From assembly GCA_949987565.1 (NCBI GenBank), contig OX465110.1, positions 1,522,233 through 1,586,232 of the forward strand: a DNA stretch of 64,000 bases, in the 5' to 3' direction. The DNA is from Luidia sarsii (taxonomy: Eukaryota; Echinodermata; Asteroidea; Paxillosida; Luidiidae). This document shows positions 1 to 64,000 of this stretch, piece after piece (position 1 is the first letter of the stretch; each line of letters opens with the position of its first letter). The notes under the pieces are model-generated. The model did not search any database, was not told the DNA's origin, and was given only the letters and a program-made list of their open reading frames with translations. Made by a program: the position numbers and the translations under genes.

Positions 1-57
1 GGGCCTGATGATCGCGATCCTAGCAGGACCTTTCTTAAAAGCAGAATGACAAAGACA

Positions 58-650
<593 letters not shown>

Positions 651-900
651 ATCAGAGTGTGACGTCAGAGTGACCCAGAACTGACCGGGGTAGACCCGGG
701 AAGTAAAACACCATCGTAAATGTGTACTGCTTTACGTACGATTGATGTACAGTATCTTGTCAGTAGATGGTCTGAACAGCTTAAGAATCTTACATATGTG
801 CTCATCCAAGCTCATTTCATCAGTTTAAAATCATTTCCGTGTTATGTCTGTACCTAATGGCTGTTGAAAGACTACTCAATCTCTCACTCTGTGTCTCAAG

Positions 901-3840
901 ATCTCTACTATTTCCTGTTGGCGCCAACCCTCTGCTACGAGCTCAACTTCCCCAGGAGTCCCAGAATACGGAAGCGCTTTCTCCTCCGACGCGTCATCGA
1001 ACTGGTACGGGAAGATCAAAGTTCTCTTGTAAACAAATGATCGTCAACACTGTGCAAGACGATGTGTATTCTGGGATGAACTTGTGGAGAAATGGTTGCG
1101 TGTAATCTGAGATTAGTTGTGCTCTTATCTTTGCCTCTCTTCCTTTTCCAGTTATTCCTGGTACATTTGAGCTTGGGTCTCGTCCAACAGGTCAGTGTAT
1201 ACATTTGTTTGGTCCAATATTTCTCTCTTTGGACGGTATGCTTTGCTCTCTAAGAAAGTAGTCTTGAATAGAGAACTGCATGTTCATATGCTGCAAACTT
1301 CTTTAACTGAACTTTTCTTAGCTGGCATCCCCACCCATATCAGAAATTGTTGACTATTTGAGAAGTCTTCCACTATTGAACCAGAGTCCTGATTTAAAAT
1401 AGATACCGTAGGTCAAATGGTTGAGCACTGTTTCATCACACCAGTGGCCAAATGTTCTCGTTGATTTCATAAACTTTTGTGAATTCTAATTTGTGGTTTT
1501 CGTTGGTTTTTGTTGTTCCATCTCTGCAGTGGATTGTACCGACTGTCATGAACGCCATCAAGCCATTCTCGGTGAGTTTTAGCAATGGTCTTGGCGCAGT
1601 CATCCATGGAGGGCTCCTGCACAGTTGTCATTTTTCAGAAATCAGTTTCCACTTTCTCCTTCTTACCTCCAAATTTTCCAACGGCCCAAGCTACTGATCC
1701 TAGGCGGACCTTTCTTACAAGCATAGGGGTAAGTTCCCTCTTAGTACTGCACACATCCTATGAGGGCTGATGTGGTTGACCCTTGACCTTTGACCCTTGA
1801 CCTTTGACCTTTCTAGGAAATGGACCTCAAGAGAATGGTGGAGAGGATTCTCAAACTAGCTGTGAGTACTGAGCAGATCACCTTTTACTTTATTGAAAAA
1901 AAAACCCACAAATGTATTTGATTGCATTCAATAATGTACTTTGCTGGTTCAAGCCCGGGCCAGTCATCAAAGTTTTCTTTGCCATTTAAAATAACAAAAA
2001 AAAAGCAAAGAAATTAATTTGTAATCGTATTTTTGAAATCCCTAGATTGTTGTGGTTCTCATCATGCTATTAAGGAATTAATTATGGGCCTTTTAACTTT
2101 TGATATTTATGTATTGCAGGTCATTTTAGTCGGTGAACTGTTTTTGGTATTAACTTCAGTAAATTTCTTTTATTTTTATATTTTCTTTCCAGGTTCCCAA
2201 CCATTTTATCTGGCTGATGTTCTTCTATTTCTACTTCCACTCCTTCCTCAACATCACCGCCGAACTGCTCCGGTTTGCTGACCGAGAATTCTACCGCGAT
2301 TGGTGGTAAGAAACACGGGCCGGTTCTCCAAACTGTTCGTCGAGGAAACCTGTCTTTTCGTCAAGAGAAAATTGAACCACCTTAACCTTGCTGGAACCTT
2401 TGACTGTCTTTGCCGATTGGTTTTTTTTTTTTTTGTCTTTGCCGAAGTTTTGATTGTCAATGGTCAATGAAAAGAATGCATATAAAGGCTGGTTTCTATC
2501 AAGAATGGTGACAATACACGGAGGAAAGCCATTGCGTTGATTTGTATTTTTTTCTCAAAATGTAAATTATTTATTGTGCTTATCCTTTTTCTATAAAGGA
2601 ATTCTGAGTCTGTGGGCTATTTCTGGCGGAATTGGAACATCCCAACATACAGATGGTGCTCAAGGTACAGCCACTCACCGTGCACAATCAATGCTGACAT
2701 GATATACACGTTGCTTAAGGAGGACTCCAAAAGAAGAGATAATAATAATAAGAAGAATGCTTTGACTGTAGGCAGCCAGGAATCCATAGCAGTAGCCATA
2801 GCCACAGCCGTTCGCCGGAAAAGGAATCCATCTTGCTTCAATGAGGGTTTGCCCTGCTCAATGTGATAAACACTGAGTGCTCAGTGCTTTGCCCGATGCC
2901 TGATGAAAACATTTCAGGCAGCTCGAGATTCGAACCCGCAACTCCTGCTTTCTAGTGCAGACGTCTTAGCAACTTGACCACCGAGCTGGTCGAGGTTGTG
3001 TGGTGGATTCAAATAATGTATAGCGGCAGGTACCGCGTTGCATCATAGATATAACATGATAAACAGTAACACCGAGTGCTCAGTGCTTTGCACGATGCCT
3101 GAAGCCATCTTACCTCGGTTATTTCCTGTTCTAGGCATGTGTACAAACCCATGCTGAGGCACGGCTTCAGCAAACTGTCGGCCCAGGTCTGTGTCTTCTT
3201 CCTCTCCGCTATTTTCCACGAGGTGAGTCCTCATTTTCCAACAAAGAAATCTCAGCACCTCACACCCGGGTGTCCGCCTAGAATTTTGTGAGTCTGAGGT
3301 TGCAATCAGTAACTTGCTGAAATCAATGAGTTTGCAGGGATGAAAGACTTCCAGAAATTTATGGATTTCCGAAAATGGCATTTTTGGTATTTATTATTAT
3401 TATTATTTTTATTTATTATTATAATTATTATAATTTTTTTTTTTTTCAAACAGGTATCTCAAACTGCTAATTTTTATCTGTTTAAACTTTCCTGTCTTTT
3501 TCCTTTCAGTATCTGCTGAGCGTGCCACTCCACATGTTCCGTCTGTGGGGGTTCATGGGAATGATTCTGCAGGTGAGACTATTATTGTAAAAAAGTTTGC
3601 GATTGGGAGTGTCGATCTAATCCTATCCCAGCCCAGTGATTGTAGCAATGTTTCTTGGCGATGTCTTTCTTGCGTCGGCAGATCCCGTTGGCGATGTTTG
3701 TCAGTGCCTTCCTGAAGGGCTACACAGCCAACATGGCCGTCTGGCTGTCCATCATCATAGGCCAGCCCATTGCCGTCCTAATGTATGTGCACGACTACTA
3801 CATTGAGAACTACATCGCCGCCAATGTGACTGCGTCCTAG
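901..3840 (+). CDS. DGAT1: Diacylglycerol O-acyltransferase 1, last nine exons (5' part outside the window)
   Basis: DGAT1 is an ER-membrane MBOAT acyltransferase that joins acyl-CoA to diacylglycerol in the last step of triacylglycerol synthesis. Exons: 901-1004, 1152-1190, 1530-1571, 1817-1861, 2193-2305, 2599-2664, 3135-3222, 3510-3572 and 3682-3840. All have AG/GT borders and phases that join without a shift, giving about 238 C-terminal residues of the ~490 usual for animal DGAT1. Family hallmarks visible: [20 protein letters not shown], the FYRDWWNS motif split across exons 5 and 6, FWRNWNIP, the catalytic His in IFHEYLLSVP across exons 7 and 8, and the C-terminal [14 protein letters not shown]. 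The stop is TAG at 3838-3840. The first visible exon starts inside a codon (second base of an Asp), so earlier exons lie upstream. The call rests on recognising the conserved vertebrate DGAT1 C-terminus. SOAT/ACAT relatives are less likely because the FYRDWWNS context and C-terminus fit DGAT1. Confidence 0.95.
2859..3110. repeat. Short direct repeat flanking the tRNA-like sequence
   Basis: A segment containing GAGTGCTCAGTGCTTTGC followed by CGATGCCTGA occurs near 2873 and again near 3077, on either side of the tRNA-like sequence and inside the same DGAT1 intron. This may be duplicated SINE body or a local tandem duplication. Confidence 0.5.
2919..2988 (-). repeat. tRNA-Ser-like sequence, probably a tRNA-derived SINE head
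   Basis: On the minus strand a 7-bp acceptor-like stem (CAGCTCG with CGAGCTG) encloses an A-box-like GGTGGTCAAGTTGCTAAG, an anticodon-loop-like CTAGAAA as in tRNA-Ser(AGA), and a perfect B box GGGTTCGAATC. The variable arm is too short for a real tRNA-Ser and the anticodon stem pairs poorly. It sits in a DGAT1 intron. I read it as a tRNA-derived SINE or tRNA pseudogene, not a working tRNA. Confidence 0.45.
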
Positions 3841-4047
3841 GCCACCTCCTCTGCAACCCACTCCTAAAACCAACTCTGGCTCAGGCTTGTAGCCTGGCAC
3901 TACAGTCCTGGTTTGTCGCTGAATTTGTAGTGGGTTTTGTTGTCTTGTTCCATGGAGTGGATTCTGTTATTGGTCAAAGGCCTGTTCTTTGATATTGGTG
4001 ATGTTATTACGGGTATAACAGATTTACCTCCAAGGCCAAGCCTGTGA

Positions 4048-4270
4048 CCATGCCCATGCCAACCCTACGCCCAAACCCAAACCTTAGCCCAAACCCAAAC
4101 CTTAGCCCAAACTGGAGCCTTAGCCCAAGCCCAAGCCTTAACCCATACCCAAGTTCAATTCCAAGCCCATGCCAACCCTACGCCCAAACCCAAACCTTAG
4201 CCCAAACGGGAGCCTTAGCCCAAGCCCAAGCCTTAACCCATACCCAAGTTTAATCCCAAGACCAAGTCCA
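4048..4270. repeat. Degenerate CCCAAGCC/CCCAAACC repeat in two ~115-bp copies
   Basis: A hexamer-like CCCAAA/CCCAAG sequence interrupted by CTTAGCC. A longer segment starting CCATGCCAACCCTACGCC appears twice, at about 4048 and 4168. It is close downstream of the DGAT1 stop and may be 3' UTR or intergenic DNA. The open frame through it is Pro/Ser/Asn-rich and compositional. Confidence 0.8.
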
Positions 4271-4282
4271 AGCCCATGCCAA

Positions 4283-4590
4283 GCCGACGCCTTCAAGCCG
4301 ACGCCTTCAAGCCGACGCCTTCAAGCCGACGCCTTCAAGCCGACGCCTTCCAGCCGACGCCTTCCAGCCGACGCCTTCCAGCCGACGCCTTCAAGCCGAC
4401 GCCTTCAAGCCGACGCCTTCCAGCCGACGCCTTCCAGCCGACGCCTTCAAGCCGACGCCTTCAAGCCGACGCCTTCAAGCCGACGCCTTCAAGCCGACGC
4501 CTTCAAGCCGACGCCTTCAAGCCGACACCTTCAAGCCGACGCCTTCAAGCCGACGCCTTCAAGCCGACGCCTTCAAGCCGACGCCTTCAA
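4283..4590. repeat. 14-bp minisatellite, 22 uninterrupted units
   Basis: The unit GCCGACGCCTTCAA is repeated 22 times with only single-base variants (CCAG for CAAG, one GACACC). The array is exactly 308 bp, so no indel has broken the register. Fourteen is not a multiple of three, so each frame reads a 14-residue period (ADAFKPTPSSRRLQ), which marks it as a minisatellite and not coding sequence. Confidence 0.95.
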
Positions 4591-5089
4591 GCTTAGCCTG
4601 AGCCACAGCCTTCATCCTTACAGAGAGCCTTATACTTCCTGCAGCAATGGTGCAGTATGCATTGGATTGCACTGTGACCGGCCACTTCACTGGCACAACA
4701 TCAAAGTGTGCTTATTTATGTATATGCTGATTGCTGATGCTTTTTCTCCAAAGGGACGCTTTAAGAGAGCTACAGCGCCCTATATGTTCACTCTTGATTT
4801 GTAAATTACTTGATAGATAGATTTAATACATTGTGCTTTCGATGTGTAGATGATCATGAAAGGTTGGACAATGCTTGATTTTTTTTATTAGGAAATCGAC
4901 CAATTAGAGGAGTTAGCTTTTATATGTTGATGATGTCATTGCAATTCTGCTCTGCCATTGGCTGCATTGTACAGGCTTGCATACAAATGTACTGCACTTT
5001 TGTATACACGTTTTTATATACAAATGGATCTTTGGAGATTGTCGTCTTAGACTATTGTCTTGGTTGTGTCTTAGATGGCTGGGAATGTC

Positions 5090-5710
5090 TGCTTGTTCCA
5101 GACAACAACCATAGGGCATGCACAGTTGTACCAGACAACATCCATGAGACATGCATGGTTACTGTAGGCCACAAATATAATGCATGCATGGTTGTTTCAG
5201 GGATTAACCATAAGATCTGCATGGTTGTACCAGACAGCAACTTTAAGGCACGCATGGTTGTTCTAGGTCATAACCATAAAGGATGCATGGTTGCTGTAGC
5301 AAACAACCATAGGACATGCATGGTTGTACCAGACAGAAACTATAAAGCATGCATGGTTGTTCTAGGTCTCAACCATAAAGGATGCATGGTTGCTGTAGCA
5401 AACAACCATAGGACATGCATGGTTGGACCAGACAGCAACTATAATGCATGCATGGTTGTTCTAGTTCATATCCATAAAGGATGCATGGTTGCTGTAACAA
5501 ACAACCATAGGACATGCATGGTTATCCCAGTCCATCACCCTTGGTCAACCACTGTTGATCCATGCCATAACCATAAGAATGTTCTTATTCCAGGCAGCAC
5601 TAATGAGAAATGCATGGTTGCTTCAGGCCACCACCTTAAGACATGCATGGTTGCTGCAAGTCACATCCACAAGGATTGCATGGTTGTTCCTGGCTGCAAC
5701 CATGGGACAG
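5090..5710. repeat. 33-bp imperfect minisatellite (TGCATGGTTG core) with ~99-bp higher-order unit
   Basis: Units of about 33 bp share a GCATGCATGGTTG core. Three unit types alternate, giving a higher-order period near 99 bp between about 5250 and 5520. Because 33 is a multiple of three, a 290-codon plus-strand frame from 4924 to 5796 stays open through it. Its product is a repeated Cys-Met-Val-Val string with no recognisable domain and no splice context, so I do not call a gene. Confidence 0.85.
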
Positions 5711-5796
5711 GCATGTTGTGCTATGCCATCCTACTACGCAAGTACCCACCTACAAACCACCAGGAGTTGCCTTGCAAGTGTTTTATTGTCTTGTAA

Positions 5797-7813
5797 AAAC
5801 TCCACCGAATCTTCCTCGAAGAGGGTTCTGTCTTATGAACTGAAAATAGAATCTGAAATAGTGCTCTATACTGGACAGAAATCCACCATGTCGGTCTTAC
5901 TGAAGAAAAAAAATGTTTTAAATTTTGATTATTTTACTTACCATGAAGGTGATCTCGTTTTGATTTGTTCAGATTTAGAGATGTGTCGCTGCTCTGTACC
6001 GGTGGTTGCCATGGTCACGCAGACAGGGGTTTGAGTCTGGTGCCACTGTACACGTACGTAAGAGCACATTTTTTGCCATCACTGGAGTCGGGTTCCCAGA
6101 TACTGCTCGCATGGTATTAGAATGTGGGCCCATTTTGTCCCGTTTCGTGGGTTTTTTTCCCCAGCAAAATTCTCGTTCCTTCCAGAACTAGGCTCGAATG
6201 ATGCTCGGTGTACGTTCAAACATAAATCATGCATTCGAATTTTCTTTTATAATCGCATTCATCAGGCATTTGACTCTTTTTTTTTTTTAAACCTGTGATG
6301 TTTCATGTTTCCCTTCTTTGATTTGAAGCCATGACAGAGACACACGCGATCATATTTATTGCCGATGCATCATTTTTATTCACCACAAAATTCATCAAAG
6401 ATTTACACAAACTAAATACTCTTGTGTCTTGGCGGTCGCAATATTTTTTTCCCGCCGATAGTAGCTGAAACCTGATGTCGACTCATTTTAGAGTCTGATT
6501 GAACGGCATATTTCTACCTTTTTTTCAAATCAATATATCAGTCACGAATTAGACAATGCCCTGAATTATCGAAGTTTCATTTCTTGTTTTGTTTGGATTA
6601 TTTTAACTTAGTGATACTGATACTAGTTTACTTACTAATACTTACTCCCTAAATCGTCTGAAAGGTTTCTATTTTGTATTGTTTCCTGTTTTCCTATACC
6701 AAAGTCGAAGTGACGGTAGCATCGACCTTACCACCAACCTTTATCTGAAAGTTTTTGTCATGAATGTTGATCCCATATGTCTTTTTTAGATTCCATATTG
6801 TATTGTACTTAACTATTTATTTTTTGTCCCCCCAAGAAAAATTCTTCAAGTTCTAGGTCAAGTTCTATCAACCTACCAAAGAGAAGTCTCTTTTGCGCAT
6901 GCACGTTTCAACGTTATCTCGTAGGTCCATTGGTGTTCTAAGTTGATTTTTTTGTTTCATTTGAAGGCGTATCTTCCTGTTTGTTCACAGCCACCGAAAC
7001 GCAGTTTTAATGAGCGACGAAGACAAAAATATGTGAGATGATTAAATAATGGACAGATAGACGAGTTTGGGTAAAGAATTGTGACGAGTAGATTAGAATA
7101 GAGAGACAGAGAAAAAATGGATGGTAAAATGAGATGACGTGTTGAATATTTAGAGATAAGGTGATTTGTTGGATACCTTAAATAGTAAAGGATGTGATGA
7201 GAGAAAATTGAGATAGAGATTCCTATCTTACACACTTCGTCTTAACTGGATTTAAAAGCAACTATATGAAAAGTCTTACAAATAAATGATTTCTGCTATT
7301 TTCACATTGACATTATGCCCAAACATAATTATTGTACTCATTGTTTTGTTGGTGTTTTTTCTGCCATTTTTAATCGAAAGGACGTTCCTAAGATCGCATG
7401 GTTATATTATTGTCGACACGTTATTGGCACATTGTACATTGCCATGGTGATGATATCACCGCCTACGGCAGAGGTCCTTAGCTTGCCAATCATCGGGCCT
7501 GTATGTAACCTCCCACGATGCTTACACACCATTGTTTCTTTGAAGCTCCTCCCTTGGCAACAGTAACACTAGATTAAACGGTCGTGACATCACAGCCGCA
7601 GGGCGCCCTCTCCCGGAGGTAAAAGGAAATTCTTTGGCCAATGTACATGTACTACTACTATAGGGCCCCAATTTCGCCGAAATTAAAGGCCTGTTGCCCT
7701 GGTCTATACGGGGTATTAACCTTGAGTTTGGAGCCAAAGCCATGTTCTTTGTGATGGTACAAAGAGAAATGAGACCCAAGTCCAAGATGGCCGCCCTAGT
7801 TGGTTTTTTAGTC
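5797..7813. other. Intergenic, AT-rich; nothing recognised
   Basis: This lies between the DGAT1 side and the 3' end of the sodium channel gene, which converge on it. I see only short open frames, homopolymer T runs and no repeat array, RNA gene or conserved exon. The 3' UTRs of both genes probably extend into it, but their ends cannot be fixed from sequence alone. Confidence 0.6.
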
Positions 7814-10800
7814 TCATTTCTTGTACTGGAACGGATTCGCTGCGGGCACGCAAATCGAGTAGATCGCGTGGTCCAGTATTTCCACGAAGGTGAGTATGCT
7901 CCCGCCCAGCCACAGTCCGAGGGCGCCCCCTATATCACCTGCGAGGCCAACAACAACAACAAGCAAACACGAGTCAGTGCCAAACCGACGGAAATGCAAC
8001 AAGGTGTCTCGGGGAGCAGGGGCAGCATCTTAACGACCACTGTGACCCCCCCCCCCCCCAAAAAAAAAAAAAAAAAAAAAAAAAAGAAGAAGCTTCTTCT
8101 TTTTGCTGCATCAGCAAACGCAGCATATTGACGAAGATGACGACGAGGAAAAATTGATTCGTGGCTCTTGAGAGTTTCTGATGTCAAAACTCTGTTGAAC
8201 CAAGTTCGCGTCAAAACGGCTCTGAAGCCAGAGTTCATCGCCGTAATGGATGCGGAGTTCCCACCAAAGATTCCATTTCAAATCGACCCAAAGACCTGTT
8301 CCACGTGACTTATCCGTATTCATTCATACTGCCATATATATGACTGCCAGAAGTCACACCTTACTACCGGCCTCAAATAGTTTGGTAAAACAAATTAATG
8401 TTCTGGCCTACTAAACAAAATAGCGTCGTAATGAGCCATTGGGCTTTCGTTCGAGTGCGCACACGGGATTCATCGCAGCGGTAACCACGAGACGAGGCTA
8501 CTCAAACGCCACGGGTTTTTTTTCGCTAAGCCTTCTGGGAAGAGGTCAAAGGTACTTGCAACTACGTGTGAACGTTGCGCTGTTGCTGTTCCAAGCCACG
8601 CTTATCGCTGTCAACGACGCCATAGACCCGCGCTCTGCCGCCAAAATGGTGTTCGGGGGGATCATCCTATCCTCGTACGGACCTTAATGCTTGTTTCGTG
8701 AACGAGATGACGGCGAAAACTGATGACGTCGATTAGGGATTTCCAGCATGCTGTCGTTTACCGTGCCCTTAAAACCCCGGAACCGTCCCTTCTCGCGCCA
8801 CCCCCACCCTAGGCCATGCAGCCCTCCGAGAGCTGCGCTCCTGCCAGGGTTGTGGTGTAGAGTACAGTACCATTCATTCATTCATTTATTCATTCATTCA
8901 GTCGACTGGATAGTCGTCGACTGGATCTAAGCGGGCTGACATCTTTCGTTAGGCGGGTACCAATATGACACGGAAACTCGAACGCTCTCGTGCGCATTGT
9001 GGCTTTATCTGAAGCCTGTGATGAGCTAGACAGGGAAAGCAGCCAATGCAGGTCAGCAGTTTAGACTTACACAGTAGAGTGAAGAACGAATAGTCCGCCT
9101 GGTGATCGATATGCTCAATTGTCAGGTCCTCCATGTAGACAATGAATCTGACGAAGTTGTCGCTGAAAAGAAATGGGGAGAACTCGTCACGCAAGTCGTT
9201 CAAAAAGCAACAATGTGTCCACCCCAAAACAATCAGCAGAACCGTCTTTTCGTCTTCCTTTCATCCGTTCGTCCTTCCGTCCGTCCGTCCATCCTTCCTT
9301 CTTTGAAGAAGATCCATGCACCCACCCATCCACTCACAAACCCATCTACTCACTCAACCAACACATCCACACATATACATGCATGCACCCACCCATCCAC
9401 CCCCAAACCCATCTACTCACTCAACCAACACATCTCTGCACATCCATCTACTCACTCAACCAACACATCCACACATACATCCATGCACCCACCCATCCAC
9501 CCCCAAACCCATCTACTCACTCAACCAACACATCCACATACATCCATGCACCCATCCACCCACCCACAAACCCATCTACTCACTCAACCAACACATCCAC
9601 ACATCCCTCGATACATGCACCCATTCACCTACCCACAAACCCATCTACTCACTCAACCAACACATCCACACATACATCCATACACCCATCCACCCACCCA
9701 CAAACTCATCTACTCACTCAACCAACACATCCACACATTCCTCGATACATGCACCCATTCACCTACCCACAAACCCATCTACTCACTCAACCAACACATC
9801 CACACATCCCTCGATACATCCACCTATCCACAAACCCAGCCACCCACCCAGCCACCCACCCAGCCACCCATCCATCCAATATGTTAAAGACGCAGACCTT
9901 ATTGGAACACGCACCTGTAAGTGTTTGGGGGAATATAATAGTATTGGGAATAAAATTCACGCAGCTCATTGTTGAAGAATCGTGCAGGGTACCGTGTGTA
10001 GGAAACACTGGTCGTGTACGATCGGATGCTGCAAGGAATTGGGCACGTGCATTGCTTATTCTCGTCCAAGTTGTATCGCTCTGGAAGAAAAGTAACAAAT
10101 CTTCAATCGCTTCATCAATTAACAACATGACATTTAATAGCATTTCTATTTACACTCCAATATTTACACACCTTTTTCGCGGTACACACAAGTGTACACC
10201 TCAAGAGGGTCACAGACTCTTACACCGTCAGAGACTAAAGGGATAAACAAAAGCAAATGAATTAACAAAGGATATGTTGTCTTCTCTTGCCTTGCCTTGC
10301 CTTGCCTTGCCTTGCCTTGCCTTGCCTGCCCTGCCCTGCCCTGCCCTGCCCTGCCCTGCCCTGCCCTGCCCTGCCCTGCCTTGCCCTGCCTTGCCTTGCC
10401 TTGCCTTGCCTTGCCTTGCCTTGCCTTGCCTTGCCTTGCCTTGCCTTGCCTTGCCTTGCCTTGCCTTGCCTTGCCTTGCCTTGCCTTGCCTTGCCTTGCC
10501 TTGCCTTGCCTTGCCTTGCCTTGCCTTGCCTTGCCTTGCCTTGCCTTGCCTTGCCTTGCCTTGCCTTGCCTTGCCTTGCCTTGCCTTGCCTTGCCTTGCC
10601 TTGCCTTGCCTTGCCCTGCCTCGCCTCGCCTCGCCTTGCCTTGCCTTGCCTTGCCTCCCCCTTCCCCTCTCTTCCCTTTCTTTCCACATCGCTCTCCAGT
10701 CCCGTACCTGCCATGAAAGGCTCCACGCATCCACAAGCCTCAAGGACGAAGTCGATCAGACAGTCCCTCCTGCACTTGTTCATGCTGTAGCCGTCGAAAT

Positions 10801-13800
10801 GCCTAAGTTTCCTGGAGCCGCACTTACCGTGTGGAGGAGGAAGATTCGTGGTCTGTCAAAGTAAAAGAAAAAGAAAAACACGGACTTCTCTTTGGTACGA
10901 GTGGAGAGGGCTTCCTCAAGATCAGACAACTCGGTTCCACCCCCTCCTCATGAGAATGGAAGAGTACCTTCATACAGGAAGATTCTGTTTTGACTCACGA
11001 GGGCTATACGTGACTCAAGTTGTCGACCTCCCTGTAGTGAGCCCCAGTAACTGATCCATCAAGCGAACGACTATAACCAGAGACGGCATCAACTGCAGAT
11101 GGAATGATTAAAACGGCCTCCCAGACCATGGCCAACCATGCATGTAGTCGTCATCTAGTTTCAATGGGAGGAGCCTTGGTTTGCGAAACATCGATGGGAA
11201 AGCAGAACTTCCAACTTATAATAGGGGAAAGAGTTGTTTGAGAGCCACCTGTTTTGTGCGGATTCCGATACGGGCCGCGGTGCCGGGCGAGACCCCCACG
11301 CCCAGAGCGGACACCTCCGGTATCTCGTCCCGGTCGTGCACGGCGATCAGAAATCCTGATGACGCATCTAGTGGTAGCGAGGTGTAGTAGTAGTAGCGCT
11401 GGGTGTCGACGACCATGTCCAACCCTCCCTGCTGCCCTGTGGTGTAGATCAGTCAAGAGGCAAACAGAGTAACAATCGGTTCTAAAACTGAACGGCCGAT
11501 GCCTAATCGGCATGTTTACCGACCGGCCGGTACTAAACTGCCATGTAAACCAACCGGCCGGTACTAAACTGGCCTGTATACCGACATGCCGGTACTAAAC
11601 TGGCATGTAAACCAACCGGCCGGTACTAAACTGACCTGTAACACCGACATGCCGGTACTAAACTGGCATGTAAACCAACCGGCCGGTACTAAACTGACCT
11701 GTAACACCGACATGCCGATACTAAACTGGCATGTAAACCAACCGGCCGGTACTAAACTGACCTGTAACACCGACATGCCGGTACTAAACTGGCATGTAAA
11801 CCAACCGGCCGGTACTAAACTGACCTGTAACACCGACATGCCGGTACTAAACTGACCTGTAACACCGACATGCCGGTACTAAACTGCCATGTAAACCAAC
11901 CGGCCGGTACTAAACTGGCCTGTATACCGACATGCTGGTACTAAACTGGCCTGTATACCGACAGGCCGGTACTAAACTGGCATGTAAACCAACCGGCCGG
12001 TACTAAACTGACCTGTAACACCGACAGGCCGGTACTAATTAAACTGGCCTGTATAAATTATACCGACAGGCCGGTACTAATTAAACTGGCATGTACATGT
12101 ATACCGACATGCCGGTACTAAACTGGCCTGTATATATCGACATGCCGGTACTAAACTGCCCTGTGTACCGACAGGCCGGTACTAAAATTTGTCAGAGAGT
12201 CTGGCACTGTAAATTCGAAACGAAGAGTACTGTTACTGCCAAAGTTTTCTCGATAACTCGGTTTGGTACGGGCGTTTATTGTACGGCTATGGCGGACATT
12301 CTGGGCGGCGCCAACTTTGAAAAACTGCATCTTTCGCCGGTGGATGAGTGCGATAGACATGACCAGCCTCTCCCAGTATCAGCTTGAACTGTGCTTCCTA
12401 CAGTCCAGTCCTACAGTCGGCCTTCCTACCTGCCACCGTCTGAACAGAAAGCGCCTCCCCGTTCAGTCCGGCGTTGAAAGTGAAGCAAACGCCAAAGTCT
12501 GTGAAGACGTTGCTGAAATTCTGGACCGACAACCAGTATCCACTCCATAGGCCGCTATACAATCAACCCCCCCCACACACACACACACACACAAAGACAG
12601 TGGGAAAGAACAGAAAGAAAAACACACAATGAGTGATAGCGAGTACGCATGCGTCATTAAACAGGACTCTGCTCATGCGGAGGAGATCGTCCTCCCTAGA
12701 AAAAAAAACCTCACCGGACGAGCCTCAGGCCGTGTACGAAACGGGCTTCCAGAGCTACGGCTAGGGCTATTGTCTCCGCATCTCCGTGTATTTCCAATAG
12801 CGGGAAGACCTAGACCTAGCTCTAGACACCCGTTTCGGACGAGGCCTAAGAAACGGGGGTTGTGTCGGTTCTGACGTCACGCCGGGTGCAACCATGGTAA
12901 CTGGCTCACACTCTGCTACCGACCGTGTACGGGATATTTTCATCTTGATTTAGGGGATGGAAAACGAAAAGATCTATCGAGCTGCAATGGCGACTCCCAC
13001 TGGTGTGTGCATACACGATGCAGCAAAGCTGCCAACCACATCTTCATTTTTATCTTTGTTTTATTTCAGACAAGCGAATGAAAAAAACAGACTGGGAACT
13101 TCTGATGAATTGAAACCATCTAACTAGGTGTAAAACGGAGAGGTATCAGAACAGCTTCTTCCCTCGTTCTGCCTCCATCTGGAATTCCCTTCCTGGTTCT
13201 TGTTTCCCCCATGCCTAAAATCTTGCCCCTTTTAAAAGAAACGTTAATTCCTATTTCCAGCCTTCCCAAGTCCCTCTCTACTTCCTTCTTTCTTTAGCCC
13301 TTAAACTTGAGTGGCTTTTTAGCCTTGTTTTAGAGCGATTTTACATAAAAAAACGCTGTGAACCCAGCTAAGGAAGCCGGCGTGACATCTGCAGGAAGTG
13401 ACGTCAGACTATACTGACGTTAGATGTAACTTCGTTCGGTTGAGCGAGGCAGTGAATGAGAACGAAATTCAGTTCTCAAGTGTGGAATATCACTCCGCAG
13501 AGCGGAGGCGTACAGTGAGTTAAGAGTCTGCATGGGTATATAAGGAAGGGTGTGGCAAGGATGCGCCATCATGCGTCCCGACAGGCGAACACCTCACATC
13601 AATTTCTCCAACTCATTTTAATATTTGCAAGGCTTTTCCCACTGGGTTTTTCCATCCTACAAATAATATGAATGAAGTTGATGAGGAAGATTGATCCACA
13701 GTTATAATCATAAGACACTGAGATACATTAATACTAAGTTGGAATTATGACGCAATACAGGACAGGTGGAGTCTGAACGGCTGATCACAATGCCATAAAC

Positions 13801-16383
13801 CATATACTATATTATACTTAAGTTATAACTAATCAAGACAGTTAAAAGATGTATAACAGGCAAACTCAATGGAGCACCATGAACGGTCCCTCTACACGTA
13901 TAATTATTGTAAGAATTGAATTGTTAATTAGATGAGAAACAAGGAATAAAGGGTTGGTGTGCCCGTCGGTCACCCTCCCAATGTTGTAAAATTGAGTGTA
14001 TTGTAATTATTAAGAATGACGTATACTTACAAAACAAGGGAGGTGTCAGCACGATGGGCCAGGTCAAGGAACAGCTGCGTGGTGTTAACGCCGGAAAGAT
14101 GGGCTTGGTACTGTGTCAGATTCACCTCGTCATGGTTATAATAATTGTCGGTGTATGCTGAGACCATCTCCAGGAACGGGGTTAGGCCATGGGTGATCCT
14201 GAGTTAAACGGGAACATTTTATATTCATGAAAAGAAAATAGAAAATTACTGCAAACGGTAGCAGTTAATATTGGGATAATTACGAATGAGATTTGAAGGT
14301 TTGCATGGTGAGAATAGCAGGATAAATAGGTTTGCGGTGACACAATGTAAATTTTCTTTTGTGAGTAAGTGTGGTTCTGAAAAGAACCGGAGGAACTCTA
14401 CGTTTCGAACAGTGTACTCTGTTCTTCTCTGCAGTCTCCTGAAGACGAACAGAGTACATTGTTCGAAACGTCGAGTTCTCCGGCTCTTTTTCAGAACCAC
14501 ACTTACTCACAAAAGGGGATAATTACGGTAACACAAGAGACACATAGTAGGTGGGTATAAAAGATTATTACAACTTTACAAGCAGTGACATGGATGCAAC
14601 TTTCAGAAAGCAGAGCTTGAGATGGGATGCCTTAAGAATACTGGTCAAGAACATGGACAAACAGACTAAATTAAAGAATAAGCAAAACATAAGTAGATGA
14701 TTGTACAAAGAATGAGTGGATTGACAGACGGCTGTACGCTCAATCCATTTATATATTAAAATAATTATAATAGAAGTTATATATTAGAATATAATAGAAT
14801 ATAACTCTATGATTCGACCATAGATCTCTACAAATAAACTATTTATAGAGCTCTATGGTCCGATCATAGAGCTCTATCAATCAATTATTTATAGAGTTCT
14901 ATGGGCCGATCATAGAGCTCTATAAAATAATTATTATAGAGCTTAATGGTCCGATCATAGAGCTCTATCAATCAATTATTTATAGAGTTCTATCGTCCGA
15001 TCATAGAGCTCTATCAATCAATTATTTATAGAGCTCTATGGTCCAATCATAGAGCTCTATCAATCAATTATTTATAGAGTTCTATGGTCCGAACATAGAG
15101 CTCTATAAAATAATTATTATAGAGCTCAATGGTCTGATCATAGATCTATATCAATAAATTATTATAGAGCTCTATGGTCCGATCATAGAGCTCTATCAAT
15201 CAATTGGGGCCTTGCGCAAACTTCAAGTCCGCCCAACAGCTCGACCCACCTGTATTTGTTGTAGTTGCACACAGTGACCGCCGGAAAGGTCAAATTGTCC
15301 ACGTATTGGATGGCCAAGTTCACACCCTTGGGGTTGCTGTAGTAGAAGACAATCCTGTCGATAATCTGTTGACTGGCGATAACCAGAGCCCCAAGCAGTG
15401 CCATGCTCCACATTGCCCTGTGGTCAGAAAACGGGGAGAATTATCCTTGATTTTTTAATTCAGTTTGTACACCGACCGGCCGGTACTAAACCGGCCTGTA
15501 TACCAACCGGCCGGTATACTAAACCGGACTATTTAGCGACCGGCCGGTACAGGCATGTACACCTACCGGCCGGTACTAAACCGGCCTGTATACCAACCGG
15601 CCGGTATACTAAACCGGACTATTTAGCGACCGCCCGGTGAAAAAACAGGCCTGTACACATACCGGCCGGCACTAAACCGGCCTGTATATACCCATGGAGG
15701 AATTTCTCCATGGGTATACCGACTGACCGGTCGGATAGCCGACGAACCGGTCTGCCAATTCTCCCGTCGGCACTATTGAACAAATTAATTCCTTTTTTTT
15801 TTAAATTGAAAGTCACCGAGCATTGCATTGTGTAGCCTGCCGTTGGGCCCAAGGCACGTGGGTCTAAGGCGATAAATTCCGACCCTTAATTGCCTTGACA
15901 ATTTGCCTTCACCCGGCTTGCCTTCATGCTCCCGATCCCTGCTTCGGAAATGCGACTAGTAGTCCGGGTAGTCGGCATCTTAGTGGTGATCCTTGCCAAG
16001 CGACTTTCGAGCATTTTGAGTGATATGATGGGGGAGAGAAATGCAGAGCAAACTGGCTGAGTGACAAACCTGCGCAGGGAGTGGTGCTGGCTGCTGTTGA
16101 CGTACCGGATCCCCGGGATGCCGACGGCGTCCGGCACGGTGGATGACCAGCTCACCAGGAGCTTGGTCAGGCGGTGCCGGGGCCGGAGCCGCGCCGGCCC
16201 CGCCGAGCCGCCCGAGTCGGACGCGCTGCGGCGCCCGTCGTCATCGCCGCCCTCGCCCGCGCTGCTGCTGCTCCCCGCCGCCGTCCCCACGCCGTCCCCG
16301 GCCGCCCAGGCCCCGTCGTCGAAGGTGGCCGAGGTGACGTCGCCGCCGCTCGGGGCTGGCTTCACTCCGATCACCCGCGGCAT
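7814..16383 (-). CDS. DEG/ENaC/ASIC-family sodium channel subunit, ten exons, 517 residues
   Basis: Exons in transcript order: 16383-16070, 15417-15250, 14198-14031, 12554-12430, 11436-11249, 10852-10708, 10234-10172, 10080-9915, 9162-9071 and 7938-7814 (TGA). All junctions are AG/GT and phase-consistent; the total of 1554 nt gives 517 residues, the usual ASIC/ENaC size. Family features: cytosolic N-terminus (1-105), TM1 near 107-130, the ASC signature FPAVTVCNYNKYR near 149-161, a SPGTAARIGI segment near 308-317, LPPPHGKCGS starting exon 6, the cysteine-rich YSMNKCRRDC...ACGCVEPF region, CTCPIPC at 401-407, and TM2 with a G-x-S selectivity filter (GGS, 488-490). Such subunits form amiloride-sensitive, proton- or peptide-gated Na+ channels in the plasma membrane. 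Oddities: the N-terminal His-Gly gating motif reads AVG (Val87), and the exon 3/4 region lacks the usual cysteines, so an exon may be missed there. Exon 1 is GC- and CpG-rich. Orthology to a named ASIC or ENaC cannot be settled here. Confidence 0.93.
8049..8086. repeat. poly-C/poly-A homopolymer pair in the last intron
   Basis: A run of Cs followed directly by a run of As lies in the last sodium-channel intron. It is a simple repeat, and length polymorphism or sequencing error is likely here. Confidence 0.85.
9305..9880. repeat. CA-rich minisatellite, ~60-70-bp units, in a sodium-channel intron
   Basis: Units share ATCTACTCACTCAACCAACA followed by variable CATCCACA and CACCCATCCACC segments. 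The array ends in short CACCCAGC units and fills most of the intron between exons 8 and 9. All three plus-strand frames stay open through the array as Thr/His/Pro-rich strings, which is compositional. Confidence 0.92.
10284..10655. repeat. Pentanucleotide CTTGC/CCTGC satellite in a sodium-channel intron
   Basis: Over 70 copies of a 5-bp unit: CTTGC, a CCTGC block near 10326-10385, CTTGC again, then a few CTCGC. It ends about 50 bp from the donor site of exon 6 on the minus strand. A 5-bp unit keeps all six frames nearly stop-free, which explains the long spurious open frames on both strands. Confidence 0.97.
11515..12190. repeat. 63-bp minisatellite built of CCGGCCGGTACTAAAC half-units, intron 4
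   Basis: Two alternating ~31-bp half-units, one with ACATGCCGGTACTAAACTGG and one with CCGGCCGGTACTAAACTGA, make a ~63-bp higher-order unit in the middle of the array. The edges are more degenerate, with TATA insertions. A related array lies in intron 1 of the same gene. Confidence 0.93.
12718..12858. repeat. Imperfect inverted repeat, probable MITE remnant, intron 3
   Basis: The left arm (AGGCCGTGTACGAAACGGG, then CCAGAGCTA) matches the reverse complement of the right arm (AGGCCTCGTCCGAAACGGG, then TCTAGAGCTA). The arms are about 45 bp around a ~50-bp centre. No clear target duplication is visible. It lies between exons 3 and 4 of the sodium channel gene. Confidence 0.55.
14356..14515. repeat. 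160-bp hairpin with ~70-bp arms, MITE-like, intron 2
   Basis: The left arm starts CTTTTGTGAGTAAGTGTGG and the right arm is its reverse complement with a few mismatches, around a ~20-bp centre. The outer arms contain GTTCTGAAAA followed by the shared CGTTTCGAACA. The intron lies between exons 2 and 3. I find no convincing target-site duplication. Confidence 0.75.
14770..15205. repeat. ~46-bp minisatellite with palindromic TAGAGCTCTA cores, intron 2
   Basis: About eight to nine units, each with ATAGAGCTCTATCAATCAAT and a TATGGTCCGATCATAG spacer. Every unit holds two copies of the 10-bp palindrome TAGAGCTCTA or a one-base variant. The array ends about 45 bp from exon 2 of the sodium channel gene. 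Confidence 0.93.
15472..15735. repeat. CCGGCCGGTACTAAACCGG minisatellite, intron 1
   Basis: Same core as the intron 4 array (CCGGCCGGTACTAAAC), with a CGGCCTGTATACCAA or CGGACTATTTAGCG spacer. Two copies of a longer ~115-bp unit are visible, then degenerate copies. Confidence 0.9.
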
Positions 16384-16807
16384 TTTTTCGGGCTCGAAAA
16401 ACCCCGCAGAACCAACTACCGACTGAAAAATGACGCTGGGCAGTGCTCCAATTATGTAAAAATGATGTTAGAACATTGATGTTAAACCCGTGGCTGCTTT
16501 CTTTAATACAAAGATTGTTTAAACAAGTGATTCTGGATTGTTCCATTTCACTCAGGGGGGGGGGGATGCTTCATACAGCCGTTCAAGCACCACCATTAAT
16601 TTTTACTTAAGCATGAAAAAAACCTGCCCTATAAAAGCAAGTTGCGAGTCGAAGTTCCTTGGTTATCCAGGAGTGCCAAGCTCGAAATATTTGAATGCAT
16701 GTCGATCGTAATCTGCACCGAACGAATTATTGTAAGCAATCTTGTCATAATCAAGGAGGAATGTTCATGCTTAGCGGGTTAAAATGCTTAAGTATCTCCT
16801 TGAAAGT

Positions 16808-17056
16808 GGGCCCGGGTCCCAATTTCATAGAGCCGTGTGTGTGAGAATCTGCTAAGCAGGAAAAGTCTTCCTCGTGTAAGCAGGAATACAAACTGCACTG
16901 CGATGAAATGTCCATTACTTCTGACATGTATTCCACTCTTCTTTACTTAGTATGAAACATCAGTGATGTTTGGGTTGTCAAGGGGATCCTGTGGCTGAGT
17001 TTTTGCGCTTAAGCACATGTTGGTGCTTTAAGCGGCTCTATGAAATTGGACCCTGG
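16808..17056. mobile_element. ~250-bp MITE with imperfect terminal inverted repeats
   Basis: The left end GGGTCCCAATTTCATAGAGC is the near-exact reverse complement of the right end GCTCTATGAAATTGGACCC. The arms are ~25 bp with a one-base difference. The interior has several TGCTTAAG/CTTAAGCA motifs and no open frame. It is non-autonomous. Target duplication is unclear. Confidence 0.65.
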
Positions 17057-17653
17057 TCGTTGTGTATATTTATTGAGACGGGCTGTAAGTAGCATTTCAA
17101 ATCCCTCTTAATGTCGCCATGCTTTGAAAGGAATGATAATTCAACACACTCACCACGGTATGGAAACGACCTAATGGACTCGTAGTCTCACCACCGAACA
17201 CGCACGCTGGAACCCCATTGATTTCATCCACGTTTCAGCCTTGACAAGATAGATGGGATGTACATTTTAAAATGAAATGGAATTTAAAACCTGTGCAAAG
17301 AAACATGGGCCACAGTCTCCGCCTGTCTGGCCCGCATTCGCCATTTCTTTGGAGTGTTGCCAAACAGCTCTGCGGTGTCCATAAGTGGCGCTAATGGGTT
17401 TCGTAATTAAGACGCGTGATTCCAAATCAGATGTTCAAACACGGCCGAGTCTCTTCAAACATGGGCGAGTCTTACCCGGATGTGCTTCGAGTGACATCTT
17501 AAAACACCCCATTTCCAGAAGTTATCAGAGCCACGGCCTGATGTTTACTCCAACTTGGAGGCATATAAGCGTCACGACGTATGACACTCAACCACCGTGG
17601 CTAAGCTATAAGTGCGCATGCGCGAAGCCTGGTTTTGCTGAGGCCTCCCCCCT

Positions 17654-17673
17654 TCATTCATTCATTCATTCTT
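17654..17673. repeat. CATT tetranucleotide microsatellite
   Basis: Several copies of CATT in a row. A similar tract lies at about 8872-8900. Confidence 0.8.
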
Positions 17674-17702
17674 TTCTCAGGTAGTTACAGGCACAAGCAC
17701 GA

Positions 17703-17852
17703 AACAACCCTAACCCTTATCCTAATCCTAACCCTAACAACCCTAATCCTGAACCTAACCCTAATCCTAATCTTAACTCTATCAGTAACGCTAACCCAAC
17801 CCGAACTGTAACTCTAACCGTAACCGTAACCCTAACCGTAGCGCCCTTAGCC
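17703..17852. repeat. Degenerate interstitial telomere-like tract (CCCTAA type)
   Basis: Runs of CCCTAA, CCTAAT, CCTAAC and CCGTAAC units over ~150 bp match the complement of the animal TTAGGG telomere repeat with many substitutions. Unique sequence on both sides shows it is internal and not a chromosome end. Confidence 0.75.
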
Positions 17853-19818
17853 TAACCTACGCTGGTTTACAAAACACGTCCTTGTATAGCCCCCATACAA
17901 TTTACGGGGTACCAGCATGGCTCAACGACGGTGGTTAGGCCTAAGCGTCATATGTCGGTCCTGTTATATATCTCCCAACTTGAGCTGGATTCCGACCTCA
18001 TTGAATACTACGGCATGCCCCACCCCCTCCACCAGTCCACCCACAGCTGGCCTATCAGGAGACGTTATCGCCTGTCAGTCAAAAGTGGCGCCATGTTCCC
18101 ACGTTTAAGTGGCCAGGTGAACAACAGTACACATTTCAGACCAATGAATAATGGTCTCATGATCTCCTCCCATCGTGGCCGGGACTGTATGTTGTCCCCG
18201 AATCCTATCGTCACGGTTGGAAGTGGTACCGTTAGTAATTAACTAATACCTAATGGAGTGATCATAACAATATCCCGGTCGGGGCATGGTACCAGTCTAT
18301 TTTGAATCATTTTACACGGCGCCTAAAAATGCCCGCCGGGACAGGATCCACCTTGTTGCCCCCGCGCAACGCTACTTACGACCAAAAAATGTAGTCCTAT
18401 TATTATCAGTTGGACCAGATATCTGGAGCAAACCCACTTTCTCAAAAGGGGAAAATTCCTTTTATACACTGTAAATAGTATTTGCATTATTAACTAATTT
18501 ATGTTGAAAGTCCTCGAAAATCTCCGTTAGTAAATTTCACGTCAACTGTTGTATCCCTCCGCCGTGTTCTTCGGCGGCAGACAGACATGCGCAATCTGCC
18601 TTTCTCTGCCTTGCCTCGCGTCGTACGGACGTAAGTCAAACCTGGGGGTTAGACCAAAACATCACCTTAATTCGGCCCACCAACATAACGGGGGAGGCCT
18701 ATATCATTCTCCATAATCCCGCCCTAATTCTGGTGGTCCTAACCCTGACTCGTTTCCAACAAGTTGTCCTGAAACCTCTATTTAAGGCACCTTTTTTATG
18801 AGTCACGTTGGGCCGTTATATATGGTAGCGTGCAGTGCACGCTAAAACTGTCTGTACAATCCGATGACTGTTTGGTGTCCGACGCGAACCCGACGGCTGT
18901 TTCAGCTGTTTAAAAAACAGGTGCACAATATTATTGGAAGATCTACGGATCAGACACTGAACAATAAAATACATGGCTCACCTTTCACAATAAAAAGCTG
19001 AATATTTAATTATGTTGGTCAAAGTCGACGACAATCTTCCAATATTTCACATGAAACCGGGCCAAGAATCGGGATATATACGATTTTGACCAATTTTGGG
19101 CAGAATAATCTTACCGTGAAGCCAAGTTCCCCATTCAAGATACTTTATTGTCGTGTAAAAATATTTCTTTTCCACACGAAATTTGCTCTCCCAGTGTTGC
19201 AGGAAGTAAAGACAACAATAAAATCACACAGAAAAAGCATTTCATTTGCCAAGCGTATTTGAACATTAATAAAAATTATGTTAGATTAAAACATTATAAA
19301 AAACATTACAAATAGATATTTATAGTCGTAAAAGAAGGAATAAAAGCCAACCAACCTACCGGCTCATCTTTTAAAAGATGAATTAAAAATACGAATGGCC
19401 CATGGTAAAAAGGATGATCTCATTCTGTTTGTTTTGCAAGTAATTTGACGCATTCTACCAGATAAGTTTTTAACAATGGCACCAGACACAATTTCATTCA
19501 ACTTAGATACTACATTTCATGAATGTCGGTTTCGTCCCAATTTCGCCTCATTCACTTACAAGGACACAGTTCGGTTTCTCATCCACAAGCACACTAAATA
19601 CCTTTTAATTGATGCTATCAAAAATTGTATATAAATTTATTGAATACCAGATATTACAAGCATAATTACTACTGAAAAAGCTGTGTATTTTACTTCTACC
19701 GTTCTATCAAACTAGCTACACACAAGAAGTCAACATGTGGAAGCATGGATTATGCTAAATAATGTTTTACCTAAATATAATTCAGCATGCCAGAATCCTT
19801 CTCTGTTTGTGTTGAATT
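17853..19818. other. Intergenic between the sodium channel gene and the sulfotransferase array
   Basis: No conserved exon, RNA gene or repeat array is recognisable. Open frames near 17917-18242 are short and show no domain. AT content rises toward 19800. The last part may be 3' UTR of the first array gene, though this flank is unlike the 3' flanks of the other copies. Confidence 0.55.
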
Positions 19819-20754
19819 CTAATTTTCGTCTGGCTTGAGACGATTGGCGTACATCTTGTCATAGTAGGGCATAGAGAAATCGACACATCGAAGGATGTCT
19901 GGAGACAAAGACGAGCGATCTGGTAGACCACCAGGCTTCAGGAAGCAGGTACTGTCTACCGCCTTCTTGTAGTACTTTCCTATTTCATTCCCCTCTAACA
20001 TCATTTTAGACGCCACCCACTGCTTGGTGATGGCTTCCCCTGCCTCCCACTTCAGAATCTTCTCGTCAAAGGGTAGGCCGGTGGTCTTGAAGAGGGCAGA
20101 CAGGGTCCCTCTAGGATTGCCAAGAAGGTCATCAGAATCGATAATGATCGCCTCTTGATCGTGCACCTCCTTCAGATAATCCATCAGATCATACATCTCC
20201 TTGAAGCCACGGCCCGATGGGCACAACGAAGTTGGGAGCTTGTCAAAGTCGTAAGACTCTATCGGCATCTTTAACGCAAACTGGAGCATCTTCTTCCAAG
20301 ACGGGAAGACCTTGAGAGGGTGGCGGATGAGGAACAGATGCCGGTAGCCGCCGGGGATGGAATCTTCGTGGGACGTGACCGCGTAGGCCATGTCCTTGCA
20401 GAAGACCAGTCTCTTGCCCGTGTGTGCTTGTTCCAGCTGCTCCTTCACCCACTCGTAGCTGCACTGAGACGAGTCGAACGCTAGAGACGTCTCTTCCTTC
20501 TTACTGGTCGAAACGGTGGGGTTGCTCTCAACGAATTTCTCCACAATCTCCTTCTTTATGCACTCACGAGCAGTCTTGTTGACCCTGTCGGGACCCAGGT
20601 GATGCGCGCAGATATACGGTTCGAAGAATACCTTGGAACCTTCCACGAAGCTGAGGCACTTGGACAGGACAGTGGAGGTGGAGCGGGCGACAGTCCACAT
20701 CAGAAGTCGAACCTGCCTCTCCGAGGGTGCACCGTGCGTATCGTCAGCCATCAT
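19819..20754 (-). CDS. P-loop sulfotransferase-like protein, array copy 1 (subfamily I)
   Basis: Intronless 311-codon frame. Residues 15-35 carry a 5'-phosphosulfate-loop-like segment (LLMWTVARSTSTVLSKCLS). Residues 138-153 (RHLFLIRHPLKVFPSW) resemble the 3'-phosphate-binding strand of sulfotransferases, and 203-236 carry IIIDSDDLL...GTLSALF...LPFDEKILKW, typical of the C-terminal part of such domains. There is no signal peptide or membrane helix, so a cytosolic enzyme is expected. By family knowledge such proteins bind PAPS or a related nucleotide; the acceptor is unknown. The same fold forms the N-terminal part of plant proteins named branched-chain-aminotransferase-like, so annotation pipelines may use that misleading name. 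Within the array this copy is the most distinct of subfamily I in residues 154-164 and 237-264. Its 3' flank is unlike that of all other copies. The start is the first of two adjacent Met codons, conserved across copies. Confidence 0.88.
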   Translation of the reverse strand: MMADDTHGAPSERQVRLLMWTVARSTSTVLSKCLSFVEGSKVFFEPYICAHHLGPDRVNKTARECIKKEIVEKFVESNPTVSTSKKEETSLAFDSSQCSYEWVKEQLEQAHTGKRLVFCKDMAYAVTSHEDSIPGGYRHLFLIRHPLKVFPSWKKMLQFALKMPIESYDFDKLPTSLCPSGRGFKEMYDLMDYLKEVHDQEAIIIDSDDLLGNPRGTLSALFKTTGLPFDEKILKWEAGEAITKQWVASKMMLEGNEIGKYYKKAVDSTCFLKPGGLPDRSSLSPDILRCVDFSMPYYDKMYANRLKPDEN

Positions 20755-20830
20755 TCTCTTTCAAAGAGAGGGGAAAGAAGGACGAATATCAAAGTTTGCT
20801 CATTGGACAATCTAGCATCCTCATCAAAGT
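20755..20830 (-). promoter_or_regulatory. Conserved 5' flank of subfamily I genes with splice-acceptor-like tract and CCAAT box
   Basis: On the minus strand, pyrimidine-rich CTTTCCCCTCTCTTTGAAAG lies 3 bases before the ATG and looks like a 3' splice site; in copies 3-6 it ends GAAACAG. About 50 bases upstream of the ATG is TTGTCCAATGAG with a CCAAT box. All six subfamily I copies keep both. If the acceptor is used, the CCAAT is intronic and not promoter-proximal. Confidence 0.4.
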
Positions 20831-21007
20831 TACACCAAGGAACCGAAACAAACACCGAAACAAAGAGGAAACATTGAAAAAAGATGTCACGATGACAACA
20901 TCATTCTAATTATGTCGGATTGAATTTTGAATATTTTATTTTCCCCACAGACTTTGTACACAAAATGTGGACGTGCGCTTTTAGGAAAATGTTAAGGCCG
21001 TTTAGTA

Positions 21008-21980
21008 TCCTCCAGTAATCGGTTTTCGACGATATAAGGACTTTTCTTCAAACTGAACAATGTGGACGAAAGTATCACACTAAAAGAGGTCTCAGTCACC
21101 TTCTCCACACCACAGACTATTAGAATAATCATAGGGAAGGTTAATCAAGCCTGTCACTTCCGTAAGATTACCCGGTTTTGTTGACGTCCGCGGCGCATCG
21201 CGCAGTAAGCGCCGTGACCTATTTTCGTCGGTGGTGTTTAGTAAGGTGTCCCAGTGCAGCCAAACGCAAAATAAATTCTTAAAATAACTCTGGTTTTTTT
21301 TTTCGACACTGCTTCTAACACGTTCCTCAAATCATTCATAATTTATGCTTAAAACGTATTGGTCTGGTTGATGTCTTCTTTTGTGACGTTTAAAAAAAAT
21401 CCACAATCCTCTTTCTCACTGCTTCTTCAGTTATGACCTTTCCCTATGTCACTCCAGAGACACATTTCCTCCTTCTTGGTACTTTCTCTAGCTGCCGTTT
21501 TATTTTTTTTCATTTTTTATAAAAGCCTATCGGGCCATGTTACTTTTTGTCTTTAAATAATAATATATATATTTTTTTTAATTATATAAGCGAGACGCCA
21601 TATAGGAGCCGCCATAGTTTTTACCCAGAACGGACTGCCTCAAGTAGCGTGATATATTTTTTTTTTCTACGGATGTTGGGGTTTGTTATGGTACACTCAG
21701 ATTTTTTTAGGACCAACAATAAAGAAAACTGGAGCTTCGAAGCAACTGCCAATTTTATACCTAGGAAAATAGACCCCAAAAGAGCAACCTTTTTAATCAC
21801 ACGAGTTTGGCCTACTGGAAAAGCCTTAACTTTCCATATTTTCGGTGACGGACAAGAGCAGGAAACCAACTGTAAGATACAAAGTCTGAGATCGTTATAC
21901 GGACTTGTTTTCATCGTGCGATGTGAGTTAGAAGGCTAAGCGCCGAAAACGTGTACCGTCGAAAACGGGGGTTCCCACGA
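21008..21980. mobile_element. ~970-bp TA-flanked element with short inverted ends, inserted upstream of copy 1
   Basis: Sister units (for example near 35788) read TTTAGTACCATCATTCC where this unit reads TTTAGTA, 973 bp of extra DNA, then TACCATTAG. The insert is therefore flanked by TA on both sides. The ends share GTTTTCGACG in inverted orientation in the same register (TC at the tip, GTTTTCGACG from the fourteenth base). A 130-codon plus-strand frame at 21547-21939 has no recognised domain. TA duplication suggests the Tc1/mariner group, but no DDE transposase is visible, so it would be non-autonomous. Confidence 0.6.
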
Positions 21981-22165
21981 TACCATTAGCCTATTCCTTA
22001 AAAAAAAAAAAGTAAACATGATGCAGAAAAGCCCTACCGGCGCTGTGTTCCACAAACACACAGACTTCTAGTTCCACTTCTCGGCCCTGTGATCTCTACT
22101 CTTGGTTTCTCGTCTGTTGCAATTTTCAAAAGGTCAGAGGCTATAGAACTAGCTGCTCTTTGAAT

Positions 22166-23038
22166 CAACTCGTAGGCAACTCGTACGCAGGTCAACTCGT
22201 ACGCAGGTCAACTCGTACGCAAGCCGACTCGTACGCGAGACAACTCGTACGCCGACTGACTCGTACGCCAACCAAGTCGTACGGTTGGTGAAATTTGTTT
22301 CATTTAATATATGTAATACTTATTTGTCATTTATTCCCGAAAACATTGAAAGATTATTTTTCATTATTTGCTGTTGAGAATTTACGTTTCGGATTTAAGC
22401 TTGGCTTTAACTTTGTGCGGCATTAGGAAGAAGAATGGATAATACCAAAAAAAGCAATACATCATCACCATCACAACCACGGCCACGGGTTCAAAACCGT
22501 ATTACTCGGTACTACGAGCCCCAACAGCGGGCCCCGTGATGTCGTCCTCGACATCAAGTTTAACTATTCTTCATTACTGCTATCGTATAACTATAAGGGA
22601 TATTCCTCGCCATCGTCTCTTGAAGAACTTGACATTGAAGTCTATAAATGTAGAGCAAACTGACGCTAAAAATCCCTCGGTTTGTTGTTGACCAATTTCT
22701 ATCCATAAATACCTATCTCCCTTTTCCCCCCAAAACCGTTGAAGTTGGAACAAGACACCGGGAAATAAATGTTGCATTAATTGTTGTATCGTTTGGCAAA
22801 AAGTTTGGCAAGTTATTTCCCGTTTTTTCCCCGCCTAAAACTGATATTGCGAACTTTGATGAAATATGCGTGTACGAGTTGGTTGGTGTACGAGTAGGTC
22901 GACGTATGAGTTGTCTCGCGTACGAGCCAGTCGGCCTACGATCGAGTTGTCTCACGTACGAGTCGGTTGGTGTACGAGTTGTCCAAGCCGCGTACGAGTT
23001 GTCTCGCGTACAAGTCGGCTGGCGTACGAGTTGACCTG
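22166..23038. mobile_element. Foldback-like element: inverted arrays of ACTCGTACGC sub-repeats, long form
   Basis: The left array (to about 22290) repeats CAACTCGTACGC units of ~16 bp. The right array (from about 22869) repeats the complement, GCGTACGAGTTG. They enclose ~580 bp of unique AT-rich sequence. The tips match as GGTCAACTCGTACGC in inverted orientation. The unit at 27824-28055 has the same arrays around a much shorter centre, and units of copies 3-6 lack the arrays. The layout resembles Foldback-type transposons. Confidence 0.6.
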
Positions 23039-23293
23039 TTTCGCGAAAAGGTGTCGCCCTGGCCCTGCGTGGCTTCCATGGCTGGAAGCTGCCGCCATGC
23101 TTGCACACGTCACCCACGGCAGAACCTGGTTCGAATCAGTTTGACCGGAGTTGGCACTGAACTTGTCCTACTCGATCTATATTCCCGTAGAATGGATACG
23201 ACAGTCAAGCTATACACCTAACGTGCTATTCGTTCCCATCCCTGCATTGTGCAAAGCGGATGTTCTGCTTGGCTGTTTCAGCCCGCAGTCAAT

Positions 23294-24477
23294 CAGCCAG
23301 TGGACGTGTCACGCGTACGGGCCTTTATAGCCGAGTTTTCTCGTCCGGGGTCACGCACGAATTTGCGCCGCGGCTTACACGAGGTTTTGCGAGACTGAGT
23401 TCGAGACTACGGAAAACACAGGAAAATACCCCGATGTAGCATAGGTGCTGCCAAGATGGCGTGGTAAGTGGATAGCTGACATCGTGCTCTCTATTTTCAT
23501 ATCAAATATGTCCACTTTCGTTAATATTTTGGACATGTAACAGCGCGACCAAAAAAAGCATACTTTCTGGACCAAAATCCGACGGCCAGTTTTCCATAGG
23601 TGTACATCGAATTCTTAAAAACAGTCGAAATAAACCACATATTTCACGAGAAAGGGGAGATTGAATGCTTCATGTACATGTATAATACAAGGAGGAGCCT
23701 TTCCGTTTTCGGCTCAAATCGCCAACTGAAAATTGGCGACTTTCGCGAGATTTCACCGAAGTAGGCCCATTTCCGTACACATGGTCTGCTCGTGTACATG
23801 TACATGTACGTGTGCATGTACTTGTACATGTACATGTACATATCATGTACTGTACAGTACACAATCACAATTACAACACCCGGCCGTGCAGTACATGTAC
23901 AGTACATGTGTGCCCGGCCCAAGCAATGACTTATTAATATTCAGCAGGCTAACTTGGCATTGTCCAATCAGGGCGCGCGCTTTTCCATTCAGGTCACAAG
24001 GTCACGGATTTTCCTGCTCGAATAATGGCGGCCGATCCCCTACGTTAAAAAGTGGGGGACTCGTTGAGAACTTCAGGTGTACATCGCATTCTTAAAACAC
24101 CTACGACATCATCTTCACGGGGTTTTGCTAGATCAAGGAACACTCTTTCCCATGATTACCTCAGCTAAGAGGAGACTTTTGTTTTCGTCGAGAAAAATAA
24201 GAATTTACGTCGCACTTTTTCAGTCGATTTTTCGGTAAAATAACAACCCTCAAAATACATATTAATCATCCTTTTGGAAAAGAAAAACCTTATTGGAGGC
24301 ACGCTTTAGATCTTCAACTACCTAGAAAAGTTGGATTTGAAAGGATTTGATACGCTGAGGCATAGAAAACGACAATTTTCCGAAGCCTTTTTCAAAGCCG
24401 CTTTCGCTGTGCTCACGTGACATTCGATTTGTGTGGACGAGAAATTTGGGGTCAACGCGTGACACGTCCACTGGCTG
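23294..24477. mobile_element. 1184-bp DNA transposon with 23-bp perfect TIRs and CAAT target duplication
   Basis: The ends are perfect 23-bp inverted repeats beginning CAGCCAGTGGACGTGTCACG. CAAT flanks both sides (23290-23293 and 24478-24481). The sister unit at about 28310 has the undisturbed site GCAGTCAATGGGGTG. No transposase frame is present, so it is non-autonomous. A 4-bp duplication of this kind does not fit hAT (8 bp) or Tc1 (TA). CMC/Chapaev-like elements make 4-bp duplications, but I cannot assign the superfamily. Confidence 0.85.
23790..23912. repeat. TACATG microsatellite
   Basis: Runs of ACATGTACATG units lie inside the TIR element above. The sequence is self-complementary, so it may form hairpins. 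Confidence 0.8.
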
Positions 24478-24481
24478 CAAT

Positions 24482-26680
24482 AGGGTGTTTACACGCACGT
24501 ATTCATTCCCTTGCTAATGGCTTCTAAAGATTATCCAAACATTTCCCCCTGGAGTATAACAGCATGTTATATCTATGATTTCCCCCTGATAAACACCAAG
24601 CTTGTTTTTGAGTCGAAGAGTCCGCGATCATTATGGTCGGCTTGTCAGCGGTACCAAGACAATGCAGACACTTAGCTATTGATTTATATAAGTATAGCAG
24701 CGAACAATTAGAACCTCCTACCTTCGCAAAGCGTCCACACTCCACGGCAAAGCAAAGGCAAAGTGACCTGTACAGTATTTGTAGGCTGTACCGTTCTGCC
24801 TGATTGGTATCCACGTATATACGTATTCACAACCAGTCCAACCTTGAAAGAGCCTACTGTGTTATTCAAGCAATTCAGCGTCGCGTACAGGACCGTCATA
24901 GGAGAATTTTCAGCAAAAAGAGGACAGCGAACTTTTCGCTGGCAGTGGGCGGGGGGGGGGACCCTCAGTGCGAACTGGCCTAGCATGACCCTATCTTCGG
25001 GGATGGGGGGGGGGGGGGGGCTAAGGTGGCGGTTCCCATGGTTACAAGGGTTCACGGGGTTCTCGTTTTTGGAGAGGCAGAGAAGCTTCTATAATTATAC
25101 ACAAACTCTCAAACAACAGTTATAGGCCTACTTACCGATCCTCGCCTGCGATGTTTTGGTTTTCAGAGGGAATGGGGTGGGGGTGAAGCAAACGATAACT
25201 TCGCGAGGGCAAATACAAACTCTAAGGCATTTTGTCTTTGATATAGTATGTCACGATCGTCAGCCCTCAAGACGTAAATGACACCTTTGGACTGAATAGT
25301 TATTTTTTCAAGGTGCATGAAGAGAAATTGGTTCAATTGGTTGATAGTTTATAACGCTGTACATTGGTATGCCGGCACTTTTCCCATAGATGATACCAGG
25401 ACCTACGCACGCTTCCATCTATTTCATTCGGTGCGTCAGGCCCGCTTACTTTTGAGATTCGGGTAAGTACTGTAAAACGCAGAGCTTCACTAGTTTAACG
25501 TAAGTCAGTGTCTAGACCGAGCCACATATATCACTGTCCATCTATTTACTGCAGACATTTGGACAGTTGATAACAGAGGAACGGGAGACAAAGCAAGCAG
25601 CAATTGAAATGACAGACTTTCTCCCCTATAAACATTTGTAGCAATAAAATCCGCCCAAAAAATGATGCAAAGGTGCACACAATATCAATTGGATCTATTT
25701 ATTTCATTTGCGCATTTCATGTCAGGAATACGGAACCTTCTTAATTCGATCAATCACTGAAAAGAATTAGGCAAAGAACAATAGGAAAAGAAGGAGTTCT
25801 ACAATCTCCTCGTGTGGAACAAACATTCAATGGTATTGTATACACCACGCATTGCCTTTAGATAATCAAGACCCATAAATCCGTATACCATAATGGATCC
25901 CCTGAACTATAGGTCCATATGCTAATTATAATATTGACGTCATTTCTGTAAAATCTGTCAAACCTGTAACCACAAAATTAGTTATTAGCCTAGCACTTGC
26001 ATTAATGAACGATATCAAGAACCAGTATACTACCGGGTATATTATCTTCCGGGATATCGTTTTCGCATCGTTCAAACATGCTTCATATTGAGTGTGAAAT
26101 AACTGTTTGCTTCAAGCGAATATTCACTACTTTCCGCCAAAATATATCAGCTCGCAAGACTCAGCCTGAGCTACTTCTGTGTGACCGAAAGTCAAATTCA
26201 AGTCAAATTGTGAAAGGATAATTATGATAATGCGTACCGACTTTAGACAAACGAATATTCACTACTTTTTGCAAACAAATAATTATAAGGTGGATCGTGC
26301 TTGTATAAACATCAGACTCAACCTAAGCTACGTATGTAACAAAAGTCAAATTGTGAAAAAAATGAAAATGCTTATCGAACTTTAGATAAACGTGGATCAA
26401 AACGTCCATTATGACTCATAACAGCATCGATGCTTGATATTGTTGCTCAAAATCATTCACTAACGCTTAACATTATTGATAAGACTAGCTATCGACCAAG
26501 TTTCGAACAATTTTGCTGAACATTTCTGGTCCGAGATTATACAATAAAAGCTTGCATAATCAGCTAGAGTCCTATGTACTACCTGTGGGTTGAGATTGGT
26601 GAGAAATGATCGGCATTTAATGAAAAACCTATTTCGTGTTTGCTGCCACCAATAGTCTCAAAGCACCATCACCCGGCCCT
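24482..26680. repeat. Paralogous spacer block, duplicated at about 28700-31688
   Basis: From 24600 onward the sequence is nearly identical to the 3' flank of copy 3 (29690-31688). From about 25500 it also matches the 3' flanks of copies 4 and 6. It contains G-homopolymer runs near 24950 and 25008 that differ in length between copies. No gene is recognised. An ATTAAA poly(A)-signal variant lies ~60 nt past the copy 2 stop, at 26615-26620 on the minus strand. Confidence 0.7.
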
Positions 26681-27616
26681 CTAATTTTCGTCTGGCTTGA
26701 GACGATTGGCGAACATCTTGTCATAGTAGGGCATAGAGACATCGACACATCGAAGGATGTCTGGAGACAAAGACGAGCGATCTGGTAGACCACCAGGCTT
26801 CAGGAAGCACGAGCTATCGAATGCATTCTTGAAGTACCCTGCAGTCTCATTTCCTCTTAAAAATTCTTTAGACACCACCCACTGCTTGGAAACAGCGCCC
26901 CCTGTGTCCCATTTCAGAATCTTCTCGTCAAAGGGTAGGCCGATGGTCTTGAAGAGGGCAGACAGGGTCCCTTTAGGGTTGGCAAGAAGGTCATCGGAAT
27001 CGATAATGATCGCTTCTTCATCATGAACCTCCTTCAGATAATCCATCAGATCATACAACTCCTTGAAGCCACGGCCCGATGGGCACAATGAAGTTGGGAG
27101 CTTGTCAAAGTCGTAAGACTCTATCGGCATCATGACCGCAAACTTAAAGATCTTCTTCCAAGACGGGAAGACCTTGAGAGGGTGTCGGATGAGGAACAGA
27201 TGCCGGTAGCCGCCGGGGATGGAATCTTCGTGGGACGTGATCGCGTAGGCCATGTCCTTGCAGAAGACCAGTCTCTTGCCCGTGTGTGCTTGTTCCAGCT
27301 GCTCCTTCACCCACTCGTAGCTGCACTGAGACGAGTCGAACGCCAGAGACGTCTCGTCCTTCTTACTGGTCGAAACGGTGAGGTTGCTTTCGTAGAATTT
27401 CTCCACAATATCCTTCTTTATGCACTCACGGGCTGCCTTGTTGGCCCTGTCGGGACCCAGTTGATGCGCGCATGTATACGGTTCGAGGAATACCTTGGAA
27501 CCTTCCACGAAGCTGAGGCACTTGGACAGGACAGTGGAGGTGGAGCGGGCGACAGTCCACATCAGAAGTCGAACCTGCCTCTCCGAGGGTGCTCCGTGCG
27601 TATCGTCAGCCATCAT
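26681..27616 (-). CDS. P-loop sulfotransferase-like protein, array copy 2 (subfamily I)
   Basis: Uninterrupted 311-codon frame with the same loop-like RSTSTVLSK and IRHPLKVFPSW segments as copy 1. It shares MWTVARS at the nucleotide loop with copy 1, where copies 3 and onward have a Pro in place of the Ala. The patch regions differ from copy 1: EPYTCAHQLGPDRANKAARE near 45-64, KKIFKFAVMMP near 154-164, and DTGGAVSKQWVVSKEFLRG near 237-255. The sequence around the nucleotide loop and the last 40 residues is almost unchanged. A probable ATTAAA poly(A) signal follows about 60 nt after the stop. The 5' flank lacks the 973-bp TA element of copy 1 and goes into a short foldback-like array. Acceptor substrate unknown. 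Confidence 0.88.
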   Translation of the reverse strand: MMADDTHGAPSERQVRLLMWTVARSTSTVLSKCLSFVEGSKVFLEPYTCAHQLGPDRANKAARECIKKDIVEKFYESNLTVSTSKKDETSLAFDSSQCSYEWVKEQLEQAHTGKRLVFCKDMAYAITSHEDSIPGGYRHLFLIRHPLKVFPSWKKIFKFAVMMPIESYDFDKLPTSLCPSGRGFKELYDLMDYLKEVHDEEAIIIDSDDLLANPKGTLSALFKTIGLPFDEKILKWDTGGAVSKQWVVSKEFLRGNETAGYFKNAFDSSCFLKPGGLPDRSSLSPDILRCVDVSMPYYDKMFANRLKPDEN

Positions 27617-27823
27617 TCTCTTTCAAAGAGAGGGGAAAGAAGGACGAATATCAAAGTTTGCTCATTGGACAATCTAGCATCCTCATCAAGCCCTACTGGC
27701 GCTGTGTTTCACAAACACACAGACTTCTAGTTCCAGTTCTTAGCCCGGTGATCTCTACTCATAGTTTCTCGTCTGTTTCAATTTCAAAAGGTCAGGGGCT
27801 ATAGAACTAGCTGCTCTTTGAAT

Positions 27824-28055
27824 CAACTCGTAGGCAACTCGTACGGAGGTCAACTCGTACGGAGGTCAACTCGTACGCGAGACAACTCGTACGCCGACTG
27901 ACTCGTACGCCAACCAACTCGTTCGCCGACCAATGTCGTACGGTTGGTGAAATTTGTTTCATCTATATATAATACTTATTTGTCATTTATTCCCGAAAAC
28001 CTTGAAGCGTACGAGTTGGCTGGCGTCCGAGTTGGCTGGCGTCCGAGTTGACCTG
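27824..28055. mobile_element. Foldback-like inverted arrays, short form
   Basis: Same CAACTCGTACG / CGTACGAGTTG arrays and flanks as 22166-23038, but the centre is only ~60 bp. The two centres share GAAATTTGTTTCAT and ACTTATTTGTCATTTATTCC; about 500 bp present in the long form is missing here. Confidence 0.6.
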
Positions 28056-28400
28056 TTTCGCGAAAAAAGTGTCGCCCTGGCCCTGCGTGGCTTCCATGGC
28101 TGGAAGCTGCCGCCATGCTTGCACACGTCACCCACGGCAGAACCTGGTTCGAATCAGTTTGACCGGAGTTTGCACTGAACTTGTCCTACTCGATCTATAT
28201 TCCCATAGAACGGATACGACAGTCAAGCTATACACCAAACGTGCTATTCGTTCCCATCCCTGCATTGTGCAAAGCGGATGTTCTGCTTGGCTGTTTCAGC
28301 CCGCAGTCAATGGGGTGTTTACACGCACGTATTCATTCCTTTGCTAAAGGCTTCCATAGAATATCCAAACATTTTCTCCTGGAGTATAACATCATGTTAT

Positions 28401-28698
28401 TGTAGTGTTTACATCTGCACAATGATGTTATGCGACGCGCGTAAGGTTATATGCAAATGTATAAGTGCGCGTAAGGTTATATGCAAATGTATGGCTTATA
28501 TGTATTATGTGCATGGAAAGTTACCAGTACTGTTGTATAGGCCGTGGCGCTTACGAGACACGTGAGGTAGGTTAGTTGTACCATGGTTATGGAAACGGGA
28601 GGACAATAAAACTTTGGACAGTCAGCGAACATTAAATTGGGTCTTGAATCTTGGTTTAATCCGTCTGGTTAAATCCGTGTTCCACACGAAATACTACA
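28401..28698 (+). mobile_element. Solo LTR (298 bp) with GTTAT target duplication
   Basis: Begins TGTAGTG and ends ACTACA, giving the TG..CA ends and short inverted tips of an LTR. It is flanked by GTTAT on both sides (28396-28400 and 28699-28703). The paralogous site near 24565 has a single GTTAT and no insert. A 26-bp segment with a GTTATATGCAAATG core is present twice (28437 and 28467), as in U3 enhancer repeats, and AATAAA lies at 28605-28610. Orientation is taken from the poly(A) signal. There is no internal coding region. Confidence 0.85.
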
Positions 28699-28796
28699 GT
28701 TATGTCTATGATTTCCCCCTGATAAACACCGAGCTTGTTTTTGAGTCGAAGAGTCCGGTCATTATGGTCGGCTTGTCAGCGGTACCAAGACGGCAA

Positions 28797-29668
28797 TGTA
28801 AAATAGAACAGAATAAAATAGAATAGAACAATTTATTGTCATATGTATATCAAATACATTCAAATTCTTCCTGGCCTTGCGAGCAATCACACAAAAATCC
28901 ACAACAATCAATAAAAAGCATCCAAATCAACTATCCCCTTACAATAACCTAGCACAACTTTCACAACTAGTACACTAACCTTACAGTAAAATACCACTTT
29001 AATGATTATACATGTACAAAACAAACTACATTAATACAGAAAGCCGAGGGAATGGTAAAAACAATAAGAACATTAAAACATCAAAAACTATATTTACATT
29101 TGACCATTCAATAGACGTACCGCACTGGGATAAAAACTGTTCAGGAAGCGATTGGAATTAGCTCGGATAGTCCTATAGCGTTTACCTGTTCTCATCAGTT
29201 CAAATAATTCATTCGCAGGATGGAATTCGTCTGAAATAATTGACTTAGATTTCTTTAGGACACGGGACGCATAGAGATCGTCCAATGCCGGTAACTCAGC
29301 CTATTATTGCACTAGCAGTATTGACTATACGATTGAGGCGTTTTCGGTCCTCCACCGTGGTATTTCCGTACCAGACAGCTATCGATTGTGTAAGAATACT
29401 CTCAACCACTGCCCGGTAAAACTTAACCAACATATCCTGTCTGATCCGGAAACTCTTCAATCTTCTTAGAAAGAACAGATGCTGTTGGGTTTTTTTTAAC
29501 AATGAAGTCCACGTAAGCCATCCATTTCAAATCATTAGATATATGTACACCCAAAAATTTAAAAGAATTCACAATTTCAACTTCGGATCCGTTAATGCTC
29601 AGAGGCTGAATGGCAGACGGATTTCGTCTAAAGTCAACAATTAATTCCTTTGTTTTTATTAAAAACAC
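28797..29668 (-). mobile_element. 5'-truncated non-LTR retrotransposon (LINE) 3' end
   Basis: On the minus strand, three overlapping frame pieces encode the C-terminal part of a LINE ORF2 reverse transcriptase polyprotein: TKELIVDFRRN, then FKFLGVHISNDLKW, then LFFLRRLKSF...FYRAVVESILTQSIAVWYG, then LYASRVLKKSKSIISDEFHP...RYRTIRANSNRFLNSFYPSA. Two frame breaks separate them (one in a T run near 29500, one near 29295), so it is dead. The 3' tail is an ATTCTATTTT-type microsatellite after AATAAA. The paralogous block near 24660 lacks it. The motifs fit an L2/CR1-like element common in aquatic animals. Confidence 0.85.
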
Positions 29669-31688
29669 TTTAAGACACTTAGCTGTTGATTTCTATCAGT
29701 AAAGCAGCGAACAATTCGAACATCCTACCTTTGCAAAGCGTCCACACTCCACGGCAAAACATAGGCAAAGTGACATGTACATTATTTGTAGGCTGTACCG
29801 TTCTGCCTGACTGGTATCCATGTATTCACAACCAGTCCAACCTTGGAAGAGCTGATTGTTTTGTTCAAGCAATTCAGCGTCACTTACGATCGTCATAGGA
29901 GATTTTCAGCAAAAAGAGGACAGCAAACATTTCGCTGGCAGTGGGCGGGGGGGGGGGCACATTGAACGCCCTCATTGCGAACTGGCCTAGCATGACTCTA
30001 CCTTCGGGGATGGAGGGGGGGGGGCTAATGTGGCGGTTCCCATGGTTACAAGGGTTCACGGGGTTCCCATTTTTGGAGAGGCAGAGAAGCTTCTATAATT
30101 ATACACAAACTCTCAAACAACAGTTATAGGCCTACTTACCGATCCTCGCCTGCGCTGTTTTGGTTTTCAGAGGGAATGGGGTGGGGGGTGAAGCACACGA
30201 TAACTTCGCGAGGGCAAATAAAAACTCTAAGGCATTTTGTCTTTGATATAGTATGTCACGATCGTCAGCCATCAAGACGTAAATGACACCTTTGGACTGA
30301 ATAGTTATTTTTTCAAGGTGCATGAAGAGAAATTGGTTCAATTGGTTGATAGTTTATAACGCTGTACATTGCCATGCCGGCACTTTTCCCATAGATGATA
30401 CCAGCACCTACGCACGCTTCCATCTATTTCATTCGGTGCGTCAGGCCCGCTTACTCTTGAGATTCGGGTAAGTACTGTAAAAAGCAGAGCTTCACTAGTT
30501 TAACGTAAGTCAGTGTCTAGACCGAGCCACATATATCACTGTCCATCTATTTACTGCAGACATTTGGACAGTTGATAACAGAGGAACGGGAGACAAAGCA
30601 AGCCACAATTTAAAATGACAAAATTTCTCCACTAACATTTGTAGCAATAAAATCCACCCAAAAATGAAGCAAAGGTGCACACAATATCAATTGGATCTAT
30701 TTATTTCATTTGCGCATTTCATGTCAGGAATATGGAACCTTCTTAATTCGATCAATCACTGAAAAAAAAAAATAGGCAAAGAACAATAGGCAAAGAAGGA
30801 GTTCTACAATCTCCTCGTGTGGAACAAACATTCAATGGTATTGTATACACCACGCATTGCCTTTAGATATTAAGACCCATAAATCCATATACCATAATGG
30901 ATCCCCTGAACTATAGCTCCATATGCTAATTAAAATATTGACGTCATTTCTGTAAAATCTGTCAAACCTGTAACCACAAAATTAGTTATTAGCCTAGCAC
31001 TTGCATTAATGAACGATATCAAGAACCAGTATACTACCGGGTATATTATCTTCCGGGATATCGTTTTCGCATCGGTCAAACATTCTTCATATTGAGTGTG
31101 AAATAACTGTTTGCTTCAAGCGAATATTCACTACTTTCCGCCAAAATATATCAGCTCGCAAGACTTAACCTAAGCTACTTCTGTGTGACCGAAAGTCAAA
31201 TTCAAGTCAAATTGTGAAAGGATAATTATGATAATGCGTATCCGACTTTAGACAAACGAATATTCACTACTTTTTGCAAACAAATAATTATAAGCTGGAT
31301 CGTGCTTGTATAAACATCAGACTCAACCTAAGCTACGTATGTAACAAAACTCAAATTGTGGAAAAAAAATGTAAATGCTTATCGAACTTTAGATAAACGT
31401 AGATCAAAACGTCCATTATGACTTAATAACAGCATCGATGCTTGATATTGTTGCTCAAAATCATTCATTAACGCTTAACATTTCTGATAAGACTAGCTAT
31501 CGACCAAGTTTCGAACAATTTTGCTGAACATTTCTGGTCCGAGATTATACAATAAAAGCTTGCATAATCAGCTAGAGTCCTATGTACTACCTGTGGGTTG
31601 AGATTGGTGAGAAATGATCGGCATTTAATGAAAAACCTATTTCGTGTTTGCTGCCACCAATAGTCTCAAAACACCATCACCCGGCCCT

Positions 31689-32624
31689 CTAATTTTCGTC
31701 TGGCTGGAGACGATTGGCGTACATCTTGTCATAGTAGGGCATAGAGACATCGACACATCGAAGGATGTCTGGAGACAAAGACGAGCGATCTGGTAGACCA
31801 CCAGGCTTCAGGAAGCAGGAGCTATCGAATGCATTCTTGTAGTACCCTGCAGTCTTATTTCCTTCTGAAAATTCGTTAGACACCACCCACTGCTTGGAAA
31901 CAGCGCCCCCTCCCTCCCATTTCAGAATCTTCTCGTCAAAGGGTAGGCCGATGGTCTTGAAGAGGGCAGACAGGGTCCCTTTAGGGTTGGCAAGAAGGTC
32001 ATCGGAATCGATAATGATCGCTTCTTCATCGTGAACCTCCTTCAGATAATCCATCAGATCATACAACTCCTTGAAGCCACGGCCCGATGGGCACAATGAA
32101 GTTGGGAGCTTGTCAAAGTCGTAAGACTCTATCGGCATCATGACCGCATACTGGACCATCTTCTTCCAAGACGGGAAGACCTTGAGAGGGTGTCGGATGA
32201 GGAACAGATGCCGGTAGCCGCCGGGGATGGAATCTTCGTGGGACGTGATTGCGTAGGCCGCGTCCTTGCTGAAGACCAATCTCTTGCCCGTGTGTGCTTG
32301 TTCCAGCTGCTCCTTCACCCACTCGTAGCTGCACTGAGACGAGTCGAACGCCAGAGACGTCTCGTCCTTTTTACTGATCGAAACTGTTGGGTTGCTCTCG
32401 AAAAATGTCTCCACAATCTCCTTCTTTATGAACTCACGGGCTGCCTTGTTGGCCCTGTCGGGACCCAGGTGATGCGCGCATGCATACAGTTCCAAAAATA
32501 CCTTGGAACCTTCCACGAAGCTGAGGCACTTGGACAGGACAGTGGAGGTCGACCGTGGAACATTCCACATCATGAGTCGAACCTGCTTCTCCGAGGGTGC
32601 ACCGTGCGTATCGTCAGCCATCAT
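31689..32624 (-). CDS. P-loop sulfotransferase-like protein, array copy 3 (subfamily I)
   Basis: Uninterrupted 311-codon frame. The nucleotide loop reads MWNVPRSTSTV. Where copies 1 and 2 have EPY near residue 45 it has ELYACAHHLG, a change shared with copies 4 and 6. It is almost the same protein as those two, differing at about eight sites including Phe65, Ser119 (Cys in the others), Asn250 and Ser253. The 3' flank is the long ~2-kb block also found after copy 2. The ATTAAA ~60 nt after the stop is kept. Confidence 0.88.
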   Translation of the reverse strand: MMADDTHGAPSEKQVRLMMWNVPRSTSTVLSKCLSFVEGSKVFLELYACAHHLGPDRANKAAREFIKKEIVETFFESNPTVSISKKDETSLAFDSSQCSYEWVKEQLEQAHTGKRLVFSKDAAYAITSHEDSIPGGYRHLFLIRHPLKVFPSWKKMVQYAVMMPIESYDFDKLPTSLCPSGRGFKELYDLMDYLKEVHDEEAIIIDSDDLLANPKGTLSALFKTIGLPFDEKILKWEGGGAVSKQWVVSNEFSEGNKTAGYYKNAFDSSCFLKPGGLPDRSSLSPDILRCVDVSMPYYDKMYANRLQPDEN

Positions 32625-33106
32625 TCTGTTTCAAAGAGAGGGGAAAGAAGGACGAATATCAAAGTTTGCTCATTGGACAATCTAGCATCCTCATCAAAAT
32701 TACACCAAGGAAAAACACAGAACCAAAGAGTAAACCTTAAAAAAAGATGTCATGCTGACTACATCATGTGATGTATTATTGAAAATTGAATGTTTTATTT
32801 TCCCCACAGCCTTTGTACACAAAATGTTGACGTGCGCTTTTAGGAAAGTGTAAAGGCCGTTTAGTATACCATCATTCCTTAAAAAAAAAAGTCAACATGA
32901 TGCAGAAAAGCCCTACCGGCGCTGTGTTCCACAGACAGACAGACTTCTAGTTCCACTTCTCGGCCCGGTGATCTCTACTCTTAGTTTCTCGTCTGTTACA
33001 GAGTACGAAATGCCAGCGGCTATAGGCCTAGCTGCTCTTTGAATCAGGCCCGAAACTTGAGTGTCGCCCTGCGTGGCTAGCGATTTTTTTTTATTGATCA
33101 TGATTT

Positions 33107-33260
33107 ACATTAATTTTTCATGAGTTATTCATTTTTCCTAGACGTATATGAAATTAATTTATGAGAAAATCATGAATAATGTTTGACTCGCATACTTACA
33201 GAAAAAAACATAGTCGAGCACGGCTAGCATGGCCGGAAGCTGTCGACATGCGTGCATACC
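33107..33260 (-). promoter_or_regulatory. Candidate 5' non-coding exon and donor for subfamily I genes
   Basis: On the minus strand, TTCCGGCCATGCTAGCCGTG is followed about 20 bases later by a GTAAGT donor (33194-33199), then by an AT-rich imperfect inverted repeat down to about 33107. The same arrangement recurs near 36120 (donor weakened to GTAGGT), 38831, 41750 and 62332. Together with the acceptor-like tract before the ATG this would give a ~570-bp 5' intron. It is inferred from pattern only. Confidence 0.3.
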
Positions 33261-34612
33261 TAACACAGAATTTGCTTCGAATCAGTTTGACCGGAGTTCC
33301 ACCCTCACGCACTGAACTCATTCAAGTCCTTTGCACTACGACCGAGCATTCCGCTGGCAGGGGGACGTGTTGAACGACCTCAGTGCGAACTGGCCTGGGG
33401 TTGAAGAACACTCTATCGAATTATTTTAAGTCAGTGTCTAGACCGAGCCACATATGTCACTGTCCATCTATTTACTGCAGACATTTGGACAGTTGATAAC
33501 AGAGGAACGGGAGACAAAGCAAGCAGCAATTGAAATGACAGACTTTCTCCCCTATAAACATTTGTAGCAATAAACTGCGCCTGAAAAATGATGCAAAGGT
33601 GCACACAATATCAATTGGATCTATTTATTTCATTTGCGCATTTCATGTCAGGAATATGTAACCTTCTTAATTCGATCAATCACTGAAAGAAAAAAAAATA
33701 GGCAAAGAACAATAGGCAAAGAAGGAGTTCTACAATCTCCTCGTGTGGAACAAACATTCAATGGTTTTGTATACACCACGCATTGCCTTTAGATATTAAG
33801 ACCCATAAATCCGTATACCATAATGGATCCCCTGAACTTTAGCTCCATATGCTAATTATAATATTGACATCATTTCTGTAAAATCTGTCAAACCTGTAAC
33901 CACAAAATTAGTTATTAGCCTAGCACTTGTATAAATGAACGATATCAAGAACCAGTATACTACCGGGTATATTATCTTCCGGGATAATGTCTTCGCATCG
34001 TTCAAACATTCTTCATATTGAGTGTGGAATAACTGTTTGCTTCAAGCGAATATTCACTACTTTCCGCCAAAATATATCAGCTCGCAAGACTTAACCTAAG
34101 CTACTTCTGTGTGACCGAAAGTCAAATTCAAGTCAAATTGTGAAAGGATAATTATGATAATGCGTATCCGACTTTAGACAAACGAATATTCACTACTTTT
34201 TGCAAACAAATAATTATAAGGTGGATCGTGCTTGTATAAACATCAGACTCAACCTAAGCTACGTATGTAACAAAAGTCAAATTGTGAAAAAAATGAAAAT
34301 GCTTATCGAACTTTAGATAAACGTGGATCAAAACGTCCATTATGACTTAATAACAGCATCGATGCTTGATATTGTTGCTCAAAATCATTCACTAACGCTT
34401 AACATTTCTGATAAGACTAGCTATCGACCAAGTTACGAACAATTTTGCTGAACATTTCTGGTCCGAGATTATACAATAAAAGCTTGCATAATCAGCTAGA
34501 GTCCTATGTACTACCTGTGGGTTGAGATTGGTGAGAAATGATCGGCATTTAATGAAAAACCTATTTCGTGTTTGCTGCCACCAATAGTCTCAAAGCACCA
34601 TCACCCGGCCCT

Positions 34613-35548
34613 CTAATTTTCGTCTGGCTTGAGACGATTGGCGAACATCTTGTCATAGTAGGGCATAGAGACATCGACACATCGAAGGATGTCTGGAGAC
34701 AAAGACGAGCGATCTGGTAGACCACCAGGCTTCAGGAAGCAGGAGCTATCGAATGCATTCTTGTAGTACCCTGCAGTCTTATTTCCTTCTAAAAATTCTT
34801 TAGACACCACCCACTGCTTGGAAACAGCGCCCCCTCCCTCCCATTTCAGAATCTTCTCGTCAAAGGGTAGGCCGATGGTCATGAAGAGGGCAGACAGGGT
34901 CCCTTTAGGGTTGGCAAGAAGGTCATCGGAATCGATAATGATCGCTTCTTCATCGTGAACCTCCTTCAGATAATCCATCAGATCATACAACTCCTTGAAG
35001 CCACGGCCCGATGGGCACAATGAAGTTGGGAGCTTGTCAAAGTCGTAAGACTCTATCGGCATCATGACCGCATACTGGACCATCTTCTTCCAAGACGGGA
35101 AGACCTTGAGAGGGTGTCGGATGAGGAACAGATGCCGGTAGCCGCCGGGGATGGAATCTTCGTGGGACGTGATTGCGTAGGCCGCGTCCTTGCAGAAGAC
35201 CAGTCTCTTGCCCGTGTGTGCTTGTTCCAGCTGCTCCTTCACCCACTCGTAGCTGCACTGAGACGAGTCGAACGCCAGAGACGTCTCGTCCTTTTTACTG
35301 ATCGAAACTGTTGGGTTGCTCTCAAAAAATGTCTCCACAATCTCCTTCTTTATGCACTCACGGGCTGCCTTGTTGGCCCTGTCGGGACCCAGGTGATGCG
35401 CGCATGCATACAGTTCCAAAAATACCTTGGAACCTTCCACGAAGCTGAGGCACTTGGACAGGACAGTGGAGGTCGACCGTGGAACATTCCACATCATGAG
35501 TCGAACCTGCTTCTCCGAGGTTGCACCGTGCGTATCGTCAGCCATCAT
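34613..35548 (-). CDS. P-loop sulfotransferase-like protein, array copy 4 (subfamily I)
   Basis: Uninterrupted 311-codon frame. It differs from copy 6 at one residue only (Thr10 here, Pro10 there), including the shared unusual Met223 in LFMTIGLPF where all other copies have Lys. Patches read ELYACAHHLG, KKMVQYAVMMP and EGGGAVSKQWVVSKEFLEG. Copy 5 lies between these near-twins, so they arose by a multi-gene duplication or by gene conversion. The ATTAAA after the stop is kept. Confidence 0.88.
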   Translation of the reverse strand: MMADDTHGATSEKQVRLMMWNVPRSTSTVLSKCLSFVEGSKVFLELYACAHHLGPDRANKAARECIKKEIVETFFESNPTVSISKKDETSLAFDSSQCSYEWVKEQLEQAHTGKRLVFCKDAAYAITSHEDSIPGGYRHLFLIRHPLKVFPSWKKMVQYAVMMPIESYDFDKLPTSLCPSGRGFKELYDLMDYLKEVHDEEAIIIDSDDLLANPKGTLSALFMTIGLPFDEKILKWEGGGAVSKQWVVSKEFLEGNKTAGYYKNAFDSSCFLKPGGLPDRSSLSPDILRCVDVSMPYYDKMFANRLKPDEN

Positions 35549-37322
35549 TCTGTTTCAAAGAGAGGGGAAAGAAGGACGAATATCAAAGTTTGCTCATTGG
35601 ACAATCTAGCATCCTCATCAAAATTACACCAACGAAAAACACAGAACCAAAGAGTAAACCTTAAAAAAAGATGTCATGCTGACTACATCATGTGATGTAT
35701 TATTGAAAATTGAATGTTTTATTTTCCCCACAGCCTTTGTACACAAAATGTTGACGTGCGCTTTTAGGAAAGTGTTAAGGCCGTTTAGTACCATCATTCC
35801 TTAAAAAAAGAAGTCAACATGATGCAGAAAAGCCCTACCGGCGCTGTGTTCCACAGACAGACAGACTTCTAGTTCCACTTCTCGGCCCTGTGATCTCTAC
35901 TCTTAGTTTCTCGTCTGTTACAGAGTACGAAATGCCAGCGGCTATAGGCCTAGCTGCTCTTTGAATCAGGCCCGAAACTTGAGTGTCGCCCTGCGTGGCT
36001 AGCGATTTTTTTTTTATTGATCATGATTTACATTAATTTTTCATGAGTTATTCATTTTTCCTAGACGTATATGAAATTAATTTATGAGAAAATCATGAAT
36101 AATGTTTGACTCACATACCTACGGAAAAAACATAGTCGAGCACGGCTAGCATGGCCGGAAGCTGTCGACATGCGTGCATACCTAACACAGAAATTACTTC
36201 GAATCAGTTTGACCGGAGTTCCACCCTCACGCACTGAACTCATTCAAGTCCTTTGCACTACGACCGAGCATTCCGCTGGCAGGGGGAACGTGTTGAACGA
36301 CCTCAGTGCGAACTGGCCTAGGGTTGAAGAACACTCTATCGAATTATTTTAAGTCAGTGTCTAGACCGAGCCACATATGTCACTGTCCATCTATTTACTG
36401 CAGACATTTGGACAGTTGATAACAGAGGAACGGGAGACAAAGCAAGCAGCAATTGAAATGACAGACTTTCTCCACTATAAACATTTGTAGCAATAAAATC
36501 CGCCCAAAAAATGATGCAAAGGTGCACACAATATCAATTGGATCTATTTATTTCATTTGCGCATTTCATATCAGGAATATGGAAGCTTCTTAATGCGAAC
36601 AATCACTGAAAAAAACTATAGGCAAAGAAGAATAGGCAAGGAAGAAGTTCTACTCTCTTGTTGTCTAGACCAAACATTCAATGGTATATACACCACTCAT
36701 TACCTTTAGATAATCAATAATACACAAATCCAAACACCATACCTACGATACACTGAACTATAGCTACATAGGCTAAATATAATTTTGACGTCGTTTCTGT
36801 AAAATCTGTTAAACCTACCACAAGCCTAGCACTTGCATTAATAAACGGTACACTGTTTTATCTTCGAGGATAATTTCTTCGCATCGTTCAAACATTCTTC
36901 ATATTGAGTGTGAAATAACTGTTTGCTTCAAGCGAATATTCACTGTAATTTAAGACTCAACGTAAGCTATAGTTCTGTAAGAAAAAGTCAAATTGTGAAA
37001 AAAGAATTAAAATGCTTATCCAACTTTAGACCAACGTTGATCAAAACGTCCATTATGGCTTAATAACAGCATCGATGCTTGATATTGTTGCTCAAAATCA
37101 TTCACTAACGCTTAACATTTCTGATAAGACTAGCTATTGACCAAGTTTCGAACAATTTTCCGAACATCTCTGGTCCGAGGTATTACAATATAGGTGACAT
37201 ATTCAGCTAGAGTGCTGTCAACTACTTGTGTGAAAGATTGGTGAGAAATGATCGGCATTTAATGAAAAACCTATTTCGTGTTTGCTGCCACCAATAGTCT
37301 CAAAGCACCATCACCCGGGCCT

Positions 37323-38258
37323 CTAATTTTCGTCTGGCTGGAGACGATTGGCGAACATCTTGTCATAGTAGGGCATAGAGACATCGACACATCGAAGGAT
37401 GTCTGGAGACAAAGACGAGCGATCTGGTAGACCACCAGGCTTCAGGAAGCACGAGCTATCGAATGCATTCTTGAAGTACTCCTCAGTCTCATTTCCTTCT
37501 AACATTTCTTTAGACATCACCCACTGCTTGGAAACAGCGCCCCCTGCCTCCCATTTCAGAATCTTCTCGTCAAAGGGTAGGCCGATGGTCTTGAAGAGGG
37601 CAGACAAGGTCCCTTTAGGGTTGGCAAGAAGGTCATCTGAATCGATAATGATCGCCTCTTGATCGTGCACCTCCTTCAGATAAACCATCAGATCATACAT
37701 CTCCTTGAAGCCACGGCCCGATGGGCACAACGAACTTGGGAGCTTGTCAAAGTCGTAAGACTCTACAGGCATCTTGATCTTAAACTGGACCATCTTCTTC
37801 CAAGACGGGAAGACCTTGAGAGGGTGTCGGATGAGGAACAGATGCCGGTAGCCGCCGGGGATGGAATCTTCGTGGGACGTGATCGCGTAGGCCATGTCCT
37901 TGCAGAAGACCAGTCTCTTGCCCGTGTGTGCTTGTTCCAGCTGCTCCTTCACCCACTCGTAGCTGCACTGAGACGAGTCGAACGCCAGAGACGTCTCGTC
38001 CTTCTTACTGGTCGAAACGATGGGGTTGCTTTCAGATAATTTCTCCACAATCTCCTCCGTTTTACACTCGGGAGCGGTCTTATTGACCCTGTCGGTACCA
38101 AGGCTATATGCACATACATACGGTTCGAGGAATACCTTGGAACCTTCCACGAAGCTGAGGCACTTGGACAGGACAGTGGAGGTCGACCGTGGAACAATCC
38201 ACATCATGAGTCGAACCTGCTTCTCCGAGGGTGCACCGTGCGTATCGTCAGCCATCAT
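37323..38258 (-). CDS. P-loop sulfotransferase-like protein, array copy 5 (subfamily I)
   Basis: Uninterrupted 311-codon frame and the most divergent of copies 2-6 in the variable patches: EPYVCAYSLGTDRVNKTAPE near 45-64, CKTEEIVEKLSESNPIVSTS near 65-84, KKMVQFKIKMPVESYDFDKL near 154-173 and EAGGAVSKQWVMSKEMLEG near 237-255. The nucleotide loop reads MWIVPRSTSTV. The first and second halves of the frame are otherwise near-identical to its neighbours. Its 3' flank is of a different type from copies 3, 4 and 6 and matches that of copy 7. Confidence 0.88.
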   Translation of the reverse strand: MMADDTHGAPSEKQVRLMMWIVPRSTSTVLSKCLSFVEGSKVFLEPYVCAYSLGTDRVNKTAPECKTEEIVEKLSESNPIVSTSKKDETSLAFDSSQCSYEWVKEQLEQAHTGKRLVFCKDMAYAITSHEDSIPGGYRHLFLIRHPLKVFPSWKKMVQFKIKMPVESYDFDKLPSSLCPSGRGFKEMYDLMVYLKEVHDQEAIIIDSDDLLANPKGTLSALFKTIGLPFDEKILKWEAGGAVSKQWVMSKEMLEGNETEEYFKNAFDSSCFLKPGGLPDRSSLSPDILRCVDVSMPYYDKMFANRLQPDEN

Positions 38259-40242
38259 TCTGTTTCAAAGAGAGGGGAAAGAAGGACGAATATCAAAGTT
38301 TGCTCATTGGACAATCTAGCATCCTCATCAAAATTACACCAAGGAAAAACACAGAACCAAAGAGTAAACCTTAAAAAAAGATGTCATGCTGACTACATCA
38401 TGTGATGTATTATTGAAAATTGAATGTTTTATTTTCCCCACAGCCTTTGTACACAAAATGTTGACGTGCGCTTTTAGGAAAGTGTTAAGGCCGTTTAGTA
38501 CCATCATTCCTTAAAAAAAGAAGTCAACATGATGCAGAAAAGCCCTACCGGTGCTGTGTTCCACAGACAGACAGACTTCTAGTTCCACTTCTCGGCCCTG
38601 TGATCTCTACTCTTAGTTTCTCGTCTGTTACAGAGTACGAAATGCCAGCGGCTATAGGCCTAGCTGCTCTTAGAATCAGGCCCGAAACTTGAGTGTCGCC
38701 CTGCGTGGCTAGCGATTTTTTTTTATTGATCATGATTTACATTAATTATTCATGAGTTATTCATTTTTCCTAGACGTATATGAAATTAATTTATGAGAAA
38801 ATCATGAATAATGTTTGACTCGCATACTTACGGAAAAAAACATAGTCGAGCACGGCTAGCATGGCCGGAAGCTGTCGACATGCGTGCATACCTAACACAG
38901 AATTTGCTTCGAATCAGTTTGACCGGAGTTCCACCCTCACGCACTGAACTCATTCAAGTCCTTTGCACTACGACCGAACATTCCGCTGGCAGGGGGGACG
39001 TGTTGAACGACCTCAGTGCGAACTGGCCTAGGGTTGAAGAACACTATTTTGAATTATTTTAAGTCAGTGTCTAGACCGAGCCACATATGCCACTGTCCAT
39101 CTATTTACTGCAGACATTTGGACAGTTGATAACAGAGGAACGGGAGACAAAGCAAGCCAGAATTGAAATGACAGACTTTCTCCCCTATAAACATTTGTAG
39201 CAATAAAATCCAGCCCAAAAATGAAGCAAAGGTGCACACAATATCAATTGGATCTATTTATTTCATTTGCGCATTTCATGTCAGGAATATGGAACCTTCT
39301 TAATTCGATCAATCAGTGAAAGAAAAAAAATAGGCAAAGAACAATAGGCAAAGAAGGAGTTCTTCAATCTCCTCGTGTGGAACAAACATTCAATGGTATT
39401 GTATACACCACGCATTGCCTTTAGATATTAAGACCCATAAATCCGTATACAATAATGGATCCCCTGAACTTTAGCTCCATATGCTAATTATAATATTGAC
39501 GTCATTTCGGTAAAATCTGTCAAACCTGTAACCACAAAATTAGTTATTAGCCTAGCACTTGCATAAATGAACGATATCAAGAACCAGTATACTACCGGGT
39601 ATATTATCTTCCGGGATAATGTCTTCGCATCGTTCAAACATTCTTCATATTGAGTGTGGAATAACTGTTTGCTTCAAGCGAATATTCACTACTTTCCGCC
39701 AAAATATATCAGCTCGCAAGACTTAACCTAAGCTACTTCTGTGACCGAAAGTCAAATTCAAGTCAAATTGTGAAAGGATAATTATGATAATGCGTATCCG
39801 ACTTTAGACAAACGAATATTCACTACTTTTTGCAAACAAATAATTATAAGGTGGATCGTGCTTGTATAAACATCAGACTCAACCTAAGCTACGTATGTAA
39901 CAAAAGTCAAATTGTGAAAAAAATGAAAATGCTTATCGAACTTTAGATAAACGTGGATCAAAACGTCCATTATGACTTAATAACAGCATCGATGCTTGAT
40001 ATTGTTGCTCAAAATCATTCACTAACGCTTAACATTTCTGATAAGACTAGCTATCGACCAAGTTACGAACAATTTTGCTGAACATTTCTGGTCCGAGATT
40101 ATACAATAAAAGCTTGCATAATCAGCTAGAGTCCTATGTACTACCTGTGGGTTGAGATTGGTGAGAAATGATCGGCATTTAATGAAAAACCTATTTCGTG
40201 TTTGCTGCCACCAATAGTCTCAAAGCACCATTACCCGGCCCT

Positions 40243-41178
40243 CTAATTTTCGTCTGGCTTGAGACGATTGGCGAACATCTTGTCATAGTAGGGCATAGAG
40301 ACATCGACACATCGAAGGATGTCTGGAGACAAAGACGAGCGATCTGGTAGACCACCAGGCTTCAGGAAGCAGGAGCTATCGAATGCATTCTTGTAGTACC
40401 CTGCAGTCTTATTTCCTTCTAAAAATTCTTTAGACACCACCCACTGCTTGGAAACAGCGCCCCCTCCCTCCCATTTCAGAATCTTCTCGTCAAAGGGTAG
40501 GCCGATGGTCATGAAGAGGGCAGACAGGGTCCCTTTAGGGTTGGCAAGAAGGTCATCGGAATCGATAATGATCGCTTCTTCATCGTGAACCTCCTTCAGA
40601 TAATCCATCAGATCATACAACTCCTTGAAGCCACGGCCCGATGGGCACAATGAAGTTGGGAGCTTGTCAAAGTCGTAAGACTCTATCGGCATCATGACCG
40701 CATACTGGACCATCTTCTTCCAAGACGGGAAGACCTTGAGAGGGTGTCGGATGAGGAACAGATGCCGGTAGCCGCCGGGGATGGAATCTTCGTGGGACGT
40801 GATTGCGTAGGCCGCGTCCTTGCAGAAGACCAGTCTCTTGCCCGTGTGTGCTTGTTCCAGCTGCTCCTTCACCCACTCGTAGCTGCACTGAGACGAGTCG
40901 AACGCCAGAGACGTCTCGTCCTTTTTACTGATCGAAACTGTTGGGTTGCTCTCGAAAAATGTCTCCACAATCTCCTTCTTTATGCACTCACGGGCTGCCT
41001 TGTTGGCCCTGTCGGGACCCAGGTGATGCGCGCATGCATACAGTTCCAAAAATACCTTGGAACCTTCCACGAAGCTGAGGCATTTGGACAGGACAGTGGA
41101 GGTCGACCGTGGAACATTCCACATCATGAGTCGAACCTGCTTCTCCGAGGGTGCACCGTGCGTATCGTCAGCCATCAT
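40243..41178 (-). CDS. P-loop sulfotransferase-like protein, array copy 6 (subfamily I)
   Basis: Uninterrupted 311-codon frame, one residue different from copy 4. Its 5' and 3' flanks also match those of copy 4 closely over about 2.9 kb. It is the last subfamily I coding copy before the switch to subfamily II. Confidence 0.88.
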   Translation of the reverse strand: MMADDTHGAPSEKQVRLMMWNVPRSTSTVLSKCLSFVEGSKVFLELYACAHHLGPDRANKAARECIKKEIVETFFESNPTVSISKKDETSLAFDSSQCSYEWVKEQLEQAHTGKRLVFCKDAAYAITSHEDSIPGGYRHLFLIRHPLKVFPSWKKMVQYAVMMPIESYDFDKLPTSLCPSGRGFKELYDLMDYLKEVHDEEAIIIDSDDLLANPKGTLSALFMTIGLPFDEKILKWEGGGAVSKQWVVSKEFLEGNKTAGYYKNAFDSSCFLKPGGLPDRSSLSPDILRCVDVSMPYYDKMFANRLKPDEN

Positions 41179-42992
41179 TCTGTTTCAAAGAGAGGGGAAA
41201 GAAGGACGAATATCAAAGTTTGCTCATTGGGCAATCTAGCATCCTCATCAAAATTACACCAAGGAAAAACACAGAACCAAAGAATAAACCTTAAAAAAAG
41301 ATGTCATGCTGACTACATCATGTGATGTATTATTGAAAATTGAATGTTTTATTTTCCTCACAGACTTTGTACACAAAATGTTGACGTGCGCTTTTAGGAA
41401 AGTGTTAAGGCCGTTTAGTACCATCATTCCTTAAAAAAAGAAGTCAACATGATGCAGAAAAGCCCTACCGGCGCTGTGTTCCACAGACAGACAGACTTCT
41501 AGTTCCACTTCTCGGCCCTGTGATCTCTACTCTTAGTTTCTCGTCTGTTGCAGTGTACGAAAGGCCTGCGGCTATAGGCCTAGCTGCTCTTTGAATCAGG
41601 CCCGAAACTTGAGTGTCGCCCTGCGTGGCTAGCGATTTCTTTTATTGATCATGATTTACATTAATTATTCATGAGTTATTCATTTTTCCTAGACGTATAT
41701 GAAATTAATTTATGAGAAAATCATGAATAATGTTTGACTCGCATACTTACAGAAAAAAACATAGTCGAGCACGGCTAGCATGGCCGGAAGCTGTCGACAT
41801 GCGTGCATACCTAACACAGAATTTGCTTCGAATCAGTTTGACCGGAGTTCCACCCTCACGCACTGAACTCATTCAAGTCCTTTGCACTACGACCGAACAT
41901 TCCGCTGGCAGGGGGGACGTGTTGAACGACCTCAGTGCGAACTGGCCTAGGGTTGAAGAACACTCTATCGAATTATTTTAAGTCAGTGTCTAGACCGAGC
42001 CACATATGTCACTGTCCATCTATTTACTGCAGACATTTAGACAGTTGATAACAGAGGAACGGAAGACAAAGCAAGCCGCACTTGAAATGACAGACTTTCT
42101 CCACTTACCTTTGTAGCAATTCAAACATCCGTCCAAAATGGATGCAAAGGTGCACACAATATCAATTAGTATCTATTTAATTCATCTGTGTCGTTTCATG
42201 TCAGGAATATTAAAGCAATTCTTAATTCGAACAATCACTGAAAAAAAAGTCAGGCAAAGAAGACGGTCTGCTATCTCTTTGTCTATAGAACAAACCTTCA
42301 ATGGTATTATATACACCACGCATTGTCTTTAGATAACCAAGATCCATAAATCCATACACCATATGATCCCCTGAACTATAGCTCCATAGACTAATTATAA
42401 TGTTGATGTCATTTCTGTAAAATCTGTCAAACCTACCACAAACTTAATTACTAGTCTAGCCAAACACTCGCATTTATAAACGATATCAAGAACTATTTTA
42501 TCTTCGGGGATAATGTCTTTGCATCGTTCAAATGTTCTTCATATTGAGTGTAAAATAACTGTTTGCTTCAAGCGAATATTCCCTGCTTTTTGCACTAAAA
42601 TATACTCGATCGTACTTCTAATTTAAGACTCAACGTAAGTTATACTTCTGTAAGAAAAGTCAAATTGTGAAAAAAATTAAAATGCTTATCCAACTTTGGA
42701 ACAACGTCGATCAAAACGTCCATTGTGGCTTAATAACAGCATCGATGCTTGATATTGTTGCTCAAAATCATTCACTAACGTTTAACATTTCTGCCAAGAC
42801 TAGCTATTGACCAAGTTTCGAAAAAATTTCCGAACATCTCTGGTCCGAGGTATTACAATATAGGTTGCTTAATCAGCTAGAGTGCTGTCAACTACTTGGG
42901 TGAAAGATTGGTGAGAAATGATCGGCATTTAATGAAAAACCTATTTCGTGTTTGCTGCCACCAATAGTCTCAAAGCACCATCACCCGGCCCT

Positions 42993-43919
42993 CTAATTGT
43001 CGTCTGGCTTGAGACGATTGGCGAACATCTTGTCATAGTAGGGCATAGAGACATCGACACATCGAAGGATGTCTGGAGACAAAGACGAGCGATCTGGTAG
43101 ACCACCAGGCTTCAGGAAGCACGAGCTATCGAATGCATTCTTGTAGTACTCCCCGAGATTGTTGATAGCTAATATTGCGTTAGACGCCACCCACTGCTTG
43201 GAAACAGCGTCCCCTCCCTCCCATTTCAGAATCTTCTCGTCAAAGGGTAGGCCGATGGTCTTGAAGAGGGCAGACAGGGTCCCTCTAGGATTGGCAAGAA
43301 GGTCATCGGAATCGATAATGACCGCCTCTTGATCGTGCACCTCCTTCAGATAATCCATCAGATCATACAACTCCTTGAAGCCACAGCCTTTCGGGAATAC
43401 TGGAGGTGGTATATCGTCGAGGTTGTACTCATCTATGGGAACTTTCATTCCGTACTGATAAGACTGTTTCCAAGACGGGAAGACCTTTAGAGGGTGGCGG
43501 ATGAGGAACAGATGCCGGTAGCCGCTGGGGATGGAATCTTCGTGGGACGTGACCGAGTAGGCCATGTCCTTGCAGAAGACCAGTTTCTTGCCCGTGTGTG
43601 CTTGTTCCAGCTGCTCCTTCACCCACTCGTAGCTGCACTGAGACGAGTCGAATGACGAAGACGATCCACCGTCGACCGAGTCATCAGCCAAGAAATTTTC
43701 AAACAGCTGCCTTATTTTTTCATCAAGAAAACTTGGAGTTTCGTAGTCGAGCCTATCCGGGCCTACGATTATCGCAGCAATGTACGGTTCGAAGAACACC
43801 TTGGAATCCTCCACGAAGCTGAGACATTTGGACAGGACAGTGGAGGTCGACCGTGGAACAGTCCATATCATAAGTCGAACCTGCTTCTGTGAGGAGGTCG
43901 ATTTCTTCTCATCAGCCAT
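42993..43919 (-). CDS. P-loop sulfotransferase-like protein, array copy 7 (subfamily II)
   Basis: Uninterrupted 308-codon frame starting MADEKKSTSSQKQVRLMIW. Compared with subfamily I it lacks one N-terminal Met and differs over about residues 45-90 (EPYIAAIIVGPDRLDYETPS, then an acidic Ser-rich stretch ending GGSSSSFDSSQ) and near 150-175 (KQSYQYGMKVPIDEYNLDDI). The IRHPLKVFPSW, SDDLLANPRGTLSALF and C-terminal segments are as in subfamily I. A 241-bp 5' intron (43920-44160) is likely, with donor GTAAGT and acceptor CAG directly before the ATG. Its 3' flank is of the copy 5 type, so coding type and flank type are mixed here. Confidence 0.88.
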   Translation of the reverse strand: MADEKKSTSSQKQVRLMIWTVPRSTSTVLSKCLSFVEDSKVFFEPYIAAIIVGPDRLDYETPSFLDEKIRQLFENFLADDSVDGGSSSSFDSSQCSYEWVKEQLEQAHTGKKLVFCKDMAYSVTSHEDSIPSGYRHLFLIRHPLKVFPSWKQSYQYGMKVPIDEYNLDDIPPPVFPKGCGFKELYDLMDYLKEVHDQEAVIIDSDDLLANPRGTLSALFKTIGLPFDEKILKWEGGDAVSKQWVASNAILAINNLGEYYKNAFDSSCFLKPGGLPDRSSLSPDILRCVDVSMPYYDKMFANRLKPDDN

Positions 43920-44160
43920 CTGTTCATTAAAAGGTGGACAGAAAAATGCAATTAGGTGGTGCTGATATCCTAGCTATAGTGGGCTTCATTCGTGCCATTC
44001 TCTCTATCAGAATGTCCTTTGTTCAAGTCGCGTGATAGCAACACCTACAATTCCATTGGTCACAGAAACGTCTGTCATGTTAGGAAATACTTGGGCATTG
44101 TTTCAGAGAATTGAAAATCCAACTTCTTCGTTAATTACAGGATTTTTCTTGGGCACTTAC
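43920..44160 (-). other. Predicted 5' UTR intron of subfamily II genes
   Basis: On the minus strand, CAAGTTCTCAAG then GTAAGT starts it, and TTTTAATGAACAG directly followed by the ATG ends it. The same borders occur at 47650/47409 (242 bp), 50382/50141 (242 bp, donor GTCAGT) and 60431/60191 (241 bp). Conserved length and sites in four copies support real splicing. The upstream non-coding exon would be the stretch around TTGTGTGCAAGTTCTCAAG. Confidence 0.55.
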
Positions 44161-44574
44161 CTTGAGAACTTGCACACAACCTTCTTGCTCTTTGAATAGC
44201 ACTGTAATTGTACACCACTCCCTCTTTGAACAAACTTTGACTCGATAGCGAACTGGCTTGGACTTCGGATGCGTCTAAAGTGTTTTAACTGTCAGCGTTT
44301 AATTTTGTAGATATACACATACAGCGGAATCGATGATGTCACATGTTACTGCAATGCATGTTTGCAGCAAAGTTTGTTACAAGGGTCAATGATATCGTCG
44401 TTTTGAGCACACAATGGTCTATAAGAATCAAAGACTAGGTCTATAGATAGCGGAGGCTCCCATCAAATGACCTATGAAATGTTCGCTATTGCCCGATGGA
44501 AGCGTTATCTTTTAACAATTTGATAAGAATCCAACATATTATATCATCCCAAAATTTATTGAAAAGGGGATCAA

Positions 44575-44890
44575 TTCAGACCAGACCAGTCTGGACTAGA
44601 CCGGACTAGACCGGACTAGACCGGACTAGACCGGACTAGACCGGACTTGACCGGACTAGACCGGACTAGACCGGACTAGACCGGACTAGACCGGACTAGA
44701 CCGGACTAGACCGGACTAGACCGGACTAGACCGGAGTAGACCGGACTAGACCGGACTTGACCGGACTAGACCGGACTAGACCGGACTAGACTGGACTAGA
44801 CTGGACTAGACCAGACTAGACCGGACTAGACTGGACTAGACCAACACAGATCATATCACACCGGACCAGACCAGACCACACCAGACCACA
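44575..44890. repeat. 10-bp GACCGGACTA minisatellite
   Basis: About 25 units of GACCGGACTA with rare variants (GACTTGA, GGAGTAGA). The array then breaks up into CCAGACCACA-type sequence up to about 44990. Confidence 0.95.
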
Positions 44891-44974
44891 CCACACTACA
44901 CTACACTGAGTACACTACACCAGACCAGACCGGACCGGACCAGACCGGACCGGACCAGACCAGACCAGACCAGA

Positions 44975-45530
44975 CCAGTATAATCCAGACCAGTATAATC
45001 CAGACCAGTATAATCCAGACCAGTCTAACCCAGACCAATCTAATCCAGACCAGTCTAATCCAGACCAGTCTAATCCAGACCAGTCTAATCCAGACCAGTC
45101 TATATAATCCAGACCAGTCTAATCCAGACCAGTCTAATCCAGACCAGTCTAATCCAGACCAGTCTAATCCAGACCAGTCTAATCCAGACCAGTCTAATCC
45201 AGACCAGTCTAATCCAGACCAGTCTAATCCAGACCAGTCTAATCCAGACCAGTCTAATCCAGACCAGTCTAATCCAGACCAGTCTAATCCAGACCAGTCT
45301 AATCAAGACCAGTCTAATCAAGACCAGTCTAATCAAGACCAGTCTAATCAAGACCAGTCTAATCAAGACCAGTCTAATCCAGACCAGTCTAATCCAGACC
45401 AGTCTAATCTAGACCAGTCTAATCCAGACCAGTCTAATCCAGACCAGTCTAACCCAGACCAGTCTAATCCAGACCAGTCTAACCCAGACCAGTCTAATCC
45501 AGACCAGACCAGTTTAATCCAGACTAGACT
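44975..45530. repeat. 15-bp AGACCAGTCTAATCC minisatellite
   Basis: More than 30 units of AGACCAGTCTAATCC. A short block has AATCAAG in place of AATCCAG. The minus strand stays open as Ile-Arg-Leu-Val-Trp repeats, which is compositional. Confidence 0.95.
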
Positions 45531-45589
45531 GGACTAGACCAGACCAGACCAGTCTAATCCAGACCAGACCATGGGGGACAGAGCAGATC

Positions 45590-45715
45590 GTATCATGTTA
45601 CATCACCTCACGTCACCTTACATCTCATCACGTCACGTTACGTCACTCCACGTCACGTCACATTACTTCATTTCAGGTCACCGTACATCACGTTACGTCA
45701 CAGCACGTCAACTCA
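45590..45715. repeat. CACGTCA/CGTTACGT array
   Basis: Irregular TCACG/TTACG units. Versions of this array, always preceded by CCAGACCAG-type sequence, occur in the spacers between the following array genes. Confidence 0.85.
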
Positions 45716-46481
45716 ATTCATTCTTTGTTATTTTAAGTGGAACTTTAAAAATCCGCCCAAAAATGAATGCAAAGGTGAAGAGAATATCAATTGGATCAAT
45801 TTAATTCATCCTGTCGTTTCATGTCAGGAATGTGAAAGCTTCCTAATAAGAACAATCAATGAAAAAAAAACTACAAGTAAAGAAGAAGTTCCGCTATCTT
45901 GTTTGTAGTAAAAAACATTCAATGGTAAATGTACCACTCATTACTTTAGATAATCGATATACATGAATCCATACACCATTATGATCCCTGAATAGCTCCA
46001 TTCAATGTTGACGTCATTTCTGTAAAATCTGACAAACATGCCACAAAATCTAGGTACTGGTATCTGCACTGTGCCTATAGCGCTTGCATTTGTAAACGAT
46101 CATATCAGGTACTTTTTTGATTTCACAACGTTCAAACATTCTTCATAATTATTAAGTGTGACATAACCGTTTGCTTTAAGCGAATAATTATTAATTACTT
46201 TTTGCAAAAAATATTAACTCCATCTTACTTATAATTTAAGACTCAACCTGAGCTACTTCTTCGAAGAAAAGTAAAAATTTAGCCAAATTGTAAAAAAATA
46301 TGAAAATGCTAATCCAAACTTGTACCAACGTCGATCAAAACGTCAATTATGGTTTTATAGCAGCATATATAAGTGCTTGATTTTCTTGCTCAAAATCATT
46401 CACCAACGCTAATTATTTCTGATAATTTTTCTTATTGAGTTTGCTGCCACCAATAGTCTCAAAGCACCATCACCCCGGCCT

Positions 46482-47408
46482 CTAATTTTCGTCTGGCTTG
46501 AGACGATTGGCAAACATCTTGTCATAGTAGGGCGTAGAGACATCGACACATCGAAGGATGTCTGGAGACAAAGACGAGCGATCTGGTAGACCACCAGGCT
46601 TCAGGAAGCATGAGCTATCGAATGCATTCTTGTAGTACTCCCCAAGCTTGTTTCCAGCCTGTACTGCGTTACACGCCACCCACTGCTTGGAAACAGCGCC
46701 CCCTGCCTCCCAGTTAAGAATGTCCTTTTCAAAGGGTAGGCCAATGGTCTTGAAGAGGGCAGACAGGGTCCCTTTAGGGTTTGCAAGAAGGTCATCGGAA
46801 TCGATAATGATCGCCTCTTGATCGTGCACCTCCTTCAGATAGTCCATCAGATCATACAACTCCTTGAATCCACGGCCTTTCGGGAGTAATGATTCTGGTA
46901 GATCGTCGAAATTGTACTCATCTATAGCCGGCTTCACCCAAAAACGAAAGGTCTTCTTCCAAGACGGGAAGACCTTGAGAGGGTGGCGGATGAGGAACAG
47001 ATGCCGGTAGCCGCTGGCGATGGAATCTTTATGAGATGTAACCACGTACGCCATGTCCTTGCAGAAGACCAGTCTCTTGCCCGTGTGTGCTTGTTCCAGC
47101 TGCTCCTTCACCCACTCGTAGCTGCACTGAGACGAGTCGAATGACGAAGACGATCCACCGTCGGCCGAGTCACCAGCCGAATGGTTTTCAAACATCTCCC
47201 TTATTTTTTCATCTAGAAAACTCGGGGTTTCGTAGTCGACCCTGTCTGGACCAAGTATCATTGCAGCAGCGTACGGTTCGAAGAACACCTTGGAATCCTC
47301 CACGAAGCTGAGACATTTGGACAGGACAGTGGAGGTCGACCGTGGAACAGTCCATATCATAAGTCGAACCTGCTTCTGTGAGGAGGTCATTTTCTTCTCA
47401 TCAGCCAT
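46482..47408 (-). CDS. P-loop sulfotransferase-like protein, array copy 8 (subfamily II)
   Basis: Uninterrupted 308-codon frame starting MADEKKMTSSQKQ. Patches: EPYAAAMILGPDRVDYETPS near 44, KKTFRFWVKPAIDEYNFDDL near 150 and EAGGAVSKQWVACNAVQAG near 234. It is unique in the array in having LPFEKDILNW where every other copy has LPFDEKIL(K/N)W, and in DSIASGY for DSIP(S/G)GY. The 5' intron (47409-47650) is conserved. The 3' flank has a different AT-rich sequence from subfamily I. Confidence 0.88.
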   Translation of the reverse strand: MADEKKMTSSQKQVRLMIWTVPRSTSTVLSKCLSFVEDSKVFFEPYAAAMILGPDRVDYETPSFLDEKIREMFENHSAGDSADGGSSSSFDSSQCSYEWVKEQLEQAHTGKRLVFCKDMAYVVTSHKDSIASGYRHLFLIRHPLKVFPSWKKTFRFWVKPAIDEYNFDDLPESLLPKGRGFKELYDLMDYLKEVHDQEAIIIDSDDLLANPKGTLSALFKTIGLPFEKDILNWEAGGAVSKQWVACNAVQAGNKLGEYYKNAFDSSCFLKPGGLPDRSSLSPDILRCVDVSTPYYDKMFANRLKPDEN

Positions 47409-48049
47409 CTGTTCATTAAAAGGTGGACAGAAAAATGCAATTAGGTGGTGCTGATATCCTAGCTATAGTGGGCTTCATTCGTGTCATTCTCTCTACCAGA
47501 ATGTCCTTTGTTCAAGTCGCGTGATATACAACCCCTAAAATTCCATTGGTCACAGGAACGTCTGTCGTGTTAGGAAATACTTGGGCATTGTTTCAGAGAA
47601 TTGACAATCCAACTTATTCGTTAATTACAGGATTTTTCTTTGGCACTTACCTTGTGAACTTGCACACAACCTTCTTGTTCTTTGAATAGCAATATAATCG
47701 TACACCACTCCCTCTTTGAACAAACTTCGACTCGATAGCGAAATGGTTTGGACTTTGGATGCGTCTGAAGTGTTTCAACTGTCAGGGTTTAATTGAAGAT
47801 ATACACATACAGGGAATCATTATGCTGTCACGTGTTACTCGATCTTTGCGACAAAGTTTGTTACCAGGGTCAGTGGTATCGTCGCTTTGAGTACACAAGG
47901 GTCCATAAGAAACAAATGCTATAGATGAAACGCCCGTCATGTGACCTATGACGTTTTCAGTAATGACAGATGGAAGGGTTATCTTTTTAACGATTCAATA
48001 CATATTGCACCATATGTCATCCACTATATTAAAAAGGGATCTAACCAGA

Positions 48050-48440
48050 AAAGACCAGACCAGACCAGTCTGGACTAGACCGAACCATAGGAAGGGCAGG
48101 GTAGATCACGTCACGTCATACAGTCACGTCACCTCACATCATGTCACCTCACGTCACGTTACATCACGTCACATCACGTTACATCACGTCACGTCACGTC
48201 ACGTCACATCACGTTACCTCACGTCACGTCACATCACGTCACATCATGTCACGTCACGTTACATCACGTCACATCACATCACGTGACATCACGTCGCGTC
48301 ACGTCACATCACGTCACATTACGTCATATTACGTCACCTCACCTCACGTCACGTCATACAGTCACGTCACACACGTCACATCACGTCGCGTCACGTCACC
48401 TCACGTCACATTACGTCACGTCATGTCATATCACGTCAAT
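48050..48440. repeat. CCAGAC stretch plus CACGTCA array, spacer of copies 8/9
   Basis: Starts with AGACCAGACCAGTCTGGACT, a common GGAAGGGCAGGGTAGATCACG link, then some 60 units of five bases (TCACG, TTACG, TCACA). Matches 58127-58510 almost exactly, including the link and many unit variants. Confidence 0.92.
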
Positions 48441-49213
48441 TAAAATCAGTCTTTGTTAGCTGAAGTGGAGTTTAAGAAATCCGTCCAAAAATTAACGCAA
48501 AGGTGAACAGAGTATCAATTGGATCCATTTAATTAATCTCTTTCATTTCAGGCATGTCAGGAATGTGGAAGCTTCTTAATACAAAAAATCACTAATAGAC
48601 TACAGGCAAACAAGAATTAGTTCCACTATCTTGTTTGTAGTAACAAACATTCAATGGTAAATGTACCACTCATTACTTTAGATAATCGATATACATGAAT
48701 CCATACATCATTATGATCCCCTGAATAGCTCCATTCAATGTTGACGTCATTTCTGTAAAATCTGACAAACCTGCCACAAAATACCGGTACTGATATCTGC
48801 ACTGTGCCTATAGCGCTTGCATTTGTAAACGATCATATCAGGTACTTTTTTGATTTCACAACGTTCAAACATTCTTCATAATTATTAAGTGTGACATAAC
48901 CGTTTGCTTTAAGCGAATAATTATTAATTACTTTTTGCAAAAAATATTAACTCCATTTTACTTATAATTTAAGACTCAACCTAAGCTACTTCTTCGAAGA
49001 AAAGTAAAATTTAGCCAAATTGTAAAAAAATATGAAAATGCTAATCCAAACTTGTACCAACGTCGATCAAAACGTCAATTATGGTTTAATAGCAGCATAT
49101 ATAAGTGCTTGATTTTCTTGCTCAAAATCATTCACCAACGCTAATTATTTCTGATAATTTTTTTTATTGAGTTTGCTGCCACCAATAGTCTCAAAGCACC
49201 ATCACCCGGGCCT

Positions 49214-50140
49214 CTAATTGTCGTCTGGCTTGAGACGATTGGCGAACATCTTGTCATAGTAGGGCATAGAGAAATCGACACATCGAAGGATGTCTGGAGA
49301 CAAAGACGAGCGATCTGGTAGACCACCAGGCTTCAGGAAGCACGAGCTATCAAATGCATTCTTGTAGTACTCCCCAAGCTTGTTTCCAGCCTGTGCTGCG
49401 TTACACACCACCCACTGCTTGGAAACAGCGCCCCCTGCCTCCCACTTCAGAATCTTCTCGTCAAAGGGTAGGCCGATGGTCTTGAAGAGGGCAGACAGGG
49501 TCCCTTTAGGGTTGGCAAGAAGGTCATCGGAATCGATAATGATCGCCTCTTGATCGTGCACCTCCTTCAGATAATCCATCAGATCATACAACTCCTTGAA
49601 TCCACGGCCTTTCGGGAGTAATGATTCTGGTAGATCGTCGAAATTGTACTCATCTATAGCCGGCTTCACCCAAAAACGAAAGGTCTTCTTCCAAGACGGG
49701 AAGACCTTGAGAGGGTGGCGGATGAGGAACAGATGCCGGTAGCCGCTGGGGATGGAATCTTTATGAGATGTAACCACGTACGCCATGTCCTTGCAGAAGA
49801 CCAGTCTCTTGCCCGTGTGTGCTTGTTCCAGCTGCTCCTTCACCCACTCGTAGCTGCACTGAGACGATTCGAATGACGAAGACGATCCACCGTCGGCCGA
49901 GTCACCAGCCGAATGGTTTTCAAACATCTCCCTTATTTTTTCATCTAGAAAACTCGGGGTTTCGTAGTCGACCCTGTCTGGACCAAGTATCATTGCAGCA
50001 GCGTACGGTTCGAAGAACACCTTGGAATCCTCCACGAAGCTGAGACATTTGGACAGGACAGTGGAGGTCGACCGTGGAACAGTCCATATCATAAGTCGAA
50101 CCTGCTTCTGTGAGGAGGTCATTTTCTTCTCATCAGCCAT
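49214..50140 (-). CDS. P-loop sulfotransferase-like protein, array copy 9 (subfamily II)
   Basis: Uninterrupted 308-codon frame very close to copy 8, with the same EPYAAAMILGPDRV and KKTFRFWVKPAIDEYNF patches. It has the usual LPFDEKILKW, WVVCNAAQAG near 243, and Glu in SSFESSQ where the others have Asp. The 5' intron donor is GTCAGT in place of GTAAGT. AATAAA lies about 45 nt after the stop on the minus strand. Its upstream flank breaks off at about 50512, where a foreign block begins. Confidence 0.88.
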   Translation of the reverse strand: MADEKKMTSSQKQVRLMIWTVPRSTSTVLSKCLSFVEDSKVFFEPYAAAMILGPDRVDYETPSFLDEKIREMFENHSAGDSADGGSSSSFESSQCSYEWVKEQLEQAHTGKRLVFCKDMAYVVTSHKDSIPSGYRHLFLIRHPLKVFPSWKKTFRFWVKPAIDEYNFDDLPESLLPKGRGFKELYDLMDYLKEVHDQEAIIIDSDDLLANPKGTLSALFKTIGLPFDEKILKWEAGGAVSKQWVVCNAAQAGNKLGEYYKNAFDSSCFLKPGGLPDRSSLSPDILRCVDFSMPYYDKMFANRLKPDDN

Positions 50141-51593
50141 CTGTTCATTAAAAGGTGGACAGAAAAATGCAATTAGGTGGTGCTGATATCCTAGCTATAG
50201 TGGGCTTCATTCGTGTCATTCTCTCTACCAGAATGTCCTTTGTTCAAGTCGCGTGATATACAACCCCTACAATTCCATTGGTCACAGGAACGTCTGTCAT
50301 GTTAGGAAATACTTGGGCATTGTTTCAGAGAATTGAAAATCCAACTTATTCGTTAATTACAGGATTTTTCTTTGGCACTGACCTTGAGAACTTGCACACA
50401 ACCTTCTTATTCTTTGAATAGCAATATAATCGTACACCACTCCCTCTTTGAACAAACTTCGACTCGATAGCGAAATGGTTTGGACTTTGGATGCGTCTGA
50501 AGTGTTTCAACTCAGTCAGTTAGCAGCGTACCGAAAAGTGCTTTCGTTTATTTTGCTACGTATGCACAACTCGTTCGGTTTTGCATATTTTATTATTATT
50601 ATTATTATTTATTCATGCCATTCAATTTACAACACATACAAGGAGATTGGAGGTACCATTTTTAAATTCGTTTTTATGAAAACTTGTCTTTAAATTTGTG
50701 AATAACGCAGAAATTACTGAAGAAAACAGTCTAATGCTACGATACAGAGAACTCGTTTGCTTTTATAAAGTTGATTTGGAGAAATATGACGTCCGAAAAT
50801 ATGTCGTTACTGTAGTGAATTTTTGGTCACTGAAAAATGGCAATTTTTCCTACTTAAACGCGGTTAGGCAGAATGAACTTACAATTTGTTGGAAAGCTAC
50901 ATCCTTTTTCTTATCTATCACCACACCAGTATATCCTAAATCTGCATGAAACAGTCAGGTTCACCTAAAACATTTCGACCTTCGCGAGTTTTCGACTCCC
51001 GGAATTCGCCGTTGTACGAGTACGTGTACGACATGAATGGGCGTGTTTGATTGGTTAAAACGCAAGACAGCCATGCCCCTTGACCAATCCAGCACAGCTA
51101 CACTCACGCATAGGGGTATTTCCTAATGTTGGGTATCCTGCTTCGTATGGTGTACCGTGTGCGTCTGAATGCAACCCCATGGGTGCCTGACTATAACAAT
51201 AGACTGGTTTATCTGTCCAGCCCACAACGCTAGCCTCCATTTTCTAGTTAGAGCTTTTTCGCCCTTTTTATATTAACGTTAAAGTTTCAATCACAAGTTC
51301 CTCATCAGAACGCACTGGTATATTTTTTTACTCCCAATAATCAAAACAGAAGTTATCCTAACTATGAATAAATTTGAATACAATCACATTAATAGTCAAA
51401 TATAGACAGGAAAATCAGTAAATTAAAATTCCCTTAGTCCTGGATCACAATCTGGACAAAAGTTCTTTTGAATTAAAAAGAAATCTTGCTGTCTTTTCGA
51501 AGTTGGAAGAAATACAGAAAATCTCCAAAAAAGAACACAAGTCAATCATCATTTCATTTGTTGGTTGGTACTTGGTAGGTTTATTTTTCTCCA

Positions 51594-52175
51594 TAACATT
51601 TTCAGCTGCAGAGAGGTCTCAAGTTCAAACAAAATATGATTAACACATCACAAATATAATTAACACATCACAAATAAACACTGATATAAAACACGATGAA
51701 AATATTGTAAATATTTGTTGGCCGAATATCTTTGGTGATATAAAAATATATTGAGGGAATGGAAAAACAGTTTGGCATATTGTTTGATATTGCATAAAAA
51801 TGATTACTGAATACGGTTTCTTGCATCAAAACATCACATCATGTCACCACTATAAAAATAAATACAAAATGTCAGGCAAGTGAACTGGAAAGAAAAAAAT
51901 CAAGTAATAAACTGGTTTAAATTACTTGCACAAAATAAGCATTTTGCAAATAAATGGTACGTTGAGTTTTCTGCATAACATTTTCAGCTTCAGAGAGGTC
52001 TCAGGTTCACACCAATATTACAACACAATGCAAAATATAAAACACATCACAAATAAACACTGATATAAAACACAATGAAAGTAATGTAAATATTTGTTGG
52101 TTGAATATCTTTGGTGATATAAAAAATATACTTAGGAATGGAAAAACAGTTTGGCATATTGTTTGATATTGCATA
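51594..52175. repeat. Two ~205-bp direct repeats, 380 bp apart
   Basis: 51594-51803 and 51975-52175 are alike, both starting ATAACATTTTCAGCT and both with GAATATCTTTGGTGATATAA and CAGTTTGGCATATTGTTTGA. They lie just beyond the 3' end of the SGNH/proline-rich frame and may be duplicated 3' flank. Confidence 0.85.
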
Positions 52176-52264
52176 TACATAAGGCTTGGGCACCGGAGGT
52201 GTAGAGGGGGTATTTAGAAATGTATTTTTTGATTGTTATAATTTTTGATTTTATGATTTTTATG

Positions 52265-52270
52265 TTTTAT
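52265..52270 (-). terminator. Poly(A) signal AATAAA after the SGNH/proline-rich frame
   Basis: AATAAA on the minus strand 14 bases past the TGA (52284-52286). Suitable position for a short 3' UTR, but AT-rich surroundings make chance occurrence possible. Confidence 0.35.
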
Positions 52271-52283
52271 TATACTTATTTAA

Positions 52284-55200
52284 TCATCTTAACACCGGAG
52301 GCTTGGGCACCGGAGGCTTGGGCACCAGAGGCTTGGGCACCGGAGGCTTGGGCACCGGAGGCTTGGGCACCGGAGGCTTGGGCAGCTGAGGCTTGGGCAG
52401 CTGAGGCTTGGGCACCAGAGGCTTGGGCACCGGAGGCTTGGGCACCGGAGGCTTTGGCACCAGAGGCTTGGGCACCGGAGGCTTGGGCAGCTGAGGCTTG
52501 GGCACCGGAGGCTTGGGCACCAGAGGCTTGGGCACCGGAGGCTTGGGCAGCGGAGGCTTGGGCACCGGAGGCTTGGGCACCGGAGGCTTGGGCACCGGAG
52601 GCTTGGGCAGCTGAGGCTTGGGCACCGGAGGCTTGGGCACCGGAGGCTTGGGCACCGGAGGCTTGGGCACCGGAGGCTTGGGCACCGGAGGCTTGGGCAC
52701 CGGAGGCTTGGGCACCGGAGGCTTTGGCACCAGAGGCTTGGGCACCGGAGGCTTGGGCAGCTGAGGCTTGGGCACCGGAGGCTTGGGCACCAGAGGCTTG
52801 GGCACCGGAGGCTTGGGCAGCTGAGGCTTGGGCACCGGAGGCTTGGGCAGCTGAGGCTTGGGCACCGGAGGCTTGGGCACCGGAGGCTTGGGCAGCTGAG
52901 GCTTGGGCACCGGAGGCTTGGGCAGCTGAGGCTTGGGCAGCTGAGGCTTGGGCACCGGAGGCTTGGGCACCGGAGGCTTGGGCAGCTGAGGCTTGGGCAC
53001 CGGAGGCTTGGGCAGCTGAGGCTTGGGCAGCTGAGGCTTGGGCACCAGAGGCTTGGGCACCGGAGGCTTGGGCAGCTGAGGCTTGGGCACCGGAGGCTTG
53101 GGCAGCGGAGGCTTGGGCACCGGAGGCTTGGGCACCGGAGGCTTGGGCACCGGAGGCTTGGGCAGCTGAGGCTTGGGCACCGGAGGCTTGGGCACCGGAG
53201 GCTTGGGCACCGGAGGCTTGGGCACCGGAGGCTTGGGCACCGGAGGCTTGGGCACCGGAGGCTTGGGCACCGGAGGCTTGGGCAGCTGAGGCTTGGGCAC
53301 CGGAGGCTTGGGCAGCTGAGGCTTGGGCAGCTGAGGCTTGGGCACCGGAGGCTTTGGCACCGGAGGCTTTGGCACCGGAGGCTTGGGCACCGGAGGCTTG
53401 GGCACCAGAGGCTTGGGCACCAGAGGCTTGGGCACCAGAGGCTTGGGCAGCTGAGGCTTGGGCAGCTGAGGCTTGGGCACCGGAGGCTTGGGCACCGGAG
53501 GCTTGGGCAGCTGAGGCTTGGGCAGCTGTGGCTTGGGCAGCTGAGGCTTGGGCAGCTGAGGCTTTGGCACCGGAGGCTTTGGCACCGGAGGCTTGGGCAC
53601 CGGAGGCTTGGGCACCAGAGGCTTGGGCAGCTGAGACTTGGGCAGCTGAGGCTTGGGCACCGGAGGCTTGGGCACCGGAGGCTTGGGCAGCTGAGGCTTG
53701 GGCACCGGAGGCTTGGGCAGCTGAGTCTTGGGCAGCTGAGGCTTGGGCACCAGAGGCTTGGGCAGCTGAGTCTTGGGCAGCTGAGGCTTGGGCAGCTGAG
53801 ACTTGGGCAGCTGAGTCTTGGGCAGCTGAGGCTTGGGCACCGGAGGCTTGGGCACCGGAGGCTTGGGCAGCTGAGGCTTGGGCAGCTGAGTCTTGGGCAC
53901 CGGAGGCTTGGGCAGCTGAGACTTGGGCAGCTGAGTCTTGGGCAGCTGAGGCTTGGGCACCGGAGGCTTGGGCAGCTGAGACTTGGGCACCGGAGGCTTG
54001 GGCAGCTGAGGCTTGGGCACCAGAGGCTTGGGCACCGGAGGCTTGGGCACCAGAGGCTTGGGCAGCTGAGGCTTGGGCACCAGAGGCTTGGGCACCGGAG
54101 GCTTGGGCACCAGAGGCTTGGGCACCGGAGGCTTGGGCAGCTGAGGCTTGGGCAGCTGAGGCTTGGGCACCGGAGGCTTGGGCACCGGAGGCTTGGGCAC
54201 CGGAGGCTTGGGCAGCTGAGTCTTGGGCACCGGAGGCTTGGGCAGCTGAGACTTGGGCAGCTGAGTCTTGGGCAGCTGAGGCTTGGGCACCGGAGGCTTG
54301 GGCAGCTGAGACTTGGGCACCGGAGGCTTGGGCAGCTGAGGCTTGGGCACCAGAGGCTTGGGCACCGGAGGCTTGGGCACCAGAGGCTTGGGCAGCTGAG
54401 GCTTGGGCACCAGAGGCTTGGGCACCGGAGGCTTGGGCACCAGAGGCTTGGGCACCGGAGGCTTGGGCAGCTGAGGCTTGGGCAGCTGAGGCTTGGGCAC
54501 CGGAGGCTTGGGCACCGGAGGCTTGGGCACCGGAGGCTTGGGCACTGGAGGCTTGGGCAGCTGAGGCTTGGGCACCGGAGGCTTGGGCAGCTGAGGCTTG
54601 GTCAGCTGAGGCTTGGGCAGCTGAGGCTTGGGCACCGGAGGCTTGGGCACCGGAGGCTTGGGCACCGGAGGCTTGGGCACCGGAGGCTTGGGCACCGGAG
54701 GCTTGGGCAGCTCAGGCTTGGGCACCGGAGGCTTGGGCAGCTGAGGCTTGGGCAGCTGACGCTTGGGCAGCTGAGGCTTGGGCAGCTGAGGCTTGGGCAC
54801 CGGAGGCTTGGGCACCGGAGGCTTGGGCAGCTGAGGCTTGGGCAGCTGAGGCTTGGGCAGCTGAGGCTTGGGCAGCGGAGGCTTGGGCACCGGAGGCTTG
54901 GGCACCGGAGGCTTGGGCACCGGAGGCTTGGGCACCGGAGGCTTGGGCACCAGAGGCTTGGGCACCAGAGGCTTGGGCACCAGAGGCTTGGGCAGCTGAG
55001 GCTTGGGCAGCTGAGGCTTGGGCACCGGAGGCTTGGGCACCAGAGGCTTGGGCACCAGAGGCTTGGGCAGCTGAGGCTTGGGCAGCTGAGGCTTGGGCAG
55101 CTGAGGCTTTGGCACCGGAGGCTTTGGCACCGGAGGCTTGGGCACCGGAGGCTTGGGCACCAGAGGCTTGGGCAGCTGAGACTTGGGCAGCTGAGGCTTG

Positions 55201-56469
55201 GGCAGCGGAGGCTTGGGCACCGGAGGCTTGGGCACCGGAGGCTTGGGCACCGGAGGCTTGGGCACCAGAGGCTTGGGCAGCTGAGGCTTGGGCAGCTGAG
55301 GCTTGGGCAGCTGAGGCTTGGGCAGCTGAGGCTTGGGCACCGGAGGCTTGGGCACCGGAGGCTTGGGCACCGGAGGCTTGGGCACCGGAGGCTTGGGCAC
55401 CGGAGGCTTGGGCACCGGAGGCTTGGGCACCGGAGGCTTGGGCACTGGAGGCTTGGGCACCGGAGGCTTGGGCACCGGAGGCTTGGGCACCGGAGGCTTG
55501 GGCAGCTGAGGCTTGGGCACCGGAGGCTTGGGCACCGGAGGCTTGGGCACCGGAGGCTTGGGCACCGGAGGCTTGGGCAGCGGAGGCTTGGGCAGCGGAG
55601 GCTTGGGCACCGGAGGCTTGGGCAGCGGAGGCTTGGGCATCTGAGGCTTGGGCAGCTGAGGCTTGGGCACCAGAGGCTTGGGCACCGGAGGCTTGGGCAC
55701 CGGAGGCTTGGGCAGCGGAGGCTTGGGCAGTGGAGGCTTGGGCACCGGAGGCTTGGGCAGCGGAGGCTTGGGCAGCTGAGGCTTGGGCACCGGAGGCTTG
55801 GGCACCGGAGGCTTTGGAATGGAGCCACTGACGACAGCAGATTGAGACAGATTGGCTTTCTTACGCTTTCGCCGCACCAATATCTGCAGTTCCTTGGGAA
55901 CTCTCCGCTCAGCTGGCACTCCAGGGATGACCCGCACAAGAACCCTCTCGACCACTTTCTGTAGTGCTGCTCCAAACCTGATGTTGCCATCAAAGCTCAG
56001 ATGCAACCCATCTGCTGCGAAGCAACTTCGCCTAAAGATGTCATCGGTGATGTCGACAAATTTGACACCAGCAAACTTCAGGCACAATTTGGCTAAGTGA
56101 ACATTATAAATTCTAGCCGCTTCAGCTAGTGATGGATCGTCAAAGCGGGGTAACATCCCACTGACGATGATGCTGGCATCGGGAAACCTTTCCCTGGTTT
56201 TCTAGAGGAGACCTGCATAGTCCTTCAGGAAAGGATGCAAAAATGACCTGCCTAGATCATTAGTGCCAACATGTAGCACTACAACATGTGGCTCGTCGCT
56301 GAACGTTATCTCCTCCACAGTACCTCGCAGGCGACGTAGAGTGCTCCCTGGTTTAGTTAGGACCTCTGGAATAAACCAGTCGCTATAAAGATTTCCGGGC
56401 AGGTACCTGGTGATGGAGTCACCAAAAATCTGTACACGAAACCAGGGAAGGTCACTCTGAGTGCTGGGC
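52284..56469 (-). pseudogene. SGNH/GDSL-type hydrolase domain fused to a ~1170-residue Lys-Pro-rich repeat, with one internal stop
   Basis: On the minus strand, a likely splice acceptor (CAACTTACAG, ending at 56470) opens a frame that runs to TGA at 52284. It has a single in-frame TAG at 56202-56204. Block I (IFGDSITRYL, GDS at 56415-56423), block III (VLHVGTNDLG, near 56267) and block V (ADGLHLSFDG) of the SGNH hydrolase family are in the same frame. They supply the nucleophile Ser, oxyanion Gly/Asn and the Asp-x-x-His pair, so the fold is complete but for the stop. Then comes a basic linker (RRKRKKANLS) and the KPPVP/KPQLP repeat. SGNH domains hydrolyse esters and also occur in some invertebrate mobile elements; the role here is unknown. 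Starting at the internal Met (56156) would lose GDS and GTND. The stop may be a true null, a polymorphism or a sequence error. Upstream exons are not found. Confidence 0.6.
52291..55815. repeat. 15-bp minisatellite, ~235 units in one unbroken register
   Basis: Unit GGCTTGGGCACCGGA with main variants GGCTTGGGCAGCTGA, CACCAGA, CAGCGGA, and rare GAGACTTG, GAGTCTTG and GCTTTGGC. All length changes are multiples of 15, so both strands stay open: Ala-Pro-Glu-Ala-Trp on plus, Lys-Pro-Pro-Val-Pro and Arg-Cys-Pro-Ser-Leu on minus. The minus frame continuous with the SGNH domain is the likely coding one; the plus-strand frame is a shadow. Confidence 0.97.
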
Positions 56470-56689
56470 CTGTAAGTTGTGAAATGGAAGGGCCAAAAAT
56501 GGTATTATTATTCTTGTGTTATGTAATTCAAAAATAAAATTAAAAACATAACAGATTATTACTGGCACCCAAAACTAAGCTCAGCTCAGAGAAAATTGAC
56601 ATTTCATGAAATCTAAACTGGTTGACAAAGGTGAAATCTCAATCAACGAGTAAATATCAATGTAACAGTTGTTCAAATTTTATTGCATG

Positions 56690-56940
56690 GCTTTGCGTTT
56701 TTGTGGATGAAAAATTGGGAAGTGAAAATTTAGCCGGCGCTGTCAAAGTTTTGTACAACCGGCCTTTTCTGATTGGCTGGAGAATGTTTTGCCAGCACCG
56801 GCACTCATGTCAACAAATATGTCACGGCACTGGCAAATGTTTTGTACAACTGGCCTTTTCCGATTGGCTGGAGAGTGGAGAACGTTTTGCCAGCACCGGC
56901 ATTCAAATATTCATGCCAACAAAGATGTAACAGTATGACA
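56690..56940 (-). promoter_or_regulatory. Duplicated ~100-bp segment with CCAAT boxes, candidate promoter
   Basis: Two direct copies (about 56747-56830 and 56838-56935) each contain GTTTTGTACAAC, GATTGGCTGGAGA and GTTTTGCCAGCACCGGC. On the minus strand these give CCAATC boxes about 300-400 bp upstream of the SGNH exon. Placement is suggestive; no TATA box or initiator is clear. Confidence 0.35.
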
Positions 56941-57141
56941 GTGGGTATGGACCTTCAGTTTATAAACCAACCAAAAGTGAAATACAGATGAGAAATTAAA
57001 AATTCAACGTGGAGACATTAAAAAAATGGCAAGTTCCATACTGAACAAATAAAATGCCACTCAAATATAACAGTTGAGGTCTGATTAATTCTAATTGGTA
57101 TGTTTTAATATCATTATTTTAATGTGACATATTTCTTTAAA

Positions 57142-57826
57142 CGCTGTGGCTATTGTTACGGCAGCCGTAACGCAACTTCCATTTTCTATAGTTACGGCAC
57201 TGCAATTGCGCAAGCGCGAGGACATGTCAAATTTTGTTGCATGGGGTATAAACCCCACATGCATAGGCAGCGCCGCCTCAAGCTCAGTACAGGCACAAGA
57301 AACATGGCAAATTCTCTGGCTGTAGGCACATATTTTGCTTATCTTGAAGCAATATCCCTGTTATTATCGGAATGCAAAAAGGTGTCTTTTAGTCAATCAT
57401 TTATAGAAGATTCTCTCGCACGGTGAGATCGGCAAAAAAACGGGTCCCTAACAAAGTCGTCAGCGATGCACTGTACTACGATGTCGACTTCGCGTGCGTG
57501 CATGTGACGGCAGAAAATACGAGAAGTCATTCGATTTTAGGGAGGTTTAAAAGACCACTATACAAATTATAAAACTATTGTACCTATAAATCAACGTTGT
57601 AATTTTCTTTAATCAAACAGCGGCAACAAATAATGATGCAAATGCAACAAATCAAGATCAAGCACGACGGCCGGGCGGCAGCGTCGCAAGCTAACATCGC
57701 GCTTCAGCTTCCAAAGTAGTCAGTGTACATGTTCGATCTGGCTTGTCCTCGCGCTTGCGCAGTTGCAGTGCCGTAACTATAGAAAATGGAAGTTGCGTTA
57801 CGGCTGCCGTAACAATAGCCACAGCG
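57142..57826. mobile_element. 685-bp MITE with 83-bp TIRs and a 9-bp target duplication
   Basis: 57142-57224 and 57744-57826 are inverted copies with a single mismatch, starting CGCTGTGGCTATTGTTACGG. TTCTTTAAA flanks both ends (57133-57141 and 57827-57835). Each TIR holds an inner palindrome TTACGGCAGCCGTAA. The interior has no transposase frame. Long TIRs with a 9-bp duplication fit the Mutator/MULE group. Confidence 0.9.
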
Positions 57827-57904
57827 TTCTTTAAATCATTTAAGTTCATCAAGGTCTTGTAAAAATAGTTCAGGTCTACTCTAGATAGTAAATGTCTTCA
57901 GTGA

Positions 57905-57985
57905 ATCTACTACTACTAGTACTAGTACTACTACTACTATAGTTACCTACTAGAACTAGTTTAGTAGGCCTACTAGTACTAGTAA
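57905..57985. repeat. CTA/ACTAGT microsatellite
   Basis: Runs of CTACTA and ACTAGTACTAGT between the MITE and the resumed array spacer. Confidence 0.8.
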
Positions 57986-58080
57986 CTAATACAGTACTGT
58001 ACTCATTGTGCCCAAATTATGTATTGTTTCGTCCCCCCAAAAATAAAAAAAATATTAAAAGTCTAGCGATCCCGAACTGT

Positions 58081-58510
58081 TCCACTATATTAAAAAGGGA
58101 TCTAACCAGAAAAGACCAGACCAGACCAGTCTGGACTAGACCGAACCATAGGAAGGGCAGGGTAGATCACGTCACGTCATACAGTCACGTCACCTCACAT
58201 CATGTCACCTCACGTCACGTTACATCACGTCACATCACGTCACGTTACATCACGTCACGTCACGTCACGTCACATCACGTTACCTCACGTCACGTCACAT
58301 CACGTCACATCATGTCACGTCACGTTACATCACGTCAAATCACATCACGTGACATCACGTCGCGTCACGTCACATTACGTCATATTACGTCACCTCACCT
58401 CACGTCACGTCATACAGTCACGTCACATCACGTCACACACGTCACATCACGTCGCGTCACGTCACCTCACGTCACATTACGTCACGTCATGTCATATCAC
58501 GTCAATTAAA
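58081..58510. repeat. CCAGAC stretch plus CACGTCA array, spacer of copies 9/10
   Basis: Nearly the same as 48019-48440 with a few unit gains and losses. It marks where the array unit resumes after the foreign block. Confidence 0.92.
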
Positions 58511-59263
58511 ATCAGTCTTTGTTAGCTGAAGTGGAGTTTAAGAAATCCGTCCAAAAATTAACGCAAAGGTGAACAGAGTATTAATTGGATCCATTTAATT
58601 AATCTCTTTCATTTCAGGCATGTCAGGAATGTGGAAGCTTCTTAATACAAAAAATCACTCAATAGACTACAGGCAAACAAGAATTAGTTCCACTATCTTG
58701 TTTGTAGTAACAAACATTCAATGGTAAATGTACCACTCATTACTTTAGATAATCGATATACATGAATCCATACATCATTATGATCCCCTGAATAGCTCCA
58801 TTCAATGTTGACGTCATTTCTATAAAATCTGATAAACCTGCCACAAAATACCGGTACTGATATTTGCACTGTGCCTAGCGCTTGCATTTGTAAACGATCA
58901 AATCAGGTACTGACTTCAAATCGTTCAAACATTCTTCATATTAAGTGTGACATAACCGTTTGCTTTAAGCGAATATTCACTACTTTTTGCCAAAAAATGT
59001 TAACTCCATCCTATTTGTAATTTAATACTCAACCTAAGCTACTTCTTCGATAAAAAGTGAAATTTAGCCAAATTGTAAACAATATGAAAATGCTAAACCA
59101 AACTTGGACCAACGTCGATCAAAACGTCAATTATGGTTTAAAAACAGCATGAATGCTGGATTTTCTTGCTCAAAATCATTCACCAACGCTAATTATTTCG
59201 GATAATTTTTTTTTATTGAGTTTGCTGCCACCAATAGTCTCAAAGCACGCGACCACCCGGCCT

Positions 59264-60190
59264 CTAATTTTCGTCTGGCTTGAGACGATTGGCGTACATC
59301 TTGTCATAGTAGGGCATAGAGACATCGACACATCGAAGGATGTCTGGAGACAAAGACGAGCGATCTGGTAGACCACCAGGCTTCAGGAAGCACGAGCTAT
59401 CTAGTGCATTCTTATAGTACCCCCCAAACTTGTTTCCAGCTAATATTGCGTTAGATGTCACCCACTTCTTGGAAACAGCATCCCCTGTCTCCCAGTTCAG
59501 AATCTTCTCGTCAAAGGGTAGGCCGATGGTCTTGAAGAGGGCCGACAGGGTCCCTCTAGGATTGGCAAGAAGGTCATCGGAATCGATAATGATCGCTTCT
59601 TCATCGTGCACCTCCTTCAGATAATCCATCAGATCATACGACTCCTTGAAGCCACAGCCTTTCGGGAGTAATGGTTCTGGTATATCCTCGAAGTTGTAAT
59701 CATCTATAGCCGGCTTCACCCAAAAACGATACAGGTTCTTCCAAGACGGGAAGACCTTGAGAGGGTGGCGAATAAGGAACAGATGCCGGTAGCCGCCGGG
59801 GATGGAATCTTCGTGGGACGTGATTGCGTAGGCCATGTCCTTGCAGAAGACCAGTCTCTTGCCCGTGTGTGCTTGTTCCAGCTGCTCCTTCACCCACTCG
59901 TAGCTGCACTGAGACGAGTCAAATGATGAAGACGATCCACCGTCGACCGAGTCATCAGCCAAGAAATTTTCAAACAACCCCCTTATTTTTTCATCGAAGA
60001 AACTTGGAGTTTCGTAGTCGACCCTTTCGGGGCCTAGCATTATCGCAGCAGCGTACGGTTCGAAGAATACCTTGGAATCCTCCACGAAGCTGAGGCATTT
60101 GGACAGGACAGTGGAGGTCGACCGTGGAACATTCCACATCATAAGTCGAACCTGCTTCTGTGAGGAGATCGATTTCTTCTCATCAGCCAT
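59264..60190 (-). CDS. P-loop sulfotransferase-like protein, array copy 10 (subfamily II)
   Basis: Uninterrupted 308-codon frame starting MADEKKSISSQKQVRLMMW. It mixes features of both subfamilies: the loop reads MWNVPRSTSTV as in copies 3, 4 and 6, and ITSHEDSIPGGYRH is the subfamily I form. The first patch is EPYAAAIMLGPERVDYETPS, then KNLYRFWVKPAIDDYNFEDI and ETGDAVSKKWVTSNAILAG. This suggests gene conversion from subfamily I. The 241-bp 5' intron (60191-60431) is conserved, and AATAAA follows the stop by about 45-50 nt on the minus strand. Confidence 0.88.
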   Translation of the reverse strand: MADEKKSISSQKQVRLMMWNVPRSTSTVLSKCLSFVEDSKVFFEPYAAAIMLGPERVDYETPSFFDEKIRGLFENFLADDSVDGGSSSSFDSSQCSYEWVKEQLEQAHTGKRLVFCKDMAYAITSHEDSIPGGYRHLFLIRHPLKVFPSWKNLYRFWVKPAIDDYNFEDIPEPLLPKGCGFKESYDLMDYLKEVHDEEAIIIDSDDLLANPRGTLSALFKTIGLPFDEKILNWETGDAVSKKWVTSNAILAGNKFGGYYKNALDSSCFLKPGGLPDRSSLSPDILRCVDVSMPYYDKMYANRLKPDEN

Positions 60191-60810
60191 CTGTTCGTTA
60201 AAAGGTGGATAGAAAAATGCAATGAGGTGGTGCTGATATCCTAGCCACGGTGGGCTCCATTCGTGTCATTCTCTCTACCAGAATGTCCTTTGTTCAAGTC
60301 GCGTGATATCAACTCCTACAATTCCATTGGTCACAGGAACGTCTGTCATGTTAGGAAATACTTGGGCATTGTTTCAGAGAATTGAAAATCCAAGTTGTTC
60401 GTTAATTGCAGGATTTTACTTGGGCACTTACCTTGAGAACTTGCACACAACCTTCTTGCTCTTTGAATAGCAATATAATCGTACACCACTCCCTCTTTGA
60501 ACAAACTTCGACTCGATAGCGAAAAGGTTTGGACTTCGGATGCGTCTGAAGTGTTTCAACTGTCAGGGTTTAATTGAAGATTATACACATACAGGGAATC
60601 ATTATGCTGTCACCTGTTACTCGATCTTTGCGACAAAGTTTGTTACCAGGGTCAGTGGAATCGTCGCTTTGAGTACACAAGGGTCCATAAGAAACAAATG
60701 CTATTAATAGATGAAACGCCCATCATGTGACCTATGAAGTTTTCAGTAATGACAGATGGAAGGGTTATCTTTTTAACGATTCAATACATATTGCACCGTA
60801 TGTCATCCAC

Positions 60811-61145
60811 AAGACCAGACCAGACCAGTCTGGACTAGACCGAACCATAGGAAGGGCAGGGTAGATCACGTCACGTCACATCCGTCACATCACGTCACAT
60901 CACGTCACCTCACATCACGTCATGTCACGTCACGTCACGTCACGTCACATCATTTCACATCACGTCACGTTACATCACGTCACATCACGTTGCGTCACGT
61001 CACATCACGTCACTCACATCACGTCACTCACATCACGTCACATCACGTCGCGTCACGTCTCATCATGTCACTCACATCGCGTCACATCACGTCGCTTTAC
61101 GTGACATCACGTCACATTACGTCACGTCACGTCATGTCACGTCAG
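60811..61145. repeat. CCAGAC stretch plus CACGTCA array, spacer of copies 10/11
   Basis: Same link (GGAAGGGCAGGGTAGATCACG type) as at 48090, but the five-base units are rearranged, with several CTCACATCACG insertions. It is preceded by the sequence shared with copies 8 and 9. Confidence 0.9.
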
Positions 61146-62884
61146 TTAAAATCAGTCTTTGTTGGCGGAAGTGGAGTTTAAGAAATCCGTCCAAAAATTA
61201 ACGCAAAGGTGAACAGAGTATTAATTAGATCCATTTAATTAATCTCTTTCATTTCAGGCATGTCAGGAATGTGGAAGCTTCTTAATACGAACAATCACTG
61301 AAAAAAAATATGCAAAGAAGACGTCCTACTACATGTATCTCGTTGTCTAGAACAAATATTAAATGATATTATGTATATTTACCACGCATTACCTTTAGAA
61401 AAAATCGAAATACATAAATCCATACACCATGCAGTATGATCCCCTATAAAAAAGCTCCATATAATGTTGACATCATTTCTGTAAAATCCGTCAAACCTGC
61501 CACAAAGTACCGATATAGGCCTATACACTGTGTCTAGCACTTGCAATTATCAACGATATCAAGTTCTATTTTGACTTCGGGAATAATTTCTTCGCATGGT
61601 TCAAGCATTCTTGATATTGAGTGTGAAATAACTGTTTACTTCAAGCGAATTTTCACCACTTTTTGCAAAAGACGTATGAGCTTGATCGTATATACTTGTA
61701 ATCTAAGACTCAACATGAGCTACTTCTGTGACAAAAAATTAAAATCGTAGCCAAATTGAGAAAAATATGAAAATGCTTATCCAAACTTGGACCAACGTTG
61801 ATATAAACGTCCGTTATGGCTTACTAGCAGCATCAGTGCTTCATATTGTTTGTCAAAATCATTCACCAATGCTCAATATTTCTGATCAAAGTAACTATTG
61901 ACCAAGTGTCAAACAATTTTGCCGAACATGTCTGGTCTGAGGTTTTACAATAATTATTATAGGTTTTATATTCAGCTAGATTGCTGTCAACCACCTGTGA
62001 GTGGAGAGTGGTTAATAGTGATCAGAATTGAATGAATAGCACTGTAATCGTACACTATGTACCACTCTCTTTTTTAACAAACTTCGACTCGATAGCGAAA
62101 TGGTTTGGACGTCGGATGCGTCTGAAGTGTTTCAACTGTCAGGGTTTAATTGTATATATACTGTACGCATATAGCGGAATCGTTATGCTGTCACGTGTTA
62201 CTGCATGTTTGCAACAAAGTGAATCTTTTTACAAAATTGATTCATGCTTTACATTAATTATTATTTTATGAATTATCCATACCAAAATTAAATTGATTTA
62301 TGAGAAAGTCATGAATAATGTTTGACTCGCTTACCTCCGTATAAAACAAATTCGTACGCGGCTAGCATGGCCGGAAGCTGCCGCCATGCGCGCATATCTG
62401 AAACGGAATTAGCTTCGAATCACTTTGTCCTGAGTTTCACCCTCAAACGCTGAACTTGTTCAAGTCCTTTGGATTCCTGTCGAACGTATACGCCTTTCAA
62501 GCTGCACGCCATAGACAAACATGCTATTCGTCCCCAAACCTGCACTACTTTGGATGTTCCACTTGCCTTTTTTTCCAACGTCAGTCAGATTATAATGTTA
62601 ATGTTTACACGCACGTGTTATTAATTCGTAGGCAGTACCGTTCAGGAAAGACCGATATTCACTTGATGCTGTCACGTGTTACTCGGTCTGACAACGTTTG
62701 TTACAAGGGTCAGTGGTATCGTCGTTTTGAGTACACAAGGGTCCATAAAAATCAAAGACTGAAGATAGAGGAAACGCCCATCATGTGACCTATGACGTTT
62801 TCGGTAATGACAAATGCAAGTGTTCTGTTTTAACAATTTAAAACTAATTTGAACCATAATGTCATCGACTAAATTAAAAAGGAG

Positions 62885-63092
62885 ATCAAAACCAGACAAG
62901 ACCAGACCAGACCAGACCAGACCAGACCAGACCAGACCAGACCAGACCAGACCAGACCAGACCAGACCAGACCAGTCTGGACTAGACCGAACCATAGGGA
63001 GGGCAGGGTAGATCACGTCACGTCACGTCACGTCACGTCACGTCACGTCACGTCACGTCACGCCACATCACGTCACGCCACGTCACGTCAAT
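62885..63092. repeat. CCAGA pentamer plus CACGT array upstream of copy 11
   Basis: About 15 CCAGA units, the GGACTAGACCGAACCATAGG link, then about 15 CACGT units. It is the most regular and shortest form of this paired array. Confidence 0.93.
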
Positions 63093-63879
63093 TCAAATCA
63101 GTCTTTGTCGGTGTCAGTGGAGTTTTAAAATCCGCCCAAATATTGATTCAAAGGTGAACAGAATATTTAATGGATTTTGTAAATTCCTCTCTGTCATTTC
63201 ATGTTAGGAATATGGAAGCTTCTTAATAAGAACAATCAATTGTAAAAAACTATCGGCAAAGAAGTTCTACTATCTCCTTGTTTGGAACAAACATTCAATG
63301 GTATTGTATACACCACGCATTGCCTTTAGATAATCAAGACCCATAAATCCATACACCATATGATCCCTGAATAGCTCTATAGCATATCACTAGCATAAAT
63401 GAACGGTATACTGTTATGTTTGATTCAAGCGAATGTTCACTACTTTTTGCAAAAAAAATATAAGCTGGATCGTGCTGGTATCAACATCAGACTCAACCTA
63501 AGCTTCTTATGTAACAAAAGTCAAATCGTGAAAAAATATGAAGTTGCTTTTCGAACTTTAGACCAACGTTGATAAAAAAAACCGTCAGTTATGGGTTAAC
63601 AACAGCATCAAAACTATATATTATTGCTCAAAATCATTCACCAACGTTCAATACACTTTACATTTCTGATAAAACTAGCTACTGACCAAGTATTGAAACA
63701 AAATTGACTGTCATTTCTGGTCTGAGGTTTTACAATAAAGGCTGCATGTTAAGCAAGAGTGCTGTCAACCACCTGTGAGTGGAGAGTGGTTAGAAATTAT
63801 CAGAATTTAATGAAAAACCTTTGTTGAAAAACCTTTGATTCTGCCACCAATAGTCTTAAAGCACTACGACCTGGGTCCT

Positions 63880-64000
63880 CTAATTTTCGTCTGGCTTGAG
63901 ACGATTGGCGTACATCTTGTCATAGTAGGGCATAGAGACATCGACACATCGAAGGATGTCTGGAGACAAAGACGAGCGATCTGGTAGACCACCAGGCTTC
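63880..64000 (-). CDS. P-loop sulfotransferase-like protein, array copy 11, C-terminal 39 residues only
   Basis: The window ends inside the gene. The visible part runs from KPGGLPDRSSLSPDILRC to NRLKPDEN and the TAG, and it matches the other copies closely (MYANRL form as in copies 1, 3 and 10). The subfamily cannot be told from this part. The array therefore continues beyond the window. Confidence 0.85.
   Translation of the reverse strand, partial: KPGGLPDRSSLSPDILRCVDVSMPYYDKMYANRLKPDEN

What the first reader, a model, noticed from the sequence alone, without database searches (positions are those of the whole stretch)
19819..64000. Eleven-gene sulfotransferase-like array with frozen cores and variable patches
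Ten complete copies keep near-identical segments around the nucleotide loop (residues 15-44), residues 93-153 and 181-235, and the last 45 residues, but differ strongly in three patches (about 45-90, 154-180, 237-265). In sulfotransferases the loops outside the PAPS site shape the acceptor pocket, so the pattern suggests diversification of substrate choice on a homogenised scaffold. Seen: the patch pattern. Known: P-loop sulfotransferase layout. Inferred: acceptor diversity.
Basis: partly seen in the sequence, partly recalled or inferred. Interest (0 to 1): 0.75.

Follow-up and report, generated by a model that had tools for sequence, protein, structure and literature searches.

The report
Starfish sulfotransferase array with mosaic loops
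A starfish chromosome carries a row of sixteen intact sulfotransferase genes whose catalytic cores are kept alike by gene copying, while three loop regions that probably touch the target molecule stay different and seem to have mixed between copies.

Summary
It has ten intact frames plus an eleventh cut by its edge. The host genome, a starfish by protein relatives, has 16 in a row.

The cores are not alike through protein selection alone. Between subgroups, same-amino-acid codons differ at 0.01-0.09 in three cores (0.13-0.25 in the fourth) but 0.22-0.57 in patches 1 and 2. Against chromosome-C4 paralogs the same cores differ at 0.35-0.68. Spacers of subgroups A and B are mostly unalignable. 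So gene conversion or unequal crossover homogenises the cores. The patches keep older histories that conflict with each other.

Positive selection is mostly unsupported. Omega in patches 1 and 2 is 0.41-0.58. Only patch 3 (0.86-1.07) gives a site-model signal, at residue 252 (p=0.002 with 16 genes; p=0.42 with 10).

All ten window copies keep the candidate cofactor residues, and the model has a sulfotransferase fold. Acceptor-loop diversification on a conversion-homogenised scaffold is likely, but pocket contact and acceptors were not tested.

The parts
19819..20754 (-). g1, sulfotransferase, 311 aa, subgroup A
26681..27616 (-). g2, 311 aa, subgroup A
31689..32624 (-). g3, 311 aa, subgroup A
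34613..35548 (-). g4, 311 aa, subgroup A
37323..38258 (-). g5, 311 aa, subgroup A, own patch 1
40243..41178 (-). g6, 311 aa, subgroup A, almost identical to g4
42993..43919 (-). g7, 308 aa, subgroup B coding sequence with an A-type 3' spacer
46482..47408 (-). g8, 308 aa, subgroup B
49214..50140 (-). g9, 308 aa, subgroup B
59264..60190 (-). g10, 308 aa, subgroup B
63883..63999 (-). g11, C-terminal 39 residues only; the whole gene is G000:C12:1586115-1587038
20485..20622 (-). g1 patch 1 (alignment columns 45-90)
20215..20295 (-). g1 patch 2 (columns 154-180)
19957..20049 (-). g1 patch 3 (columns 236-266)
27347..27484 (-). g2 patch 1
27077..27157 (-). g2 patch 2
26819..26911 (-). g2 patch 3
32355..32492 (-). 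g3 patch 1
32085..32165 (-). g3 patch 2
31827..31919 (-). g3 patch 3
35279..35416 (-). g4 patch 1
35009..35089 (-). g4 patch 2
34751..34843 (-). g4 patch 3
37989..38126 (-). g5 patch 1
37719..37799 (-). g5 patch 2
37461..37553 (-). g5 patch 3
40909..41046 (-). g6 patch 1
40639..40719 (-). g6 patch 2
40381..40473 (-). g6 patch 3
43659..43790 (-). g7 patch 1
43389..43469 (-). g7 patch 2
43131..43223 (-). g7 patch 3
47148..47279 (-). g8 patch 1
46878..46958 (-). g8 patch 2
46620..46712 (-). g8 patch 3
49880..50011 (-). g9 patch 1
49610..49690 (-). g9 patch 2
49352..49444 (-). g9 patch 3
59930..60061 (-). g10 patch 1
59660..59740 (-). g10 patch 2
59402..59494 (-). g10 patch 3

Best explanation
This is a tandem array of PAPS-dependent sulfotransferases (Pfam Sulfotransfer_5) in a starfish, undergoing partial concerted evolution. 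Shown: the coding cores are nearly identical across old subgroups, far below their neutral yardsticks, as gene conversion or unequal crossover would make them, while patches 1 and 2 keep old divergence and all three patches have histories that conflict with each other and with the cores. Inferred: the cores carry PAPS binding and catalysis, and the patches are the three loops that gate the acceptor pocket in sulfotransferases. The copies would then be enzymes with one cofactor site and different acceptor preferences. The patches escape homogenisation because they are less constrained and too diverged to pair, because converted loops are selected against, or both; at patch 3 there is also some selection for change. 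Likely acceptors are small hydroxylated metabolites. Starfish steroid and saponin alcohols are candidates, unproven.
Against: Omega in patches 1 and 2 is below 1, so relaxed constraint explains much of their change. The 10-gene site test of patch 3 is not significant (p=0.42). With 16 genes one core (267-311) has omega 0.73, not distinguishable from 1. Of four other clusters, C2a/b shows no core-patch contrast. In C4a/b and in the two C7 pairs tested (a-b, b-c; a-c was not tested) the pooled silent contrast is not significant, although the amino-acid contrast is. Patch 3 silent divergence is low between subgroups (0.09-0.15), like the cores. One 20-codon stretch of core (102-121) is also fairly alike at silent sites against C4 (0.18), so some silent constraint there is possible. 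Foldseek TM-scores for the best matches are moderate (0.33-0.51 by query length in the 26 rows at E<=0.001). No expression or activity data. No orthologous array from a sister species was available as DNA.
Confidence: 0.72

Rival explanations
1. Relaxed constraint plus homology-dependent conversion only. The patches are weakly constrained surface or loop stretches. They drift until too diverged to pair, conversion then stops there, and silent divergence piles up. No selection for new acceptors is needed.
For: Omega in patches 1 and 2 is 0.41-0.58, between most core values and 1. Patch 1 omega does not differ from the cores (p=0.35). The patches vary across the family in other starfish. The published theory says pairing ends as divergence grows (passages of PMC3924837).
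Against: Patch 3 has low silent but high replacement divergence (silent 0.09-0.15, identity 0.60-0.67 between subgroups) and a site with omega above 1 in 6 of 6 tree or taxon variants with the larger gene set. Patch trees conflict, as if patches had moved between subgroups, so pairing there was not always absent.
Confidence: 0.35
2. Selection alone: strong purifying selection on the cores, including synonymous constraint, and positive selection in the patches, without conversion.
For: Core omega is 0.27-0.38, except 267-311 with 16 genes (0.73). Core stretch 102-121 is fairly alike at silent sites even against C4 (0.18).
Against: Silent sites in the cores as a whole are 0.35-0.68 different from the C4 paralogs. 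The same core segment is silent-poor in one subgroup and not in another (15-44: AA dS 0.198, BB 0.046; 91-153: AA 0.039, BB 0.173). Segment trees conflict.
Confidence: 0.05
3. Recent tandem duplication with patches imported from elsewhere, such as other paralogs or another haplotype, rather than cores homogenised.
For: The g3-g4 and g5-g6 spacers are 98.4% identical, yet g3 and g5 differ at 13 of 29 synonymous and 18 of 109 nonsynonymous sites in patch 1. The patch 1 donor of g5 is not among the 16 copies (nearest 0.83).
Against: The A-B contrast needs homogenised cores, because A-B spacers are mostly unalignable. Both directions can act together.
Confidence: 0.25
4. Assembly artefact: collapsed or chimeric copies.
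For: Near-identical copies such as g4/g6 and g11/g12 exist.
Against: Spacers differ between copies, none of the 16 has an internal stop, and C11 and C4 show core-patch contrasts independently.
Confidence: 0.04

Closest known systems
Human and hominoid SULT1A1-1A4 paralogs (PMC555591, passages read)
   Same: Recent sulfotransferase duplicates with replacements clustering at the acceptor site and channel; SULT1A residue 146 controls substrate choice.
   Different: Different Pfam family; 4 copies instead of 16; the term gene conversion has 0 occurrences in that main text. Here cores are homogenised and patch trees conflict.
Divergence peaks in red/green opsin genes and theory of duplicates under gene conversion (PMC3924837, passages read)
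   Same: Conversion keeps duplicates alike except where difference is kept; a peak of divergence marks the target.
   Different: Here three variable patches in one single-exon gene (two of them silent-divergence peaks), in an array of 16 enzymes, with incongruent trees between the patches.
Gating loops L1-L3 of SULT1A1/1A3 and AtSOT18 (PMC10706399 and PMC5482895, passages read)
   Same: Three flexible loops around a conserved PAPS site; in AtSOT paralogs loop 2 is called highly heterogeneous.
   Different: Correspondence to the three patches here is by order of motifs only; the fold is closer to CurM/OLS and TPST sulfotransferases.
Starfish proteins, many named 'branched-chain-amino-acid aminotransferase-like 1/2' (Patiria, Acanthaster, Asterias)
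   Same: Named starfish hits are 38-58% identical over 81-100% of P0007, carry the Sulfotransfer_5 domain and come several to a contig. In 4 of 6 same-contig sets every patch is less conserved than every core; in the other 2 one patch is not.
   Different: Only protein sequences were available; their names suggest an aminotransferase, but Pfam finds only sulfotransferase domains in the window copies scanned.
Acropora tenuis tandem sulfotransferase expansion (PMC12314368, passages read)
   Same: Marine invertebrate sulfotransferase tandem array.
   Different: PF00685 family; gene conversion is not mentioned (0 occurrences).

Membership tests
Pfam PF19798 Sulfotransfer_5 | HMM score above the curated cut-off of 23.2 bits | tested here: met
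   34.3-44.1 bits in 4 of 4 array proteins scanned; the best stretch covers profile positions 137-224 of 226 only, i.e. the C-terminal part.
P-loop PAPS sulfotransferase fold | Central strands with 5'-PSB and 3'-PSB elements; structural match to solved sulfotransferases | tested here: met
P-loop PAPS sulfotransferase fold | Conserved cofactor-binding and catalytic residues | tested here: met
   R24, S25-T28, E45, K120, R144, S152 identical in 10 of 10 window copies; R24 in 51, S27 in 52, E45 in 51, K120 and R144 in 53, S152 in 52 of 53 aligned proteins. Several positions were picked because one search showed them invariant. Their roles are assigned by motif, from recall.
P-loop PAPS sulfotransferase fold | Transfer of sulfate from PAPS | not testable with these tools
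   Needs an enzyme assay.
Cytosolic SULT family (PF00685 Sulfotransfer_1) | Sulfotransfer_1 domain | tested here: not met
   No Sulfotransfer_1 match at E<=1 in 4 of 4 proteins (the filters drop most matches above about 0.1).
Concerted evolution by gene conversion | Copies more alike than their duplication age, shown by a neutral yardstick | tested here: met
   Core silent difference 0.01-0.09 between subgroups in three of four cores, against mostly unalignable A-B spacers and 0.35-0.68 against C4.
Concerted evolution by gene conversion | Paralogs within a species group together against orthologs of a sister species | not tested
   No sister-species DNA at hand.
Selection-kept divergence peak (opsin type) | Peak of divergence at sites of functional difference | tested here: inconclusive
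   Peaks at patches 1 and 2; patch 3 site signal with 16 genes only; function untested.
Three-loop acceptor gate of SULTs | Variable patches line the acceptor pocket | tested here: inconclusive
   Order relative to the 5'-PSB, 3'-PSB and C-terminal motifs agrees; no coordinates for docking.

The most novel reading that the evidence does not exclude
The array is a combinatorial specificity generator. Conversion erases drift in the catalytic scaffold and at the same time passes the three gate loops between copies as separate cassettes, so new acceptor specificities arise by recombination rather than point mutation, possibly tracking starfish saponin and steroid chemistry.
Probability: 0.2. Interest if true: 0.8.

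Novelty: new variant of a known kind. Interest (0 to 1): 0.5.

Why it matters
Starfish make sulfated steroids and saponins thought to serve defence and digestion; asterosaponins carry a sulfate at C3 (passages of PMC6627624 and PMC6780307). The word sulfotransferase does not occur in either main text. This array offers 16 natural variants on one scaffold. Swapping patches between copies would test directly whether gate loops set acceptor choice, and whether conversion spares or spreads functional loops. It also warns that 'frozen cores with variable patches' is not by itself evidence of selection: silent sites must be examined first.

Tried and rejected
Rejected: purifying or synonymous constraint as the main cause of low core divergence (outgroup control). 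Rejected: positive selection as the general cause of the patches (omega below 1 in patches 1 and 2).

Corrected on the way: pairwise flank profiles beyond about 1.8 kb run into the neighbouring gene, so I dropped those flank totals and used whole spacers instead (global alignment for the six 1.8-2.6 kb spacers of the eleven cut out). Nei-Gojobori dS of 1.6-1.75 in patches is near saturation; I rely on same-amino-acid codon mismatches.

Led nowhere: PDB sequence search with P0007 and with the profile found only CurM/OLS domains as credible relatives. The paper search for TPST catalytic residues gave nothing usable, and the CurM search found no structure paper. Four non-array ORFs gave no Pfam family above cut-off. 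Fold matches other than sulfotransferases were not pursued; deoxynucleoside kinases appear lower in the Foldseek list. Whether canonical SULTs (PF00685) exist in this genome did not complete.

Limits: the codon models are my own code, not PAML. In one search the site models kept branch lengths fixed up to a scale; re-optimised them for patches. AU tests on 27-63 codon segments are rough and uncorrected for number.
Full report
WHAT IS THERE. The window holds ten uninterrupted frames on the minus strand, six of 311 codons and four of 308, and the C-terminal end of an eleventh at its edge. The best named protein relatives are starfish proteins: Patiria, Acanthaster and Asterias hits are 38-58% identical, and one unnamed ENA sequence is 74%. 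When the host-genome search answered, it placed the window at C12:1522233-1586232 of a 471-Mb assembly. It found 16 array genes with no internal stops at C12:1542054-1604028, g1-g13 on the minus and g14-g16 on the plus strand, among 43 protein matches in all. Further relatives lie on C1, C2, C4, C6, C7, C10, C11, C17, C18, C20, C21, C22 and C24, plus one more on C12. The Pfam model itself gives 27 matches, all over its cut-off, a lower bound. 'Single-exon' rests on the open frames; no transcript was examined.

WHY THE CORES ARE ALIKE. If only protein selection froze the cores, silent sites there should still diverge. They hardly do. Among codons for the same amino acid, A and B copies differ at 153 of 2318 (91-153), 147 of 2086 (181-235) and 41 of 1734 (267-311) comparisons. 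In patch 1 they differ at 308 of 593 and in patch 2 at 181 of 444. The core at 15-44 is intermediate (204 of 1010 A-B; 0.13-0.25 over the three subgroup contrasts). The control is the C4 pair of paralogs. Against them the array differs at 0.35-0.68 in the four cores and 0.46-0.63 in the patches, so the cores as a whole carry no strong silent constraint. One 20-codon stretch, 102-121, is at 0.18 even against C4, so some constraint there cannot be excluded. Spacer DNA gives a second yardstick. Four A-type spacers are 92-98% identical to each other over ungapped columns, but 53-58% identical to two B-type spacers even when forced into global alignment, with local blocks at 66-80%. Yet A and B coding cores 181-235 and 267-311 have no fixed difference in 300 columns among the ten window copies. 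AU tests reject another segment's tree in 28 of 42 comparisons with 10 genes and 39 of 42 with 16, at p<0.05, uncorrected. Eight of 45 pairs, and four of 45 on third positions alone, have runs of identity longer than permutation allows after correction. The simplest cause is interlocus gene conversion together with unequal crossover. The boundary between A-type and B-type spacers falls at g7, whose 3' spacer is A-type and whose coding sequence is B, so a crossover or block junction lies in or next to that gene.

WHAT THE PATCHES ARE. Patches 1 and 2 are islands that escaped this process: silent and replacement divergence are both high. Patch 3 is different: between subgroups its silent divergence is low (0.09-0.15) and its replacement divergence high (identity 0.60-0.67). 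One-ratio omega with 10 genes is 0.27-0.30 in the four cores and 0.41, 0.58 and 0.86 in patches 1-3. With 16 genes it is 0.30, 0.38, 0.36 and 0.73 in the cores (the last, 267-311, not distinguishable from 1) and 0.53, 0.46 and 0.91 in the patches; patch 3 runs from 0.91 to 1.07 over tree and taxon variants. Within subgroups of the ten window genes, patch 1 does not differ from the cores (p=0.35), while patches 2 and 3 do (p=0.015 and 0.014). Over all ten genes together, patches 1 and 2 pooled do not differ from the cores (p=0.38) and patch 3 does (p=0.005). Site models give no positive selection in any of 7 segments with 10 genes. With 16 genes only patch 3 responds (likelihood ratio 12.1, p=0.002; 1 of 7 segments). 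Residue 252 (M, F, I, V, A, L or S among copies) has posterior 1.00 in 6 of 6 variants of tree or taxon set, p from 0.0008 to 0.019. Recombination inside the segment could inflate this.

PATCHES MIX. With 16 genes, patch 1 data reject the patch 2 tree (AU p=0.00014), patch 2 data reject the patch 1 tree (p=1.5e-7), and patch 3 data reject both (p=0.004 and 0.0003). Examples: g7 is nearest g12 in patch 1 but g13 in patch 2; g15 is nearest g14 in patch 1, g7 in patch 2 and g5 in patch 3; g14 is nearest g15 in patch 1 but g1 in patch 2. The supports for the conflicting splits are moderate (78 against 97 percent ultrafast bootstrap), and some nearest identities are low (0.72-0.83). So patches have probably moved between copies, as units or by old crossovers. 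With 10 genes the patch trees conflict less: patch 2 data do not reject the patch 1 tree (p=0.13).

REPLICATION. On C11 two paralogs differ at 1 of 201 core residues and 1 of 190 core silent codons, against 23 of 103 and 6 of 74 in the patches (Fisher p=4e-11 and 0.002), while their upstream flanks differ at 52% and their first 800 downstream bases at 24%. On C4 the 181-235 core is 0.98 identical between two genes whose patch 1 is 0.19 identical; its pooled silent contrast is not significant (p=0.79). C7 shows the amino-acid contrast in 2 of 2 pairs tested, the silent contrast in neither. The C2 pair shows neither. In other starfish, every patch is less conserved than every core in 4 of 6 same-contig sets, at the protein level; in Asterias amurensis patch 2 and in Acanthaster patch 3 are exceptions.

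ACCEPTOR LOOPS. Papers on SULT1A1/1A3 and AtSOT18 describe three loops that gate the acceptor site (passages). The three patches follow the same order relative to the motifs: patch 1 after the 5'-phosphosulfate loop and second strand, patch 2 directly after the 3'-phosphate motif, patch 3 before the C-terminal conserved stretch. SULT1A residue 146, which sets substrate preference between 1A1 and 1A3 (PMC555591 passages), lies eight residues after the 3'-motif serine (position 138, recalled). The residue eight after S152 here is 160, which reads A, K, G, W or V among the 16 copies.

FUNCTION. The best reading is a set of small-molecule sulfotransferases with shared chemistry and different acceptors. 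Starfish make sulfated steroids; asterosaponins carry a C3 sulfate (passages). The family also has hits in crinoids and sea urchins, so the acceptor range is probably wider than asterosaponins. Acceptor identity is untested.

NOVELTY. Each ingredient is known: sulfotransferase duplicates with adaptive change at the pocket, loops that gate specificity and divergence peaks under conversion. The rows shown by my searches (capped lists from an open-licence library, seen as listings except where passages are cited) held no title on this starfish family or on conversion-shielded gate loops; several echinoderm genome papers listed there were not opened. I rate it a new variant of a known kind, interest 0.5.

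Noticed in passing
52293-55814: A 15-bp minisatellite (CACCGGAGGCTTGGG, about 235 copies, GC 63-68%) sits between g9 and g10 and is open on both strands (1203 and 1290 codons); Pfam gives only Extensin_1 below cut-off for the minus-strand frame.
   Followed up: partly
48106-48438, 58167-58504, 60866-61144, 63013-63090: TCACG arrays recur in the spacers between g8 and g11.
   Followed up: no
44577-45571: About 1 kb of 10-45 bp CAGACC-type tandem repeats in the g7-g8 spacer.
   Followed up: no
27182-27730, 32190-32771, 35114-35695, 40744-41325: GTG-started antisense open frames of 182-193 codons lie opposite the 5' halves of g2, g3, g4 and g6; the one at 27182 has no Pfam match, the others were not scanned.
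   Followed up: partly
41179-42992: The spacer 3' of g7 (a B gene) is A-type, 92-94% like the g3-g4, g4-g5 and g5-g6 spacers: a crossover or block junction at g7.
   Followed up: partly
L008, L009, L016: g14-g16 lie inverted and read on past the usual stop, ending in NYQELI beyond the common C-terminus.
   Followed up: no
19819-20754: g1 loses 3' similarity to the other copies right after its stop codon.
   Followed up: partly
59-650, 4280-4592, 10286-10656, 11518-12186: The first 19 kb is rich in simple and tandem repeats; most ORFs of 130 codons or more there overlap such repeats. Two were scanned with Pfam without a match; spliced genes were not sought.
   Followed up: no
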